Below are positions 1-64,000 of a stretch of 64,000 nt of DNA, piece by piece; positions within the stretch are counted from its first letter, which is position 1, and each line of letters opens with the position of its first letter. The position numbers and the translations under genes are program-made. The DNA is taken from NCBI GenBank assembly GCA_032622095.1, contig CP136064.1, positions 253,396,484-253,460,483 on the forward strand. The letters run 5' to 3'. The stretch comes from Siphonodentalium dalli. Its lineage: Eukaryota; Mollusca; Scaphopoda; Gadilida; Siphonodentaliidae. The notes beneath the pieces are model-generated. The model was given only the letters and a program-made list of their open reading frames with translations. It had not been told where the DNA came from and did not search any database.

Positions 1-274
1 AATAATTTTTGAAGATAACTATTTTGTGTTTTGTTATACATTTGACACCAACAATGTTTTTGACACTTAGTTCAACTTGTGTGCTGTTATCTTTTTCTTC
101 ATTTGAGGACACCTGACCCTTAATTCCAGGAATCTGTATAAAAATTAACCAAATACATGACCGAATTCTGTCAGACATTCAAATGTCAACTAGTATATTC
201 ATTAATGGATGTAAAAGCATACTATCAAAATCAAGATTTATGCATCAAGCACTACCAATATCTGTGAATGCCTT
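1..274. other. AT-rich DNA, no feature seen
   Basis: I see no gene, repeat copy or strong secondary structure here. It is ordinary AT-rich flank leading into the first TTAA element. Confidence 0.5.
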
Positions 275-465
275 TAGCCCTTTATTAGGGAGCCTCACAT
301 ATTATAAGAGAATACACTGGCTTACAAGGTCAACCTAAATATTGTTAGGCCAATGTATTCTCTTATATGTGTGAGGCTCCCTGTGGGAGATTCGTATATT
401 AAAGAGAATGCATTGGCACAGGGTTTTCTCAAAATTTCAGGAAGCTCAAGTCATGGAAGGGTTAA
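275..465 (+). mobile_element. Family A TTAA MITE (piggyBac-like), internally deleted copy A1
   Basis: The right end is typical of family A: the second hairpin, then CTCAAGTCATGGAAGGG and TTAA at 462-465. The left end keeps only TTAGCCCTTTAT and then jumps to AGGGAGCCTCAC, which is the apex of the first hairpin, so the left half of that hairpin is missing. The second hairpin at about 350-415 is intact. There is no coding capacity. Confidence 0.75.
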
Positions 466-660
466 TACTCTGTCTGGTTTATAAATGTGGCCCGTCTGAT
501 GCGTGACATAATGCACTGGATAATGGAGATAAAGATTTCTAATATCTGCATCCATTAGTTGATTCCCCATATTATCTTTAATCGGCTAATTCAGCCCATT
601 AGGACTTTTGCACTCGGGTGGCTGCAACGACATTGCCCAACTACCTGCACTCTTATTCAG

Positions 661-897
661 CAAGCCTTGAAATGAGGGTGTCGGTCATTTGCAGAATGAG
701 GTCCCCAGAGGGTGAATTTAGTGATGCTACCCCACATAGCGGGCTAGAAGAAAAAAAAATAGAATTTATGCGAAGAAGTTTTCTATAGAAATTTTATTTT
801 AAACTTTCCAGAGAAGATGAAGCCTAAGCACTATGAGCATAGCGGGCTAGCATCACCAAATTCATCCTCTGGGGACCTCATTCTGCTTACACATCAG
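661..897. mobile_element. Family F foldback MITE (hAT-like), mosaic and right-truncated
   Basis: It begins CAAGCCTTGAAAT and continues through the family's TTTGCAGAATGAGGTCC motif, so the left end is subtype F1. At 750-830 it carries a spacer (AGAATTTATGCGAAG, AACTTTCCAGAGAAGATG) otherwise found in the longer F2 subtype. The right side returns to the F hairpin and stops after CTCATTCTGCTTACACATCAG, without the mirror-image terminus. It is therefore a recombinant or internally rearranged copy that lost its right end. Confidence 0.75.
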
Positions 898-1263
898 AAC
901 TAAATTTATTTTGATATTTTAAAGGAATCGGCAATATTAATCGGGAATTCAAGTTGAATATTTGTCGCTAAAACACGCATTGCTAACTTTAGTTTACGAT
1001 TTTCCGACATTTGCTGATGCATGTACGAATTTTGAATTGAGTCTGCTTCGATTGACAACTCATGTTTGATTTCAACCTGGAAGTTTTTTTTACTATAGAT
1101 AACATCAGGAAGTTGTTCGGGCACTGCTCCGAGTTACCCAATGGAATGTACCCAGATATTTTATCACCGGAAAAAGGATTTCGCACTCCATAGCAAATAA
1201 TGTGGATAAACAAAAAGCTTTTTGTGAAGTTTCTTAAAAAAATTATGGTAGATTGAATTACAA
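898..1263. other. No feature seen
   Basis: AT-rich sequence between F and H elements. Two short open frames on the minus strand show no family resemblance and I do not call them. Confidence 0.5.
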
Positions 1264-1410
1264 TGGAGATAAGCACACCCTTTTTTGTTGGATATTCAGG
1301 ATTTGAGCATGAAAACAGTTTGTGAACTCCCCGGCCAAGCCGACTCTTTCACAAACTCTTTGCATGCTCAAAATACCTGAATATCCAACTCACAGAGTAT
1401 GTTTATCTCC
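1264..1410. mobile_element. Family H foldback element H1
   Basis: Left arm GGAGATAAGCACACCC then GTTGGATATTCAGG and GAGCATGAAAACAGTTTG; right arm the reverse complement, ending CAGAGTATGTTTATCTCC. The two arms fold over a short GC-rich loop near 1340. A second copy lies at 47834-47995. The superfamily cannot be told; no clear target duplication was seen. Confidence 0.65.
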
Positions 1411-1606
1411 TAAATAGTCGACTGAGTGCTGTTATAAGAACGTGCTGCTCGAAGAGATTACTCAATATGTTATTTAAGTAAGTATGTTTGTGTTATAGTA
1501 CTCATTGCAATGGGGTTCCTTCCCTTCTAAATATTAAATTTATTAAAATTTACAGTTTGAGAACATCAATATCAAACTGCATTTTGATTCAATGCTGATC
1601 ACAGAC

Positions 1607-1700
1607 ATATACTGTCTGACATTTGCAGAATTGGGTCCCCAGAGGGGGAATTTAGTGATCCTAACCCGCCTCTGGGAACCTCAATATGCGCAGGCCTCAA
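1607..1700. mobile_element. Family F fragment
   Basis: Contains CTGACATTTGCAGAATTGGG, then CCCCAGAGGGGGAATTTAGTG and CTCTGGGAACCTCAATATG, so both halves of one short F hairpin are present, but neither terminal CAAG end is. It is a decayed solo hairpin. Confidence 0.6.
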
Positions 1701-1834
1701 ATGCTACGAATATGAGTGTAATCCGCATTTTTTTTACGGGAGTTATGATCATTGTTGACTTAGAATTTACCTATTACTTTTGTTTCGCGATGATAACTTT
1801 AATAATTATAATTATCCCATTATTAATATGTAAT

Positions 1835-2175
1835 CAGTCTGTCTGTCCTTCTGTCCGTCTTTCCATCTGTCATAACATTTTTGGTTTCTGACCAATAACT
1901 CCAGTTTGGATTATTTGATCTGAACCAAAGTTGGTATGTGAATTTCCCAGCTGACGATACAGCTAGGCCAAGTTCAAATATAGGTTCCGTCCAATTATTT
2001 TTACATGAGTTACGGCCCATTTTCGACTTAGAATTTGACCGATTTCATAACACTTCGGTTTCCGACCGATAACTCCAGTTTTGATTATTTGAACTGAACC
2101 AAAGGCCAAGTTCGAATATAGGTTGTGTCTAATTATTTTCACATGAGTTACGACTTTCAACTTAGAATTTGGCAT
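1835..2175. repeat. G-type Pyr-rich degenerate repeat (TCTGTCCGTC class)
   Basis: Starts with a CTGTCTGTCCTTCTGTCCG stretch and contains two degenerate copies of a unit with 'ccgataactccagttttgattatttgaactgaacc'-like text (copies near 1885-2030 and 2055-2175). Short open frames here come from the lack of stop codons and are not genes. Confidence 0.55.
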
Positions 2176-2524
2176 TGAAATTAGGTGTATATCAGATATT
2201 CTTCAAATGTAAGCTCAAAGTATTATTTTATCTTGCAGTAGTACAATTCAAAATGGCCAAGTGGCATATTTTGCCACACCCTAGCGATGCTCTTGTTTTA
2301 AAATTGGTATATGAATGGCTCACAAGAAAATACAGGTTAAGTTTGACAGGTCAACGATTGTTCCCAGAAGCAAATTTTTCATTTCTAAAAAATCCACTGG
2401 TAAAATAAGCCGCCTTATTCTGTGGACATGTGGCCTATAGCGACAGTATATTCATTCATATGCAGGCGAGCAACTGCTGATATACCTGTTCAATGAAAAT
2501 AGGGTTTTGTGGTGATCTGATCGT

Positions 2525-3060
2525 TATAATTATACCACCCGCAACAAGTTGTGGGAGGGGGGGTATACCGGAATAGGCTTGTCTGTCCGTCTTTCGTGCC
2601 GTCCGTCTGTGGACACAAATTTGTCCGGAGTTTTTCTCAGTAGTTTTATGATCATTTTCCGTGAAACTTGGCACATACATCAACCACCATGGGAACCTGT
2701 GCACCTGCGATTATGACGTCTGTCAGACTTTTTTTGGTGGAGTTATCCCCCCTCTTTCGACTTTAATTTTTTTTTCGCAACATGTATAATTTTGTCCGAG
2801 CTTTTATTCCTACATTTTTAGGTAAATGTTTTTTAATCTTGGCACTGATATTTAGTACCATGGGAATCTGGGCACCTATGATTATGACGTTTGTCCGACT
2901 TTTTTTTGTGGAGTTATTCCCCTTTTTCGACTTAGAACATTTTCGCAACATGCATAATTTTGTCCGAGCTTTTATTTTTGGTGGAGTTAGCCCCCTTTTT
3001 CAACTTACAAAATCTTCTCAAAATGCATAATTTTGTCCGAGCTTTTATTCCTACATTTTT
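2525..3060. repeat. G-type repeat, about 2.5 units of roughly 150 bases
   Basis: Opens with a C/G homopolymer-flanked TATACCACCCGCAACAAG and TCTGTCCGTC. The unit includes AATTTTGTCCGAGCTTTT, TTCCTACATTTTTAGGTAAA, ACCATGGGAA, ATTATGACGTCTGTC and GTGGAGTTATCCCCC, and it recurs at about 2690, 2840 and 2970. Runs of T and C lengthen spurious reading frames. Confidence 0.65.
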
Positions 3061-3239
3061 CAGTCAATAGGTTTTAGGATTAAGGGTTAAGAGGTTCAAG
3101 ATTAGTGTTAGGGCTTTAAGGGGATTTAGGGTTACCTGTTCACATAATTTCAGTGCCCAATATACAGTAATGGCTTCTACATTCAAATAACATGTTGAAT
3201 ACGGGGGGTATACCTCAGTCCCATCTGGGACATACAGGC

Positions 3240-3821
3240 CCATCTCTAGTTATACCCCCCGCAACGAGGTTGTGGGGGGGGGGGGTATACTGGAATCAGC
3301 TCGTTCGTCCGTCCATCGTCCGTCCGTGGACACAAATTTGCCTGGAGTTTTTCTCAGTTGTTTTTTTTTATCATTTTCCGTTAAACTTGGCACAGACATC
3401 AACCACCATGGGAACCTGTGCACCTGCGATTATGACATCAGTCGCACTTTTTTTGGTGGATTTATCCCCCTTTTTTTGCAACATCTATAATATTGTCCGA
3501 GCTTTTATTCCTACATTTTTAGGTAAATCTTTTTTAAACTTTGCACAGATATTTAGTACCATGGGAACCTGTGCACCTGCAATTATGACGTCTGTCTGAC
3601 ATTTTTTGGTGGAGTTATCCCCCTTTTTCGACTTAGAAATGTTTTTGCAATATGCATAATTTTGTCGGAGCTTTTATTCCGACATTTTGCAGTCAATAGG
3701 TTTAAGATTAGAGTTAGGGTTGTTCACCTGCAATGGGAACTCTTATTTTATTATTTTAACTAACTGCTTACTGACATGTGAAACATCTTAGTATTTTAAA
3801 GACACGGGGGGGGGGGGGGGG
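3240..3821. repeat. G-type repeat, second block, ending in poly-G
   Basis: Same unit order as the block at 2525, with two copies of the ACCATGGGAACCTGTGCACC motif (3407 and 3559) and of AATTTTGTCCGAGC-like text. It ends near a 16-base G run at 3806-3821, mirroring the G run at 3272-3286. Homopolymer lengths may be unreliable in the assembly. Confidence 0.65.
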
Positions 3822-4261
3822 TATTCTTAGTCCAATTGGGACAGTCACACCTCTAGTTTACTGAAAATGTGAAATCTGCCAGGAACTCGACGTTTATGGG
3901 ATCAGTCCTTCGATTTAAAAAAAATAGGTGCACATGTCATTAATCATGCGCCTGATTTTGGGAGATAGAAAATAAACTGTATATAAATGTCCAAAGCGCA
4001 CAGATTTTGTGCCGTACTTTTCAAACTAAGGTGCACTATTGTGCACTGCACTATTGTGCACCTCAAAATTGAAGGACTGGATCATAACAGCTACAAAATG
4101 GCAGTCAATGTAGTTATAGGTTTATGACCATATTGACTCAAGGGAGTGGCTATCGCAGCAACACAGTAAAAGCGGAAGCAGTGTTAGGTGTATGTAAATA
4201 TATCTCAATGACTACTCAGTATACTGAAGTGACCTGAGCAGTCACACAATGTGCACTATTA
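3822..4261. other. No gene; short GTGCACTATT repeats
   Basis: The only internal structure I see is the word GTGCACTATT, repeated near 4030-4065 and again near 4250. No reading frame of note. Confidence 0.4.
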
Positions 4262-4724
4262 TAAGCCTGAGTTTAGGGTGCCTGTCATCTTCAGAATGAG
4301 GTCCACAGAGTGTGAATTTTGTGATGCTATCCCACACAGTGCCTAGCATCACCAAATTCACCCTCTAGGGGCCTCATTCTGCATGGCCTCATCTGCTATG
4401 GGAGACAGACTCAGATTGAAGCTCCCAAATTGTGAATATTGTGATGATCGAACGCCCATTGGGAACCTCGATTATGCAATGTGTAGTCAGCCAGTTTGTG
4501 AATATAGATAAACTAAACTAAAAAAGAAAGAATCTGGCTATGTGAAGAAGTTTCTATAGAAATTTGTTAATAAAGAAACTTTCCAGAGAAGATGAGGCCT
4601 AAGCAGAATGAGGTTCCCAGCGAGTGAATTTAGTGATGCTAGCCCGCTTTGTGGGATATAGTAACTAATTTCACCCTCTGGGGACCTCAATCTGCAAATG
4701 ACAGGCACACTAAACTCAGACTTG
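4262..4724. mobile_element. Family F2 MITE (hAT-like)
   Basis: Left end AAGCCTGAGTTTAGGGTGCC and right end GGCACACTAAACTCAGACTTG mirror each other. Between them lie two hairpins and the F2 spacer, with AGAAGTTTCTATAGAAATTT and AACTTTCCAGAGAAGATGAG. AATGTGCAC occurs on both sides but is offset by six bases on the left, so I do not claim it as a target duplication. Confidence 0.8.
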
Positions 4725-4763
4725 AATGTGCACAGTTCATTAAATCCTACTAACAGTGGCAGT

Positions 4764-4856
4764 TATCCCATTCTATACTCAATACTCATTGACGAGTAGT
4801 TCCCATAGGAAAATTTAGATACTAAGTTCAACAAACGACCATAGTTTATTTGTTGT
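4764..4856 (-). mobile_element. Family D TTAA MITE fragment
   Basis: Contains CTATACTCAATACTCATTG, ACGAGTAGTTCCCATAGG and the hairpin word AAGTTCAACAAACGACCATAG, ending TTTATTTGTTG. Only the right end and one hairpin half of D are represented. Confidence 0.6.
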
Positions 4857-4874
4857 CCCCCGAAACAAAAATTT

Positions 4875-5075
4875 GGGGGGGGGGGGGTGGGGGGTCCATA
4901 TAAATCAGCGGTGTCCATCCCAGATGGTTTCCAGATGATAACTTTAGTTTTAGTTATCAAATTGTTTTCAAATTTCATATGTGGTTTATTTGGTCCGCCC
5001 ATTGTTAATGGAATTATGGTCCTTGTCGACTGCTGAACAAAATTTTTAAATCGGGACATAATTTGCAATCATCAT
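4875..5075. repeat. Poly-G tract and G-type degenerate repeat
   Basis: A G-rich run at 4875-4894 is followed by text of the 'GGTTTCCAGATGATAAC...' class, also seen at 26330-26560. No gene. Confidence 0.4.
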
Positions 5076-6975
5076 AAAAAAAATGGGTTATTCCTTTCCC
5101 CGGACCACCCACCTTTGCCCTATGTTCAACACTATGCCATTTTTTGTATACACAGTCTGGGTTTCATGTTTACATGGTCAGTGTTTCTTGTAGACACGGT
5201 CTGGGTTTCTTTGGTGTCATTCTCCCAAAATGTTCAACTGATATCCACAAAATTTGAAATGTTGGAAACGCTATATGTAGCAGGTCTCCCTCCAGCAAAT
5301 TTAGGGAGACTTCAGGGAGAAGTGGGGATACTACCAAAAATTTACAATTTTCAAATATCGCTTTATTTTATAACATCTGACAATAAAAAATTTAAAAAGA
5401 TAAAATAAAACTAAACAAAATTGTCTTTATCTGAAATTAGCTTAATTAATTGTTATTATACATTTAAAATTTTTGGAAATGTTTTGTGTAGCTATCATTT
5501 AAGCAAGACAATTATCAAGTTACAGTAGTAGTTAATTTTTTAACTAAATGAAAGTAGTATATTATTTCCTAGACTGCAGCTTGGAAGATACGTTTGTACA
5601 GTCTGAATTATGATGCATGTAACTTTGTAAGTTTAATTTGGTCACGGCTGTAATGTGGGTGTCCGCTAAAATAAACAATAAGGACTAACTAACAAAGGAG
5701 TTGCAAAAGCTTTTATTAATTAATGGCCTCCCTTAATTAATGCCAACATCACTGGTATAATCCGATTAAAGCAATAAACTTGACATTATTTTATTTACGG
5801 AAGCGGTCTCTTCAAAAAGTCCGACGTGGTCTCTTCAAAAAGTCCGACGCGTTACCGAAACGAACTTCCGAAGCGCCTGGTACATACTCTGATAATGTCG
5901 TAATTGTTTTATATCTGAAAAGCGGGACGGTGGTCTTTTAAGATAATTAAAACATATTTATTTGTGACACTCAACGTTGGTCAGTAACAACACAGATGCG
6001 ATCATCTCATCGTGTTTTCAGCGTGTCAAAACATTCGTGATTAACATTCATTACCGCAAAGGGATCGAACAAAGGCGACTGAATAACACAAAACAATAGG
6101 TCATATTTTATTTTTTTATTTTAAACACTTGGGTCTTTGTCTCTGCATCGTCGGTTTCTTTTTGGGATGGCCGCCACAATTCATCTATATACGGACATGT
6201 CCGGGAAAAAAACTAGAAAAAAAATTAAGAAAAAAAAAATTCCCCCTAAAATTGAAGGCGACTTCGATTTCGCCTTAGAGCGACGACAGGGCGAAGTCAG
6301 CGAAAGTAAGGAGACAATCTCGCCCGAGTCGCCTTGTGAGCTGAGGCCTGATATGTAGCTTTAACAGACAATGAATAAAATAATTCCTATTTCAGATATA
6401 TGACAAATGACCTTTGGTAATATGACAACTGGTCAGCGAGCTTTATGCCAATCATTTGTGTTAATTGTGGAGAGTAATTAGCATTGCCATATTCATATGA
6501 GAAGGTCAGTCTTCCCATTCAGAGGCTTCTCTCCGATTCATATTTCACTTTATTGTAAGACTATCTTTCTTCCAATGTCTGTGATACGTTCAGCCAGCAG
6601 GCTTAAGGTTATCAGGACACTTAGAGGTCATATCAGGGTCTAAACTCCCTCCATACTATAGTTTTAAACAGACATCACACTCATGTAATCACTTAAATGC
6701 AGTTTGATGTCACATCAAGTTCTACCTGGAAGATTTCTGAACAATTTGTCGATATAGCACTAAAATATGTGTTTTGTTATTTTTATTTTATATTTTTCAA
6801 TAAATTTTGATATTGTTTTGTTTTGTGTCGGTTCAATTTTTTAGTCAGCGGTCGAACAAAATTGCAACTTGGAAAAATTGGAAGAAAATTGATTGGTCTA
6901 TAACATTTATAGTTCTACATAATTTGATGATTAAAATGAGAAAGCAGCGCGTGTAGTTTTGTAATAGTTTCATAT
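5076..6975. other. Long stretch without a recognised gene
   Basis: Mostly unique AT-rich DNA. A 23-base unit GGTCTCTTCAAAAAGTCCG(ACGY) is present twice in tandem at 5805-5850. At 6137-6358 there is a 73-codon frame rich in Lys, then Glu/Ser, starting MSLHRRFLFG; its 3' half is CpG-richer than its surroundings, but it matches no family I know and has no visible splice or promoter context. I leave it uncalled. Confidence 0.4.
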
Positions 6976-7452
6976 GAGGATTAACTGTCATGTGGACTGT
7001 TTTTATGGAAATATAACTGCGAGGTGAGTGGTCATAACTTGTGTAAAACTACATACAAGTTATGACTACTCACCTCGCGGTTACATCTCCATAAAAACAG
7101 TCCACATGACAGTTAATCCTTATATTTTTATACATTTAGCGAAAAAGCCACTTTTGTAAATGTATTTAAATCGAAAAGTGTATCGTGACAAAACCAGCCC
7201 AAAATATCCCATAGCACCCTTGGCAAAAGTTAACAGGAACAATTTCTCTTTATATTGAAACCCGATGATTTATTAAGTCAATCCTGCGCGAGTCCAAATG
7301 TGCCCATAAACATTACGCGTTCGTCTTTCCCAAACCTATGACGCGTCGATGTAATTATGAGGCTGCAGTTATGAGCTGTTGCGCGTTCACCGAGAAATAA
7401 TTGCAACTAGCCACGTGGGCGCCGACCAAACCGAATGCTGGATTTAGTGATA
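6976..7452 (+). mobile_element. Family I element I1, hairpin plus 330-base body
   Basis: Starts AGGATTAACTGTCATGTGG, forms a hairpin of about 150 bases (6976-7125) centred near 7050, then continues into a body containing CGCGCGAGTCCAAATG-like text, GCCACGTGGGCGCCGACC and a final ATGCTGGATTTAGTGATAA. A second copy in reverse orientation is at 62532-63020, which shows that both hairpin and body move as one unit. The class is unknown: no coding sequence, and no obvious terminal inverted repeats over the whole length. Confidence 0.75.
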
Positions 7453-9430
7453 ATCACACTTAGTATGTAAATATTTTAAAATAACGCAATATACCTTTTC
7501 ACGTTTCTGAATCCAGAATTTTTATGAACACACATGGCGCCCTTTTTATATAGGGCCATACACTGTATTCGAAGTTGTATTTTTCATGACTTCAATGCAT
7601 CTTTCTGGGACATATAAATGCTCGTAGAATGGTAGTTCATGTATTTAACGACCAATTTCGATAACAGGAAAAATTCAAAATTGATTATTATTCTGTGTAT
7701 TTTAGAGAACAAAAATTTCCACTCTTTGCAGCTCTTTGCGAGAACTAAAAAAAGATGAAAGCACCCAGGTAAAGGTTTAATAAGAGGCAATGAAAAGTTT
7801 TATTCCAAGAAGTCATATCATTGACTTTACCGAGCAATTAAAAATGGCTTCAAAACTATTCAGAAAGTTTCTGTCATACTAACCGGACATTATACAAATA
7901 ATAACATTTTATTAAAGTTTATTTCTTCGACTCATATTTATTAATTTTATACCCACTCTCAATATAGAAAGTATCGGGAATTCTGATGCCATCCTTAGCA
8001 TGTTCCAAGGAATAAAATGCAGAAACATTTTAATTCATGTCATTGTTTCTCGGAGGGCAGACAAAATTAGACACAAAGCACACATGGTAATTATTTAATA
8101 GCATGCTAACCCTGTAAACATTTATTTTTTGTGTAATATATATATATATATATTTTTTAATAATTTTTAATCAGATCTCAATTTTCAACATCTCAAGTAC
8201 ATGAACAAATAAATTATATAATCAGTGATGTGTCAATTTGTTTATATAGTCCAGGGTGAGTTATATCTCTCTTTGTTAAATAGTGTTGGTAGGGGTAGAA
8301 TCTAAAAATGTTATTTTATGCCTGGGTTTGTCTCATTTGGGGGATGCCTGGGACCATAGTAATTTGGCAAAAGTAGTCAGGACCACTCTGAGTGACCTCC
8401 AAACCATCCATAACCCATCCTAGCCCACGCACCACCGGTTCGCAGAAATCTTTGAAACCGATTGCGTGATATCCCAGGAGGGAGGTCAGAAGGCACATTG
8501 AGTGGCTCCCAGACAACTTTCCGTGCACCTACGCTGTGATATATGATGTAGAATTCAGTTACTATATTTGCTCTATCAATTACAATTTAGGGTGCAACTT
8601 TTGAGCTATAGGCGCCTTTTTAAAATCTACAAAATTAGAGTGTTTGTTTAAGAAGATTTTTTTCTATCATATTCCATCACGAAAACAAATTTCTTTATTT
8701 GATTCTGGATTGGCAGTGAAATAAGTTTCTATGGCTTTGTACTTCCGGATTCGATCCATGAATCCTTGGAGTGAGGGATTAATAGGCTTCATTTTACATG
8801 AATATATATACCTCTTATATAAAAGTAGAGTTATTATATATGCTGTTGTGATGATAAATGACATGAATTTTGTTTTGTTTAATTCAGATTACTGACGTTT
8901 TGCATTGTCATCACTCAGATCTTGTTTCCGGAACAGACTGGAAAAGGACATCATAAAATCCTACGTATCAAATAAGGTGAATAAACAGAATATTATTGAT
9001 TGATTCATATGACAGTTTTTGTTTCATTTGGAACAGATATCTCTCTGCTGATGACTTGAAAGATACATTTAAAAGAGAAGCCTGACATTCTGCTCTTTGA
9101 TGCATATCCTATGGATTCCTTAGAATTAGTCCCCAGAGGTTGTGCTGGTGTCACCCTAACACACTGGTCTTATAGTGCAGACTATGATATGCATGCATGT
9201 CTAAATTATACTTATTACATATTTCCTACCATATAAAAGAAAGGACAAAAATGTAGGTATGCGGAAGGAATATATCTTATATATTATACCAAGTTTTAAG
9301 TGTATATTAATATACCCCATGTAACAGTTATGCAAGGGTATATTGAAACCAGCTGGTCTGTCCTTTAGGCAATTTTGTCCATTAAGATCACAGACCACTA
9401 TTCTATTAAATGACAACATTAGATGTATAA
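7453..9430. other. AT-rich stretch, no gene seen
   Basis: Contains an (AT)n run at about 8136-8153. Minus-strand frames of 65-72 codons show no motif. Nothing else recognised. Confidence 0.45.
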
Positions 9431-9875
9431 TTTAATTTTAATCTAAGATAATATTGAAATAAATTCTCAACTATAGGCATAATGCTAATTGGAAAATTGA
9501 GTCATATTAAATTAGAACATTAATATATAATAGTTTTAATGTTCAACTAAGATGATGTTGACCAACATGGAAAACACTCAACTATAGACATAGACATAAA
9601 TATATAAATACTTCGTCGATATATGCTGTCAAATATTTGGCTGTGAGATACTGATAATCTGAGGGTTGAAATATTAGCATCCTTAAATGACAATATTATA
9701 TAATAGTTTTATGTTTCAACTAAGATGATGATAACCCCAACATGCACTCAACTATAGATATTATGACAAACAATTCACAAAGGGTAACGCTCAACTATAG
9801 ATATTATGACAAACAATTCACAAAGGGTAACGCTCAACTATAGATATTGTGACAAATAATTCACATAGATTTTTC
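9431..9875. repeat. Tandem repeat block, 43-base units at its 3' end
   Basis: Two older copies of a unit with TTCAACTAAGATGATG and CACTCAACTATAGA lie near 9540 and 9715. From 9747 a 43-base unit (CTCAACTATAGATATTATG...AAAGGGTAACG) occurs as 9747-9789, 9790-9832 and a partial, diverged third copy to about 9870. The first two 43-mers appear identical, so that expansion is recent. Confidence 0.8.
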
Positions 9876-10084
9876 TACCCTTTTTGATAAATGGTCCTTG
9901 GCGAGTTGGGAAAATATGCTGCATAGAGAATCAAATTGACAATTTTTATGGGTGACAGAAAATATAGGAACAAGCATATAATCACTGAAAATCACACATT
10001 TTAAAGCATTTCTTTATATTTCCTATTTCATAAAAATGAAGCAAAATGTCTCGAAAATATCTTGACAACATTAAGGAGAAATTC

Positions 10085-11017
10085 TGTATTTTGTTTACAG
10101 ACCAGAGCTGTTAAGTTTCACGGATTGTCCGTGAGACTCCCGGATTGCCACGGCAATTTCGCAAATGCGGTTAACCCCCAATTTCTCCCGGATTCAAAAT
10201 TCCAAAGAACAATGTTTTTTTATTTTAAAAATTTGTGCATTTGTGGGAGATTCCCAAAATGACGAGGATTTCCTTATTTCCGGTACCGTATTAAAGTACC
10301 CACACATTGACATTCACAGCGGTAACTTTGATCTTCCCTCTGATTGAAGACTGATTTTAATCTATGTTCACACTCTGGTGAAGCCACACGTATAAAGGGT
10401 GTTTTAGTATACAATACGTATAATCACAAGTGTGCAGCTTTATTGTAAGACCCCATCGATCCACATTTCTTAGTAACGGATTAGTGGTATGCATTACGAA
10501 AGGAATGTGTCCATTTCGTTTGCAGGTAAAACTGTAAGACGGTCATTTTGTACGCATACATGTCCGATTTTAACCTGTGTAACTCGGGTTCGTTTTGACT
10601 TATTTTAAACAAAGTTTCGGCTTCTTAAAATTTTTAATAAATGGTGGAATGTGTGCATTTCTTTTGGGGGTTAAACCGTAAGACGAGTCCAGTTTGTAGT
10701 TTATTCCGATTTTGTACTTTCGGTTTCTCGCGTATCCGGTGGAATTCTGAGAATTTTTACTTAGTTTATACGAAGTGTCTGCTTCTTTCTCTTCAATAAA
10801 TGATGGTATATATCTCCCACTCACAGCAGCTCTATTACAATTACCAACAGGATTCATTACCGTTTTATTTAGGTCTATATATCTATAAAATAAACACAAA
10901 TAGAAACTCATAAAAACTATGTAATCTTCATCATAAATTTTTTTTTTGGAACATGAACATATTTGGCATACCTCCTGCAAAAATCTCCCGGATTGACATT
11001 TTCAAAACTTAACAGGT
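10085..11017. mobile_element. Possible 0.9-kb element with inverted ends
   Basis: The left edge reads GAGCTGTTAAGTTTCACGG...GACTCCCGGATTGCC; the right edge, read on the other strand, is GACCTGTTAAGTTTTGAAAA then CAATCCGGGAGATTTTT. The interior has two diverged copies of a roughly 146-base unit starting GGAATGTGTSCATTTC at 10501 and 10647. No target duplication was found, so a transposon is only an inference. Confidence 0.35.
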
Positions 11018-11142
11018 CTGTTACCAGCCAAGAAGGCGACGTGGGTGACCTGTTCTCCCTAAAATGTGCCATTTATCCCTATTTGTTGTCTCGGGGTGAA
11101 GTGACTTCTCATATATCAGTATGCATATTTCCAACAGCATAT
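11018..11142 (+). repeat. Family L repeat, 5' part (L1)
   Basis: Contains CCAGCCAAGAAGGCGACGTG, TTCTCCCTAAAATGTGCC and CAGTATGCATATTTCCAAC. It matches L copies at 20691-21004 and 44911-45209 and is interrupted by family B element B1, which sits in the L word CAGCATATTTAA. Confidence 0.65.
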
Positions 11143-11575
11143 TTAACCCTTTGAGTGCCAAGTCCAATTTTTGTATCTACCCATATACCCTGTGCCAATG
11201 CATTCTCTTATATATGCGAGTCGACCATAGGTCGTCTTGCATATATAAGAGAATGCATTGGCCTAACAATTTTTCATCATTTGTTATTATTTTTTACAAT
11301 TTTAATAATTGTTTCTTATATTCTTTAACAGACTTATTTTGTAGGTTTAGTGCCAGGAAATCTTACGTTTTTCATGGGCATCAAAATTATTACTATGAAT
11401 ACTTGGTGATAGTTTTGAGTTATAACATGCCTCTAAGGTTTTATGCTTAAGCATACCCAAAAAAAATTCAACCCAAAAAAATCTAAACAAAAAAACAAAT
11501 TTATTTTTTTAGGGCCAATTTTACAGACCGTAAATTAGGGCCGATGAGATCGGCCCCTGGCACTGAAAGGGTTAA
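11143..11575 (+). mobile_element. Family B TTAA MITE, full length (B1)
   Basis: TTAA at 11143-11146 and 11572-11575 flanks ends CCCTTTGAGTGCCA and, on the other strand, CCCTTTCAGTGCCAGGGG. One copy of the shared hairpin (arms AATGCATTCTCTTATATA) lies near the left end at about 11195-11265. The remaining ~300 bases contain GGGCCGATGAGATCGGCCCC, itself a small palindrome, and no reading frame of note. At 433 bases it is the only apparently complete B copy here. Confidence 0.85.
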
Positions 11576-12139
11576 ATATTTAAAACATACTTGGATTTTT
11601 AGGGTAAGAAATTTGGAATAACCATGACTATTTCCCATTGGGAATGGGTCCCATTTTCTGTCCCTGTTATTGCCCAAAAATTCTTAATGCTCAACTATAG
11701 TACCCCACAAAAGCTATATATGAGCATTAACAAGACCTGGTGATTAGCAACTTATTTCTATGAGATGTTTGCTACTTTAGTCCCTTGGGCAAGAGGTCAA
11801 TTAATGATTGAACGATCAGAGTCAACAGCCATAGCTTGATATGGATAAATATATAAACCAAGTTCAATTGGGGATAGCCTAAAGTCTCTATCACGAACCT
11901 CAATTACTCAGAATGAAAATCAATGCTTTATGCAGAGAATCAAAGGATTCGTGGTCCGAGACTACTGCAATACAGGAAAAACCTATTACAGTAGAAATCT
12001 CCAGACAAACTCATTTGAATATCATCCCCTCTTGTAAAATATCTTGATAAAAAATTATACAACATAGCTATTGATCAGTTGTTTGTGAATTTATAGCATA
12101 GTGGGCATTCCTTGGCTGTCCTGAGCCATGTCAGCTACA
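11576..12139. other. No feature seen
   Basis: AT-rich DNA between B1 and the candidate promoter. CTCAACTATAG recurs once near 11690, echoing the repeat at 9431-9875. No gene. Confidence 0.4.
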
Positions 12140-12224
12140 GTAGCTTCAATATAAAAACTTCCCCGTCAGCCAATCACACCACTATTCTATATTTAATTCG
12201 TGACGTTGTGTCTGGTGTATTGGG
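12140..12224 (+). promoter_or_regulatory. Candidate RNA polymerase II promoter
   Basis: CCAAT box at 12170-12174 (AGCCAATCAC), TATA-like CTATATTTAA at 12187-12196 and a CRE-like TGACGT at 12201-12206 are stacked in the order and spacing expected of a promoter. No repeat copy overlaps. The exact transcription start is not determinable by eye. Confidence 0.35.
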
Positions 12225-12395
12225 TATTACACTCGTATAGTGTCTGTGTTTGTGTGAAGAGCCGGCTTTATTGAGACTCAAATCGGCACAGAGTAAAGTC
12301 AGTCTGAGCAGAAGTAATTTCACAGGAAGTTATCGTTGCGCAGCGCACACGTGTGCGGTGGATTTTATCTTACAGTTTTGACTTACCATGGCAGG
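12225..12395 (+). CDS. Candidate 5' UTR and first coding exon (Met-Ala-Gly...), partial gene
   Basis: This is the best host-gene candidate in the window. From about 12130 to 12387 there is no ATG, unusual for AT-rich DNA; then TTACCATGGCAGG gives a start codon at 12388-12390 with a Kozak-like context (G at +4). Eight coding bases later comes GTATGT at 12396, an excellent splice donor, so the exon would encode Met-Ala and the first two bases of a Gly codon. The segment is also richer in G+C and CpG (GTTGCGCAGCGCACACGTG) than its surroundings, as 5' UTR-promoter DNA often is. No downstream exon is recognised, so the gene's identity is unknown. An alternative is that it is unique non-coding DNA with chance signals. 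The 5' boundary is approximate. Confidence 0.33.
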
Positions 12396-13372
12396 GTATG
12401 TATGATACACCAATTTAATGAAAGCCTTTAGATTTAGCTCTGTCAATCTCTATAGTTTGAAGGACACATTTAGTGTATTTATTTATATCATATTAGGGTC
12501 ATTTGAGGCCATGTATTTATCACGCTGATAGAGGCTGCTACAGCAGCTATTTGCGATAACTGACATATTGGCCCCATGACAGCAAATTTAGTGTATATAT
12601 CAGAGAATATGTTCATTATATTCAGGATCTGGATCTTGCTTTATAAGCTTTCAACAACAACATTATCATTGAATGCGCACAGCTGATAGGCCGCATTCAA
12701 CAGGTTATAGAAATGTTTTAGGAGTAGAATAGGCTTGTGTCATGTCTATTGTTAGTGTTTGATACTCCTCACAATTCAACAGTATTGATTCTGTATAGGG
12801 TTTCTGTATTCACCGTTCAGGTTGAGATCCCTGATAGTTTGCTATCTACATTTTGTCTATATAAACATTCTCAACAATTCTGCTGCATTAATTGTTTTAT
12901 GGGTATCTTCTTGGCTTTAGCTCCTGTGTCATGATCTCAAGTGGATATTTCTATCCTTGATTCTCAAGTGGATATATCTATCCTTGAGATTATTCTTTCC
13001 AGTTTGCAAATTCAGCAAATAGTTTCCTGAATTGGAATGTACATGTATGTGAATCTTTCCACCCAGGAGATTATTATAAGAAATAGTGAGGCAGAGAAGA
13101 GTCTTTTAACAAAACAAAAAAGAAATTCACAGCACATTTTGTATGGTTTTTATGTATTAGAAATCCCAAGATTTATAAATTGGGACCATTATCCACAATA
13201 ATTATGTTCATAAGATGAGACTATTTAGGAGGACACTCGTAAATTATCCATTAAATGGTAGAAATATCTCGAAAACATCTGAAGACATACATGTACCTCG
13301 AGTATTATAAGATCCCGCCAATTCTATACATATTATCTTAGTGCTAAGTCTCTTCCAACCAACAAGTGATCA
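12396..13372 (+). other. Possible start of first intron, no exon recognised
   Basis: Follows the candidate donor. The only internal repeat is a 27-base unit TCTCAAGTGGATATTTCTAT(CCTTGAT) twice at 12935-12988. Not otherwise distinctive. Confidence 0.35.
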
Positions 13373-13607
13373 TTAACCATTTCTTTTCTAAACGGATTCT
13401 TCCGCCCAGTTACAAAATTATATATTGGAATGGTCTTATTCATTTGGAGGGTGTCATGGAAAAATTATCAGACATACAAAAAGATAATACAAGTGCAGAA
13501 GGATTACTATTAATTGGTGGGAAATGTTCAGATAATAAGTTCAACAAACGACTATCTTATTATCTGAACATTTCCTATGGAATGAGTATTTATTATAGAA
13601 GGGTTAA
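13373..13607 (+). mobile_element. Family D TTAA MITE, full length (D2)
   Basis: TTAA at 13373-13376 and 13604-13607. The left end CCATTTCTTTTCTAAACGG is a diverged CCCTTTCTATACTAAATGG; the right end is TATTTATTATAGAAGGG. The central hairpin is GATAATAAGTTCAACAAACG / CTTATTATCTGAAC around 13530-13575. The right arm is shorter than the left, so the hairpin has lost part of one side. 235 bases. Confidence 0.85.
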
Positions 13608-13800
13608 TTACGTTAAATTGATATCTCAGATCTTCTCAAATTTGAATTTTGCACTTTCTTAAGTTTCTTTCCCTTAAAATGTTCCTAAATTCCTCCGAAA
13701 AGCCAGTGTTTGGTAAAATTTATTTATCCCCGTCCATTGGATATTTGCTATTTCAAATCTATTTGCCACAACATGGATTTTTGGGAGTAATTTCAACAGT

Positions 13801-14175
13801 TAAAGGTGCCTGCAGGGGCGTTGGAAGAGGGGGGCAGCTGACCCCCCTGTCCTTGACGAGCGGGGGCAGGACTTGCCATTTTTCTGGAGAAAATGCTTTT
13901 TGTGTGTTTAATCTCGTGTTTTTATAGCAAAATGTGACTGTTTTGGTCCAAATACCACCAATTTCACTAAGAATATTAATTTTTTGTCAATTTTATCACA
14001 AAACGGCCATGAAAACCGACAAATAACATTAAAATAGGGATTTTTGCCACAATGAATTTATGGTTATTTTCCCGAGTTTGCGGAGAAAATGCCCTTTTTT
14101 TTACGGAAAAGTGCCCTTTTTGTAGGCTCTGCCCCCCTGCCCTTGGATGCTTCCGGGGGCCCCTGGGTGGTTGAC
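13801..14175. repeat. Interspersed GC-rich-ended repeat (M), single copy here
   Basis: Begins GGTGCCTGCAGGGGCGTTGG with GGGGGGCAGCTGACCCCCC, ends CCCTTGGATGCTTCCGGGGG, and has internally repeated wording (GGAGAAAATGC at 13888 and 14082; GTGCCCTTTTT at 14110). It looks like a dispersed element with GC-rich ends, but no second copy exists in the window to define its edges. Confidence 0.35.
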
Positions 14176-14194
14176 CAAAAGGCCTTTTAGAAAG

Positions 14195-14423
14195 TCAAAC
14201 AAGGAGTATGCATATTTCAAAAGCGCATATTTGAAATGTATTCACTGACAATAATGGTGTACTAATGGCATCTTGTATTGCATAATCATTTTTGAATTAC
14301 AGAAAGGTGAATTATAGAGAGTAAATTGAACTTCAGCCATTTTGACTGGTCTTTGATAATAGTCCATTTCTAATAGGGAGAAGTGACTTCTCCCATCAAA
14401 TTTCTAGGCTGGTCCCTGATGTG
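14195..14423 (+). repeat. Family L repeat, 3' part (L2)
   Basis: Matches L from GAGTATGCATATTTCAAAAG through AATAGTCCATTTC, GGGAGAAGTGACTTCTCCC and CTAGGCTGGTCCCTGATG. The 5' part is absent; the M repeat lies just upstream. Confidence 0.65.
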
Positions 14424-15235
14424 GTAGAGTCTGACACAGTTGCTTTAAAATTGACGATAACCTTATCAATTTACTTCTCTGGAACTGTGATAAACACTTG
14501 ATTTCTAGGACCATGCAGGGTTCGCGCTGCCACTTGCCAAATTTGCCAATTTGCTAAAATTATATTTTCATTTGGAAAAAGTTTTGGCAAGTCACTTTTT
14601 AATTCCTCAAGAAAGTTGAACAAATATTTGTCAATCAATGCCGTTAATTTCAGGAAATTCTTACAATATAATTATATTAGTTGTGTTTTTTTATGCTTTA
14701 CAGTTAACATCTCTATTAAGATGCATTTAATCTGATAGCATTATTAACGATAGTTGGAGGGATTACCGGTATTGAATGTTGTGATGGTGTTTATACATAG
14801 CTAATCCTCTTGCAATGTGTGCTTCTGATGAAGCAACCCTTCTATCACGTTATTGTTCGGTGATTGGTTTATTGTTGTATGATAAACAACAATAGAGATG
14901 CGAGTATAATTATTAACTAACTTCTTTCCTATCGATATCAAAAGTCGTTCAAACTGCGAGTGTCGAAACATGAGAGCCAAGGTTGCAGAAAATTATACTA
15001 GGGCAAATCCTAAAAAATTTGGCAAAAGAAAATTTTGGTCCAGCGTGGACCCTGCCCCCAAGGCTTATCATGATGTAGTAAATTGTTACCAAATATGGAA
15101 TACTTGCCTTAGGGGTGGCACCAGGGGAGGGGGGTTAGTTCCTGCTCCCCACCCCCTCCCTAGATTGCGACGAGTATAATGAATTATCTGTATTGCAAAA
15201 TTTGTTTTGTTTCGCAGTGCATGGAAAAATTTCTT
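14424..15235. other. No feature recognised
   Basis: Contains TTTGCCAATTTGCTAAAATT-like text around 14530 and a purine/pyrimidine run GGGGAGGGGGG/CCCCACCCCC near 15125-15160. Short frames on both strands here overlap each other and are not called. Confidence 0.35.
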
Positions 15236-15620
15236 ATGTAGGTTTGGAATCAGGAGGGCTTCCAAAAGAGGGTTCACTGACGTTCACATTTTCCGTTCTA
15301 GAGTTATCCCTTTTTGTTTATCTGAAAATGTTGGATTTCCAGCCGTCTGCTCTTATATCTCAACCATTGGTTATCGGATCTCAATGAAATTTGGTATGCA
15401 GGTTTTTGCATCATGAGGGCTTTCAAAATAGGGTTCAATGACATTCTTCTCTTTTTCCGTACAAGAATTTATCATTCTTTCTTTATCTGAAAATGTTGGA
15501 TTTCTGTCCAGTAATTTGTTCGTTCATCACATTTTTTTCCTTCACAATTTGGGATATGACGTGCCATATTTCAATTTTCACCATGGGGGGGCATCCCAGC
15601 ATCCAAGGTGCGACCTCTTG
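15236..15620. repeat. J-type degenerate tandem repeat
   Basis: Two units each with GAGGGCTTNCAAAA, GGGTTCANTGACNTTC, CTGAAAATGTTGGATTTC and a TCTCAATGAAATTTGGTATG linker, at about 15250-15410 and 15412-15560. Related text occurs at 17690-18055, 46425-46560, 49935-50180 and 55262-55400. Confidence 0.6.
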
Positions 15621-15866
15621 TTATAACTGATAAGAGAATCCATTTAGTATAGAATGGCTTAAGGTGACTGGGCATGACATTAAAAGAGTTAAGATATATA
15701 TAGCATATAACATAACATAGTCCCTGACCTTTGTGTCAAACCATTTCTCTGTGAGATATCAGAATATTTAGGTAAAATTCTACAGATTTATCTGTGTGAA
15801 GCAATTACTGGACTCTCACAACTCCATAAAAAAATAGAAAATTCCATCAAGCTTTGGGATTGCTGA

Positions 15867-16136
15867 GATACATACAAGGCTTGAAATAGTGTGTCTGTCA
15901 TTTGCAGAATGAGGTCCCCAGAGGGTGAATTTAGTGATGCTACCCCGCATAGTGGGCTAGTATCACCAAATTAACCCTCGGGAACCTCATTCTGCTGAGG
16001 TGTAAGCAGAATGAGGTTCCCAGAGGGTTAATTTGATGATGCTAGCCCGCTATGCGGGGTAGCATCACTAAATTCACCCTCTGGGGACCTCATTCTGCAA
16101 ATGACAAGACACACTATTTCAAGGCTTGGATACATA
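15867..16136. mobile_element. Family F1 MITE with perfect 8-base target duplication
   Basis: GATACATA at 15867-15874 and 16129-16136 flank a 254-base element running from CAAGGCTTGAAATAGTGTG to its mirror. Inside are two hairpins back to back (about 15905-16005 and 16010-16100), joined by CTGAGGTGTAAGCAG. The perfect 8-base duplication and the CA start point to hAT-type transposition; the loop of the first hairpin has GGGCTAGTATCACC. Confidence 0.9.
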
Positions 16137-16436
16137 TGGCAGAGAGATTGATAGCCGCAGAGTGTGGTGAATATCAGGACACATATTTCATCAAGAAATT
16201 GACCTACTTCATTGTCACTGACTCTCTAACTATTTGCCACTGCTGTTTTTAATGATAGAATCTCATCAGGTAGTTTTCCCCCTGTGGAGCTGTGTGGAGT
16301 GTGGTTGCCTTTTATATAGGAAGAATTAATAGCATTTTCCGAGATACATGGGTGACTGATACTGAGGCATTTATACTGTGTTTATTCTGATGTTTTTACA
16401 ACATGTTGACCCACTTATTGCCTCAAAGTTTAAAAC

Positions 16437-16847
16437 CAAGCCTTTAGTGTCTGTCATTTGCCGAATGAGGTCCTCAGAGAGTGAATTTAGTGACGCTATC
16501 CCGCATTCACCCTCTGAGGACCTCATTGTTCTGAGGCCTCAACTGCTATAGGATCAGATTGAATATCCCAAGTTGAAGTTGATGATTTTCTCCCATTAAT
16601 CACCTCGATTATGCAATTTATCTTCTGCAAATTAGGGGGATATAGAAACTGAACAGAAGGGAAAAAGTAACTAAAAATGAAGTTAATTTGAAACTCTAGA
16701 TACTGCCCATGAAGATGAGGCCTTAGAAGATTGAGGTTCCCAGAGGGTGTATTTGGTTATGCTAGCCCACTGTGTGGGACAGCATCACTAAACTCACCCT
16801 CTGGGGACCTCATTCTGCAAATGTCTGGAACACTATATCCAGACTTG
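16437..16847. mobile_element. Family F3 MITE
   Basis: CAAGCCTTTAGTGTCTGTC at the left, mirror GACTTG at the right, 411 bases. The spacer differs from F2: CCATTAATCACCTCGATTATG, TCTTCTGCAAATTAGG and GAAACTGAACAGAAGGG. The left hairpin is shortened to one arm pair (CGCATTCACC). No duplicated flank is visible; family E starts six bases downstream. Confidence 0.75.
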
Positions 16848-16851
16848 AGCA

Positions 16852-17024
16852 TACAGTAATGCTCTAAGTAATTGACTCCTTAACCACAGCAGAATTATGG
16901 GTAATTTATCTCTCACTGAGAGCTTTCCGATGAATGGCAACAAGCCATATTTCCGACTAAATCCGAAAAAATTACTCATAATTCTGCTGTGGTTAAGGAG
17001 TCGATTAATTAGAGCTTTACTGTA
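16852..17024. mobile_element. Family E TA-flanked foldback MITE (E1)
   Basis: TA plus CAGTAATGCTCTAAGTAAT at the left and ATTAGAGCTTTACTG plus TA at the right. The apex GAGAGCTTTCC and right arm (CGATGAATGGCAACAAGCC) are kept, but the left arm lacks about 45 bases, so the palindrome is lopsided. Confidence 0.85.
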
Positions 17025-17368
17025 CTTACTATGTTTACTCTCATGTTTTTACAACATGTTCACCCACTTTTCGCCTCAAAGTTTAAAACAGAGAAGTCAC
17101 TTATCATTATGTATTCATTATGCAGAAGTGGATTAATAGGGGGAAGTCCCAATCAAGGTTGAAGTTTAATTTACACCCCCAACTTCAGAATTATATGTTC
17201 CAATACTACTATTACATTAGAAACTATTAATTATCAAATTATAATCCATTAGTGCACCTTAGTAATCAGCAAATACACTTTCACTACAGTTTTATGATAT
17301 ATATATGAATGCTGGAAAAGCAGAACAAAGTCATATCTTGCCATATATCTCAGACATAGTCAATAATT

Positions 17369-17619
17369 TTAACCCTTTCTATACTAAATAGAATCTCCCA
17401 CCCAGTTATTATTAATTTGGAGGGGTGTTGAGGATATACAAGGAGACGACAGACAGAAAAACAGATAACACAAGGGCTGAAGGATTCTTATTCAGTGGTG
17501 GGAAATGTTCTGAAAATAAGTTCAACAAACGACCTATGGCTGTTTGTTGAACTTATTATCTGAACATGTCTTAAGGAAACGACTCATCAATGAGTATTTA
17601 GTACACAAAGGGTGGTTAA
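17369..17619 (+). mobile_element. Family D TTAA MITE, full length (D3)
   Basis: TTAA at both ends (17369-17372 and 17616-17619), ends CCCTTTCTATACTAAATAG and, at right, TATTTAGTACACAAAGGGTGG. A three-base addition separates the right GGG from TTAA. The hairpin arms AAGTTCAACAAACG / TGTTTGTTGAACTT lie at 17518-17558. Confidence 0.88.
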
Positions 17620-17689
17620 CATGGATGTTGGCCACTTTAAAAAAAGGCCTAATGAGTCATCAGACCTAAACAAAAATAGGTATGAAGGT

Positions 17690-18055
17690 TGTCATCTGAA
17701 AGGCTTTGAAAAAAAGTCCAAAGTCAGTTAAAGTTTTCTGTTTTAGAGTTATCCTCCTTTGTTTATCTCAATATATACATTTTATGTCCATCTGAGCAGA
17801 TATATTATCCATTGTTCATCAGATATATTATCCATTGTTCATCAGATATATTATCCATTGTTCATCAGATATATTATCCATTGTTCATCAGATTGAAATT
17901 TGGTATGGAAGTTCACCATGAGCAGTGTTTTCAAAAGAATATTCAATAATGTCGCATTTTCCATTCTAGAGTTATCCTTCTTTATTTATCTGGAAACTAT
18001 GATTTTGCATCCGTCTGGGCAGATATGTCACCCATGGTGCATGGGTGTGTCTTAA
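17690..18055. repeat. J-type repeat with embedded 23-base tandem
   Basis: Two J units around 17695-17800 and 17895-18040. Between them a 23-base unit (AGATATATTATCCATTGTTC + ATC) is present four times without visible change at 17798-17820, 17821-17843, 17844-17866 and 17867-17889, implying a recent local expansion. Confidence 0.85.
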
Positions 18056-18102
18056 GACAGTGTTGATATCCGTGTCCTACACATAATTGTTGTTTCCTTT
18101 TT

Positions 18103-18534
18103 TTAACCCTTCCACAGTAATGTCCTAAATAATCAACTCCTTAACCACAGCAGAATTATGAGTAACTTTTCAGGATTTAGTCAGAAATATGGCTTTGTTG
18201 CCATTCATCGGAAAGCTCTCACAGAGCTTTCCGATGAATGGCAACAAGCCATATTTCCACCTAAATCTTGAAATGTTACCCATAATTCTGCTGTGGTTAA
18301 GGAGTCGATTATTTGGGGCATCACTGTATACTAAATATTCATTGATGAGTAGTACCCTTAGGTTCAGATAATCAGTTCAACAAACGACCAAAGGATATGA
18401 ATCCTTCTGCACTTGTATTAGCTTTTCGCCTGCATGTCGTCTGATTACCTGAAAATCCCTCAATTGAATAAGACCATTCCAATATATACTTGAATAAGTG
18501 AATCGGAAAATCCATACAGTATGGAAAGGGTTAA
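18103..18534 (-). mobile_element. Family D TTAA MITE split by a family E element (D4)
   Basis: TTAACCCTTCCA at 18103-18114 and TACTAAATATTCATTG from 18327 are the two sides of the D end CCCTTTCTATACTAAATA, separated by E2. The far end is TATGGAAAGGG and TTAA at 18531-18534. One hairpin half (AATCAGTTCAACAAACGACC) remains, the other is lost. Confidence 0.85.
18115..18326. mobile_element. Family E foldback MITE nested in D4 (E2)
   Basis: Runs from CAGTAATGTCCTAAATAAT to GGGGCATCACTG, followed by TA. It is a near-complete palindrome with apex CTCTCACAGAGCTTTCC. On the left the TA has become CA. Insertion into the TA of the D terminus fixes its relative age as younger than D4. Confidence 0.9.
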
Positions 18535-19234
18535 ATTATATAGTATGATACTTTCAAACATTCTGTGGGAATTTGAAATTCAAAACCACGCTATACTTGA
18601 CCATAAAGCAAACATTGAGATAAATCATTCTCGTTAACCTTGTTGTACTTGACAGTGAAGTGTGAATAAAGATCCAGATTACTTGATATGGGTGGGTCTA
18701 ACTATTGCGCCAATTATAATTGAAGCGATTTTGTGTGTTATTTTTGTGCACCACCCACGCGAGCTCTTCATCTGCGAACGAACTGCAAATTATGACATCA
18801 CCCCTCTGCAAACATTTTCTCCATGCAGCCGATATTGTGCAAATGCATTACATGTGTATTGTACATAGCAACACCTAGACCGGATACTAGCACTCATTGT
18901 ATATAAATGACATATATCATCCTGTTTTCACACATACTTGTGTTGCCTGTTGAAGTCGTTAAGTCGAAATGAGTTTTATCTGCACCGGAAATTGTCATGT
19001 GGTGCGATTTTTAAAATTAGAAAAGATATTGAGAATTGTTTTATTGTGGTTATGCAACTCTGTTTTACATATATATAGCTAGCTAAACAATCTGAACAGG
19101 ATATCACTAGGGTGACTGAACAGATAACACAAGTGGTGTAGGGTGATAGAAGAATATGATGTGTTGATGTATGTGACTTCTCTTGTGTACCAGTATGAAT
19201 TTTCATAATATTAGAATATTTTTTATTGGAATTT
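18535..19234. other. No gene called
   Basis: At 18662-18868 a 68-codon frame (WVGLTIAPII..., HHPRELFICERTAN...) has a protein-like composition but begins at GTG or internal ATG options only, with no promoter, splice signals or family match. It is left uncalled. Confidence 0.35.
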
Positions 19235-19486
19235 TTAACCCTTTGAGTGCCAGGGGCCGATATTATCGGCCCTAAACCTACACAATAAGTCTGTTAAAGA
19301 ATATAATAAAATATATTAAAATTGTAAACAATTGTAAAAAAAATAAAAAATAATAATAATTGTTAAGCCAATGCATTCTCTTATATATGCGAGGTGACCT
19401 ATGGTCGACTCGCATATATAAGAGAATGCATTGGCACAGGGTATATGGGTTGATACAAAAATCGGACCTGGCACTCAAAGGGTTTT
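19235..19486 (-). mobile_element. Family B TTAA MITE, short derivative (B2)
   Basis: TTAACCCTTTGAGTGCCAGG at the left and, at right, GGCACTCAAAGGG with TTTT in place of TTAA. It keeps GGGCCGATATTATCGGCCC and the shared hairpin at about 19370-19437, but lacks about 180 bases of interior relative to B1, so it is an internal-deletion derivative. Confidence 0.85.
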
Positions 19487-20690
19487 GCTTCAGACATGTT
19501 TTTATGAATAATCAGTTAAATTGTGGTTAATTTTGCTTTTCAAAAAGATTTGTTGTTGTTGTATAGGTTTTTGACCATGATGGCATCATTAATTTGCTGC
19601 AGAAATAAAAAGCTGAGATTATTTTACATCAGATGGGGAATAGTCAGGAATCTAAATCAAAGTTGAGATCACTACATTATCTAACAAAACTCCTAGAATA
19701 TTCTCTATTATGATGGCCTATCATCCTCTTTAAGCACTTCTTAAAGGCATGGATGGTGGTGGGTATTGCAATTAACATAGTCACATCCATTAAAACTTTC
19801 ATAAACAGAAAGAATATTAAAATATAGGCTGATTTTGTTCTTGTCATAAATAGCATATTATTGTCAAGATCATATGCCTTATTAGTAAACAAAAGCCATG
19901 TTATGATACAGTACAGTACGTAAAGAGAGTGCGAAGTGCAAAACACTGGGGAGACACCACAAGGTGAACTTTCCTTAAAATTGCCACCATATTATTTACA
20001 ATATACAGATTTAGAGCTCGCAAATCCTCGCTGCTCAAGATTTCGGTGTTGATTGGGTCACCGTCAATCACTGTCCCAAAATAATCATAACAGTGTTGAG
20101 TGTTTTGCTTATAGCACACTCTTTTTGTGCTGTATATAAACAATTGCTCGTCTCACACAAAGTGTGTTTCATGGTCTCACACAAAGTGTGTTTCATGCAT
20201 ATAATATTGCATTCATACTATCATTATACTATACTATTAGTTTATTTATTAGGAAATTCATAATTTGGTAACTTTTATTTCTAAATTAAAACCTACAACC
20301 AAAGCCATCCGTGCCTTTGATCTCACAAACTATCACTGTTATTTGATAAACTACCAAGTCAGGAAAATGTGGAAATCAATAATGATTTATACTTCAATCT
20401 GGATGCAGGGGGTTAAACACAGTTTGATATATAGATGTCAGGTGTTATTCAGTGAGAATTTGTCCATGAAGAGAATTTATTGGCCATGAAATTAAAAAGT
20501 ATTATGGGAGCTAAAGCGGGCTATAGTCTGGAAGCTGTTCTTTGATGCACTGTAAATATACCATGCAGGTAGATCTTCTATTTACTATTAATAATTTGTG
20601 TGTTTATCTCGTTACCGCATAGTGATATACCGATAATTAACACATCTCATCCGACGCCCGACCTATGAAAAAATAACACAATCGATGCAT
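19487..20690. other. No gene; one 24-base tandem pair
   Basis: GTCTCACACAAAGTGTGTTT(CATG) is duplicated exactly at 20150-20197; each unit is itself an imperfect palindrome (CACACAAAGTGTG). Open frames at 19677-20143 and 20265-20489 show no recognisable motif. Confidence 0.45.
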
Positions 20691-21004
20691 GGACCAACCT
20701 AGAGGGCGACTTGGGAGACATCTCCCTAAAATGTTCCACTTCTCCCTATTTTTTCCCCTAGGGAGAAGTGAATTATCTCTCGTATACCTGTATGCATATT
20801 TCAAATGGCATACTTGAAGCATATTTATTGATTATAATGGTGTACTTACTCATTATAATGTTATTATAAATGGGCTCTTGTGTTGCATACTTCCAAATAT
20901 TGGATTACAGAAATTTTCCCCTGATAACAGTCCATTCCTCCCCAATAATCTATTTGGGAGAAGTCTTTTCTCCCAATTTGAATTGTCTGAGCTGGTCCCT
21001 GAAT
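20691..21004 (+). repeat. Family L interspersed repeat, full copy (L3)
   Basis: Runs from GGACCAACCTAGAGGGCGAC through CTCCCTAAAATGTTCC, CCCCTAGGGAGAAGTGA and GTATGCATATTTCAAATGGC to AATTGTCTGAGCTGGTCCC. AACCTAG...CTGAGCTGGT at the ends are weakly complementary. The class is unknown. Confidence 0.7.
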
Positions 21005-21184
21005 TGATGTAGGCTCAGATATAGTACTAATGTGACATGGTAAAATGGCGGACTAATTGATGTTTGATAACCTTGGGACTGAGTGGTACCTTATTGACAT
21101 ACACTTCTCAAATGCTTTCAAACGTTTTTCTGTATTAAGGTGGCATCTGTGTGGCAAATCTTTTCACTTGGGGAAAAGTTCCAA

Positions 21185-21437
21185 ACTCATGTACAAGCCC
21201 TAAATAATCGCTCCTTAACCACAGCAGAATTATGGGTAATTTTTCAGGATTTAGTCGGAAATATGGCTTGTTGCCATTCATTGGAAAGCTCTCACTGACA
21301 GCGTTTCCATGATGGCAACAAGTCATATTTCTGACTAAATCTTGAAAAATTACCCATAATTCTGCTGTCATTAAGGAGCGATTATTTAGGGCTTGTACAT
21401 GAGTGTGATTAAGGCGTCGATTATTTAGGGCATTACT
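21185..21437. mobile_element. Family E element with palindrome extending beyond its ends (E3)
   Basis: The palindrome begins outside the usual terminus: ACTCATGTACAAGCCC at the left is matched by GGGCTTGTACATGAGT at the right (to about 21403). The normal terminus CGATTATTTAGGGCATTACTG then follows at 21416-21437 as a leftover. The left CAGTAATG terminus is absent. The layout suggests an inverted duplication that copied flanking DNA. Confidence 0.75.
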
Positions 21438-21633
21438 GAAGGTATAAATGGTTATAAACCAGTGCTTTCACTTGAATGTTCTAGCTTTCCAACAAATCCA
21501 AAATCTACCCAATGTCAATGTAACCAAACTTCAGTCAGAACCTCCGGGATCCACTGCTAGTATTTGCCATTCATTTCAAGCAATATCACATATTCTATAG
21601 GCACACTATATTGCATAAACACGTGTCAACTAT

Positions 21634-21690
21634 TTAACCCCTTCATGACTGGAGCTGCGCTGGTGCAGCATTAAAGATCCTGTGCCAGTA
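21634..21690 (+). mobile_element. Family A terminal fragment (A2)
   Basis: TTAACCCCTTCATGACTGG and CTGCGCTGGTGCAGCATTAA are the A left end; the element stops after CCTGTGCCAGTAC, before the hairpin. Confidence 0.7.
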
Positions 21691-21737
21691 CACCTTTGTT
21701 CGACTTAGAAATAATTACTTTTACATTGTCAAAAAGG

Positions 21738-21954
21738 TACAGTAATGCTCTAATTAATCGACCTCTTAACCAAAGCAGAATTATGGGTAACTTTTCAGGA
21801 TTTAGTCGGAAATATGGCTTGTTGCCATTCATCGGAAAGCTCTCCCCGAGAGCTTTCCGATGAATGGCAACAAGCCATATTTCCGACTAAATCCTGAAAA
21901 GTTACCCATAATTCTGCTTTGGTTAAGAGGTCGATTAATTATAGCATTACTGTA
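21738..21954. mobile_element. Family E, near-perfect palindrome (E4)
   Basis: TA-CAGTAATGCTCTAATTAAT to its mirror with TA at 21953-21954. The 213 bases form one hairpin with apex CTCCCCGAGAGC, and by eye very few mismatches separate the two arms. It is the cleanest palindrome in the window. Confidence 0.92.
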
Positions 21955-23216
21955 ACTTGAGCAATCTTCAAAAGAATCTCTTTATATTTGGTGTGTGGTT
22001 CACCTTTGAAAAACATGCAGGTTATCGTAAAGTTGGAATCAATTTTTTTTGCCAGAATTTGACCTCTTTGTTCTTAAAAAGCCACCTCCTTTCTGGGGGA
22101 CCTGGGGTCACTGACCTTGTATTCTACTGGTTAGAATGCATCCCCTAATAGACTTAATGAGAACAAGATAGATTTATATATATTCACTTCACATTGTATC
22201 TCAAGCATCCTCTGCCCAATGAAAATCTATTTTGGCATGGTTTGAGATAAGAAACCATCTTCTTATCATTCTGGTCTTCATCTTATCTTCCTGTCAGGGT
22301 GAGTACTCTCTGATGGGATTTTAATCCTGGACTTTCAAGTTGTATATCTGTCCACATCCAGAGCGGCTTTGGAATATTCCCAGAAACTTGGTCTGGACAT
22401 TGCATTAGTAGATAATATGTCTTAAAACAGTCAGATAAGTTCGTTCATACTGCTATGTGTAGTTAGCTCAGTCTGTAATGTTCACAATGATACAGGGCAT
22501 CAATTGGTTCCTAATATAAACAATATAGTGATGGTGAAGCTGCCTTTATATAAAGCGTGGATTTTTAATCAAAGCAAAGGGAGAGTGACCTGGGAAATAG
22601 TTTGTCAGTTTCTTACCGGGATCAGTGGTCTCTGAACATCAGAGTGATTTTTGAGTGAAATGAACCTTTATCCTCATCTTTTCTCCAACACCATAAAATG
22701 GCTTCATGGCTGAAACGACGATACAAACCAACATCTACACAGTGAACCTCATGATTGGATAACCAGAGGATTCCTCGTGCCGGAACAAACTTTTCACAGC
22801 TCTCGTCAGTGTATCGGCTCAGAACAAATATATTGGCATGTGTTGAGTCGTATGTGTATAAGAGATGAGATATGGATTTGTTCAACATTTATTTGGCCCA
22901 GTTTTGTGAAACCAAAGTTTACTATTGAAATATTGGCAAACAAGTCCCGTGTCCGCGACCAGGATCAATATCAGGACGAGTACCAGACGGACCACTTAGG
23001 ATGCGCTCGAAGTGATCACTAAGCAGTTTATATGCCCTGATGTGGCTTTTGTGTTTTGAGATTGTGCTCTGGCCTTTGTCAGTCATATAACCTGGAGGGT
23101 CACTTAGCCACTGATGTCCTTTGTTCCTATATATCCTGAAAACCACTATACTTGACTGTTAATCACAATAAGTCACTTCCTAGCAAATTCATCCATGGCA
23201 TCGAAGTGTCCACGAT
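21955..23216. other. No gene called
   Basis: Mostly unique DNA. At 22622-22888 on the minus strand an 88-codon frame and at 22777-23022 on the plus strand an 81-codon frame overlap one another. Neither has splice or promoter support. Text near 22600-22720 loosely resembles 30757-30890. Confidence 0.35.
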
Positions 23217-23470
23217 CAAGCCTTGAAATAGTTTGTCTGTCATTTGCAGAATGAGGTCCCCAGAGGGTGAATTTGGTGATGCTATCCCGCTATGCGGGGT
23301 AGCATCACCAAATTCACCCTCTGGGGACCTCATTCTGCTTACACCTCAGCAGAATGAGGTTCTCAGAGGGTGAATTTAGTGATGCTAGCCCGCTATGCAG
23401 TATAGCATCACTAAATTCACCCTCTGGGGACCTCATTCTGCAAATGACAGACACACTATTTCAAGGCCTG
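23217..23470. mobile_element. Family F1 MITE
   Basis: Starts CAAGCCTTGAAATAG and ends CTATTTCAAGGCCTG. Two strong hairpins (23246-23338 and 23344-23440), with CCGCTATGCGGGGTAGC at the first apex. No clean target duplication is visible, which may reflect flank mutation. Confidence 0.85.
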
Positions 23471-23938
23471 AGTGACGATATTTTTAGCTTGTCTTTGACG
23501 GAACCAATATAGGATCATATTGACCAGGCATTTATAGTCTGGAAGTTCTGACCTTGTAGAGTATAGAGAAGACACCATTAGACTGATCACATAATTAGTA
23601 ATTTAACCCTTTCTATACCAAATGGATTCTTCCATTCAACTTTAAAAGTATACATAATGGAATGGTCTTCTATTCATTTGGGGGATGTTCAGGAAATAAA
23701 AGCAGATGACAGACGATAAGATTATTCAAGTGCAGAAGGATTTCTATTAATTGGTGGGAAATGTTCAGATAATAAGTTCAACGAATTACCTATGGTGATA
23801 TTTTTAGCTAGTCTTTGACAGAACCAATATAGATCATAATATTGACCAGACATTTATTGTCTGCAATTTCTGGCTTTGTAGATCAATGAGAAAATACAAT
23901 TAGACTGATCACAAATATTTTTTTGTAATTTAAAACTT
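23466..23938 (+). repeat. Direct duplication of about 130 bases split by a D element
   Basis: GTGACGATATTTTTAGCTTG to CACATAATTAGTAATTTAA (23468-23604) recurs as GTGATATTTTTAGCTAG to CACAAATATTTTTTTGTAAT (23796-23935). The intervening DNA is family D (D5). Confidence 0.75.
23603..23795 (+). mobile_element. Family D, broken at the hairpin apex (D5)
   Basis: Begins TTAACCCTTTCTATACCAAA and runs through AATGGTCTTCTATTCATTTG to AATAAGTTCAACGAATTACC and TATGG, then stops. The whole right hairpin arm and right terminus are missing, and the break lies at the loop. Confidence 0.82.
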
Positions 23939-24076
23939 ATTGATGGTAACGACTATTCAATGTCCAGATGAGAGATGGCACTTTTTGGACTTCATTAATG
24001 TTGACCAAATAAATTTACGATATAATCTTGGTGAATCTGGGAAATTCCCTAAACATAACCTGCTTGATGGCTTGTC

Positions 24077-24139
24077 CAAGCCTGGATATAGTGTGTCTGA
24101 CATTTGCAGAATGAGGTCCCCAGAGTGAATTCAGTGATC
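24077..24139. mobile_element. Family F terminal fragment
   Basis: CAAGCCTGGATATAGTGTG, TTTGCAGAATGAGGTCCCC and AGAGTGAATTCAGTGATC, then unrelated DNA. This is the left end and one hairpin arm only. Confidence 0.7.
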
Positions 24140-26329
24140 AGTTTTCACAGCATGGCCCTGTGTGTGCAATGCGCACATTTTGATCTTAGGCAGAGCCTTT
24201 ATTCAGCGGCGGCCCTTTTGGTGCTTCATGAACATTTTTGATCTTTTAAAAAAAAAAAAAAGTTTTACTCCTTACTCCTTACTCATTTTAACAAACATTT
24301 TTTTGTTTTTATTTTTTGTTTTAATTAAATTTTTTTAAATAAAAGTTTTGAAAAACTAACGCTATTGTAACATCTGCCATGGTACCCTGAGTCAACACAT
24401 CAAATTTTGTTGAAATCTGTCCAGGGATCTGGGAGACAGACAGACAGATCCTACTCTTTTAAATATATAAATAGATTATGCCGTACCAGCGAGGCCACAA
24501 TTTGCTTTATAACAGGTCAACACATCTGTAGTCTGCCTGAGTACACCAAACCACAGACAGACCGAAGATCTTCAAAAGGAAATAATCATCTTGAGATTAG
24601 TTCTCTGACGAGATTTTATTGAAACCATTTCAAAAAGTGTTATCGATTATTCTTTGTCAGTGACAATCTATAAGGATAATAAAAGCACCAAGATGAAAAA
24701 TATAGAAACGCTATAAGGAATTACATTAACAGTTGAGTGAGCAACGCATTAATGAAAAGCCGCGCTATTCAACGATTTTCTATTCATCGACAGGTATCGC
24801 ACTGTATTCCTCAATTAATTGACAAAAGTAGAAAAGTTTAGAATAAATTGACTCTCAGCCCGCATAATGTGGCTAGCAATCATTGCAAACGCTATTCCAA
24901 TAATCATGTTTACAGGTACATATGTGCAACAATGACCTGGTCAATCGTGGCCGTGTATTAGTGTGAACTTATTAATATGCCTCTTGTCATCGACTTCTTT
25001 GTTGTTGCTTTGGGCGCTTTTTAGTCCAGTTGCTAATGCATGTTAATAGTATGTCTTCCCTTTGAACATTATCATAAAAGATCAAGTTACAGATTTGGAA
25101 CAACAACAGCTAAGTGACTTGGCCCTGTTTATTATCATTTAATTATGAGCAGAAATTCTGCTTTGAACCAGTCTTTAGTCCAGTTTATGACGCATATTAC
25201 TAATTATATCATTGCACGCCAAGGCATCAAAATTTGCTCAGTTTCAGTTGTCTCAGTTCAGAAACTAGGGTTTTGACTAAAAATCATAAATATGGGTCAA
25301 TTTGACTGTTGCTTAACTATTTTCTGATAAAATATATTAAGCCATGTAAAAGACTTTTCACCTGCCCGCTACTAGGAGACAAGTTCTATTTGTTCACAAT
25401 TTCACTTGATATGATTACAAGTTTTGAAGTTTGGGGGGGGGTGGTGTTTAATGCTTCTCTCAATATCAGTTAAGTATTTTTAAATTTCACAATCAAGCCA
25501 ATTATAAGATGGGAATTTTAGACCAAAAAAAGATATTTAAACCTTTCTCACATTTGAAATTATTCACCAGATGGATTGTAGCAGGAAAATTTAATCCCTC
25601 CCCATACCAAAGGCCCTCTAACCTTACCCATGAACATGATGCAAGTTTTGGCTATATCCACTTTTTGGGAACAGCGACCCATCTAATAGTAATGCTCCCA
25701 TGCATGACAGGGGGGTTGTAGTGTAATTTTATCACCCCCCCCCCCCCCCCTGCACCTAACATAGACCTTCTAGACAATTGAACATGTTGCAGCTGTGGGC
25801 TATTTGAGTATAGTTTATCCATACAGCTTTGAGCTACATTGTATTTCCACTTACTGAGATCCTAGGCGGTTCTTATATTAATTCTCCGATATGACGTGGT
25901 GGAATAAGATAGATCTGACCATAATAGGTTTAACTGAACTCGTAGCATATGGTCTGGTTGTCCAGCTAACTACCCTTATGAGGGCAACATCTGGGTCAGT
26001 CCCGGCCTATCAATAAGAAACACGACCCCAATCAATATGATTAATTTTTTAATGGCTATTTACACGCACAGTTGTGGATGTCAATACCTGTATAGAAATA
26101 CTCTGTAAATATTAACACCTAATGGGCTTTCTCTTTTTTCCTAGAAAATATTTCTATTAATAATTATGGCTTATTTTGCAGTGAAAATTCAAAGAGTTTA
26201 TTTCTAAAGTAGAATTAATATGATTGGTTTAACCTTTACGTTCAGTGTCGGAGACATACCTGAGTCGGAATTGGAGTAGTTTATTTAATTCCATAGTTTT
26301 TATACACCGTTTTTAGAAATGTGACATAT
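24140..26329. other. Long stretch without a gene
   Basis: Contains A/T runs near 24248-24345, a G run near 25431-25442 and a 16-base C run at 25735-25750. Otherwise unique AT-rich DNA with no recognised coding or RNA feature. Confidence 0.45.
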
Positions 26330-26560
26330 TATGTTTTTGGTCTGCCCAAATTTTGTGTCTGGATGATAACTTGAGTTCTACTGAACAAAAGAAATAAAAT
26401 TTGGTACATTGTTCACTACCATAAATTAAAGGTCAAGTTCAAATTTGGGATCTGGTTTGCGACTGCCCATTTTTACTTTGAAATTTAATTTTTTTGGTTT
26501 CCGGATAATAATTTCTGTTAACTTTGACTGAATGGAATTAAATTTGTTATGCAGTTTGAA
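26330..26560. repeat. G-type degenerate repeat
   Basis: Two loose copies of a unit with CTGCCCAAATTTTG/CTGCCCATTTTTAC followed by GGATGATAACTTG/GGATAATAATTTC and AAATTTGGTACATTG/AAATTTGTTATGC. Same class as 1835-2175 and 42255-42620. Confidence 0.45.
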
Positions 26561-26576
26561 AGCATTTAGTAAGGGT

Positions 26577-26660
26577 TAGAGCACAAGAATTGTTCTTTAC
26601 CAGAATCAATCGAGTCGAAGATGAGATTTATTCTGGTAAAGAACTATTCGCGTGCTCTGA
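26577..26660. repeat. Imperfect 84-base hairpin
   Basis: TAGAGCACAAGAATTGTTC + TTTACCAGAATC pairs with ATTCTGGTAAAGAAC + TATTCGCGTGCTCTGA around the loop near 26610. It is found once, so it is not assigned to a family. Confidence 0.7.
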
Positions 26661-27304
26661 CCGACCTTGAGCACAATTGATCCCACATAATGCAATCAAC
26701 TGCAAATTTGTCTTTGAGCATGTTTTGACCACGACGATAATCCGTGCGCTGGCCGCAATTGGGCACAATAGCCGGTTAGCTACGCCCAGCAACGTGATTA
26801 ACATGAACTGATCGCTGTTGAATGTGAATAGATATGTCCAAAACAATACGGACTGGTAGTTTGAAGCGCCCGTGCGATTTGTCTGTTATGAGTTGGGATA
26901 ATCACTGAACCATTCCTTCGCCAGCCTTGGGAATTGATGTGCTTTACCAAAAATCAGGGAATGATTGTAACAATGGGATTGTGCTCTAAATCATATTATG
27001 GAATGTTTCTGAAATGCAATTTGAAACAAGCCAACGGGCTTATTATGCCATCGTTTGTCCTCGTGTTTTTCTTTAGCCCTGAATTGCCAGGAGAATATTT
27101 TGCCATATATACATGTCGTCTTCAGCCCACCAAGTTATTTGCTGGCCTTTCATGCTTTTTATAATGCACTAAATTGGCTAGAGGATAAATCTGAAAAGTG
27201 GTGCATGTGTTCTGTATGCATTGATGCTGATGCAGAGTATAAAAAGTAATTCTGTAAGCAGTCTGACTACTCAAGCCATGACTCAGTATGTCATCTTGAG
27301 AGTC
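26661..27304. other. No gene called
   Basis: Overlapping short frames on both strands at 26934-27331 lack motifs. No repeats recognised. Confidence 0.35.
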
Positions 27305-27730
27305 CAAGTCTGAGTTTAGTGTGTCTATCATTTGCAGAATGAGGTCCCCAGAAGGCTAGCATCACTAAAATTACACTCTGGGGACCTCATTCTGCTTAGG
27401 CCTCATCTTCTCTGGAAAGTTTCTTTTTATCAATTTTCTAGAGAAACTTCTTCACATAGATTCTATTTCTTTTTTCGTTTAGTTTAACTATATCCCCAAA
27501 TTCGCAGACCACACATTGCATAATCGAGGTTCCCAATGGGTGTACATCACAATATTCACCATTTGGGAACTTCAATCTGAGTTTTTCTCCCATAGCAGAT
27601 GAGGTCATGCAGAATGGGGTCTCAAGAGGGTGAATTTGGTGATCCTAGCCCACTATGCGGGATAGCTTCACTAAATTCACCCTCTGGGGACCTCATTCTG
27701 CAAATGACAGGCACACTAAACTCAGACTTG
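27305..27730. mobile_element. Family F2 MITE
   Basis: CAAGTCTGAGTTTAGTGTG to its mirror GACTTG. The left hairpin is reduced (AGAAGGCTAGCATCAC), the spacer and right hairpin are complete. TGAGAG occurs just outside each end but not in exact register, so a target duplication is only suggested. Confidence 0.85.
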
Positions 27731-29053
27731 ACTTGAGAGAGTCTTAAGAAATTTCATCCAATTTCATTTCCCCTTTTCTCCATATCTTACTGGCAATGAA
27801 ACTTTTGGGTCAGCATGGAAATGAAGTTAAGTGGCATTTAATCATGATCAAAATGTAAGATTTTATTAAGTTATGTGGAGTGTGTCTGTACCAGTGATCT
27901 TGTCAGAGCTGTATATCCAATTCTTGCCTATGAATCATTCAGTGACTCATTACAATCAACTTAAAAGCATCGAAAATTTATATTTAATTTTTTTTTATTT
28001 ATGGTACACTCTTTGCTTGTCAAAAATCACAAATTGGCAATGGAATACATTGGTTTTCAGTGGTATCATCTTGGCAGCATGCAGCTTGTTACTACCTCAT
28101 AACATCCAAAAGGAAACCTACATGTATTTTCAAAACATCAAATTAATTCTACAAACCTGTACCCTGTGTGTCATTTCAGTTTTTCAAACCTGTATTTTTT
28201 GCTGTCTGTTAATGCTACTTGGCTTGTTTTGAAACATGTTTTGAATTTAAAGCCATTATAATGTCTCATAATATATTTTATGCATGTCGCGCGTCATATA
28301 TTAGGTGTCTGATAGTTTGACTGGATCACTTGACATCCATAAAATCCATGTGCTCAATATAAAAACACAGAACAAACATATCGCAATTTGATCTGAGACT
28401 CCAAGCATTATTCTCTGTCCTTTGTGTCCGCTGCATTGTTAAATTTTATATCTCTTTGATCGAGTTTCCTGACATGTTGTTGGAAAGAATCTCTTTTTTC
28501 CACATCAGTCTTGATGCATATCATTTACACCACAGAATAGCGCCCACTTTATGGTATATATGCACAGCTGACAATTTTGAAAATTAGCGTTTGTAATTAA
28601 CTCGCTATCAAATGACTGCAGCGCTTAGAGTTATGAGTGCAGCTGCCTCGTGGATGCAAACAAAGGGCCCATGCTGCAGTGGGCCTTCTGTTCAACTGAA
28701 GAGCCCTTCATGAAATGAATACAAGTGCAATAATTCTATTAAAGCGCACACAGCCAATAGATGGAGTCAATAGCTGATTAAAATCTGGGAAAACCTTGTC
28801 CCTTGCGTGTGTTCATGGAATGGCTACTTATGTTCATAGACAGTATACCGTTTGCCGTTAAGAATCACGGCACCTGATTTTTCCCTAGGATTACAGACAT
28901 GCTTTATTTCACTAATTTCATTGCTATGCTCTGCTGATTGAAGTCACTGACTAAGGTTAATCATTGGTAAAATCAAATATCGTCAAAATTCTGTAAAGAA
29001 AATTGTCTTATGGTCGAAACAAGTTACCTATTACATAGTAGTAATTGAGGTCC
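27731..29053. other. No gene called
   Basis: A 119-codon plus-strand frame at 27873-28232 is hydrophobic but has no family match, and no splice signals I trust. 28560-28860 is relatively GC-rich with a CCAATAG word at 28751; it could be a conserved non-coding region but this cannot be judged here. Confidence 0.35.
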
Positions 29054-29316
29054 TTAACCCTTTCATGATGGGAGTGGCGCTGGTTCAGCATTAAATATCC
29101 CATGTCAGTGCATTCCCGTATATATGTGAGTCTCCCATAGGGATCCTCATACTTTTTAGAGGATGCACTGGCTTACAAGATCAAGGTAAATATTGTTAGG
29201 CCAATGCATTCTCTTACATATGCAAGGCTCCCGATGGGAGACTCGCATATATAAGAGAATGCATTGGCACGAGGTTTAAGCAAAATTTCAGGAAACTCCA
29301 ATCATGGAAGGGTTAA
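29054..29316 (+). mobile_element. Family A TTAA MITE, full length (A3)
   Basis: TTAA at 29054-29057 and 29313-29316; ends CCCTTTCATGATGGG and CAATCATGGAAGGG. Two tandem hairpins, a diverged one at about 29108-29172 and a sharper one at 29198-29268, are separated by TTACAAGATCAAGGTAAATA. 263 bases. Confidence 0.9.
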
Positions 29317-29557
29317 CTTCTTCGCAGCTGAATGATGTAATGATGTCCTGTGCTGGGTCGTTGATGTTGTGACATTTTGCAGTGGAAACTTACAAAGGAA
29401 ATATTGTGAAAACCCTAAAACTGTCTCCATTCAAAGGCTATTAATTATCATGCACAACCCTGGAACATCGTGCAACATTTAAAATGTCCGGAGACACTTT
29501 ATTGTGATACACTCATTTCTGAGTTCATGTTATGATTGATGGTCCACTGCTAGTATG

Positions 29558-29653
29558 CTGAAGTGGGTCTGTAGGTTTTATGGATCATATAGCACACAAC
29601 ATGCACTGAAGTGGGTCTGTAGGTTTTATGGATCATATAGCACACAACATGCA
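29558..29653 (+). repeat. 48-base unit, two exact copies
   Basis: CTGAAGTGGGTCTGTAGG...CACACAACATGCA occurs at 29558-29605 and again at 29606-29653 with no visible difference, hence a recent duplication. Confidence 0.9.
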
Positions 29654-29697
29654 CTTTTACGTTTGTAACAGTCGCGGATGTCACATCAGTGAAGAGG

Positions 29698-30167
29698 TTA
29701 AACCTTTCTTCACTAAATATGCATTGGCGAGTAAGAAATGTTCACATAATAAGTTGAACAAATGACCCACTGGTCTTTGTTGAACTTGTCCAAGTCTTGA
29801 AATAGGGTGTCTGTCATTTGCAGAATGAGGTCCCCAGAGGGTGAATTTAGTGATGCTACCCCGCATAGCAGGCTAGCATCACCAAATTCACCCTCTGGGA
29901 ACCTCATTCTGATGAGGTGTAAGCAGAGGGTGAATTTGGTGATGCTAGCCCGCTATGCGGTGTAGCATCACTAAATTCACCCTCTGGGGACCTCATTCTG
30001 CAAATGACAGACACCCTATTTCAAGGCTTGAACTTGTCTGAACATTTCCCTCCAATAAAAGGACTCCTTTTGCACTTTTATGATCTCTTGTCTGCTTTAG
30101 TTTTGCTGACCCCCCTAAATGTACAATAGACCATTCCAATTTATCAATTTAGTATAGAATGGGTTAA
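29698..30167 (-). mobile_element. Family D TTAA MITE split by a family F element (D6)
   Basis: TTAAACCTTTCTTCACTAAA at the left and TTTAGTATAGAATGGGTTAA at the right. The hairpin CATAATAAGTTGAACAAATG / TTTGTTGAACTTGTCTGAAC is interrupted within its right arm by F at 29791. Confidence 0.87.
29783..30038. mobile_element. Family F1 MITE with perfect 8-base target duplication, nested in D6
   Basis: AACTTGTC at 29783-29790 and 30031-30038 flanks 240 bases from CAAGTCTTGAAATAGGG to its mirror. The target is the D hairpin word TTGAACTTGTCTGAAC. The second hairpin lacks the AATGAGG part of its left arm (GTAAGCAGAGGGTG). Confidence 0.93.
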
Positions 30168-30427
30168 TATCTGTTTAGTAACATCTAATATATTCTGATG
30201 AACATGGGGGAACTATCTTTTCCTTTTGTTCTCAGTTTAAATGGAGGTGATACATTTATTTGACATTTTTAAAAACAACAGTTTGTGTGATTTAATAAAC
30301 ACTTGAGCATCATATCCATACTTTTTTGTGCATTGTTTACATCGAAATTGAATACAGTGGGAAAAAGTATCACATGACTACATGGTCAGGTGATTTGAAG
30401 TAGTCCGCCAGATTTGGTCCCTATAAG
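30168..30427. other. No feature seen
   Basis: Short AT-rich spacer between D6 and E5. Confidence 0.4.
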
Positions 30428-30643
30428 TACAGTAATGCCCTAAATAATCGACTCCTTAACCACAGCAGAATCATGGGTAATTTTTCAGGTTTAGTTGGAA
30501 ATATGGTTTGTTGCCATTCATCGGAAAGCTCTCACTGAGAGCTTTCCAATGAATGGCAACAAACCATATTTCCGACTAAATCCTGAAAAATTACCCATGA
30601 TTCTGCTGTGGTTAAGGAGTCGATTATTTAGAGCATTACTGTA
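30428..30643. mobile_element. Family E foldback MITE (E5)
   Basis: TA-CAGTAATGCCCTAAATAAT...ATTTAGAGCATTACTG-TA, 212 bases, apex CTCTCACTGAGAGC. Arms are nearly complementary throughout. An 81-codon frame crossing it is an artefact of the repeat. Confidence 0.9.
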
Positions 30644-30950
30644 TGAGAGTCTATTTTTGGCTACGGAAATGGATGAGCAGTTCGAGTTTGGTCTGGCGAT
30701 GGCAAAGCTTATCCTGACAGCCATGGATTTCAATTCATGAAGGGAGATAGGGAAACTTCTTCAGTTGTTTACCAGGGTTAGTGGTACCTATGATCAGTGC
30801 AGATATTTCTCAGGGAGATTAACCTGTGTGGTCTTTCCTCCACCAATACTAGCAATGGTGTAATATGGCCCAGCGATTAAAACAACAGCAGATCAAATAC
30901 ACTTTTGTCATTTGAATTGACATTGTAAGTGGACAGCCTAACCTGGATCT
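30644..30950. other. No gene called
   Basis: GATGAGCAGTTCGAGTTTGG near 30670 looks codon-like but is too short to judge. Loose resemblance to 22600-22720 is noted there. Confidence 0.3.
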
Positions 30951-31222
30951 CAAGTCATAAAGCTATTGAAATAGGGTGTCTGTCATTTGCAGAATGAGGT
31001 CCCCAGAGGGTGAATTTAGTGATGCTACCCCACATAGCGGGCTAGCATCACCAAATTCACCCCTCTGGGGACCTCATTCTGCTTACACCTCAGCAGAATG
31101 AGGTTCCCAGAGGGTGTGTTTGGTGATGCTAGCCCACTATGCGGGGTAGCATCACTAAATTCACCCTCTGGGGACCTCATTCTGCAAATGACAGACACAC
31201 TATTTCAAGGCTTGCATGTCAT
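30951..31222. mobile_element. Family F1 MITE with 8-base target duplication (one mismatch)
   Basis: CAAGTCAT at 30951-30958 and CATGTCAT at 31215-31222 flank 256 bases. The left end is AAAGCTATTGAAATAGGG, a mutated CAAGGCTTG end. Two complete hairpins with GGGCTAGCATCACC at the first apex. Confidence 0.9.
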
Positions 31223-32239
31223 AAAGTTGTTGCACTAAGCATATATAACAAGTCTCTTTTCATATCAGTACACAAGGACCCACAATTAATGTCCTTATCT
31301 CACACCGATGAAATATGCCTGGTCACCCGAGAGTTGTTGATTTTATTAGAGTTATTTCCCCTCCTGTCAACAGACACCTACTCACTCCAGGTAAATACAG
31401 CATTATGACTATTTTCTATTGACAATGTCACTTGCCGGGAATAATCTACAGTGGTTAGTTAACATTCTATCACGTTCTGTCTAATGGAAATGGAAAAAAT
31501 TTGCCTTGCACTTCATATTCTGTCTGGTGGCATTTCACCATCTGTTCTTACTGACAGTACTTCTCAGTTGCGAGTGAAATTACAGTGGTTCAGTTAGTAA
31601 GGTGAATACTGCTTTTGTCTATCGTAAGCCAGTTAATGGGGAAGCTGGACCGGTTCCCAATTGGCACAGATTCCTGACCCATGCAAACCTTTTCAGTTCA
31701 GATTGGTCAAGACTCAACTGAATTTTTTTTTATATGCATTGAGATAGTCGTTATTTTGTGAAAAAAAAATTTGGAACTGGTAACACTTTGAAAAGGCTTT
31801 AACTAAGGGATGATTTAACACAAAATATATACCTTCCTACTTGCAATCGCAATATGGAATGCAATAGCAGAATATCGTTCAAAACTGGCGCTAAATGCTC
31901 TTTTTATTTGCAAGTTTATGGTAAATATAAGAAATTTATGTTGATTTGGTTGCGTTCCATGGAGAATGGATCCAAGTTTGTCTGACATTTTGAGTGGGAC
32001 GCGAAATGCAAGCAAATCAACATCCATTTCTTATATAGACATAACCAGATTTAGAAGCAGGTTTTTAACATCGGCAACTTGTTTAATATTTGAATACCAG
32101 ATGACATTTGCGGTTGGATAATAGTTATCGTTGACTGTTGTCTTACGCTCAGTGGTCTCTTTGATGTCTACCAGCATAATTTGAGATGCTATATATTGTG
32201 TGGGATGGTTTAATCCCAGCCAACGCCCTTGGCTACTAA
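31223..32239. other. No gene called
   Basis: On the minus strand 31815-32324 two frames (70 and 97 codons) are in the same phase and separated by one stop, and the 5' part lies in the inverted repeat described next. There is an AAG-GTATAT word at the 3' side. Without a family match I do not call a gene or pseudogene. Confidence 0.3.
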
Positions 32240-32640
32240 GGATATTCTGACTGACTTTAGAATCCGTGCTTCCCACACGTATCCGGGTATTTTCCATAAT
32301 GTCACTGCATTGTATATGAATCATGTTTGAGTGTTTGCACCTTATTAGATAACAGTACTGACATGCACCTCGTCAAACCAGATTTGCCAAAACATGGTTT
32401 AGGCGTGAAAAAAGGATATAGATGACGAATGTGAACAAATAAAAAGATATAATGTAAACTTAGTTTAAATTTCTTTGAGGTTTCTCTGAGGGTGGACAAA
32501 TGACTGCTTCTTTAAACACTTACTTTCAGACAGTGCATATATCAGTACTGTTATCTAAGGTGGGGCCAACACTCAATCAAATATTATTCATATACAATTA
32601 CGTTATGGAAAATACCTGGATATATGTGGGAGGAATGGAT
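32240..32640. repeat. Long inverted repeat, arms about 115 bases
   Basis: Read on the minus strand, 32240-32352 gives GTCAGTACTGTTATCTAA, TTCATATACAATGC, TTATGGAAAATACCCGG and GTGTGGGAAGCACGGATTC. The plus strand at 32525-32640 gives TATCAGTACTGTTATCTAA, TTCATATACAATTAC, TTATGGAAAATACCTGG and GTGGGAGGAATGGATTC. The loop is about 170 bases. The arms have clearly diverged, so it is not recent. Confidence 0.75.
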
Positions 32641-32744
32641 TCTGTTAATTTGATCTCATTAACAGATCCAGAGACATAAATCTCATGGGATTTCCATCAT
32701 CTTTTCAGAGAGACTTATTATAGATCTATTTTGATCAACGAAAC

Positions 32745-33265
32745 TTGCAAATACGAAATGCAAATATCGGGTTTAACATGAAGCCTCAGAATATTTGTCC
32801 CTTTCAGAATCAAATGCACATTGTCCTTCTTTCTGTCCTATAGCTTCATAATTCAAACTTGTATGTGATCAAACGAAAGTTGTGAAGATGACATGCGTCC
32901 ACATGTTAATCTCTATTAACATTGAAGTTATTTGTATCTATTGTTTCCTATCCCGCAGCCGTTGTCTGTCGATCTGAGGTCAGCTAAATAGAGTGTCTAT
33001 TATAAATTCTCGACAGTTTTTGAAGGGGGCCATCAGTGGCTCAGTCTTTAAGGTTGGTAGCACATTAAGCTTCTGTTTTGATCCCCGAAACATGCTAATG
33101 CAAATATTGGGTTTAATTTAACTTGATGATTGAAAAATATATGCCCCTTTAACTTGAAGCTAAAAAATATATCTCACTTTAACTTGAAGCCTGAATAAAA
33201 TGCACCTTGACCTACTCTCCGTCCTTTAGCATCGTAATTCGAACTTGTATGTGATCGTGAATTTG
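32745..33265 (+). repeat. Repeat P: direct pair, plus a distal copy
   Basis: AAATGCAAATATCGGGTTTAA to TTGTATGTGATC (32756-32873) recurs as TAATGCAAATATTGGGTTTAA to TTGTATGTGATC (33100-33256). The part from AAACGAAAGTTGTGAAG to TTTGAAGGGGGCC (32873-33033) is found again, inverted, at 36515-36715. Confidence 0.65.
33034..33095 (+). repeat. Possible tRNA-derived SINE head
   Basis: AGTGGCTCAGTCTTTAAGG resembles a pol III A box (TGGCNNAGTNGG) and TTTTGATCCCCGAAA, about 40 bases later, resembles a B box (GGTTCGATCCC). Both are imperfect. No second copy with the same body was found here. Confidence 0.2.
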
Positions 33266-33460
33266 CTCTTGTCAATATAACAGCAGTCTGTCATTTGAAT
33301 CTGAAGTTCATGAAGAAGCCTATCGATTCTCACTCAAATCCATCTGTTCGTATGCGATGAGACGTAAGGCATCTCGAATATTAGATTTACATAATCAGAT
33401 CGGCACAGAGTAAACTGGCTGGACCGATGATTATCACAGGGTATTGTGTATCGCTTCCAC

Positions 33461-33933
33461 CATGGAGTCGAGTCTGAGTTTAGTGTGCCTGTCATTTGCA
33501 GAATGAGATGCCCAGAGGGTGAATTTAGCGACGCTATCCCGCATAGCGGGCTAGCATCACTAAATTCACCCTCTGGGGACCTCATTTTAGGCCTCATCTT
33601 CTCTCGGAAGTTTCTTTATTATCCAATTTCTACAGAAACTTCTTCACATAGATTCTATTTCTTTTTTTAGTTTAGTTTCTCCATATCCCCAAATTGGCAG
33701 ATGACACATTGCATAATCGAGGCTCCCAATGGGTGTATATCACAATATTCACTATTTGGGAACTTCAATCTGAGTTTAGGTCTCCCATAGCAGATGAGGC
33801 CTAAGCAGAATGAGGTCCCCAGAGGTTGAATTTGGTAATGCTAGCTCGCTATGCGCGATAGCTTAACTAAACTATCTTCTGAGAACCTCATTCTACAAAT
33901 GACAGACACACTAAACTCAGGTTTGCATGGAAT
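33461..33933. mobile_element. Family F2 MITE with 8-base target duplication
   Basis: CATGGAGT at 33461-33468 and CATGGAAT at 33926-33933. The element (33469-33925, 457 bases) begins CGAGTCTGAGTTTAGTGTG; the spacer has GAAACTTCTTCACATAG and TGACACATTGCATAATCG. The left hairpin has the neat apex CCGCATAGCGGGCTAGC. Confidence 0.9.
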
Positions 33934-34485
33934 AGAGGTAATCAGAGAACACAGTCCTAGTATTTGTAGATGAAGTCCCCGATGAAAATCAATAAGTTTG
34001 GAATTTATCAGGTTGTGAATGCATATGTGCGGAGTTATGAGAGAGATCTATATATTGTGAAATGATTTCTGTCTCTTATGTATTTATGAATTTATACGCC
34101 TTCAGAGATTGCATTCCTTCTAAAAAAAAGCTATCTATTTTTGTGGGTTTTTATGTTTACTATATTTTGCTTAAGATATTTGACCTTTTCATGATTATCA
34201 AAAATTATTGTTGGCTGTCTGGTAGACATGTTGGTAGAGACAATATATAATTGTACCCTATGAATGAGAATCATCCCTTCCCAGAATGCAAAGTAATCAA
34301 GTTGGTTGGCATGGCTAGACCTTATGTTAACCTACTTAAATTCTGAAAAAAGACTCTGTTATGTACTTTTGGGAGTGGGGTCATTTTGTTTCAGGTACAT
34401 GTGGGAGTGTTAACATAAAAATGAGATCTTATGAGCACCAAAACAGGCTTTGTCATCCTAGAGTGAGAAATTATTTCAATCACCA
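33934..34485. other. No gene called
   Basis: AT-rich DNA with a 62-codon hydrophobic frame at 34062-34250 without a family match. Confidence 0.35.
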
Positions 34486-35520
34486 AGTACCAATTAGGGT
34501 TTAATCCCGGGAACGGGAATTTCCCGGTTCCCGGGTCCCATACTCATTCCCGTTTCCCGGGAATATGATTTGCAAGAACCGTGAATAGGGAGAATTGTTA
34601 ATACTTGGTATACCATACACCAGGGGACACAAACGGCACATAATTTCGTTTAATTTGTCCATGCACGGCGGACAAAGTATGCAATATATATGTTATATAT
34701 CTGCAAATGCTACATAAAGTGTGAGTTGAAGTGACCATGGTATCGTCTAAGGGATAAGGACTTAAGATTTGGTCTCGTGGCCCATGCACAGCCATGATTT
34801 CACGACATGAGCTTATGAGTCACAACATTGTGGCATGAACAGGTCGTTGGAAACATTACTTTTACAACGCGTATCAAATTATCAATTTCGGCGATGTTGC
34901 GTCAGCAATCTCATGCTATTGTTAGCAACACATGCACAGACTGTACTCCCACGCAGTTGCTTGAATGTGCGGTGTATGCCAATAAATAGACCGTGATGCA
35001 CATGCAGTTTCTGCTGATGACGCATTCGAATTTCCATGAGAGCAAATCGTTTAATGCAAGTTGTGAACTTGTGAGTATTGTGAATGTCAATGTAGAGTCC
35101 AGATAGAATATTATACCCGTACATTTCGAGCTTCCGTTATATACCGCTTTACGCAACATAGACGTAATGTACAGCACAATGGCCACCAGACTGACAAGTC
35201 ACTGGGTGACTTGATGTGCCCCGAACGTACTTTAAAAGACTACATCCGACTCCCGATAAAATAAAAAATATTATTATTAAAATTATGTTTTCCAACTTGT
35301 GTAATGTTATGTTGTATACAATTATGTGGCCAAAGAAGGTCAAATATAACAATTTGAAATATCCAGTAGTTAATCTAAATTATCATTATTTTGATCCCTG
35401 TCACCCAAATTAGCCAAATTGCGCATAACCCGTGTTGTACAACTTGTGCATACAAGTCATACTTTTCCCGGTTCCTGTTTTTTTCAATTCCCGGGCATAT
35501 ATTAAACTCTAGTACCAATT
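34486..35520. mobile_element. Element K: 1,015 bases with 10-base target duplications
   Basis: AGTACCAATT occurs exactly at 34486-34495 and 35511-35520. The element starts AGGGTTTAATCCCGGGAAC and, read from the other end, AGAGTTTAATATATGCCCGG + GAATTG, so the ends are imperfect inverted repeats rich in CCCGGGAA. The interior has no transposase-like frame, so it is non-autonomous or decayed. A 10-base duplication is within the Mutator-like range but the superfamily is uncertain. Confidence 0.82.
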
Positions 35521-35529
35521 GACAGCACC

Positions 35530-35744
35530 TACAGTAATGCCCTAAATAATCGACTCCTTAACCACAGCAGAATTATGGGTAACTTGTCAGGATTTAGTCA
35601 GAAATATGGCTTGTTGCCATTCATCGGAAAGCTCTCACAGAGCTTTCCGATGAATGGCAACAAGCCATATTTACGACTATCTCTTGAAAAGTTGCCCATA
35701 ATTCTGCTGTGGTTAAGTAGTCGATTATTTAGGGCACTACTGTA
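35530..35744. mobile_element. Family E foldback MITE (E6)
   Basis: TA-CAGTAATGCCCTAAATAAT to AGGGCACTACTG-TA, 211 bases, apex CTCTCACAGAGC. It starts ten bases past the right duplication of element K. Confidence 0.9.
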
Positions 35745-35879
35745 TCGTCTAAGCTTCAGAACATTCCCATCGGAAGTAAACATGCCTGGAGGAGATATTC
35801 TCCCTGACAAATTGTTGATGTGAACTGTCAAGACTATTAATTGTTAATCAGGGTTCTTTTTTCATTGGTACCAAAAAGG

Positions 35880-36005
35880 ATGGTTTGTCATGAAGAGGGG
35901 AATACCCTCTTCAGTGAACTCTATTTATGTGACAGACGGTTTGTCACAAAGAGGGGAATATCCTCTCCAGTGAATCGGCTATGAAGAGGGGAATACCCTC
36001 TCCAG

Positions 36006-36049
<44 letters not shown>
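35880..36049. repeat. GAAGAGGGGAATACCCTC repeats followed by (CT)20
   Basis: The word AAGAGGGGAATANCCTCT occurs at about 35893, 35955 and 35983, each followed by CAGTGAA or CAGAGAA. The (CT)n tract runs from 36010 to 36049. An inverted relative, TTCACTGGAGAGGCTATTCC, lies at 36656 inside repeat P's distal copy. Confidence 0.8.
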
Positions 36050-36051
<2 letters not shown>

Positions 36052-36353
36052 ACAGGGTATCCGAGGTTATTAGTTGGTTGGTTTATTGTAGTTTAGCATC
36101 GTGTTATGCTATGTCACATCCCAACATCCCAGTTTTATTGACAGAGGAAAGACGGAGTAAAGGGTCATTTCCCTGGGAAGTCAGATAACTATTAACATGA
36201 ACCACTAGTACCATGATACATGAACCAGCTGGCTATCCACTTGGAACCCCTACCAATACTATTATACTATTTATTGTACACACTCTAACTTTATGGAGTG
36301 ATTTTCCTATGACTGACAATGACATCACCTGTATTTCATAACCCTGTCTTACA

Positions 36354-36500
36354 AAATACTCATTGATGAGTAGCTCCCTTTATAGGAAATGTTCAGATAA
36401 TAAGTTCAACAAATGGCCTATGCCATTTGATGAATAGGCCATTTATTGAACTTATTATCTGAACATTTCCCCGCCAATGATTTATAGGAATCTTCACTTG
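36354..36500 (-). mobile_element. Family D fragment with complete hairpin (D7)
   Basis: ATACTCATTGATGAGTAGC, then GATAATAAGTTCAACAAATG and its complement around an apex with CCTATGCCATTTGATG, then ACATTTCCCCGCCAATG. Both TTAA termini are gone. Confidence 0.75.
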
Positions 36501-36514
36501 TATTTTTTGTTTGA

Positions 36515-36715
36515 CTGATTGTCAGACTCACTGAGGGCCCCCTTCCAAAACTGTTGAGAATTTATTATAGACACTCTCTTTAGCTGACCTCAGACAGACA
36601 ACTGATGCCGGACAGGAAACAATAGATACAAATCTCTTCAGTGTTAATAGAATGATTCACTGGAGAGGCTATTCCCCTCTTTGTGGACACATGTCTCTTC
36701 ACAACTTTTCGTTTG
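36515..36715 (-). repeat. Repeat P, inverted distal copy
   Basis: GGCCCCCTTCCAAAACTG through CACTCTCTTTAGCTGACC, GGAAACAATAGATACAAAT and CACAACTTTTCGTTTGAT is the reverse complement of 32873-33033. It carries an extra about 35 bases (TTCACTGGAGAGGCTATTCC) absent from the other copy. Confidence 0.7.
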
Positions 36716-36753
36716 ATATCTCACTTCCATAGAGTGTATTAACTGGTCCATGT

Positions 36754-36840
36754 GTAACCCTTTCTTTACTAAATGGATTCTCCTAGAGTTATAAAAGTAA
36801 ACAATGCAATAGTTTATTATTCATCTGGATGGCACACAAA
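36754..36840 (+). mobile_element. Family D terminal fragment (D8)
   Basis: GTAACCCTTTCTTTACTAAA, then AAAGTAAACAATGCAATAG and TTATTCATCTGGATGG; the hairpin and right end are missing. Confidence 0.7.
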
Positions 36841-36891
36841 CTGGAGGTTGTCGCCCACCGTTGATTATTACCAGTAGAATCACAGTATGGC

Positions 36892-37291
36892 TTAACCCTT
36901 TACCCAACAGAACGGCCCTGTGCCAATGCATTCTCTTATATATGCGAGTCGACCATAGGTCGCCTCGCATATATAAGAGAATGCATTGGCTTAACACATT
37001 AAAAATTATAAAATTGTTAAAGAATGTAAGAAAAAATGGTAAAAAGTGTTAAATTTTTTTTTTTTTTAGGCCAATGCATTCTCTTATATATGCGAGGCGA
37101 CCTATGGTCGACTCGCATATATAAGAGAATGCATTGGCACAGGGCATAACTGTAACTATCACAATGTGGTCAAGGAGCCGGTTCCAATGATATCCATATG
37201 TGTATGGTGTTATTGAGATAGACCGAAGATATTTTAGGCTGTTGAAGCTTTATTTGGCCGGTTTTGGTCGGTTTGTTGGGTAAAGTGTTAA
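36892..37291 (+). mobile_element. Family C TTAA MITE, full length, 400 bases (C1)
   Basis: TTAA at 36892-36895 and 37288-37291; ends CCCTTTACCCAACAGAACGG and, on the other strand, ACACTTTACCCAACAAACCG. Two copies of the shared hairpin at about 36912-36990 and 37070-37140 are separated by an AT-rich loop, followed by a unique 150-base right part with CAAGGAGCCGGTTCC and GGCCGGTTTTGGTCGG. Same length as C2. Confidence 0.92.
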
Positions 37292-37292
37292 C

Positions 37293-37681
37293 AGTTCTCC
37301 AGAGGGTAAATTTAGTGACTCTATCCCGCTTAGTGGGTTAGTGTCATCAAATTCACACTCTGAGATTCTCATTCTGCTGAGGCCTCAACTGCTATGGGAG
37401 ACCTAGGGTCAAATTGAAGTTTGTGATGTTCACCCATTAGTCACCTTGATTATGTATTTTATCTTCTGCAAATTGGGGAGTAATGAAACTGAATAGAAGG
37501 GAAAAAGTAACTATAAAAAACAATGTTAATTTGAGACTATATATACTTCTCAGAAGATGAGGCCCAATCAGAATTTAGGTCCCCAGAGGCTGAATTTAGT
37601 GGTGCTAGCCCACTGCGGGATATCGTTACTAAATTCACCCTCTGGGGACCTCAAATGAAAGACACACTATTTGCAGGCTTG
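37293..37681. mobile_element. Family F3 MITE, left end missing
   Basis: Starts within the left hairpin (CAGTTCTCCAGAGGGTAAAT) directly against C1's TTAA and ends ACACTATTTGCAGGCTTG. Spacer words TTCTGCAAATTGGGGAG and TGAATAGAAGGGAAAAAG identify F3. Confidence 0.75.
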
Positions 37682-38609
37682 AATCCTCTGCACAATCTTT
37701 TTCTTCACCAATAAAAGTTAAACTGAATAATACTGAGGTCACTGAATCACGGTCCCAGTGGTAGAAACAAAACACCCAAAATAACACAAACAATGTTTGA
37801 AATCTCTTGAATTTAGTAACTCAAAATTTCTCATGAATATATCACTTGTCAGTTTGTGCATTGTTTCTTTACTCTATGTGATGGCTATAAAGCAAATCTA
37901 TATTTACTCTTATTCTTATGACATATGCGGGGATGATGTGAATTTGTTGGTAAATATCACATCTTTCTTCATCCCATGACATTTATAGAGGGCATGCAGC
38001 TGCAGTCGGAATTCAATGTTGAGTAAATGCATCTTGATGTATACATGGTGTTGGTATGTGGACGCGGGTATGTGGACGGGTATGTGGACGCTGAGGCAGA
38101 AGACATTTTACCCAGCATTCCTTGACAGATTACCATCTGCGTTGCAATCAACAAAAAATTACTTGCGGAAATATTTTCATACTACAAGCAGGAGCTGCAT
38201 TCAATTGCAGTAATGGGGCTTGACTGGCTTATGAATTTGACTGTTTTGCATTCTATTAAAAGGGGTATGCCCATTTTGAAAATATGTAATAAGTAAAAAT
38301 GCAGGCCTTAAAATCCATCAAAATTTACGAGCATCAATTTATAGCATTTCTACAGTGAATCAGCTGCTTTTATGAGAATCAAACCGAGAATCATGATTCT
38401 GATTCTTGTCAGATTTTAAGCCCTGAAATGAGTATCCAGTAATAACTTGGCATACGGCGGCACGGAAATAGAAACTCATGTCGGTCTGAAGTATTCTGAG
38501 ACTGTATCTGACACTCTGAAATTTTGAGATCTCATTCCGAATTACTAATTTCTGAGTGCTGAAAATGAATCTTGGCAGACTGCTATTGCACTTAAGTTGG
38601 TTTCCCTCA
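37682..38609. other. No gene; repeat R near 38290-38420
   Basis: At 38290-38420 AATCAAACCGAGAATCATG and GATTCTGATTCTTGTC match, in reverse, text at 41525-41665 (CAGAATAATGATTCTTAG, GTTTGATTCTCGTAAAATC). The rest is unassigned. Confidence 0.4.
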
Positions 38610-38864
38610 TTAACCCTTGCATGACTGGAGTTTCCTGAAATTTTAAGAAAATCCTGTGCTAATGCATTCTCTTATATATATGAGTCTCCCATAGGGAACC
38701 TTGCATATATAAGAAAATACATTGGCGTAACAATATTTACCTTTTAAGCCAGTGGATTCTCTTATATGGGAGGCTCCCAATGGGATACTTGCATATATAA
38801 GAAAATGCACTGGCACATGATCTTTAATGCTGCACTAGCGCAGCTTGTGTCATGAAAGGGTTGA
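38610..38864 (-). mobile_element. Family A TTAA MITE, full length (A4)
   Basis: TTAACCCTTGCATGACTGG at the left; GTCATGAAAGGGTTGA at the right, so one TTAA has mutated. Two hairpins; the second has a shortened left arm (CTCTTATATGGGAGGC). Confidence 0.87.
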
Positions 38865-39700
38865 CAAATAATACACATGACATAACATTTTATGTCCATA
38901 CTCAGTGATATGGTAGAGCAGTGTAGAGGTTAGCTCCACATGGTTCTGTGCCTTTTTGATGGCTCTCGACACATGCTCTGGGGGACATGCTGTACAGTAT
39001 CAGGTCGTGGTGTGTTTGTTTAACAAATATTTCTCCCTGCCATGTTTATGGATATGCACCCATTGTTTTGACTGGTTGATGCCGCAAATGGAATCCAAAT
39101 GTTAGCTTTAGACTCCACCCATTTCACGTAAATAATTAGTTTATTCGTGGCCTCATGTAGAATTGAGTAATAAAACTGGCAATGAAAGAAGGATTCATGG
39201 CATGTGACTCATATATTGTTCTTGTTAAAACAATAGGAGTATATATTAAAACCATGACGTTTACTGCATTTTGTTTTTAGTCATAGTGATTGTGTTCTAT
39301 TTCACATGGAGTTAATTCACAAGTAGGTAGGTAAATTGAGAGAACATTATTAAGCTGGTTGAATTTAGAAACTCTAATATTGCATTATCATATCAAGTAA
39401 ACCTTCCATAGAAATGATAAATGATGATATATATTCATATATTCCAAATTGGGAGTCGAAAAATTATATAAACATGGATAAGATTTATCGTTACTATATT
39501 ATATATATAATATTCAAGCATCAATTTAGCAAGAAATTGCTCATTTAAAAATTATTTTCACATTCTGGAAATCAAAGTAACTTGATATATTCAATACCTT
39601 TAGATGGACATTATATACCTGAAAACACATAACCAAATTCAATAACTGTTTCCAACTGTCCACACAGAAAGAGAAAAATGCTGTCTATTTTTATATCCCA
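38865..39700. other. No feature seen
   Basis: AT-rich DNA, with (AT)-rich words near 39490-39510. No gene. Confidence 0.4.
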
Positions 39701-39905
39701 ACTCTCGAAGAGAATGGGGGGTATACTGGATTGACTGCTTCCATCCATGTGTCTGTTCGTTTGTCTGTCCATCCATCTGGTTTGATAACTCAAACAAATA
39801 TGAACCTATTTCAATAATATTTGGTGTACAGGGTGTTTTCCACAATATCTCACATCAGTTAGCAAACCAGGTTTATCGCAATTGTTTTACCTGAGTTATG
39901 ACCCT
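39701..39905. repeat. G-type Pyr-rich repeat
   Basis: GGGGGGTATACTGGATTGAC, GTCTGTTCGTTTGTCTGTCC and TATTTGGTGTACAGGGTG are typical of the G class. Overlapping minus-strand frames (QMDGQTNEQTHG...) are its translation, not genes. Confidence 0.55.
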
Positions 39906-39910
39906 TCAGG

Positions 39911-40515
39911 TACAGTAATGCCCTAAATAATCGACAAGCCATATTTCTGACTAAATCCTGAAAAATTGCCCATAATTCTGCTGTGGTTAAAGGCACGTGC
40001 GGCCTTAATTGTCGAAAATATTCATATTTGTTCCAAACACCGTAAACAGAAAAACATTAAAACGCATACAGTTCCGTTCATATATACCATGACCATCGCG
40101 TAAACAGCATGCTATCATAAAGACCTACTATATTTTACCTAAGCAAGAGCCTGATTGTGTTACAGAAGACAGCACAATGCTACTGGCTAATCACACACAA
40201 ATGGCATAAACGCTCTTTATTAGTTCCATATCAGGTATTCACCAACAAAGAACGCTCTTTATGTTTACCATCATAATATAAACAAACACCAGAAAAGTAA
40301 CTTTTTACGCCTTTGTTTACATAACAATGGTCAAACATATGACCATAACATACTGTTTATGCGATATTTCTTATTTGTATACGGACAAAGTCTATCTACA
40401 TTTTTATGTTCTTTCAGTTTGTGGCGGTTTTTGACGGGTTGAGACATTTTCACAGGATACCCACCGCCAAGGCCAACCGTGTCTTTAAGGAGTCATTATT
40501 TAGGGCATTACTGTA
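39911..40515. mobile_element. Family E MITE split by another transposon (E7)
   Basis: TA-CAGTAATGCCCTAAATAAT, then a deletion from the left terminus straight to AAGCCATATTTCTGAC in the right arm. The right arm runs to GCTGTGGTTAA at 39990 and resumes at 40485 as TTAAGGAGTCATTATTTAG...ACTG-TA. Removing the insert restores the family sequence GGTTAAGGAGTC. Confidence 0.88.
39991..40484. mobile_element. 494-base TTAA-flanked element nested in E7
   Basis: TTAA at 39987-39990 and 40485-40488 bracket it. Left end AGGCACGTGCGGCCTTAATT; right end on the other strand AGACACGGTTGGCCTTGGCG: imperfect inverted ends sharing AGNCACG and GGCCTT. These ends are unlike A-D (no CCCTTT), so it is another TTAA family. 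The interior mentions AACGCTCTTTATNNNTT twice (40209 and 40252); no transposase seen. Confidence 0.8.
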
Positions 40516-41347
40516 TGCTAGCACTGGCAATGTTCCAGAAACAAACTATAAGGAAGGACAGTTCTTTATTGTTACAAGATGCATAGAAAACTGGACTCAT
40601 ATTTTTTACGAGGCGATAATTAAAATCCCAGATTAACTGGGGATAAAATATAATACTCAATACAAGTGTTATTGCTATCTGAGGTATATGAATTTAAGCA
40701 ATCATGTAATACATGCCAAGGCAAACAAGTTGGCATTTAATCATATAAAAATTCAGTTATTGCACAAAAAAAAATAACATCTAAAATTGACATTTGCACC
40801 AGAACACCTACGAGACTCAAGTGCATAGCAAAATATTTTTGCATTATCAAACCAACCTAGAGATAGCCAAGTCTGGAAGCGATATCCATAATGTGTTTTT
40901 CTGTAGTCTGTGATGTGTTTGTACACACTCATAATCGCTCAGTTATGCTACCATGCATAACATCTCAACAGTTGATGAAAAACTGCTCCATATTTCCTCA
41001 CAAAGACCACCAACAAGTCTTCTAATCAATCCCCGCTGCTGCGTGAATCTCTGCAATTCTTCTGTGAAAACTGGCTGCCCCAGTCGGGAGAAAACTGATA
41101 TTGCCCTATCGCAGACATATAAATGGCAGCATAAATATTCCTAATATTTTATTGGGAATTAGAGTAAGCATCACACCCTTAATCTGTCAGCGTGATTCCA
41201 CAAACAATGCTAATCTTTCACTGAGTGAGCTAATCTCGGCAACCTGTTCGGGATCAACTAATCTTGTTCTCTCTGAGGAAATGTTCTTTAAAGGATTTCA
41301 CTCAAGTCATTGATTCAACTCCTGTATTTGTGATTTCTTAAAATATG
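40516..41347. other. No gene called
   Basis: 41000-41300 is less AT-rich, but frames there (63 and 70 codons) overlap each other and lack motifs. Confidence 0.35.
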
Positions 41348-41495
41348 GAGCTTCCTGAAATTTTGCGAAAAAACCCTGTGCCAATGTATTCTCTTATATA
41401 TGTGAGTCTCCCATAGGGTGCCTCACATATATAAGAGAATGTTTTGGCCTCACAATATTTACCTTGACCTTGTAAGCCAGTGCATTCTCTTATAG
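41348..41495 (-). mobile_element. Family A, both ends missing (A5)
   Basis: GGAGCTTCCTGAAATTTTGC and one complete hairpin (41375-41448), then TTACCTTGACCTTGTAAGCC and the start of the second hairpin, which stops at GCATTCTCTTATAG where family D text begins. Confidence 0.8.
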
Positions 41496-41771
41496 TTGTA
41501 CTTATTATCTAAGCATTTCCTTCAATAAGCAGGGCTAAAAATTTGACGAGAATCAGAATAATGATTCTTAGTTTGATTCTCGTAAAATCAGCCAATTCGC
41601 TGTAGAAAAGCTATATTCTGATTCTCGCAAGATATTATGGATTGCAAGGCCATTAAATAGTACTTTGATTTATCTGTCATCTGCCTGTACATCCCTTCAA
41701 TTAAATAATAGACCTTTCCAATATACTGTTAAAACTGACTGGGAGAATCCATTTAATATAGAAAGGGTTAC
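41496..41771 (-). mobile_element. Family D right-arm fragment fused to A5, with R insert (D9)
   Basis: TTGTACTTATTATCTAAGC and ATTTCCTTCAATAAGC are D; repeat R text (41525-41665) intervenes; D resumes at about 41670 (TATCTGTCATCTGCC...) and ends GAGAATCCATTTAATATAG then AAAGGGTTAC. This is a three-part mosaic. Confidence 0.7.
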
Positions 41772-42254
41772 CCCCCCCTATATTTGAACATTTACGGACA
41801 ATCTGTTGGACTAGCAGCTTTACACCCGCCCACTATTCAACCAGCCTCCTGCATTGTAATAATGACAGATCTTCTCTGTTATAAACATGCGGCTCTAACC
41901 CCTTGCATTGTGACAATGATAGATATGTTGTTAGACCAGCGGAAACATTATCCCGGCTATTAAATACTAGGACAAATTATATAATAATTATCAGTCTGCT
42001 GAATTTAACAATTTCCGATTGCGAAACATTTTAACTAATGATGGTGTCTGCGCTAGACTTGCTATCTGCATTGATCAACAGCGGGGCCCACAGACAGCAA
42101 TTTGCTGATTGATAAAAATTAGTTCAAAGGCGTAACTATTGTAACATCCCTTATTTGATGAATTTATCTTGGAAAGATGATAAGTGATGTTTCCATCATA
42201 GAATGTTCAAGTGGGGTCTGTTTTGACGTTACGAGTTAATGGGATCCGTCCGTG
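41772..42254. other. No feature seen
   Basis: Starts with a C run (41771-41778). Two CATTGTRAYAATGA words near 41853 and 41906 flank similar text. No gene. Confidence 0.35.
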
Positions 42255-42720
42255 ATTCGACATCTCCTGTTTTATTGACTTTGCTCAAATTTTACTATTT
42301 CAGTAGAGGCTCTGGCATTGAGTTGTCACATAAAGTTATGTTTTCAAATACAAATATCAACTGATTTTGTCTTGATTGAGTTTGAATACCAGCCAGGTCC
42401 GCCCATTTTGAGTGGAGTTACGTCCCTTATTTTAGTTAATTTTCTTGAATTGTGTTCACGATATTGGGATAACTTGAAACAAATATCAACTGATTTTGTT
42501 CATATTCAGTATATGAGACTTGATCAACAATGTCTTGATCGAGTTTGAAACTGGCCATGTCCACGTATTTTTGGCGGAGCTATGGCCTTTTATCATTAGT
42601 TCGTTATTGCAAAATTTGTTTCCAATAGCACAATAACATCGGCGAGGTCGGTTTGCCTGGGAATATTTGGTGTGTGAGACTTGCTCAACAGTGTAGTGTA
42701 TGATAGCCAGTTACGATTAA
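42255..42720. repeat. G-type degenerate direct repeat
   Basis: CAAATATCAACTGATTTTGT occurs at 42351 and 42480, each followed by GATTGAGTTTGAA / GATCGAGTTTGAAA and a GCCCATTTTGAGTGGAG / CACGTATTTTTGGCGGAG word. The unit is about 150 bases. Confidence 0.6.
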
Positions 42721-42750
42721 TGGATTTTCAATCCATCCCAATGTTTGGCA

Positions 42751-42803
42751 TACAGTAATGCCCAAAATAATCGAAGGAGTCAATTATTTAGGGCATTACT
42801 GTA
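42751..42803. mobile_element. Minimal family E remnant, 49 bases (E8)
   Basis: TA-CAGTAATGCCCAAAATAAT + CGA joined directly to AGGAGTCAATTATTTAGGGC + ATTACTG-TA. Only the two termini remain; nearly the whole hairpin was excised. Confidence 0.92.
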
Positions 42804-43112
42804 GCTACCGCAACTCACCCCTGCATCTCTGTGATTCTTGTTTTGCTGTGGGGTCAGGTAGGGCTTCGTTTTATTCTGTTACAACTTCATTTGAATGATC
42901 GCATATGATCATGCAATTACCAAGGTCAGTTGCTGACCATATTTATGATTAAAATATTATTATTTTGATACATGTATGTTAATACTTAATATTTCAACTC
43001 CCCCCCCCTGCTATTCTCCATGGACATAACATTGCATTGCAGGCTATGTGGGGTTAAACAGGTTAAATCTTTTTTTTTAGTTCATTCAAGAATAAAATTA
43101 TTGTTGTGACAT

Positions 43113-43329
43113 TGTCTTGGAATGGTCTTCATTCATTTGGAGGGATGTTAGGTATATATGAGCAGACAACAACCAGACGAAATGATAATGCAAGTGCATA
43201 AGAATTCATATTCATTGGTGGGAAATGTTCAGATAATAAGTTCAACAAATGACAAAAGTGTTGAACTTATTATCTTATCATCTCCCATGGGAACTACTAA
43301 TCAATAAATATTTAGTAAAGAAAGCTTAA
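43113..43329 (+). mobile_element. Family D, left terminus missing (D10)
   Basis: From GTCTTGGAATGGTCTTCATT through the hairpin (AAGTTCAACAAATGAC / GTGTTGAACTTATTATC) to TATTTAGTAAAGAAAGC and TTAA at 43326-43329. The left CCCTTT end is absent. Confidence 0.78.
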
Positions 43330-43873
43330 AATTTCTTCAAAAGCTTTTAAAACTTTCTGATTTCTTATCAAATCATTCATCATGAAGCGTCTCTGCCACC
43401 AAATATGCCAGGATTCCTGTTTATCACAGAGTGATGGAATCCCAGGTTCCCCCCTTGATAACACAACTGTTTTGCCTGCTTTCATCATCTCTTCAATTAT
43501 CACCAGACATTCCTTCATTCATTCTAGACTTGCTCAGTGCATTTCATGCCAATTGTCTGCTCTTTTATTTTATTTTTTGTTTTGTAATTTTCGGTTAATG
43601 CCAAAAACACTGCCGCATCTATCAATGCATGACAACATGCCGAGAAACAGTGTTTTCAATATTACATCCTCTATCTTGATGGAAGAACTTGTATGTTCCA
43701 GTCGTCCTTCAAACTACTTTTACAATGACCATTTGTCTTCCAATCATGCTGTATGCTGTATGAAAATTCTATGAATGTACAAATTTAAAGGCTTCTAAAA
43801 CTGGGCCATAAATAAAAACAATTAATTTGGGGGATAGAAGACCGGTATGAAGCTAAATATTCACTTTTGGCAA
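43330..43873. other. No gene called
   Basis: A 68-codon minus frame (43312-43518) and a 130-codon plus frame (43382-43774) overlap. Neither has support beyond length. Confidence 0.3.
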
Positions 43874-44132
43874 TTAACCCTTTCATGACGAGCACAATGC
43901 TGGTGCAGCATTAAAGACCCAGTGCATTCTCTTATATATATGCGAGTCTCCCATAGGGAGCCTCACATATATAAGAGAATGCACTGGCCCACACGGTCAA
44001 GGTAAATATTGTTAAGCCAATGCATTCTCTTATATATGCGAGGCTCCCTATGGGAGACTCGCATATATAAGATAATGCATTGGCACAGGGTTTTCACAAA
44101 ATTTCTGGAAGCTCCAGTCAGGTAAGGATTAA
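43874..44132 (+). mobile_element. Family A TTAA MITE, full length (A6)
   Basis: TTAACCCTTTCATGACGAGC at the left; GGTAAGGATTAA at the right in place of GGAAGGGTTAA. The two hairpins at about 43918-43990 and 44014-44085 are both clean. 259 bases. Confidence 0.9.
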
Positions 44133-44195
44133 CAGTTGTCATTTCCCAAATTAAACCTTATTAAAGTTACATTTCCGTGAATGTAAGTGATAAAC

Positions 44196-44269
44196 AGAAG
44201 ATGTGAGTTAAGTTTAAATCACAGGTTCACTGAGAAGATGTGAGTTAAGTTTAAATCACAGGTTCACTG
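44196..44269 (+). repeat. 37-base unit, two exact copies
   Basis: AGAAGATGTGAGTTAAGTTT...CAGGTTCACTG at 44196-44232 and 44233-44269, without visible differences. Confidence 0.9.
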
Positions 44270-44615
44270 CCGTCTTACAATAATAACAATCATCATATTA
44301 TTCTAGTGTTACATTATTTCCAGTTTGTTGATGATGCCACTTCTTTACAACTTGCCATCACTGCCAATGGTACTTCCCTATACTTAGTTCTGCCAGACAC
44401 CACATTATTGCAGTTCATGCACACCTTAATACCAGAGAGCACATTATTGCAGGCCAGTTGCACAGATTGCTAGTTAAACCAGATCCACTAAAATCAATTG
44501 ACTTCACCATTGGCTTGACTCCCTATCATCACCCCATTCACTCCCATATGCATACCTCGCAACACACCAGACACCATGTTATTTACAACCCAACTGCAAT
44601 GCAGAATTGCACATG

Positions 44616-44831
44616 TATAGTAATGCTCTAAGTAATCGACTTCTTAACCACAGCAGAATTATGGGTAACTTTTCAGGATTTAGTCAGAAATATGGCTTGT
44701 TGCCATTCATTGGAAAGCTCTCGGGGAGAGCTGTCCGATGAATGGCAACAAGCCATATTTCCGACTAAATCCTGAAAAGTTACCCATAATTCTGCTGTGT
44801 TAAGAAGTCGATTACTTAGAGCATTACTGTA
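44616..44831. mobile_element. Family E foldback MITE (E9)
   Basis: TA-TAGTAATGCTCTAAGTAAT (first base C to T) to ACTTAGAGCATTACTG-TA, 212 bases, apex CTCTCGGGGAGAGC. One base is missing in GCTGTG-TTAAG at the right arm. Confidence 0.9.
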
Positions 44832-44910
44832 GTCTGCCTGACTTTCTTGCAACGACTATAATGCAGAAACGACTATAATTCTGTATCCTGAATTGTAACT
44901 GTATCCTGCA

Positions 44911-45209
44911 GGGATCAGCCTACAGAGGCGACTGGGAAACATCTTCTCCCTAAAATGCACCACTTCTCCCTATTCCCACCCCCAGGGAGAAGTGACTACT
45001 CTCTAAAATACCAGTATGCATATGTTCCAACAGCATATTTAAAGTATTTGTGTTGTGTAATATTTGTTGGATCATAGAAGGGTGAAGTCGGGGTGTAAAT
45101 TGAACTTAAGGCATTGCTACTTATCCCTGATAACAGTCCACGTCTCCCTAATTACCAAACGGAGAAGTGACTTATCCCAATTTGAAATTTCTAGGCTGGT
45201 GCCTGGTAT
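44911..45209 (+). repeat. Family L interspersed repeat (L4)
   Basis: GGGATCAGCCTACAGAGGCG, TTCTCCCTAAAATGCACC, CCCCCAGGGAGAAGTGAC, CAGTATGCATATG and final TTTCTAGGCTGGTGCCTGG align with L3, and CAACAGCATATTTAAAG here shows the uninterrupted target of B1. Confidence 0.7.
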
Positions 45210-45934
45210 TCTCTATGGCAAAAGTCAATGCATGTGAGTAACAGTGAGTATGGAGCAACTCGCATCGTTTCTAAATACATCAATTTATATAGTTTTAATT
45301 TGTCATAAATTATAATATATATTCACTTTACAGCAACCAACGATAATACATGCATCCTAAAAATGCTCATAAGTTAGAACTCTGGAACTATCAAAATTAT
45401 TCTTGACTGCCAGACAGTGGTGACCCCTAGGGTCAGCTCTGTTAGGATGTCCAGATTCACAGACAATTCATCACCTCACTTGCCCCAGACACATGCCTCT
45501 CTGCATACCCACCAGGCATTGGCATATTTCACACCCATTAGGCACTTAATTGTTTCTGTATAAATCACCAGTAGTGGGATAAATACTTTATCATATTACA
45601 GTTTGTTGATTCAGACATGCTTGACCACATGGGTAAACCTCAGGCCACTGACCTTTGCTGAGGTCCAATATTTGTTATGGCGGCTGCTGGCCAGGCCATC
45701 TGTCAGGGATAACTGGACAGGTGTTGGTTTGCCCTAATTTTCGGCTAATTTTGTGGGTATTTATACAGCTGAGAATATTGACCACAGGTCTGTGTGGCCC
45801 AGTGGATCTTCATTGTGGAATGTCTTGATACAGGACTGCTGACAATTTAAAGATTGTTGATGGCCTTAATATTCTCAGGGATTGTGTAATCGCTGAAGGG
45901 CAAGGAGGGACAGCCTCTAGAACATCACATTTCT
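45210..45934. other. No feature seen
   Basis: Unique DNA, locally less AT-rich around 45610-45740. No coding signal I can support. Confidence 0.35.
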
Positions 45935-46560
45935 CAACTATAACCCTCCGCCCCCACCCCTCTCCCACCAACCACCCCCCCTCCCACCCCTGTAATGAGT
46001 TTATAGGAATCGGCTTGTCCATCCATCTGTCCGTAGAAATGAGAATCTGTTTAACTGCAATTATGATGTCCGTCTGACTTTTTTTGTAGAGTTATTCTCC
46101 TTTTTCGACTTTTTTGCAGAATTATGTCCGAGCTTGTATTCCTATACATTTGCTGTCAATTTTTTTGTTTAACTTGGCACAGAGGCTGATTGGGCAATTT
46201 TATTTGGGACTACTGAATTCAGTATGTTAGTCTGTCCATCTATGTGTGTCCGACTTACCTTTCCAGAGCATAACTTGAGTGCGTAAAACATTGCTGCCAT
46301 GGGGACACCCTTAGACCCATTGGGACAGCCCACCTTTAGTTTATTAATTTGAACAGTTGAGGGCATAGGGGTTAGACCCCATTCATGTCCCCTGAGGGTG
46401 CATTGAATAAGGTTCGCCATAATGACTGCTTTCAAAAGAGTGTCCAATGACATTTGCTTTTTAAATTCTAGAGTTATCCTTTGGGTTCCCTCTTTCCAAT
46501 TTTTCGATTAGCACTGGGAGGGTATGCCAGCACCTGAGATGCGACTTCTTGTTGAATTTA
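45935..46560. repeat. G- and J-type repeats
   Basis: A C-rich run (CCCACCCCTCTCCCACCAACC) with CTTGTCCATCCATCTGTCCG, then GACTTTTTTTGTAGAGTTATTC, and at 46425-46560 J text (CTTTCAAAAGAGTGTCC, CTAGAGTTATCC). Confidence 0.5.
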
Positions 46561-47114
46561 CGTGAACATGCCTACAAGGTTGAATAATAGTACCTTTATT
46601 TTACACCCCAGTTTTATACATCACAGTGGAATGTATAATTTTTTTTTATCTCGCCCCAGTGGTTTACTGATAAGGCATGCAACACATTCTTCAGTATTAA
46701 CATAGGTATTGTGCGCTCAGGGAAACAGCTGTTTTGTCAATACATGCTGTACATTCACATTCTCTATGGCAAGATTGCTATGATTGCAGTATATTCATAC
46801 ATTTTCAAAGCAGTATGTGTATATAGAACATAGCAGCTACATGTATCAACAATGTGATTTAGTTATACATTCATATTATGTTGTTCTAATATAAACAATC
46901 TCTCAACAGATCGTTTTCCAAGTAGACTCATTCTACAGAGGCATTGGTATTTTTCCTGCCAAGGCTTGGTGGTCACAGTGGGTGCTCAAATGGTAAGCTG
47001 CATAGTGAAATTAGTGAATATCAAAGCTGGTTTGATTCACAATAAGGACCATTTGTTTTTACTTGCAGAAGTAGGGTAACATGATTTGTGTGTTTGGGCA
47101 AGTTTGTCAGCTAT
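46561..47114. other. No gene; weak SINE-like word
   Basis: CCCCAGTGGTTTACTGATAAGGC at 46663 (in part) resembles a pol III A box, but no B box at the right distance was found. Confidence 0.3.
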
Positions 47115-47225
47115 CACTGAGAGCTTTCCAATGAATGGCAACGAGCCATATTTCCGACTAAATCCTGAAAAATTACCCATAATTCTGCTGTGGTTAAGGA
47201 GTCGATTATTTAGGGCATTACTGTA
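47115..47225. mobile_element. Family E right half only (E10)
   Basis: Starts CACTGAGAGCTTTCCAATG, exactly the apex of the palindrome, and runs to GGGCATTACTG-TA. The left arm is wholly absent. Confidence 0.88.
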
Positions 47226-47833
47226 AATTAACCTTATGTGCAGTATTTTCTCGACCAATAGAGCTGATCCTGGCAGATCAAATAACACTAAAAGCCAACC
47301 AAGAAAGCAATTATGACCATAAAAAAAAACGAAGTTGGACTCGATCTTCTATGGGATGATGATGGAGAATTGATTCCACAACTGATTCTATTTTCTCATT
47401 ACAAGACAATAAGCAGTTAACAAATGTAACAGAGCAACTACTATCCATTCCGTTCTTATCCTCGGGCATTTCGCGAAGAGAAAATGTTTCAAAATCATTT
47501 AATTAAATGGTTGCTATTGTATATTGTGACCATGGAAACGAAAATTAAATTGAGTTTTGAGCCTTGTACATTAATTAAGTGATTACTTGGAGAGATGGTA
47601 AATGGAAGGCTGGAGCCAGTAACATCCATTTAAGCCAGTGGGTATTATGCTAGAATTTGGAATTGGAATGCTAACAAGCGACAAGGGACCGATAGATTGT
47701 GCCCGCTGGGCAAATGTTATTAGTAATAGTTTCTAATCCATTTTATCTGTCAGGAAAAACATTGATCTAAAAGTAATTCGTGTAAGTTCATTTCTGGTAC
47801 ATTTCATCCTACTGTATTCTGCTAGGAAAATTT
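47226..47833. other. No feature seen
   Basis: AT-rich unique DNA. Confidence 0.4.
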
Positions 47834-47995
47834 AAGAGATAAACGTACTCTGTTGAGTTTGATATTCGGGAATACGAGCATGAAAACAGTTTCTGAACGA
47901 GTTGGCTTTACTGCGAGTTCACATGTGAACGAGTTGGCTTGACGGCGAGTTCACAAACTGTTTTCATGCTGGAGTCCCCGAATATCTAACAAAAC
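47834..47995. mobile_element. Family H foldback element (H2)
   Basis: AGAGATAAACGTACTCTG, TTGATATTCGGGAATACG and GAGCATGAAAACAGTTTCTG pair with CAAACTGTTTTCATGCTGG and CCCCGAATATCTAAC. Its loop has GAACGAGTTGGCTT twice. It is followed without a gap by E11, so its right terminus is cut. Confidence 0.75.
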
Positions 47996-48162
47996 AGAGC
48001 TTTCCGATGAATGGAAACAAGCCATATTTCCGACTATATCCTGGAAAATTCATCAGAGAGCTTTCCGATGAATGGCAACAAGCCATATTTCCAACTAAAT
48101 CCTGAAAAATTACCCATAATTCTGCTGTGGTTAAGGAGTCGATTATTTAGGGCATTACTGTA
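47996..48162. mobile_element. Family E right half, with internal duplication (E11)
   Basis: Starts at the apex word AGAGCTTTCCGATG. The segment AGCTTTCCGATGAATGG...CTGGAAAATT is present twice (about 47998 and 48059), then the arm continues to the terminus GGGCATTACTG-TA. Confidence 0.87.
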
Positions 48163-48426
48163 ATTCAATCTCCCATAAAAATCGAAAGAAACTGTACGAA
48201 ATGCGCTTTTATCCTTTTTTGGTGATCAGATCTCTGGGTATGTTCCATGGGTTTACTTGGAACAGCACAGGAAGAACTTCATGTCAACCGTATATCTGTA
48301 GAAAACATCCATGAGCGGTTGACTCAATTACTCAACTCACGGCGGTGACGTATATTACCAGTATGCTCATTCTCATGGCACAGTGCTCTATTCAAAATTA
48401 TTTAATCGATCAGCGGAATATGCTGG

Positions 48427-48826
48427 TTAACCCTTTACCCAACAAACCGGCCAAAACCGGCCAAATAAAGCTTCAACAGCCTAAAATATCTTCGGTCTGT
48501 CTCAATAAAACCATACAAATATGGATATCATGGGAACCGGCTCATTGACCACATTGTGATGGTTACAGTTATGCCCTGTGCCAATGCATTCTCTTATATA
48601 TGTGAGTCGACCATAGGTCGCCTCGCATATATAAGAGAATGCATTGGCCTAAACCAAATCTTTTTTTAACACTTTTTACCATTTTTTCTTACATTCTTTA
48701 ACAATTTTATAATTTTTAATGTGTTAAGCCAATGCATTCTCTTATATATGCGAGGCGACCTATGGTCGACTCGCATATATAAGAGAATGCATTGGTACAG
48801 GGCCGTTCTGTTGGGTAAAGGGTTAA
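48427..48826 (-). mobile_element. Family C TTAA MITE, full length, 400 bases (C2)
   Basis: TTAACCCTTTACCCAACAAA at the left, TTGGGTAAAGGGTTAA at the right. Opposite orientation to C1, same length, with both hairpins (about 48578-48650 and 48727-48797). Differences from C1 appear few. Confidence 0.93.
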
Positions 48827-48931
48827 TCGAGAACTATAGTTAACAACTCTCGACCAATCAGCAAATCAGAATACAAATCAGAATACGTGTTTCGGAGACA
48901 AATATTTAACTTGATTTGCAATTGGAAACAT

Positions 48932-49401
48932 GACATACTCAAGCCTGAGTTTAGTGTGCCTGTCATTTGCAGAATGAGGTCCCTAGAGGGTGAATTTTGT
49001 GACGCTATCACGCATAGCGGGGTAGCATCACCAAATTTTCCCATTGGGGACCTCGTTCTGCTTAGGCCTCATCTGCTATGGGAGACACAGACTCAAATTG
49101 AAGTCCCCAAATGGTGAATATTGTGATGTACACCCATTGGGAACCTCGCTTATGCAATGTGTCATCTGCCAATTTGGGGATATGGAGAAACTAAACTAAA
49201 AAAGAAATAGAATCTATGTGAAGAAGTTTCTATAGAAATTAGATAATAAAGAAACTTTCCAATGAGGCCTAAGCAGAATGAGGTCCTCAGAGGGTGAATT
49301 TAGTGATGCTAGCCCACTGTGGGATAGCGTCACTACATTCACCCTCTTTGGGACCTCATTCTGTAAATGGCTGACATGTTATAATCAGGTTTTGACATAG
49401 T
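48932..49401. mobile_element. Family F2 MITE with 8-base target duplication (one mismatch)
   Basis: GACATACT at 48932-48939 and GACATAGT at 49394-49401. The left end is CAAGCCTGAGTTTAGTGTG; the right end is eroded (ATAATCAGGTTTT). Spacer complete with GAAGAAGTTTCTATAG. Confidence 0.85.
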
Positions 49402-49429
49402 TTATTGTACATGTTTGGCTGACTTAGAA

Positions 49430-50180
49430 GTGTTACTCACTCATCTGTCTGTCAGTGTGTCTGCCATCTAGATTTCTGGTACATTTCATCTTACTGTACG
49501 AAGAAATGCAAACACGACATACTTTATTGTCCCCTTGACAGTTTGGCAACTTAGAAAAGATTTTCATCTGTCTGTCTGTCTGTCTGCATCTGCCATCCAG
49601 TTATCTGGTACATTTCATCATAATGTAGGGGGAATTAGAAATGTGGCCCACTCTGTTGTCCCATGATGGTCCTGTGCCCTTGTATTATGTCTATTATTCT
49701 TGACTATTAATAGCTAGAAAAATCATATAGAATGCTTAAGATCCCTGTCAATTTCTTTACTCCTGTGGGATTTAATGTATATATACGAGTCTAAACAATA
49801 TAATATAATTAGGAGCTTGATCACAATGTGTAGATTTAAGACAAAATATAGTTAGGCCACTTTTAAAAATATCTGTGGTTTCCCCGACCCTACCCACAAC
49901 TTTAAGAATGAGTAGGTAGGCAATTATTATACCCCATCCCGCTCATAAAAACTGGTATGCAGATTTGACATCGTGAGGGCTTTCAAAAGAGGGTTCATTG
50001 AAGTTGTTCACTTTTTCCGTTCAAGAGTTAGCCCTCTTTCTTTATCTGTAAATGTTGGATTTCCATCAATCATTTGTTAAAATTGTCAAGTAATTCATTC
50101 ATTCATCACATTTGTTTTCACTATTTGGTTTCCGACTGGCCCATATTTCAATTTTCATTATTTTAGTTTTTTTCAACAAA
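49430..50180. repeat. G- and J-type repeats
   Basis: CATCTGTCTGTCAGTGTGTCTGCCATC and CATCTGTCTGTCTGTCTGTC-type words near 49440 and 49566 head two similar blocks that share TCTGGTACATTTCATCNTA. J text follows at 49935 (GAGGGCTTTCAAAAGAGGG, GTAAATGTTGGATTTCC). Confidence 0.55.
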
Positions 50181-50184
50181 TACC

Positions 50185-50345
50185 ATAGGTCCTTTGTTGA
50201 ACTAATTATATGAACATTTCCCTCCAATAAATAGGATTCATTCTGTATTGTATTATCTGTTGTCTGCTTATATTTTCTGAACAGCCCTCCAGATTAATAA
50301 TAGACTATTCCAATGTATACTTTTATAACTAAATGGGAGATCTCT
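50185..50345 (-). mobile_element. Family D right part (D11)
   Basis: CCATAGGTCCTTTGTTGAAC, CATTTCCCTCCAATAAATAG and CTATTCCAATGTATACTTTT + ATAACTAAATGGGAGA; the terminal TTAA end is lost. Confidence 0.7.
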
Positions 50346-51730
50346 TTGATCTATTCCCCTGAATGCCATAAAATAAACTCATGTAGCCTGTATCCTTCAA
50401 GCTATGTTAAAGATAGAAATAATTTTCAATACATATCAATTATTCTTTTCATGTGTTTATCATCTTCATTGATCTTAAAAAAAAATATCTGGGAAGCCAA
50501 TAAAATGTTTTGAGTAGGGAGGTTTTTTTTAGTGTAAGTTTACTGTCAAAAAGAAAGTTGTGGTCTCTGTGTATGCCGCCATCATATGGTTTCAGCTGAA
50601 ATCATCAATATGGTTGATCGATCACAAGATCAAGATATATCCAATACTCCTTTCCAGCAAATGTAGAATTATAATTATAATAGTCATGGATTCCAAAGCG
50701 TTAAGTGGTGTAATATTTATTGTCGCACGCACGGCAAATAAACAGACTGGAAAATTTTCAAAAATTATGTACTCTCGAATGCTTCAGCATAATCCATAAA
50801 CCTGCTCTGTTTAAACAATTTATTGACCACTGCCTCAAGCTGGCGTTCCGCTCTACAAACAACTTTGTCAGCCATTGATCCGGGAAGGGGCTCTGTATAT
50901 GTGTGCTTTCATACCCCATTTACTGCCCAGTGAACATGCATTCTTCCAATATACATTTTGATTTACATCATAAAATCTCTGCATGGGCTGCCATCGACTA
51001 TAGTTGTCCAACTACTTGTAAAACGCTTGTTGATTGAGAATCTTCTTGGGTGTTGAATTGATATACTTGTAGCTGGTATAATGTGAAATTGCTAGTTAGT
51101 GTGGTGAAGAGATGGATAATTTCAGAGTTGATAGTCAGGGCAAATTTTAGTCCAAGTTTCCTTCACAGTAAACCATCTAGTGAAATTAGTAGGGATATAA
51201 TACTGGTTAACGTCAAAAGTACTACATGTATTGCCTTTACTCTTCTACAGCAGATTTTGTGCCCAGTTGCAGCGGTTGGATTTTTAATTGACTTTATCAA
51301 GTTTCAAGTTTTATTTAGCAATACCAATGAATTTTGGTTTCTGCTGTAACATAAACAAACATTGATTACAAAGACACAACAAAAAGAACAATTTTTTACA
51401 TGTATATGTATGGGTTTTTATCAAACAAATCAATACAAAATGCTACATTTATTGGAAAGAGTGATATCTTATGGTCACAACGATGTAGTATAATCTAACA
51501 CTTAACGTTAAATTATGCACAGAGTATGTTTTGTAATTAGAAGTAACTCGCATTTGATCTTGTTTGTTTACACTTTGAGAACACCTGAACTGTTTCTAAG
51601 CCACGAGGTCAAATGAGTATGTATTCTTTTGAAATTATGTAAACATTGTGATAAAATATATTTTTCACATTTTATTTAATAAATTACTACTTTCAGTTGG
51701 CAACTCTCATGGATTTCAGAACACAGATAA
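50346..51730. other. No gene called
   Basis: Frames at 50560-50799 and 51083-51349 show no family motif. Otherwise AT-rich. Confidence 0.35.
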
Positions 51731-51948
51731 AATGCATAATCGAGGTGACTAATGGGTGAACATCACAAACTTCAACCGGGGAACTTAAATATGTTCCAAA
51801 GTCTCCCATAGCAATTGAGACCTGAAGCAGAATAAGGTTCCCAGAGGGTGAAGTTCGTGATGCTAGCCCGCCATGCAGGATTGCATCATTAAATTCACCT
51901 TCTGGCGACCTCATTCTGCAAATGTCAGACACACTATATCCAGCTTTG
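51731..51948. mobile_element. Family F3 MITE, right two-thirds
   Basis: TGCATAATCGAGGTGACTAA (spacer, reverse sense), GAGACCTGAAGCAGAATAAGG and the right hairpin ending ACACTATATCCAGCTTTG. Its left end is missing. Confidence 0.75.
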
Positions 51949-52143
51949 AAACTGATGAGTGTACTGGATAACAATATCAGCTTTAAGATTTTGTAATTTT
52001 CAGGATTCAGCTCAAGTTAGAGTTAGATTTTGAAATATTTTTTCTGCTAAAAGCTTGATATCTATTTCTGAGTCATGAATCTCCCTTTAAATTTCAACAG
52101 TGTCTATAGTTCAGAAAAGTTGTCAAGCTTACTATGAGTGCAG

Positions 52144-52442
52144 TTAACCCTTTCTTTACTAAATGGATTATTCCCCCATCAGTTATAAGAGTAATCATTG
52201 GAATCGCCTATTATTCATTTGGAGGGGTGTTCAGGAAAAATGAGCAGACGAAAAGACTATAAATACAGAAGGATTCCTATTCCTTTGTGGGAAATATGGA
52301 GATAATAAGTTCAACAAACGACCTTTTATTATCTGTTGACTGCTTATTTTTTTCTGAAAAACCCTCCAGATGAATAATAGACCATTCCAATGTATACTTT
52401 GATAACTTGGTGGGAGAATCTATTTAGTAAAGAAAGGGATAA
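52144..52442. mobile_element. Family D inverted dimer of left halves (D12)
   Basis: Left: TTAACCCTTTCTTTACTAAA TGG to AGTTCAACAAACGACC. Right, read on the other strand: the same left-end text again (TTTCTTTACTAAATAGATTC, ATTGGAATGGTCTATTATTC, TGGAGGGTTTTTC). The normal right half is absent. The join is at the hairpin apex. Confidence 0.8.
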
Positions 52443-52494
52443 ACACAAACATTAAACACAAACCTCTCTAACCTTAATACAGAGTTACATACAA

Positions 52495-52859
52495 TGGACT
52501 AATGTCACCAAATTCACCCTCTGGGAACCTCATTGTGTTTAGGCATCAACTGCTATGGGAGACGTAGGATTAGATTAAAGTTCCCCAGTTGAAGTTGGTG
52601 ATGTTCACCCATTAGTCACCTCAATTATGCATTTTATCTTCTGCAAATTAGGGATATAGAAACTGGAGAGAAGGGAAAAAGAAACTAAAAACCATGTTAA
52701 TTTGAGATTATAGATACTTCTCAGAAGATGAGAACTAAGCAGAATGAGGACCCCAGAGGGTGTATTTGGTGATGATAGCCCACTGTGTGGAATAGTGTCA
52801 CTAAATTCACCCTCTTGGGACCTCATTCTGCAAATGCCAGATGCACTATTTGCAGACTT
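52495..52859. mobile_element. Family F3 MITE, left end missing
   Basis: Starts in the left hairpin (AATGTCACCAAATTCACCC), F3 spacer with TTCTGCAAATTAGGGATAT and GAGAGAAGGGAAAAAG, right hairpin to CACTATTTGCAGACTTA. Confidence 0.8.
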
Positions 52860-54010
52860 AATGTCCTTTTCAACATATTTATATTAAGAACCTTTAACCT
52901 GATGCAACCTAATGTCATCGATGCATATATGCAAATACACAGTCGGCACCTAGAAACTAATCTCTAATGATAAAGATGTCAATTTGGGTGTTCAGCCCCA
53001 GTAGAATGATAGTATTGACTGAGAGGACTATAGTGCATTGAAACTCCTATCACAAACGCATCTATATGCAAATAAACACGGTGACACCCAAAATAAATGA
53101 GAAATTTCCTAATTTAATCCACGGCTGTCGCTATGTTGTTAGCTTCTAGCTCCGGGCACAATCACCAATGTCTGTCCTTATTTGGGTCGCTGATTCTCAA
53201 TGTAAAACAAATTTTCGCGACATCTTGTAAATTACGTCGTGGCTACTGTATGTATGTGGACGACGACAGTGGTAGCTGATTAGGTCTCGGCAAACATTTG
53301 ACTAGCCCTCGCCATTATTTTTAACCACAGAAGTCAGCCCTACATAAAAAACCAGCAGCCAATAGGAAGGTAATTGTGTCACAAAAGCACACTTTGTGGT
53401 TGGTTCATTTCCATGGTGGATGCTTTTAAAAGACGCACAAAGAAGCTTGTGTTCTCAAATGAATGGCTTAATGTCTGTGCTATAGATAGATGTTATTTCA
53501 TTAAGTACAGACCAAGGATATAATTTCAATGAAGGCTTGATTATACAGTGGCTCGCCATCTATTGTGAATATATCTACGAAGGAGTTTATATTTCCTCGT
53601 CAGTTGACCTGCCAGCATTGAATCGCGCTGGTATATCACTGGCTGGTTTGTTAAATATAGGTGTTACCCAGCATTCATATGTGTGGTGGATTGATTTAAT
53701 GAATTGACTGTTACGGCAGCGTGCACTTGCCGCAGTGTGGATAGATAACACAGTGTTACTCAGCAGGGAAGTAGTGTTTTGGCGGGACTTAACCGCCTGT
53801 CACATGTGATCTGAAGATAGTTGGTACAGTCAAGTAGGGATGTTTGGATGCTATTGATGATGGCTTTGTTGGACTTTTATTGTGTTTTCTGTTATAAAGG
53901 TACTTGTATAATACTTTTTTTTATCAATACTTCCTTTCACTACTAAAGTTTGTGAGATTTGTAAAAAAAAAGTTCACTTCACAGTGTTAGTGTTGTGCTC
54001 ACATTATTCA
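52860..54010. other. Unique stretch with weak promoter/first-exon signals
   Basis: 53100-53830 is less AT-rich and free of recognised repeats. It has a CCAAT word at 53362 (GCAGCCAATAGG) and a TTTTAAAAG word at 53425. At 53858 ATGATGGCTTTGTTGGACTT opens a short frame that reaches AAAG-GTACTT, a possible donor, at about 53897. Earlier ATGs exist, so support is weak. Confidence 0.25.
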
Positions 54011-54014
54011 ATTC

Positions 54015-54890
54015 GTGCTGTATCTGTTTCCTCATCGACCCTCTTGTTGTTATGAATACTTTGCACATGAAAGGGAATACCTATCTACTCGATACCTCAA
54101 CAGGTGCTCGAGGATATGGCACAGATTGGTGGTTGATGTCATGAACTTCCCGCCTTCTCTGTTTGTACTTTTAAAATGCTCCAAATTACTAAAGTCTGAA
54201 GATTATTGTTGTTTATTTAGGTTGATTTCATATTTAATGACCATCATTTGTTATCATTCCTTGTCTTGCTGTTATGAAAATTGTGGACAATGCTTAACCC
54301 TTTCTATATTTTGGAATGGTCTACTGTTCATCGGGAGGGATTCCTGGGAAATAGAGCAGACGATAGACGTATAAAAAGATAATACAAATGCAGACGGATT
54401 CATATTCTGGTGGGAAATGTTCAGATAATAAGTTTGACAAATGACCTATGAGTCATCTGTTGAACTTATTATATGAACATTTCCTAAGTGAGAACTATTC
54501 ATCAATGAGTATTTAGTTTAGTAATGGTTAACTTGATACTTCAATGGTTGGTTCAGGATATGACACAGATTTGTGGTTGATGTCATGAATTTACCGCCCT
54601 CCTGTCAATTTATTCTTTTTATATTCTCCAAAAAAAACCTAAAGTTTATGAAGATTATTGTTGTATTTTGGATGTTGATTTCATAATTCAGGACCATCAT
54701 CGGTTATTGTAGTTTATTTCTCAACTTTATTTATTTCTCAACCTAGTAACTTGATACATCAACAAGTGCTTAATTAACTATATGGCATAATAATGGCACA
54801 TATTTGTTGTTGATACTGTGATGAAATTTTCCTCCAACTAAGTATATGGTGATTATTGTTTTTATGTAGATTTTATACCTTTAAGCCATC
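54015..54890 (+). repeat. Three diverged tandem units split by D13
   Basis: Units near 54090-54265, 54532-54715 and 54745-54890 share GATATGGCACAGATTGGTGG-like text, GTTGATGTCATGAA, CCTCC-type words and GAAGATTATTGTTGT. The third is the most diverged. Confidence 0.65.
54294..54531 (+). mobile_element. Family D TTAA MITE, full length (D13)
   Basis: TTAA at both ends (54294-54297 and 54528-54531). A 25-base deletion near the left end joins CCCTTTCTATA to TTTTGGAATGGTC. The hairpin is AGATAATAAGTTTGACAAATG / CTGTTGAACTTATTATATG. 238 bases. Confidence 0.88.
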
Positions 54891-54893
54891 TGC

Positions 54894-55252
54894 TTAACCC
54901 TTTCAGTGTCAGGGGCCGATCTCATCGGCCCTAATTTACGGTCTGTAAAATCGGCCCTAAAAAAAAATATTTGGGTTTAATTTTGTTTTTGGTATGCTTA
55001 AGCATGCTATAGCGAATTTAAAAACAAACTGGATAAAACATTAGGGCCATGTTATAACTCAAAACTATCACCAAGTATTCATAGTAATAATTTTGATGCC
55101 CATGATAAACGTAAGATTCCCTGGCTCTAAACCTACAAAATAAGTCTCTTAAAGAATATAAGAAAAAATTATTAAAATTGTTAAAAAAATAATGACAAAT
55201 GATGAAAAATTGTTAGGCCAATGCATTCTCTTATATATGCAAGGCGACCTAT
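54894..55252 (-). mobile_element. Family B, cut at its hairpin apex (B3)
   Basis: TTAACCCTTTCAGTGTCAGG, then GGGCCGATCTCATCGGCCC and nearly the full B1 interior in reverse, reaching the shared hairpin's first arm and stopping at AAGGCGACCTA, the loop. The second arm and terminus are missing. Confidence 0.85.
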
Positions 55253-55261
55253 TATCCTCTT

Positions 55262-55820
55262 TTAATGTGTGGGTATTTTTTGTCCATCTGTGTAGATATC
55301 TCTGCCATGGGTTATCGTATCTGAATGAAGTTTGGTATTGAGGCTCACCATCATGAATGCTTTCATTTTATAGTTGATACTTCGTATAATTTTGGGACCA
55401 TATCCAGTGATATTTGTTGATTTGCATATGGCCTACATCTGTTGCTACTGTGCTATATGGAGTCCCAGTTTATTGGAGCAAAATGTATTATCTGAACATT
55501 TCCCATGGGAACTACTCATCAATGAGTATATATATGTGTAGACAATCGACTTTCGCTTCTAGAAATAAGTGAAAATGTCGCATTATAACTCCACTGTAGA
55601 AGCTGTTTGGTATGTGCTGGATTAGTTGTCTGTCTGTCCACCTGTACATCCATCTGTCTTCTTGCCCGGATTTTATTTCCAATCAATATCTTGGATCTTA
55701 TTCGTAGACTGAATGGCTTTGGATCTTGGTTTTCGATTAGCACCACTTACAGGATTATATTTATTTGGGGTTTCATCTGCCCATTTGCACTGATGTTGTG
55801 TGGGCCCCTGTTAGTTCAGT
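55262..55820. repeat. J- and G-type repeats with a small D fragment
   Basis: J text at 55262-55400 (GTATCTGAATGAAGTTTGG). At 55486-55531 a D scrap: ATTATCTGAACATTTCCC + ATGGGAACTACTC. From 55600 CTGTCTGTCCACCTGTACATCC and degenerate G units. Confidence 0.5.
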
Positions 55821-56282
55821 ATATGCCTCAGTAAAGTGGATAGTGCATTTGGCCATCATAAGTCGTTCAGTAATGATGATACTGTTTCATGTTAACAGTG
55901 GATTAGTGGATGAATGTCAGTATGAGTCAATAGCCATCCTTCACGTTGCGGGATTGAGTCAGTTTTTTAATCCTATGAGATGAATAAATGATACATTTGA
56001 GGGACATCTTCACTTTCTCTGAGCTGCATGGTTACGATGTCAAACTAGCTCCTGACAAAGATTTATACTAAACCAAAATCCCCAGACCAGTTGCAGAGTA
56101 TCTCAGTGACAGAGCAATACCCACTATCATTAAAATATTTGCCATTTGTTTATCATGGAGGCCATAATTAGTGGGTAATTTTTACTCTGCATTGACTCCA
56201 CCCAAAGGGAGAAACAAGTAGGGTTTTAGCCTATTCATCTCCTGGTTGCATCTCTTGCGTCACTATTTCTGCTCTATCATCA
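55821..56282. other. No feature seen
   Basis: Unassigned DNA before the composite repeat block. Confidence 0.4.
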
Positions 56283-56770
56283 TAGCCATAATGCATATGG
56301 ACCAGGGGGATGGGAGGGCTGCATCCATCAAAATGTTTTGAAAGCTCAAAATTCTGACAAATTTTAGATATTTTCGGGCAAATTGAATGGTATTTCAGGG
56401 GGAAATTTTAGCAAATTACAGTATTTTTCACATTTCTGCCGGAATTATACATATCTAAGGTCAATTTGAATCTATTTTGTTATATTTCTGTGTATATATA
56501 AAGGTATATTCTACAAAAACTGTTAACACCATGAATATATCATATAAAAAAAAATATTCGGGCAAAAAGTCTCGCCCTCCACCTAAAAAAAAAGTCTCAC
56601 CCCCCCCCTTAAAAGGGCGCCCATACAGCTTGGTCTCCCATCATATTTCTGTGTATATACAAGGTATATTCTACAAAAACTGTTAAAACCATGAATATAT
56701 CATTTTTAAAAAACACATTCGGGCAAAAAGTTTCAGCCCCCCCCCCCCCTCAAAATTTGAGCACCCGTAC
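56283..56770 (+). repeat. Repeat N1 with 161-base tandem duplication
   Basis: GGACCAGGGGGATGGGAGGG to ATTTCTGTGTATATA is shared, inverted, with 58970-59348. The block ATATTTCTGTGTATATA, GGTATATTCTACAAAAACTG, CATGAATATATCAT, CGGGCAAAAAGT is then repeated with a 161-base period (56482 and 56643). The first copy ends CATACAGCTTGGTCTCCC, the seed of the minisatellite. Confidence 0.8.
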
Positions 56771-57465
56771 ACCCTGGTCTCCCGTCATATTTCTCCATAC
56801 TCGGCTGGCACCATACAGCTTGGTCTCCCGTCATATTTCTCCATACTCGGCTGGCACCATACAGCTTGGTCTCCCGTCATATTTCTCCATACTCGGCTGG
56901 CACCATACAGCTTGGTCTCCCGTCATATTTCTCTCCATACTCGGCTGGCACCATACAGCTTTGTCTCCCATCATATTTCTCCATACTCGGCTGGCATCAT
57001 ACAGCTTGGTTCTCATCATATTTCTCCATACTCGGCTGGCACCATACAGCTTGGTCTCCCGTCATATTTCTCTCCATACTCGGCTGGCACCATACAGCTT
57101 TGTCTCCCATCATATTTCTCCATACTCGGCTGGCAACATACAGCTTGGTTCTCATCATATTTCTCCATACTCGGCTGGCACCATACAGCTTGGTCTCCCG
57201 TCATATTTCTCCATACTCGGCTGACACCATACAGCTTGGTATCCCATCATATTTCTCCATACTCGGCTGACACCATACAGCTTGGTTTCCCGTCATATTT
57301 CTCCATACTCGGCTGACACCATACAGCTTGGTCTCCCGTCATATTTCTCCATACTCGGCTGACACCATACAGCTTGGTCTCCCGTCATATTTCTCCATAC
57401 TCGGCTGACACCATACAGCTTGGTCTCCTGTCATATTTCTCCATACTCGGCTGGCATCATTCTTT
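56771..57465 (+). repeat. 46-base minisatellite, about 15 copies
   Basis: Unit CTTGGTCTCCCGTCATATTT + CTCCATACTCGGCTGGCACC + ATACAG. CATACTCGGCT marks each copy from about 56796 to 57442. Variants: +CT insertion (copies 4 and 7), TTTGTCTCCCAT (5 and 8), GGTTCTCATCAT (6 and 9), GACACC for GGCACC (10-14). Because 46 is 1 mod 3 and the unit lacks stops in several frames, long reading frames appear on both strands; they are not genes. Confidence 0.95.
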
Positions 57466-57829
57466 GACCAAACCTCTTCTATATGCTGCTCAGAAATTCT
57501 TTTATCGGTGGCACGTGTATAATTGCTCCGTGTTGCTGGTGTTACTCTCCCTAACTGATATGATTGGTAGAATTAGCTGTGACCCCCTAGTCCGATGAAA
57601 TTGGCCTATTAATACAATTACTCATATAGGAAAATGTTAAATTCTAAATCAAAGCTATCTCTCCTAGTAGAGCGAGCATACCAACAATTCTCTTCAAATT
57701 GGCCAGTGGTGGAATTTCATCAATCTTTTTCATGAATTCAAACATTAACCGTTCCAGTGCCAAAGTCTGAAGAGATGTGGATGGTTTATAAGAATTATAT
57801 TTATTTATATATGATGAAAATGGACTACA
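57466..57829. other. No gene called
   Basis: A 65-codon minus-strand frame at 57644-57841 (SSYINKYNSYKPSTSLQT...) lies partly in repeat O1 and is not supported. Confidence 0.35.
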
Positions 57830-58215
57830 TATTAAAGACATAATATGTACTTGTTCGGGTGCGTGAAACTGACAAGTTAGTATTCAGGCGCTATGCCAAT
57901 TGGAGGAATGTAACATTCTACTAACACCACCGAAAATCTGAAGCAAATCAACTGTACAACTCCATAGAAAATATCATCTGAACTATGCTCAATTGTAAAT
58001 ATTTACTACTTGATTCGTGACACATCTATCGCTGATAAACTAACGAAAATTATTTCACCATCGAGAGTCACTGCATTTAATTAATTAATATATAAGAATA
58101 GCGATGTGTGTTGTCTATTCAGATATAATATTAGTAAAAATAACTATACTTTGAACAAGATTATTCTCCGTTTCTATTTGATCACCCTACCGGAGTGTTT
58201 CACATCACTTTAAAA
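57830..58215 (+). repeat. Repeat O, first copy
   Basis: From TTAAAGACATAATATGTAC through CTTGTTCGGGTGCGTGAAAC, GCTATGCCAATTGGAGGAAT, ACTCCATAGAAAATATCATC, CTGAACTATGCTCAATTG to TTTGATCACCCTACCGG and GTGTTTCACATCAC. Confidence 0.8.
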
Positions 58216-58317
58216 AATGATGGGGGATCTCAGCGAGATGTAAAAATTATCACATCTAAACCTCAAAAGATTTAAGATATTAGAAAATTAATTAAATTAA
58301 ATAATGATGTAATTTTA

Positions 58318-58705
58318 TGTTCATTTAAAGGCATAATATGAACTTGTTCGCGTGCGTGAAATTGATAAGTTAGTACCCAGGTTCTATGCCAACCTAAGGA
58401 ATGTAGCTTTCTATATACTAACATCACCAAATTTTTTTAAGAAATCAACAATACCACTCCATAGAAAACATCACCATACCACTCCATAGAAAACATCACC
58501 TGAACTATGCTCAATTGATTCGGGATGCAACTATCTGCGATAAACTAACAAATAATTTTGCCATCGAGTCATTGCATTTAATTAATATATAAGTATGATT
58601 GTGTGCGTTGTCAGTTTGTATTTTATATTCGTAAAAATAACTACTTTGAATAAGATTTTCTCAATTTCTATTTGATCACCACACAGGAGTGTTTCACATC
58701 ACTTT
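58318..58705 (+). repeat. Repeat O, second copy
   Basis: From GTTCATTTAAAGGCATAATA through CTTGTTCGCGTGCGTGAAAT, ACTCCATAGAAAACATCAC (present twice in a 29-base step near 58456-58505), CTGAACTATGCTCAATTG to TTTGATCACCACACAGG and GTGTTTCACATCACTTTG. Confidence 0.8.
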
Positions 58706-58969
58706 GAGGAAAAAGTCAAGGAAACTGCGAAGATCGCTTAATTATGATAGTTCAGCGAATGCTGCTGGATTAAGTAGCAATTGGATGGAAGACAACCATG
58801 GAATTCCATGTATCACAATCAGTGATTACAGCCGCTTGGTGTCAATTTAGGTCATGTGATACAGCAATTAGTAGAGATTGCTTAGCATTCCTTGGTTAAG
58901 CAATGGATACCATGGATACTCTGTTAATCAAAAAGGAAAGCTTGTCAATGTTCCATTCAAATTATGGTT

Positions 58970-59348
58970 TATGCCACCCATAGCCGTATGGGCGCCTAAA
59001 TTTTTATGGGGGTGGATTGAGACCTTTTTGCCCGAATTTGTTTTCATGATATATTGATGGTTGTAATACAGTTTTTGTAGAATATACCTTGTATATACAC
59101 ATAACTATAACAAAATAAGATTCCAATTAACCTTAAATATGTATAATCCAGGCAGAAATATAAAAAATACTGTAATTTGCTACAATTTCCCTGAAATATA
59201 CAATTTCCCTGAAATACCATTCTATTTGACAGTAAATTAGCTCCAATTTGCCCGAAAATTGCCCCGAATTTTTAGCTATCAAAATGTTTGGGGGGAGGCG
59301 GTTGCAGCCCTCCCAACCCCCCTGGCCTGTACGGTTATGATGCCACCC
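58970..59348 (-). repeat. Repeat N2, inverted copy of N1
   Basis: GGGCGCCTAAATTTTTATGG, TTTTTGCCCGAATTTG, CAGTTTTTGTAGAATATACC, ATACAATTTCCCTGAAATACC (in part doubled) and GCAGCCCTCCCAACCCCC + CTGGCC are the reverse complement of N1. It lacks the 161-base tandem copy and has no minisatellite. Confidence 0.8.
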
Positions 59349-59916
59349 TTGTACTGCCATCATATAGAATATCAAAATGATCAGGCTTGATTACCATATG
59401 TAATATTAAATGGTGCGCAATGCGTTGATATAGTTTGCTGTTGAACCTGCTATATAAAAGCAGTCATTATACCAGAAATGGCATGCTATTAATATAAGTT
59501 AGCAAGCTTAATTTCCTGGAAACGTTTGGTACCATGCCAATTCATTGTGCATATTCCTTTTATGGTAACAGCGATAAATAACATGCATATTATCCATGTT
59601 CGATATGAATCTGCTTGGGGGACCTCCTGTTTATATCCAGATCAAATAAAGATACACTTCTCTACATCTGTCTAGACATTTTTGCAGCACTTTGATGCTA
59701 CCTCCTAAATTTTTTTTTATGGGTCTGAAGATCACCTTGCCTATACCATGTACTTGATAACAAATTGGCATGTCTCATGCTTGAATGAAAATCAATTTTT
59801 GGTGTATGTAAAATGCCTTTGGTTTTGTTTACTTCGTGTAGACTGATGATATTGGTGTATTTTCCGCTCATTTTTCTTCATGTTGGTTCTTCTGGCTTCG
59901 TAAATAGTAAGTTGTC
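59349..59916. other. No feature seen
   Basis: AT-rich unique DNA. Confidence 0.4.
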
Positions 59917-60165
59917 TTAACCATTCCATGACTGGAGCTTCCTGAAATTTTACGAGAACCCTGTGACAATGCATTCTCTTATATATGCAATTCTCCCATA
60001 GGGAGCCTCGCATATCTAAGAGAATACATTGGCCTAACAATATTTACATTGACCTTGTAAGCCAATGCATTCTCTTATATATGCGAGGCTATGGGAGACT
60101 CGCATATCTAAGAGAATGCACTGGCACAGGGACTTTAATGCTGCACCATCACAGCTCAAGGTTAA
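59917..60165 (-). mobile_element. Family A TTAA MITE, full length (A7)
   Basis: TTAACCATTCCATGACTGG and AGCTCAAGGTTAA at the ends. First hairpin 59968-60034; second with a shortened apex (GCGAGGCTATGGGAGAC). Confidence 0.87.
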
Positions 60166-60256
60166 AGCACAGCAGACTGGGTATATAGTAGTCAGATTAT
60201 TCTATAGAGAGTTGGGGAATAACTCCCACTTGTCTGTCTAAAGCACCAATTCAGTA

Positions 60257-60393
60257 TACAGGAATGCTCTAATTAATCGACTCGGCGAGAGCTTTCTGAT
60301 GAATGGCAACAAGCCATATTTCTGACTAAATCCTGAAAAGTTACCCATAATTCTGCTGTGTTTAAGGAGTCGATTAATTAGAGCATTACTGTA
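60257..60393. mobile_element. Family E with left arm deleted to the apex (E12)
   Basis: TA-CAGGAATGCTCTAATTAAT + CGACTC joined to GGCGAGAGCTTTCTGATG, the apex, then the full right arm to GAGCATTACTG-TA. 133 bases. Confidence 0.9.
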
Positions 60394-60527
60394 TCTTATA
60401 CTATCTGCATATTAACAATTCATTTCATTTCTATATATAACACTAGAAGGATCACACCAGTCATAACATCTTTTATTTATGTAATAGGCACTTGTTTTGC
60501 TTCTTTATCTGCACTAAATGACAAAAC

Positions 60528-60783
60528 GGGGGATTTAGTGATGCTATCCCGCATGGTGGGCTAGCATCACCAAACTCACCCTCTGAAACTCTTTCTACTT
60601 AGGCCTCAACTAATTAGATCTAAGTGAAGAAGTTTCTATAGAAATTTGATGATAAGAAACTTTCCAGAGAAGGTGAGGCCAAAGCAGAATGAGGTCCCCA
60701 GAGGGTGAATTGAGTGATGCTACATCACTTCACCCTCTGGGGACCTCATTCTGCAAATGACAAGCACACTAAACTCAGGCTTG
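60528..60783. mobile_element. Family F2 MITE, left end eroded
   Basis: ACAAAACGGGGGATTTAGTG, a left hairpin with CCGCATGGTGGGCTAGC, a shortened spacer (GTGAAGAAGTTTCTATAG, AACTTTCCAGAGAAGG) and a right end GCACACTAAACTCAGGCTTG. The right hairpin's loop is reduced to GATGCTACATCAC. Confidence 0.8.
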
Positions 60784-61459
60784 CCAGTGCTTCATGTAGG
60801 GACGAAATTTGGAAATTCTGACGAGACCTGTGTGTAACTTCTTTGCGATTTTGTTTTCATATCTGAAACATTTTCAATGAACTTTGTGTCCTTCGTTTTG
60901 ACAAATACAGGGTAATCTTTTAATCATATTGCTGATTGAAAGGCAGCTACTATTAAATATTTCATGTAAATATTATCAACCATATGTAAGGTACTCAAAT
61001 GTCAGGTACCAAAATAACTAATGATTTTAATCTTTTTAGTGATTATTTCATGGACTTGTTATGAAACCAACCAATGGCTGTTATCTGTGACATCTTGCTC
61101 ATAATCAGCTTGTCATCATTTTATGTGGGTGAACCGGGTTCATAATAAGCCATTAGTTATTTAACGCCTATCAGATACAAAGCCAAAAATTTATGGATGG
61201 CCATTGTGTATTGTGTGCATTGAATCTCTGAAATCTTATTTCTATAACTGTGATATCTTCATCTGTGTTACACATGTGGATCATTTGACTGTTTATGGTG
61301 GTTTTATCATTTCACGTGTTGAAACTTGCCAAACCTGTGACCCAGTACAGGTCATACTTTTTGTAAACCTGGTACATAATGGACAACATGGTTTTTCCAA
61401 GAGGATTCCTAACCTAGTCGTCATGGCGACCAAATATTGTCATGAATTCCAAAATTGAC
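60784..61459. other. No gene called
   Basis: An 84-codon frame at 61204-61458 (VCIESLKSYFYNCDIF...) has no family match and runs into D15. Confidence 0.35.
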
Positions 61460-61701
61460 TTAAACCTTTCTATACTAAATACTCATTGACGAGTAGTTTC
61501 CATAGGAAATGTTTAGATAATAAGTTCAACAAATGACTACCATAGATTGTTTGTTGAACTTATTATCTGAACATTTCTCACCAATGAGAATCTCACCAAA
61601 TCTTTTATTATTGACTGCCCTCTGCTAATCTATCCTAAACACACCTCCAAAGTATTAATAGACCATTCCAATGTATATCCATTTAGTATAGATGGGGTTA
61701 A
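61460..61701 (-). mobile_element. Family D TTAA MITE, full length (D15)
   Basis: TTAAACCTTTCTATACTAAA and TTTAGTATAGATGGGGTTAA. Hairpin GATAATAAGTTCAACAAATG / TTGTTGAACTTATTATCTG with apex ACTACCATAGATTG. 242 bases. Confidence 0.9.
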
Positions 61702-61951
61702 AATGGCACTTCAGTGTGCATTGGCTTGTATTTCTTTCTGTGCCTTCAGAATTTTAAATTTTGGATCAACAACATTATTATCTGACCCCTGGTCGCTACA
61801 TCCATATAAGGTGTGTCAACTGCGATGCTTGTATTATTTCCGATAAACACTCCAATAAACAGGGAATGGTTTCCCATGCAAAGGTATGGGGTAACCCAGA
61901 TAATGCATCTAGGCTTGTTTTTGGCTAGTGATTACCAGGATTTAAATGTTT

Positions 61952-62092
61952 CAAGTCTGAATTTAGTGTGTCTGAATGAGGTCCCCTGAGGGTGAATTTA
62001 GTGATGCTACCCTGCACAGTGGATTAGCATCACCAAATTCACCCTCTCCAGACCTCATTCTGCAAATGACAGACACAATATTTGCAGCCTTG
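61952..62092. mobile_element. Minimal family F element, one hairpin, 141 bases
   Basis: CAAGTCTGAATTTAGTGTG and GCAGCCTTG enclose a single hairpin. Part of the left arm (TCATTTGCAG) is deleted. ATGTTT lies on both sides, offset by one or two bases. Confidence 0.82.
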
Positions 62093-62264
62093 CATGTTTA
62101 CTTTTGTGATTTCCCTATGAAATTACCCTTCTGCAAGGTCTTTTCTTCACTAAAATTGCATTGTGGTATGACTCAATGGCTGAAACATAGCTAAATCTAA
62201 TCTAACTAATATCAGATTAGATTAGATTTTATTTGATGACTGTGCATGTAGAAAAATTTCAGGG

Positions 62265-62482
62265 TGGAGCTTCTTGAAATTGTGCGAAAGCCCTGTGCCA
62301 ATGCATTATTTATAAATGCGAGGCTCCCTATCCTTTCATACATAAGAGAATACATTGGCCCAACAATATTTACCCTGACCCTAACAATATTGACCCATAG
62401 GGAGCCTCGCATATATAAGAGAATGCACTGGCACAGGATCTTTAATGCTGCATCAGCGCAGCTCCCGTCATGAAAGGGTTAT
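62265..62482 (-). mobile_element. Family A, left end missing (A8)
   Basis: GGAGCTTCTTGAAATTGTGC, a first hairpin with a degraded apex (CTCCCTATCCTTTC), and a second that retains only its right arm, then TCGCATATATAAGAGAATG and CCGTCATGAAAGGGTTAT. Confidence 0.8.
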
Positions 62483-62531
62483 CAGTAATGCATAAGGTAC
62501 ATGTATATATATTTACACACTAAGTGTTGTC

Positions 62532-63020
62532 ATCACTAAATCCAGCATTCTGATTGGTCGGCGCCCACGTGGCTAGTTGCAGTTATTTCTCGGTGAATGC
62601 GTAACGCCTCATAACACCAAGCTAATAACACCATCGATACGTCATTAGGTTTGGAAAGACGAACGCGTAATGCTTTGGGCGCATTTTGACTCGCGCAGGA
62701 TTGACTTAATACATCATCGGGTTTCAACATGAAGAGAAATTGTTCCTATTAACTTTTGCCAAGGGTGCTATTGGGTATTTTGGGCTGATCTTGTCACGAT
62801 ACACTTTTCGATTTAAATATATTTACAAAAGCGGCTTTTTCGCTAAATGTATATAAATATAAGGATTAACTGTCATGTGGACTATTTTTATGGAGATGTA
62901 ACGGTGAGGTAAGTGGACATAACTTGTATGTAAAACCCTTCGGGTTTTACACAAGTTATGTCCACTTACCTCACCGTTACATCTCCATAAAAACAGTCCA
63001 CATGACAGTTAATCCTTATA
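62532..63020 (-). mobile_element. Family I element I2, inverted relative to I1
   Basis: ATCACTAAATCCAGCATTCTG, ATTGGTCGGCGCCCACGTGG, GTTATTTCTCGGTGAATGCG, TTGACTCGCGCAGGATTGAC, then the hairpin 62865-63020 with arms AGGATTAACTGTCATGTGG and apex AAACCCTTCGGGTTT. The hairpin is longer and cleaner than in I1. It carries an inverted CCAAT box (GATTGG) and CACGTG. Confidence 0.82.
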
Positions 63021-64000
63021 TAACAGTTTTGAATATGACATGGAGCGAGTGATATGAAGCTGCAAAAAGGGTCGGAGTGGAAACAAATTGATTGAGGCGG
63101 TCACTGATGAAGATAAACATTCATTCGACATGCACAGACTAGCCATCGGGATAACACAAGAAAACACTATACTGTCAGAGCAGGATTATTTCCGTTATGG
63201 TCCCCGAAGGCTGCCCGGCCATGAGAAAAAAGGATAGGTTGTGCTTGAAATATTCTCTCTAATTAACAGATACCATATATGATCAAATCATGTGCAAGAT
63301 CTAGTAATATTAAAATCCTTCTGTTGTCCAAATATATATGGTCCCGATTGGAAAATTCACGTTTATTCAATATTGCAAGAATTCCATTTCCAAGTACCGA
63401 AAATAGGCATATCACACAATTGAAAACTGTTAAAAAATAATTATTCTTGTAAATATACCTGGCTTTTATATATTTTATATGCATACTCATGATAGATATG
63501 TTTAACAGCTATCTAATTTCTTATTTTTATGGTGACTTCTGTTTATAATGAAAATAATTTTCATTGCAATTTTCTTTGTCTCTCAACAACGTTTACAAAT
63601 ATCACTTTCTGTGGCCTGTCAGCTAAAATTCACATACATGTGTGAAGTATTTCCACGAAAACGTGTTTTGTATTGTGTCTTCACTTGTTATGCATTATCA
63701 GAGTATTATTTGCTAATATAACAGAGTTTAGGTGAAGGTGAATGGAGTCGAGAACAGTCTCTTTTGTATAACAGACAGAGGCAGTCATATCCCCTCAAGC
63801 TACTGGGACAAAAACACACATGGCATGACATCACTAACTGTCTAGTGATATATCATTTGCGACTTGTACTATGGGTAAGCAGGTCTGAAAACTATATGTT
63901 GAATTTTTTTCTTTATTAAGTGCATTTGAATCGGACATGGCTTAATGTATTGGATTATCCCTGCGGCTGTTCAGTTTACAATTTATGCAGTCTGCTGCAC
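63021..64000. other. No gene called
   Basis: Unique AT-rich DNA; a 75-codon minus frame at 63263-63490 with a hydrophobic N-terminal third has no family match. Confidence 0.35.

Follow-up and report, generated by a model that had tools for sequence, protein, structure and literature searches.

Recurrent deletion endpoints at the apex of an abundant palindromic MITE in the genome of Siphonodentalium dalli

Across the genome of Siphonodentalium dalli, deletion endpoints occur in recurrent excess, and through many different junctions, at the apex of element E, a 217-bp near-perfect palindrome MITE abundant throughout the 2.2-Gb genome (one exact 28-nt end was counted 8957 + 8777 times genome-wide). 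In the window, the whole 64,000-nucleotide stretch analysed here, an intact E palindrome (30428..30645, unstranded) served as the reference for the arms and the 3-nt loop and folds into a single hairpin (−115.5 kcal/mol, z −30.9). E has TA at each end, CAGT-like ends (TACAGTAATG...CATTACTGTA) and no coding capacity, which are features of a Tc1/mariner-type MITE; we take CAGT to be a mark of that family. The two arms of one copy have variants in common (24 positions), and the 3-nt loop varies between lineages. Searches of Rfam at the gathering threshold and for tRNAs gave no match; one E pattern and one A pattern had no exact match in viral contigs, and one D pattern had none in genome contigs.

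A sequence-only reading had placed seven breakpoints of decayed elements at the loops of their own palindromes. All seven are present in the window, at or a few bases from the hairpin apex. Alignment places the breakpoint of A1 (286..465, minus strand), a family A double-hairpin element whose second hairpin is cut at its apex, at about 285 (consensus 179, 0.5 nt off the apex), beyond which only an element-end-like stretch, TTTAGCCCTTTAT, was seen by eye. B3 (55205..55252, minus strand) is half of an A/B-type hairpin, cut 1.5 nt off the apex by alignment. E12 (60257..60393, unstranded) keeps both ends, while one of its arms is missing between the apex and a point 27 nt inward of the end (alignment, deletion 110-190, 1.5 nt); it is an internal deletion in one arm and no truncation. 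In E11, the first partial arm begins at the apex (47994..48055, plus strand) and adjoins the hairpin element F (47848-47996), with CAGAG common to F and the E apex; the call rests on sequence reading as well as alignment, since the aligner end at −0.5 nt is followed by a spurious bridge into the flank. A second E arm follows in tandem, again from the apex (48055..48165, plus strand, by eye).

The remaining three, D5, E10 and D12, were placed by eye alone, since the aligner overran the break. D5 (23603..23796, plus strand) retains the left arm of D to a point about 4 nt beyond the apex, where a duplicate of the element's own left flank (23477-23611) follows. This copy (23797..23938, plus strand, 84% by sequence comparison) contains the target site without D, and the duplicated flank places the D5 end at 23796. 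E10 (47109..47231, plus strand) is a lone right arm of E that begins within the loop; it keeps TCACTGAGAG, about 4-6 nt from the apex by eye (aligner value 8.5). D12 (52144..52443, plus strand) comprises the D long arm as far as the apex (52321-52326), followed directly by a long outer arm in inverted orientation whose inner part is absent; the break lies within 3 nt of the apex by eye, and the aligner gave no apex event.

Alignment added two apex-associated copies to those seven: an E copy with one arm internally deleted to 5.5 nt past the apex (16852..17024, unstranded, deletion 114-158) and a copy of family A in which the deletion of a hairpin arm ends 1.5 nt from the apex (62265..62481, plus strand, deletion 163-180). 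It also revealed counter-examples, namely an E copy whose deletion spans the apex (39908..39990, plus strand, −85.5 to +23.5) and one reduced nearly symmetrically to its two ends (42751..42803, unstranded, −85.5 to +78.5); the E copies broken away from the apex are W39911, W40485, W42751 and L015:825. The families had been described as unrelated, and this description does not extend to A and B, which have one hairpin arm in common. A and D have features of piggyBac-type MITEs in their consensi and several copies, with a TTAA target and CCC-type ends (TTAACCCTTT...AAAGGGTTAA), a combination that marks piggyBac-type elements. For family C, the 8-bp GATACATA flanks 15872-16131 on either side in the sole copy clearly read, making it a hAT-type candidate by target duplication.

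Enrichment at the apex against a uniform model, a check proposed by the sequence-only reading, was found for E both in the window and beyond it. Of 8 broken copies in the window, 4 have an endpoint no more than 6 nt from the apex (0.67 expected, p = 0.0017). The same holds for 6 of 8 (1.55 expected, p = 0.0008) in random stretches totalling 270 kb of this genome, which were the first 27 of 160 drawn and came from then-known contig parts rather than whole contigs. These counts omit 11 E loci without a deletion, including W21197 with its divergent 9-nt end; W48057 is an addition made by eye, and W47109 and W47992 each contribute a single endpoint after being cut back. W47109 was entered at the aligner's 8.5 and is thus scored as a miss at 6 nt, and a 7-nt apex deletion in L014 falls under the 8-nt deletion cut.

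Short E copies with both ends, fully read, are apex-broken in 12 of 23 cases, or 11 of 21 by junction type (10 of 20 when C1:21184902 and C1:11496420 are counted as one type); both ends were required by the search pattern, and 4 of 27 elements with one-strand letters were dropped. Five of the 23 show a near-symmetric central deletion (within 10 nt of symmetry), and such deletions need an extra step beyond the loss of one arm. Arm loss shows no significant strand bias (10 left versus 4 right on the plus strand, p = 0.18). The kept DNA tends to overrun the tip and include bases of the lost arm (8 versus 1 beyond the loop, p = 0.04), a bias that includes W47109 at the aligner value and may partly reflect alignment over-extension; such retention is what an off-centre opening of the hairpin would leave.

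Genome-wide, junctions were counted with exact patterns that combine an outer anchor with three inner probes in equal bins, each with 0-14 free bases. The outer-arm anchor is joined to the apex bin in 882 copies, versus 25 at 20 nt before it and 79 at 28 nt after it; the three probes entail different deletion lengths. A mid-arm anchor free of CTC gave 981 apex joins versus 43 at 20 nt before, and the reversed-pattern controls gave 0. Since the apex and before-apex probes have 11 of 14 bases of one arm stretch in common, on opposite strands, conservation cannot account for the 23- to 35-fold excess. Among the first 100 matches listed for each search, the outer anchor (anchor 1) yielded 15 gap sizes with a biggest class of 16, and the mid-arm anchor (anchor 2) yielded 14 with a biggest class of 24 and peaks at gaps 6 and 9. 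This spread therefore indicates many events, whose independence is judged from junction sizes rather than a tree. The totals are copies and not events, and transposition amplified some broken forms, as their shared junctions attest.

The apex bias is also present in family A, with deletions within 5 nt of the apex in 5 of 9 cases (1.53 expected, p = 0.01), and is weak in C and D. The latter gave 5 of 14 (p = 0.10) and 4 of 15 (p = 0.03) with exclusions, and 5 of 20 (p = 0.31) and 4 of 22 (p = 0.11), neither significant, with all deletions restored. The exclusions from the first test were truncations, B-type family boundaries, one repeated C junction, 7 cases of a recurrent D indel at 104-121 and 5 of the inner hairpin in the long C form. 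With all deletions restored, A, C and D together gave 14 of 51 versus 7.1 expected (p = 0.008), and A alone p = 0.009. Stretches L002-L008, which came from a C-similarity search and are non-random, served for A, C and D only.

We consider it probable that these copies arose by center-break resolution, in which a hairpin or cruciform is opened at its apex, one arm is lost and the ends are joined. Near-perfect palindromic MITEs would extrude such a structure, and a nuclease, with Artemis or Mre11/CtIP as candidate types, would cut it and open the tip at the apex or a few bases away, leaving the two arms separated by a double-strand break. The arm at one end would then be shortened or removed altogether, and an end-joining pathway may reconnect the ends with 0-4 nt of homology, so that in the product one arm would reach the apex intact while some or all of the other is missing. 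Microhomology at 16 junctions is 0-4 nt, with 0 at 8 of 16 (a lower bound where the lost bases are unknown) and 3-4 nt at 4 of 16. The sequence-only reading had offered hairpin or cruciform cutting as one cause; with one endpoint fixed at the apex, the other variable and homology of 0-4 nt, it is the best fit, and we infer the structure and the nuclease themselves. Replication slippage, its second proposal, taken as acting between flanking repeats, fares worse, since it should delete stems between direct repeats and leaves solo arms starting at the apex unexplained. The joining of D5 to a flank copy with an unoccupied target can be read as the repair of a break from an allele lacking the element. 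We also considered a cryptic transposon end at the apex of E and rejected it, as the tip CAGT points in the wrong direction and is absent from other loops (by eye).

Internally deleted Tc1/mariner elements and MITEs have been ascribed to abortive gap repair, a term that appears in work on both kinds of element. In an interrupted repair or replication of this type, following excision or trouble at a fork, the element would be copied in from both sides, a fold-back of the nascent strand would make synthesis on one arm halt or switch at the apex, and the tracts would be joined. Both ends are preserved in many broken E copies (E12, L017:7330 and L029:6263), as in internally deleted transposons, and likewise in the 23 short copies, though their search pattern required it. 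D12 resembles a fold-back at the apex by eye, and the variants common to the arms of one copy (24 positions) also accord with gap repair. However, it fails to predict solo arms without the other end (W47109, W47994, L017:3035 and W55205), and a template hairpin would, by reasoning alone, be expected to block synthesis at its base rather than its tip. We regard this origin as possible and rather doubtful. It is still less probable that a few deleted subfamilies, each of single origin, were amplified and that the apex peak reflects copy number. The same junction does occur at separate loci (C1:11496420 and 12650386; C1:2440136 and 3215268; C1:7849306 and L029:6263), the same join with a different outer arm is found at C1:21184902, and the anchor 2 peaks at gaps 6 and 9 fit amplification. 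The number of gap sizes in the first 100 matches listed per search (15 and 14), together with the differing junctions in random stretches, speaks against it as a full account, and family A and the solo arms show the same bias.

Short direct repeats that chance to sit at the apex, such as CTC, are a most improbable general cause by slippage or microhomology. The outer arm contains GACTCC and the apex CTCTC, and some anchor 1 junctions show CTC or CTCC homology between the two, so homology-driven deletion contributes; however, the half of the 16 junctions lacking homology and the apex excess of the CTC-free anchor 2 stand against it as the driver. The sequence-only reading had considered an assembly or cloning artefact that collapses palindromes equally serious. 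Palindromes are hard to clone and amplify, and a human palindrome database entry had a deletion attributed to clone culture (PMC4255720). However, 11 of the 26 E loci in this assembly are free of deletions, an identical broken form can be seen at more than one locus, and there are broken copies with TA-flanked ends. Since whole palindromes were assembled and some broken forms recur elsewhere, we do not uphold that standing and find such a collapse scarcely credible.

Center-break resolution has precedents. According to a review (PMC8701086), center-break deletions in mouse transgenes and cells destroy the symmetry of a palindrome and stabilise it (Akgun 1997; Cunningham 2003), and 93% of 118 rearrangements in cells were deletions. 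The deletions in E likewise lie at the palindrome centre, whereas the mouse case is a single 15.4-kb artificial palindrome and E is a natural, abundant 217-bp family. In PATRR of human chromosomes 8 and 22, breakpoints lie at the symmetry centre with minimal homology at the joins (PMC4255720), as at E junctions; however, those are translocations with symmetric deletions, and E shows mostly one-sided internal deletions with a near-symmetric minority. Hairpin-capped ends are opened by Artemis or Sae2-MRX (PMC7999016), which predicts a tip break such as that in E and makes an enzyme of this kind a candidate by analogy. Internally deleted Tc1/mariner elements and MITEs resemble E in keeping the ends and losing the interior; E differs in having one endpoint fixed at the palindrome apex. 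The mechanism is already established, chiefly through studies of transgenes, yeast and a small number of human loci; the broken E copies look like an extensive natural archive of it, and its scale in MITEs looks new. No earlier report of apex breakage in MITEs was found among the matches listed in the open-licence literature, judged by titles and abstract starts.

Most of what has been inferred about how cells resolve natural palindromes derives from a handful of sites that were engineered or linked to disease. A single genome here supplies well over a thousand junctions at the apex of the same 217-bp palindrome, and its intact copies provide controls. This set would make it possible to measure, in a germ line, where breaks fall, how far ends are resected, how homology is used and how the outcome depends on arm identity. 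A speculative and unlikely extension is a life cycle in which breakage at the tip costs the element one arm, the short-ended half remains mobile and the palindrome is regrown by hairpin-templated copying of the surviving arm; if true, it would explain the variants common to both arms and the lineage-specific 3-nt loops. Apex breakage itself provides a reason for the decay of palindromic MITEs into half elements.

The assembly containing the window comprises 2.23 Gb in nine contigs, which marks it as eukaryotic, and the window is densely filled with short palindromic elements, with 100 inverted pairs in an inverted-repeat scan (the 25 longest were inspected). The clearest palindrome is the 217-bp element E, in which 107-nt arms enclose a 3-nt loop and both ends are flanked by TA, and one copy is predicted to fold into a single hairpin (-115.5 kcal/mol). 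Families A and B have hairpins of about 68 nt with an arm common to both. The terminus of A is TTAACCCTTT, and D, a single hairpin with unequal flanks, has a terminus of the same kind; C has two hairpins of 93 nt each. Judged by the motifs of their ends and targets, E looks like a putative Tc1/mariner-type MITE, A and D like putative piggyBac-type MITEs and C like a putative hAT-type MITE. The hairpin element F lies at 47848-47996 and 1280-1395. A further palindrome family (6972-7125, 62857-63021; 71-nt arms, 93 and 99% complementary) falls outside the breaks listed in the sequence-only reading, and a 46-bp unit forms a tandem array of about 15 copies at 56719-57533.

That reading placed breaks at the apex, the hairpin tip, of seven window copies, and each was located at the position it gave. 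By alignment, the break lies 0.5 nt from an apex in A1, 1.5 nt in B3 and E12, and about 0.5 nt in E11; D5, E10 and D12 were placed by eye, because the aligner overran the join. In E12 both ends are present and the inside of one arm is missing. E11 adjoins the end of F (47848-47996), with CAGAG common to the F end and the E tip; by eye, the F end is fused to the E apex across CAGAG at 47996. In D12 (52144-52443), the apex end of the long arm is joined to a long arm in inverted orientation. Its outer arms are thus long on both sides (83% complementary), as a fold-back at the apex would leave them, whereas in most of the other D copies that were read a long arm is paired with a short one. The most telling of the seven cases is D5 (within 23477-23938), a half D with the same 135-nt flank on either side. 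Directly after the half element comes this second copy of the left flank (84% identity), which extends across a target site that lacks D. On one reading, an apex break was mended onto an element-free allele; alternatively, a simple deletion reached into an older tandem duplicate.

Outside the window, 27 random stretches of 10 kb each were sampled, and together with the window they yielded 26 E loci, 11 of them without a deletion. The null slid each deletion along the element. Of eight broken E copies in the random stretches, six had an endpoint within 6 nt of the apex, against 1.55 expected (p 0.0008); of eight in the window, four did, against 0.67 (p 0.0017). Among internal deletions in the other families, 14 of 38 lay within 5 nt of an apex (5.36 expected, p 0.0002) with some recurrent indels excluded, and 14 of 51 (7.12 expected, p 0.008) with every deletion kept. 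By itself, family A was enriched (5/9 within 5 nt, p 0.01), and C (5/20) and D (4/22), with every deletion kept, were not significant. Since A alone among these families is significant, the claim of breakage across four families rests mainly on E, where it is real and general in the genome, and on A, where it is supported. In the sampled stretch L029 (9183-9529), E has inserted into a C hairpin at a TA located in its apex; tip insertion is thus another way of splitting hairpins.

E junctions were counted genome-wide with exact patterns in which 0-14 free bases separate a 16-nt arm anchor from a 14-nt inner probe; each pattern thereby counts joins with an inner endpoint in an equal-width bin ending at the probe. 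The E-end anchor gave 882 matches with the probe starting at the apex, 25 with the probe 20 nt before it and 79 with the probe 28 nt after it, and the mid-arm anchor gave 981 at the apex and 43 at 20 nt before it; the probes imply differing deletion lengths, and length is not fully separable from position in these counts. Reversed-pattern controls gave 0 genome-wide for all five patterns. Since the pre-apex and apex probes have 11 of 14 bases of one arm stretch in common, on opposite strands, conservation is matched, and deletion length alone would hardly produce a 23- to 35-fold step across 20 nt.

The first 100 places for each anchor comprise 15 gap sizes (largest class 16) with the E-end anchor and 14 (largest class 24) with the mid-arm anchor, so E has many apex junctions. 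Three E junctions were each found at two loci, and some junctions have been multiplied through transposition. E copies of 85-145 bp with both ends were sought with a pattern that is its own complement, and the two strands gave 2601 and 2627 matches. Among the matches listed, 39 of 55 measured 130-145 bp, the size expected from loss of one arm up to the apex; taken by itself, and with 145 bp as the upper length surveyed, this could simply be one side of a declining length distribution. Of 23 short copies read fully, 12 were apex-broken, roughly a quarter being a rough estimate of chance apex contact given the deletion lengths; five were near-symmetric about the centre and six were neither. The near-symmetric central deletions leave a shorter palindrome (C1 of G000, 6953438, 17109139, 17294730, 21299358 and 22950434), a likeness to human PATRRs.

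Homology at 16 apex junctions was 0-4 nt, and eight had none, with bases of unknown identity scored as none; at some junctions a CTC or CTCC common to the outer arm and the apex contributes. The apex-side endpoint ranged from -2.5 to +8.5 nt in 20 junctions, passing the loop on the lost-arm side in eight and on the opposite side in one (p 0.04), the leftover expected of a nick slightly off the tip, although alignment over-extension also favours this asymmetry.

This pattern matches center-break resolution, in which a break between the arms is followed by one-sided arm loss and rejoining. We infer that the palindrome would extrude in vivo and be opened at the tip by a nuclease, after which sequence would be lost from one side and the ends joined. 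An account of a mouse transgene palindrome describes most rearrangements as small symmetry-breaking deletions at the junction (PMC8701086), one of human PATRRs locates the breaks centrally and describes minimal homology (PMC4255720), and another attributes hairpin-end opening to Artemis in human cells and to Sae2 with MRX in yeast (PMC7999016). Among the titles and abstract openings listed by searches of an open-licence library, we found no earlier genome-wide account of apex breakage in MITEs.

Nuclease cutting is the best of the explanations weighed; replication slippage is weaker, and an assembly or cloning artefact, once rated equally serious, is unlikely. The main rival is copying that breaks off and folds back at the tip, which may contribute but does not easily explain solo arms.

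The arms of E also seem to change together. In 11 full copies, the two arms have an identical non-consensus base at 24 positions, and at 63 positions the difference is on one arm; arms diverge on average by 5.5% within a copy and by 8.6% between copies. The 3-nt loop varies among copies in the window and the sampled stretches L011, L014, L015 and L029 (ACT/AGT, GGG/CCC, AC, GCC). Together, the arm-shared variants and loop differences suggest arm homogenisation in these copies, and symmetric E subfamilies need arm-to-arm copying at some time. Since such subfamilies exist beside half elements that keep both ends, the data permit, but do not prove, a cycle in which an arm is lost and then regrown.
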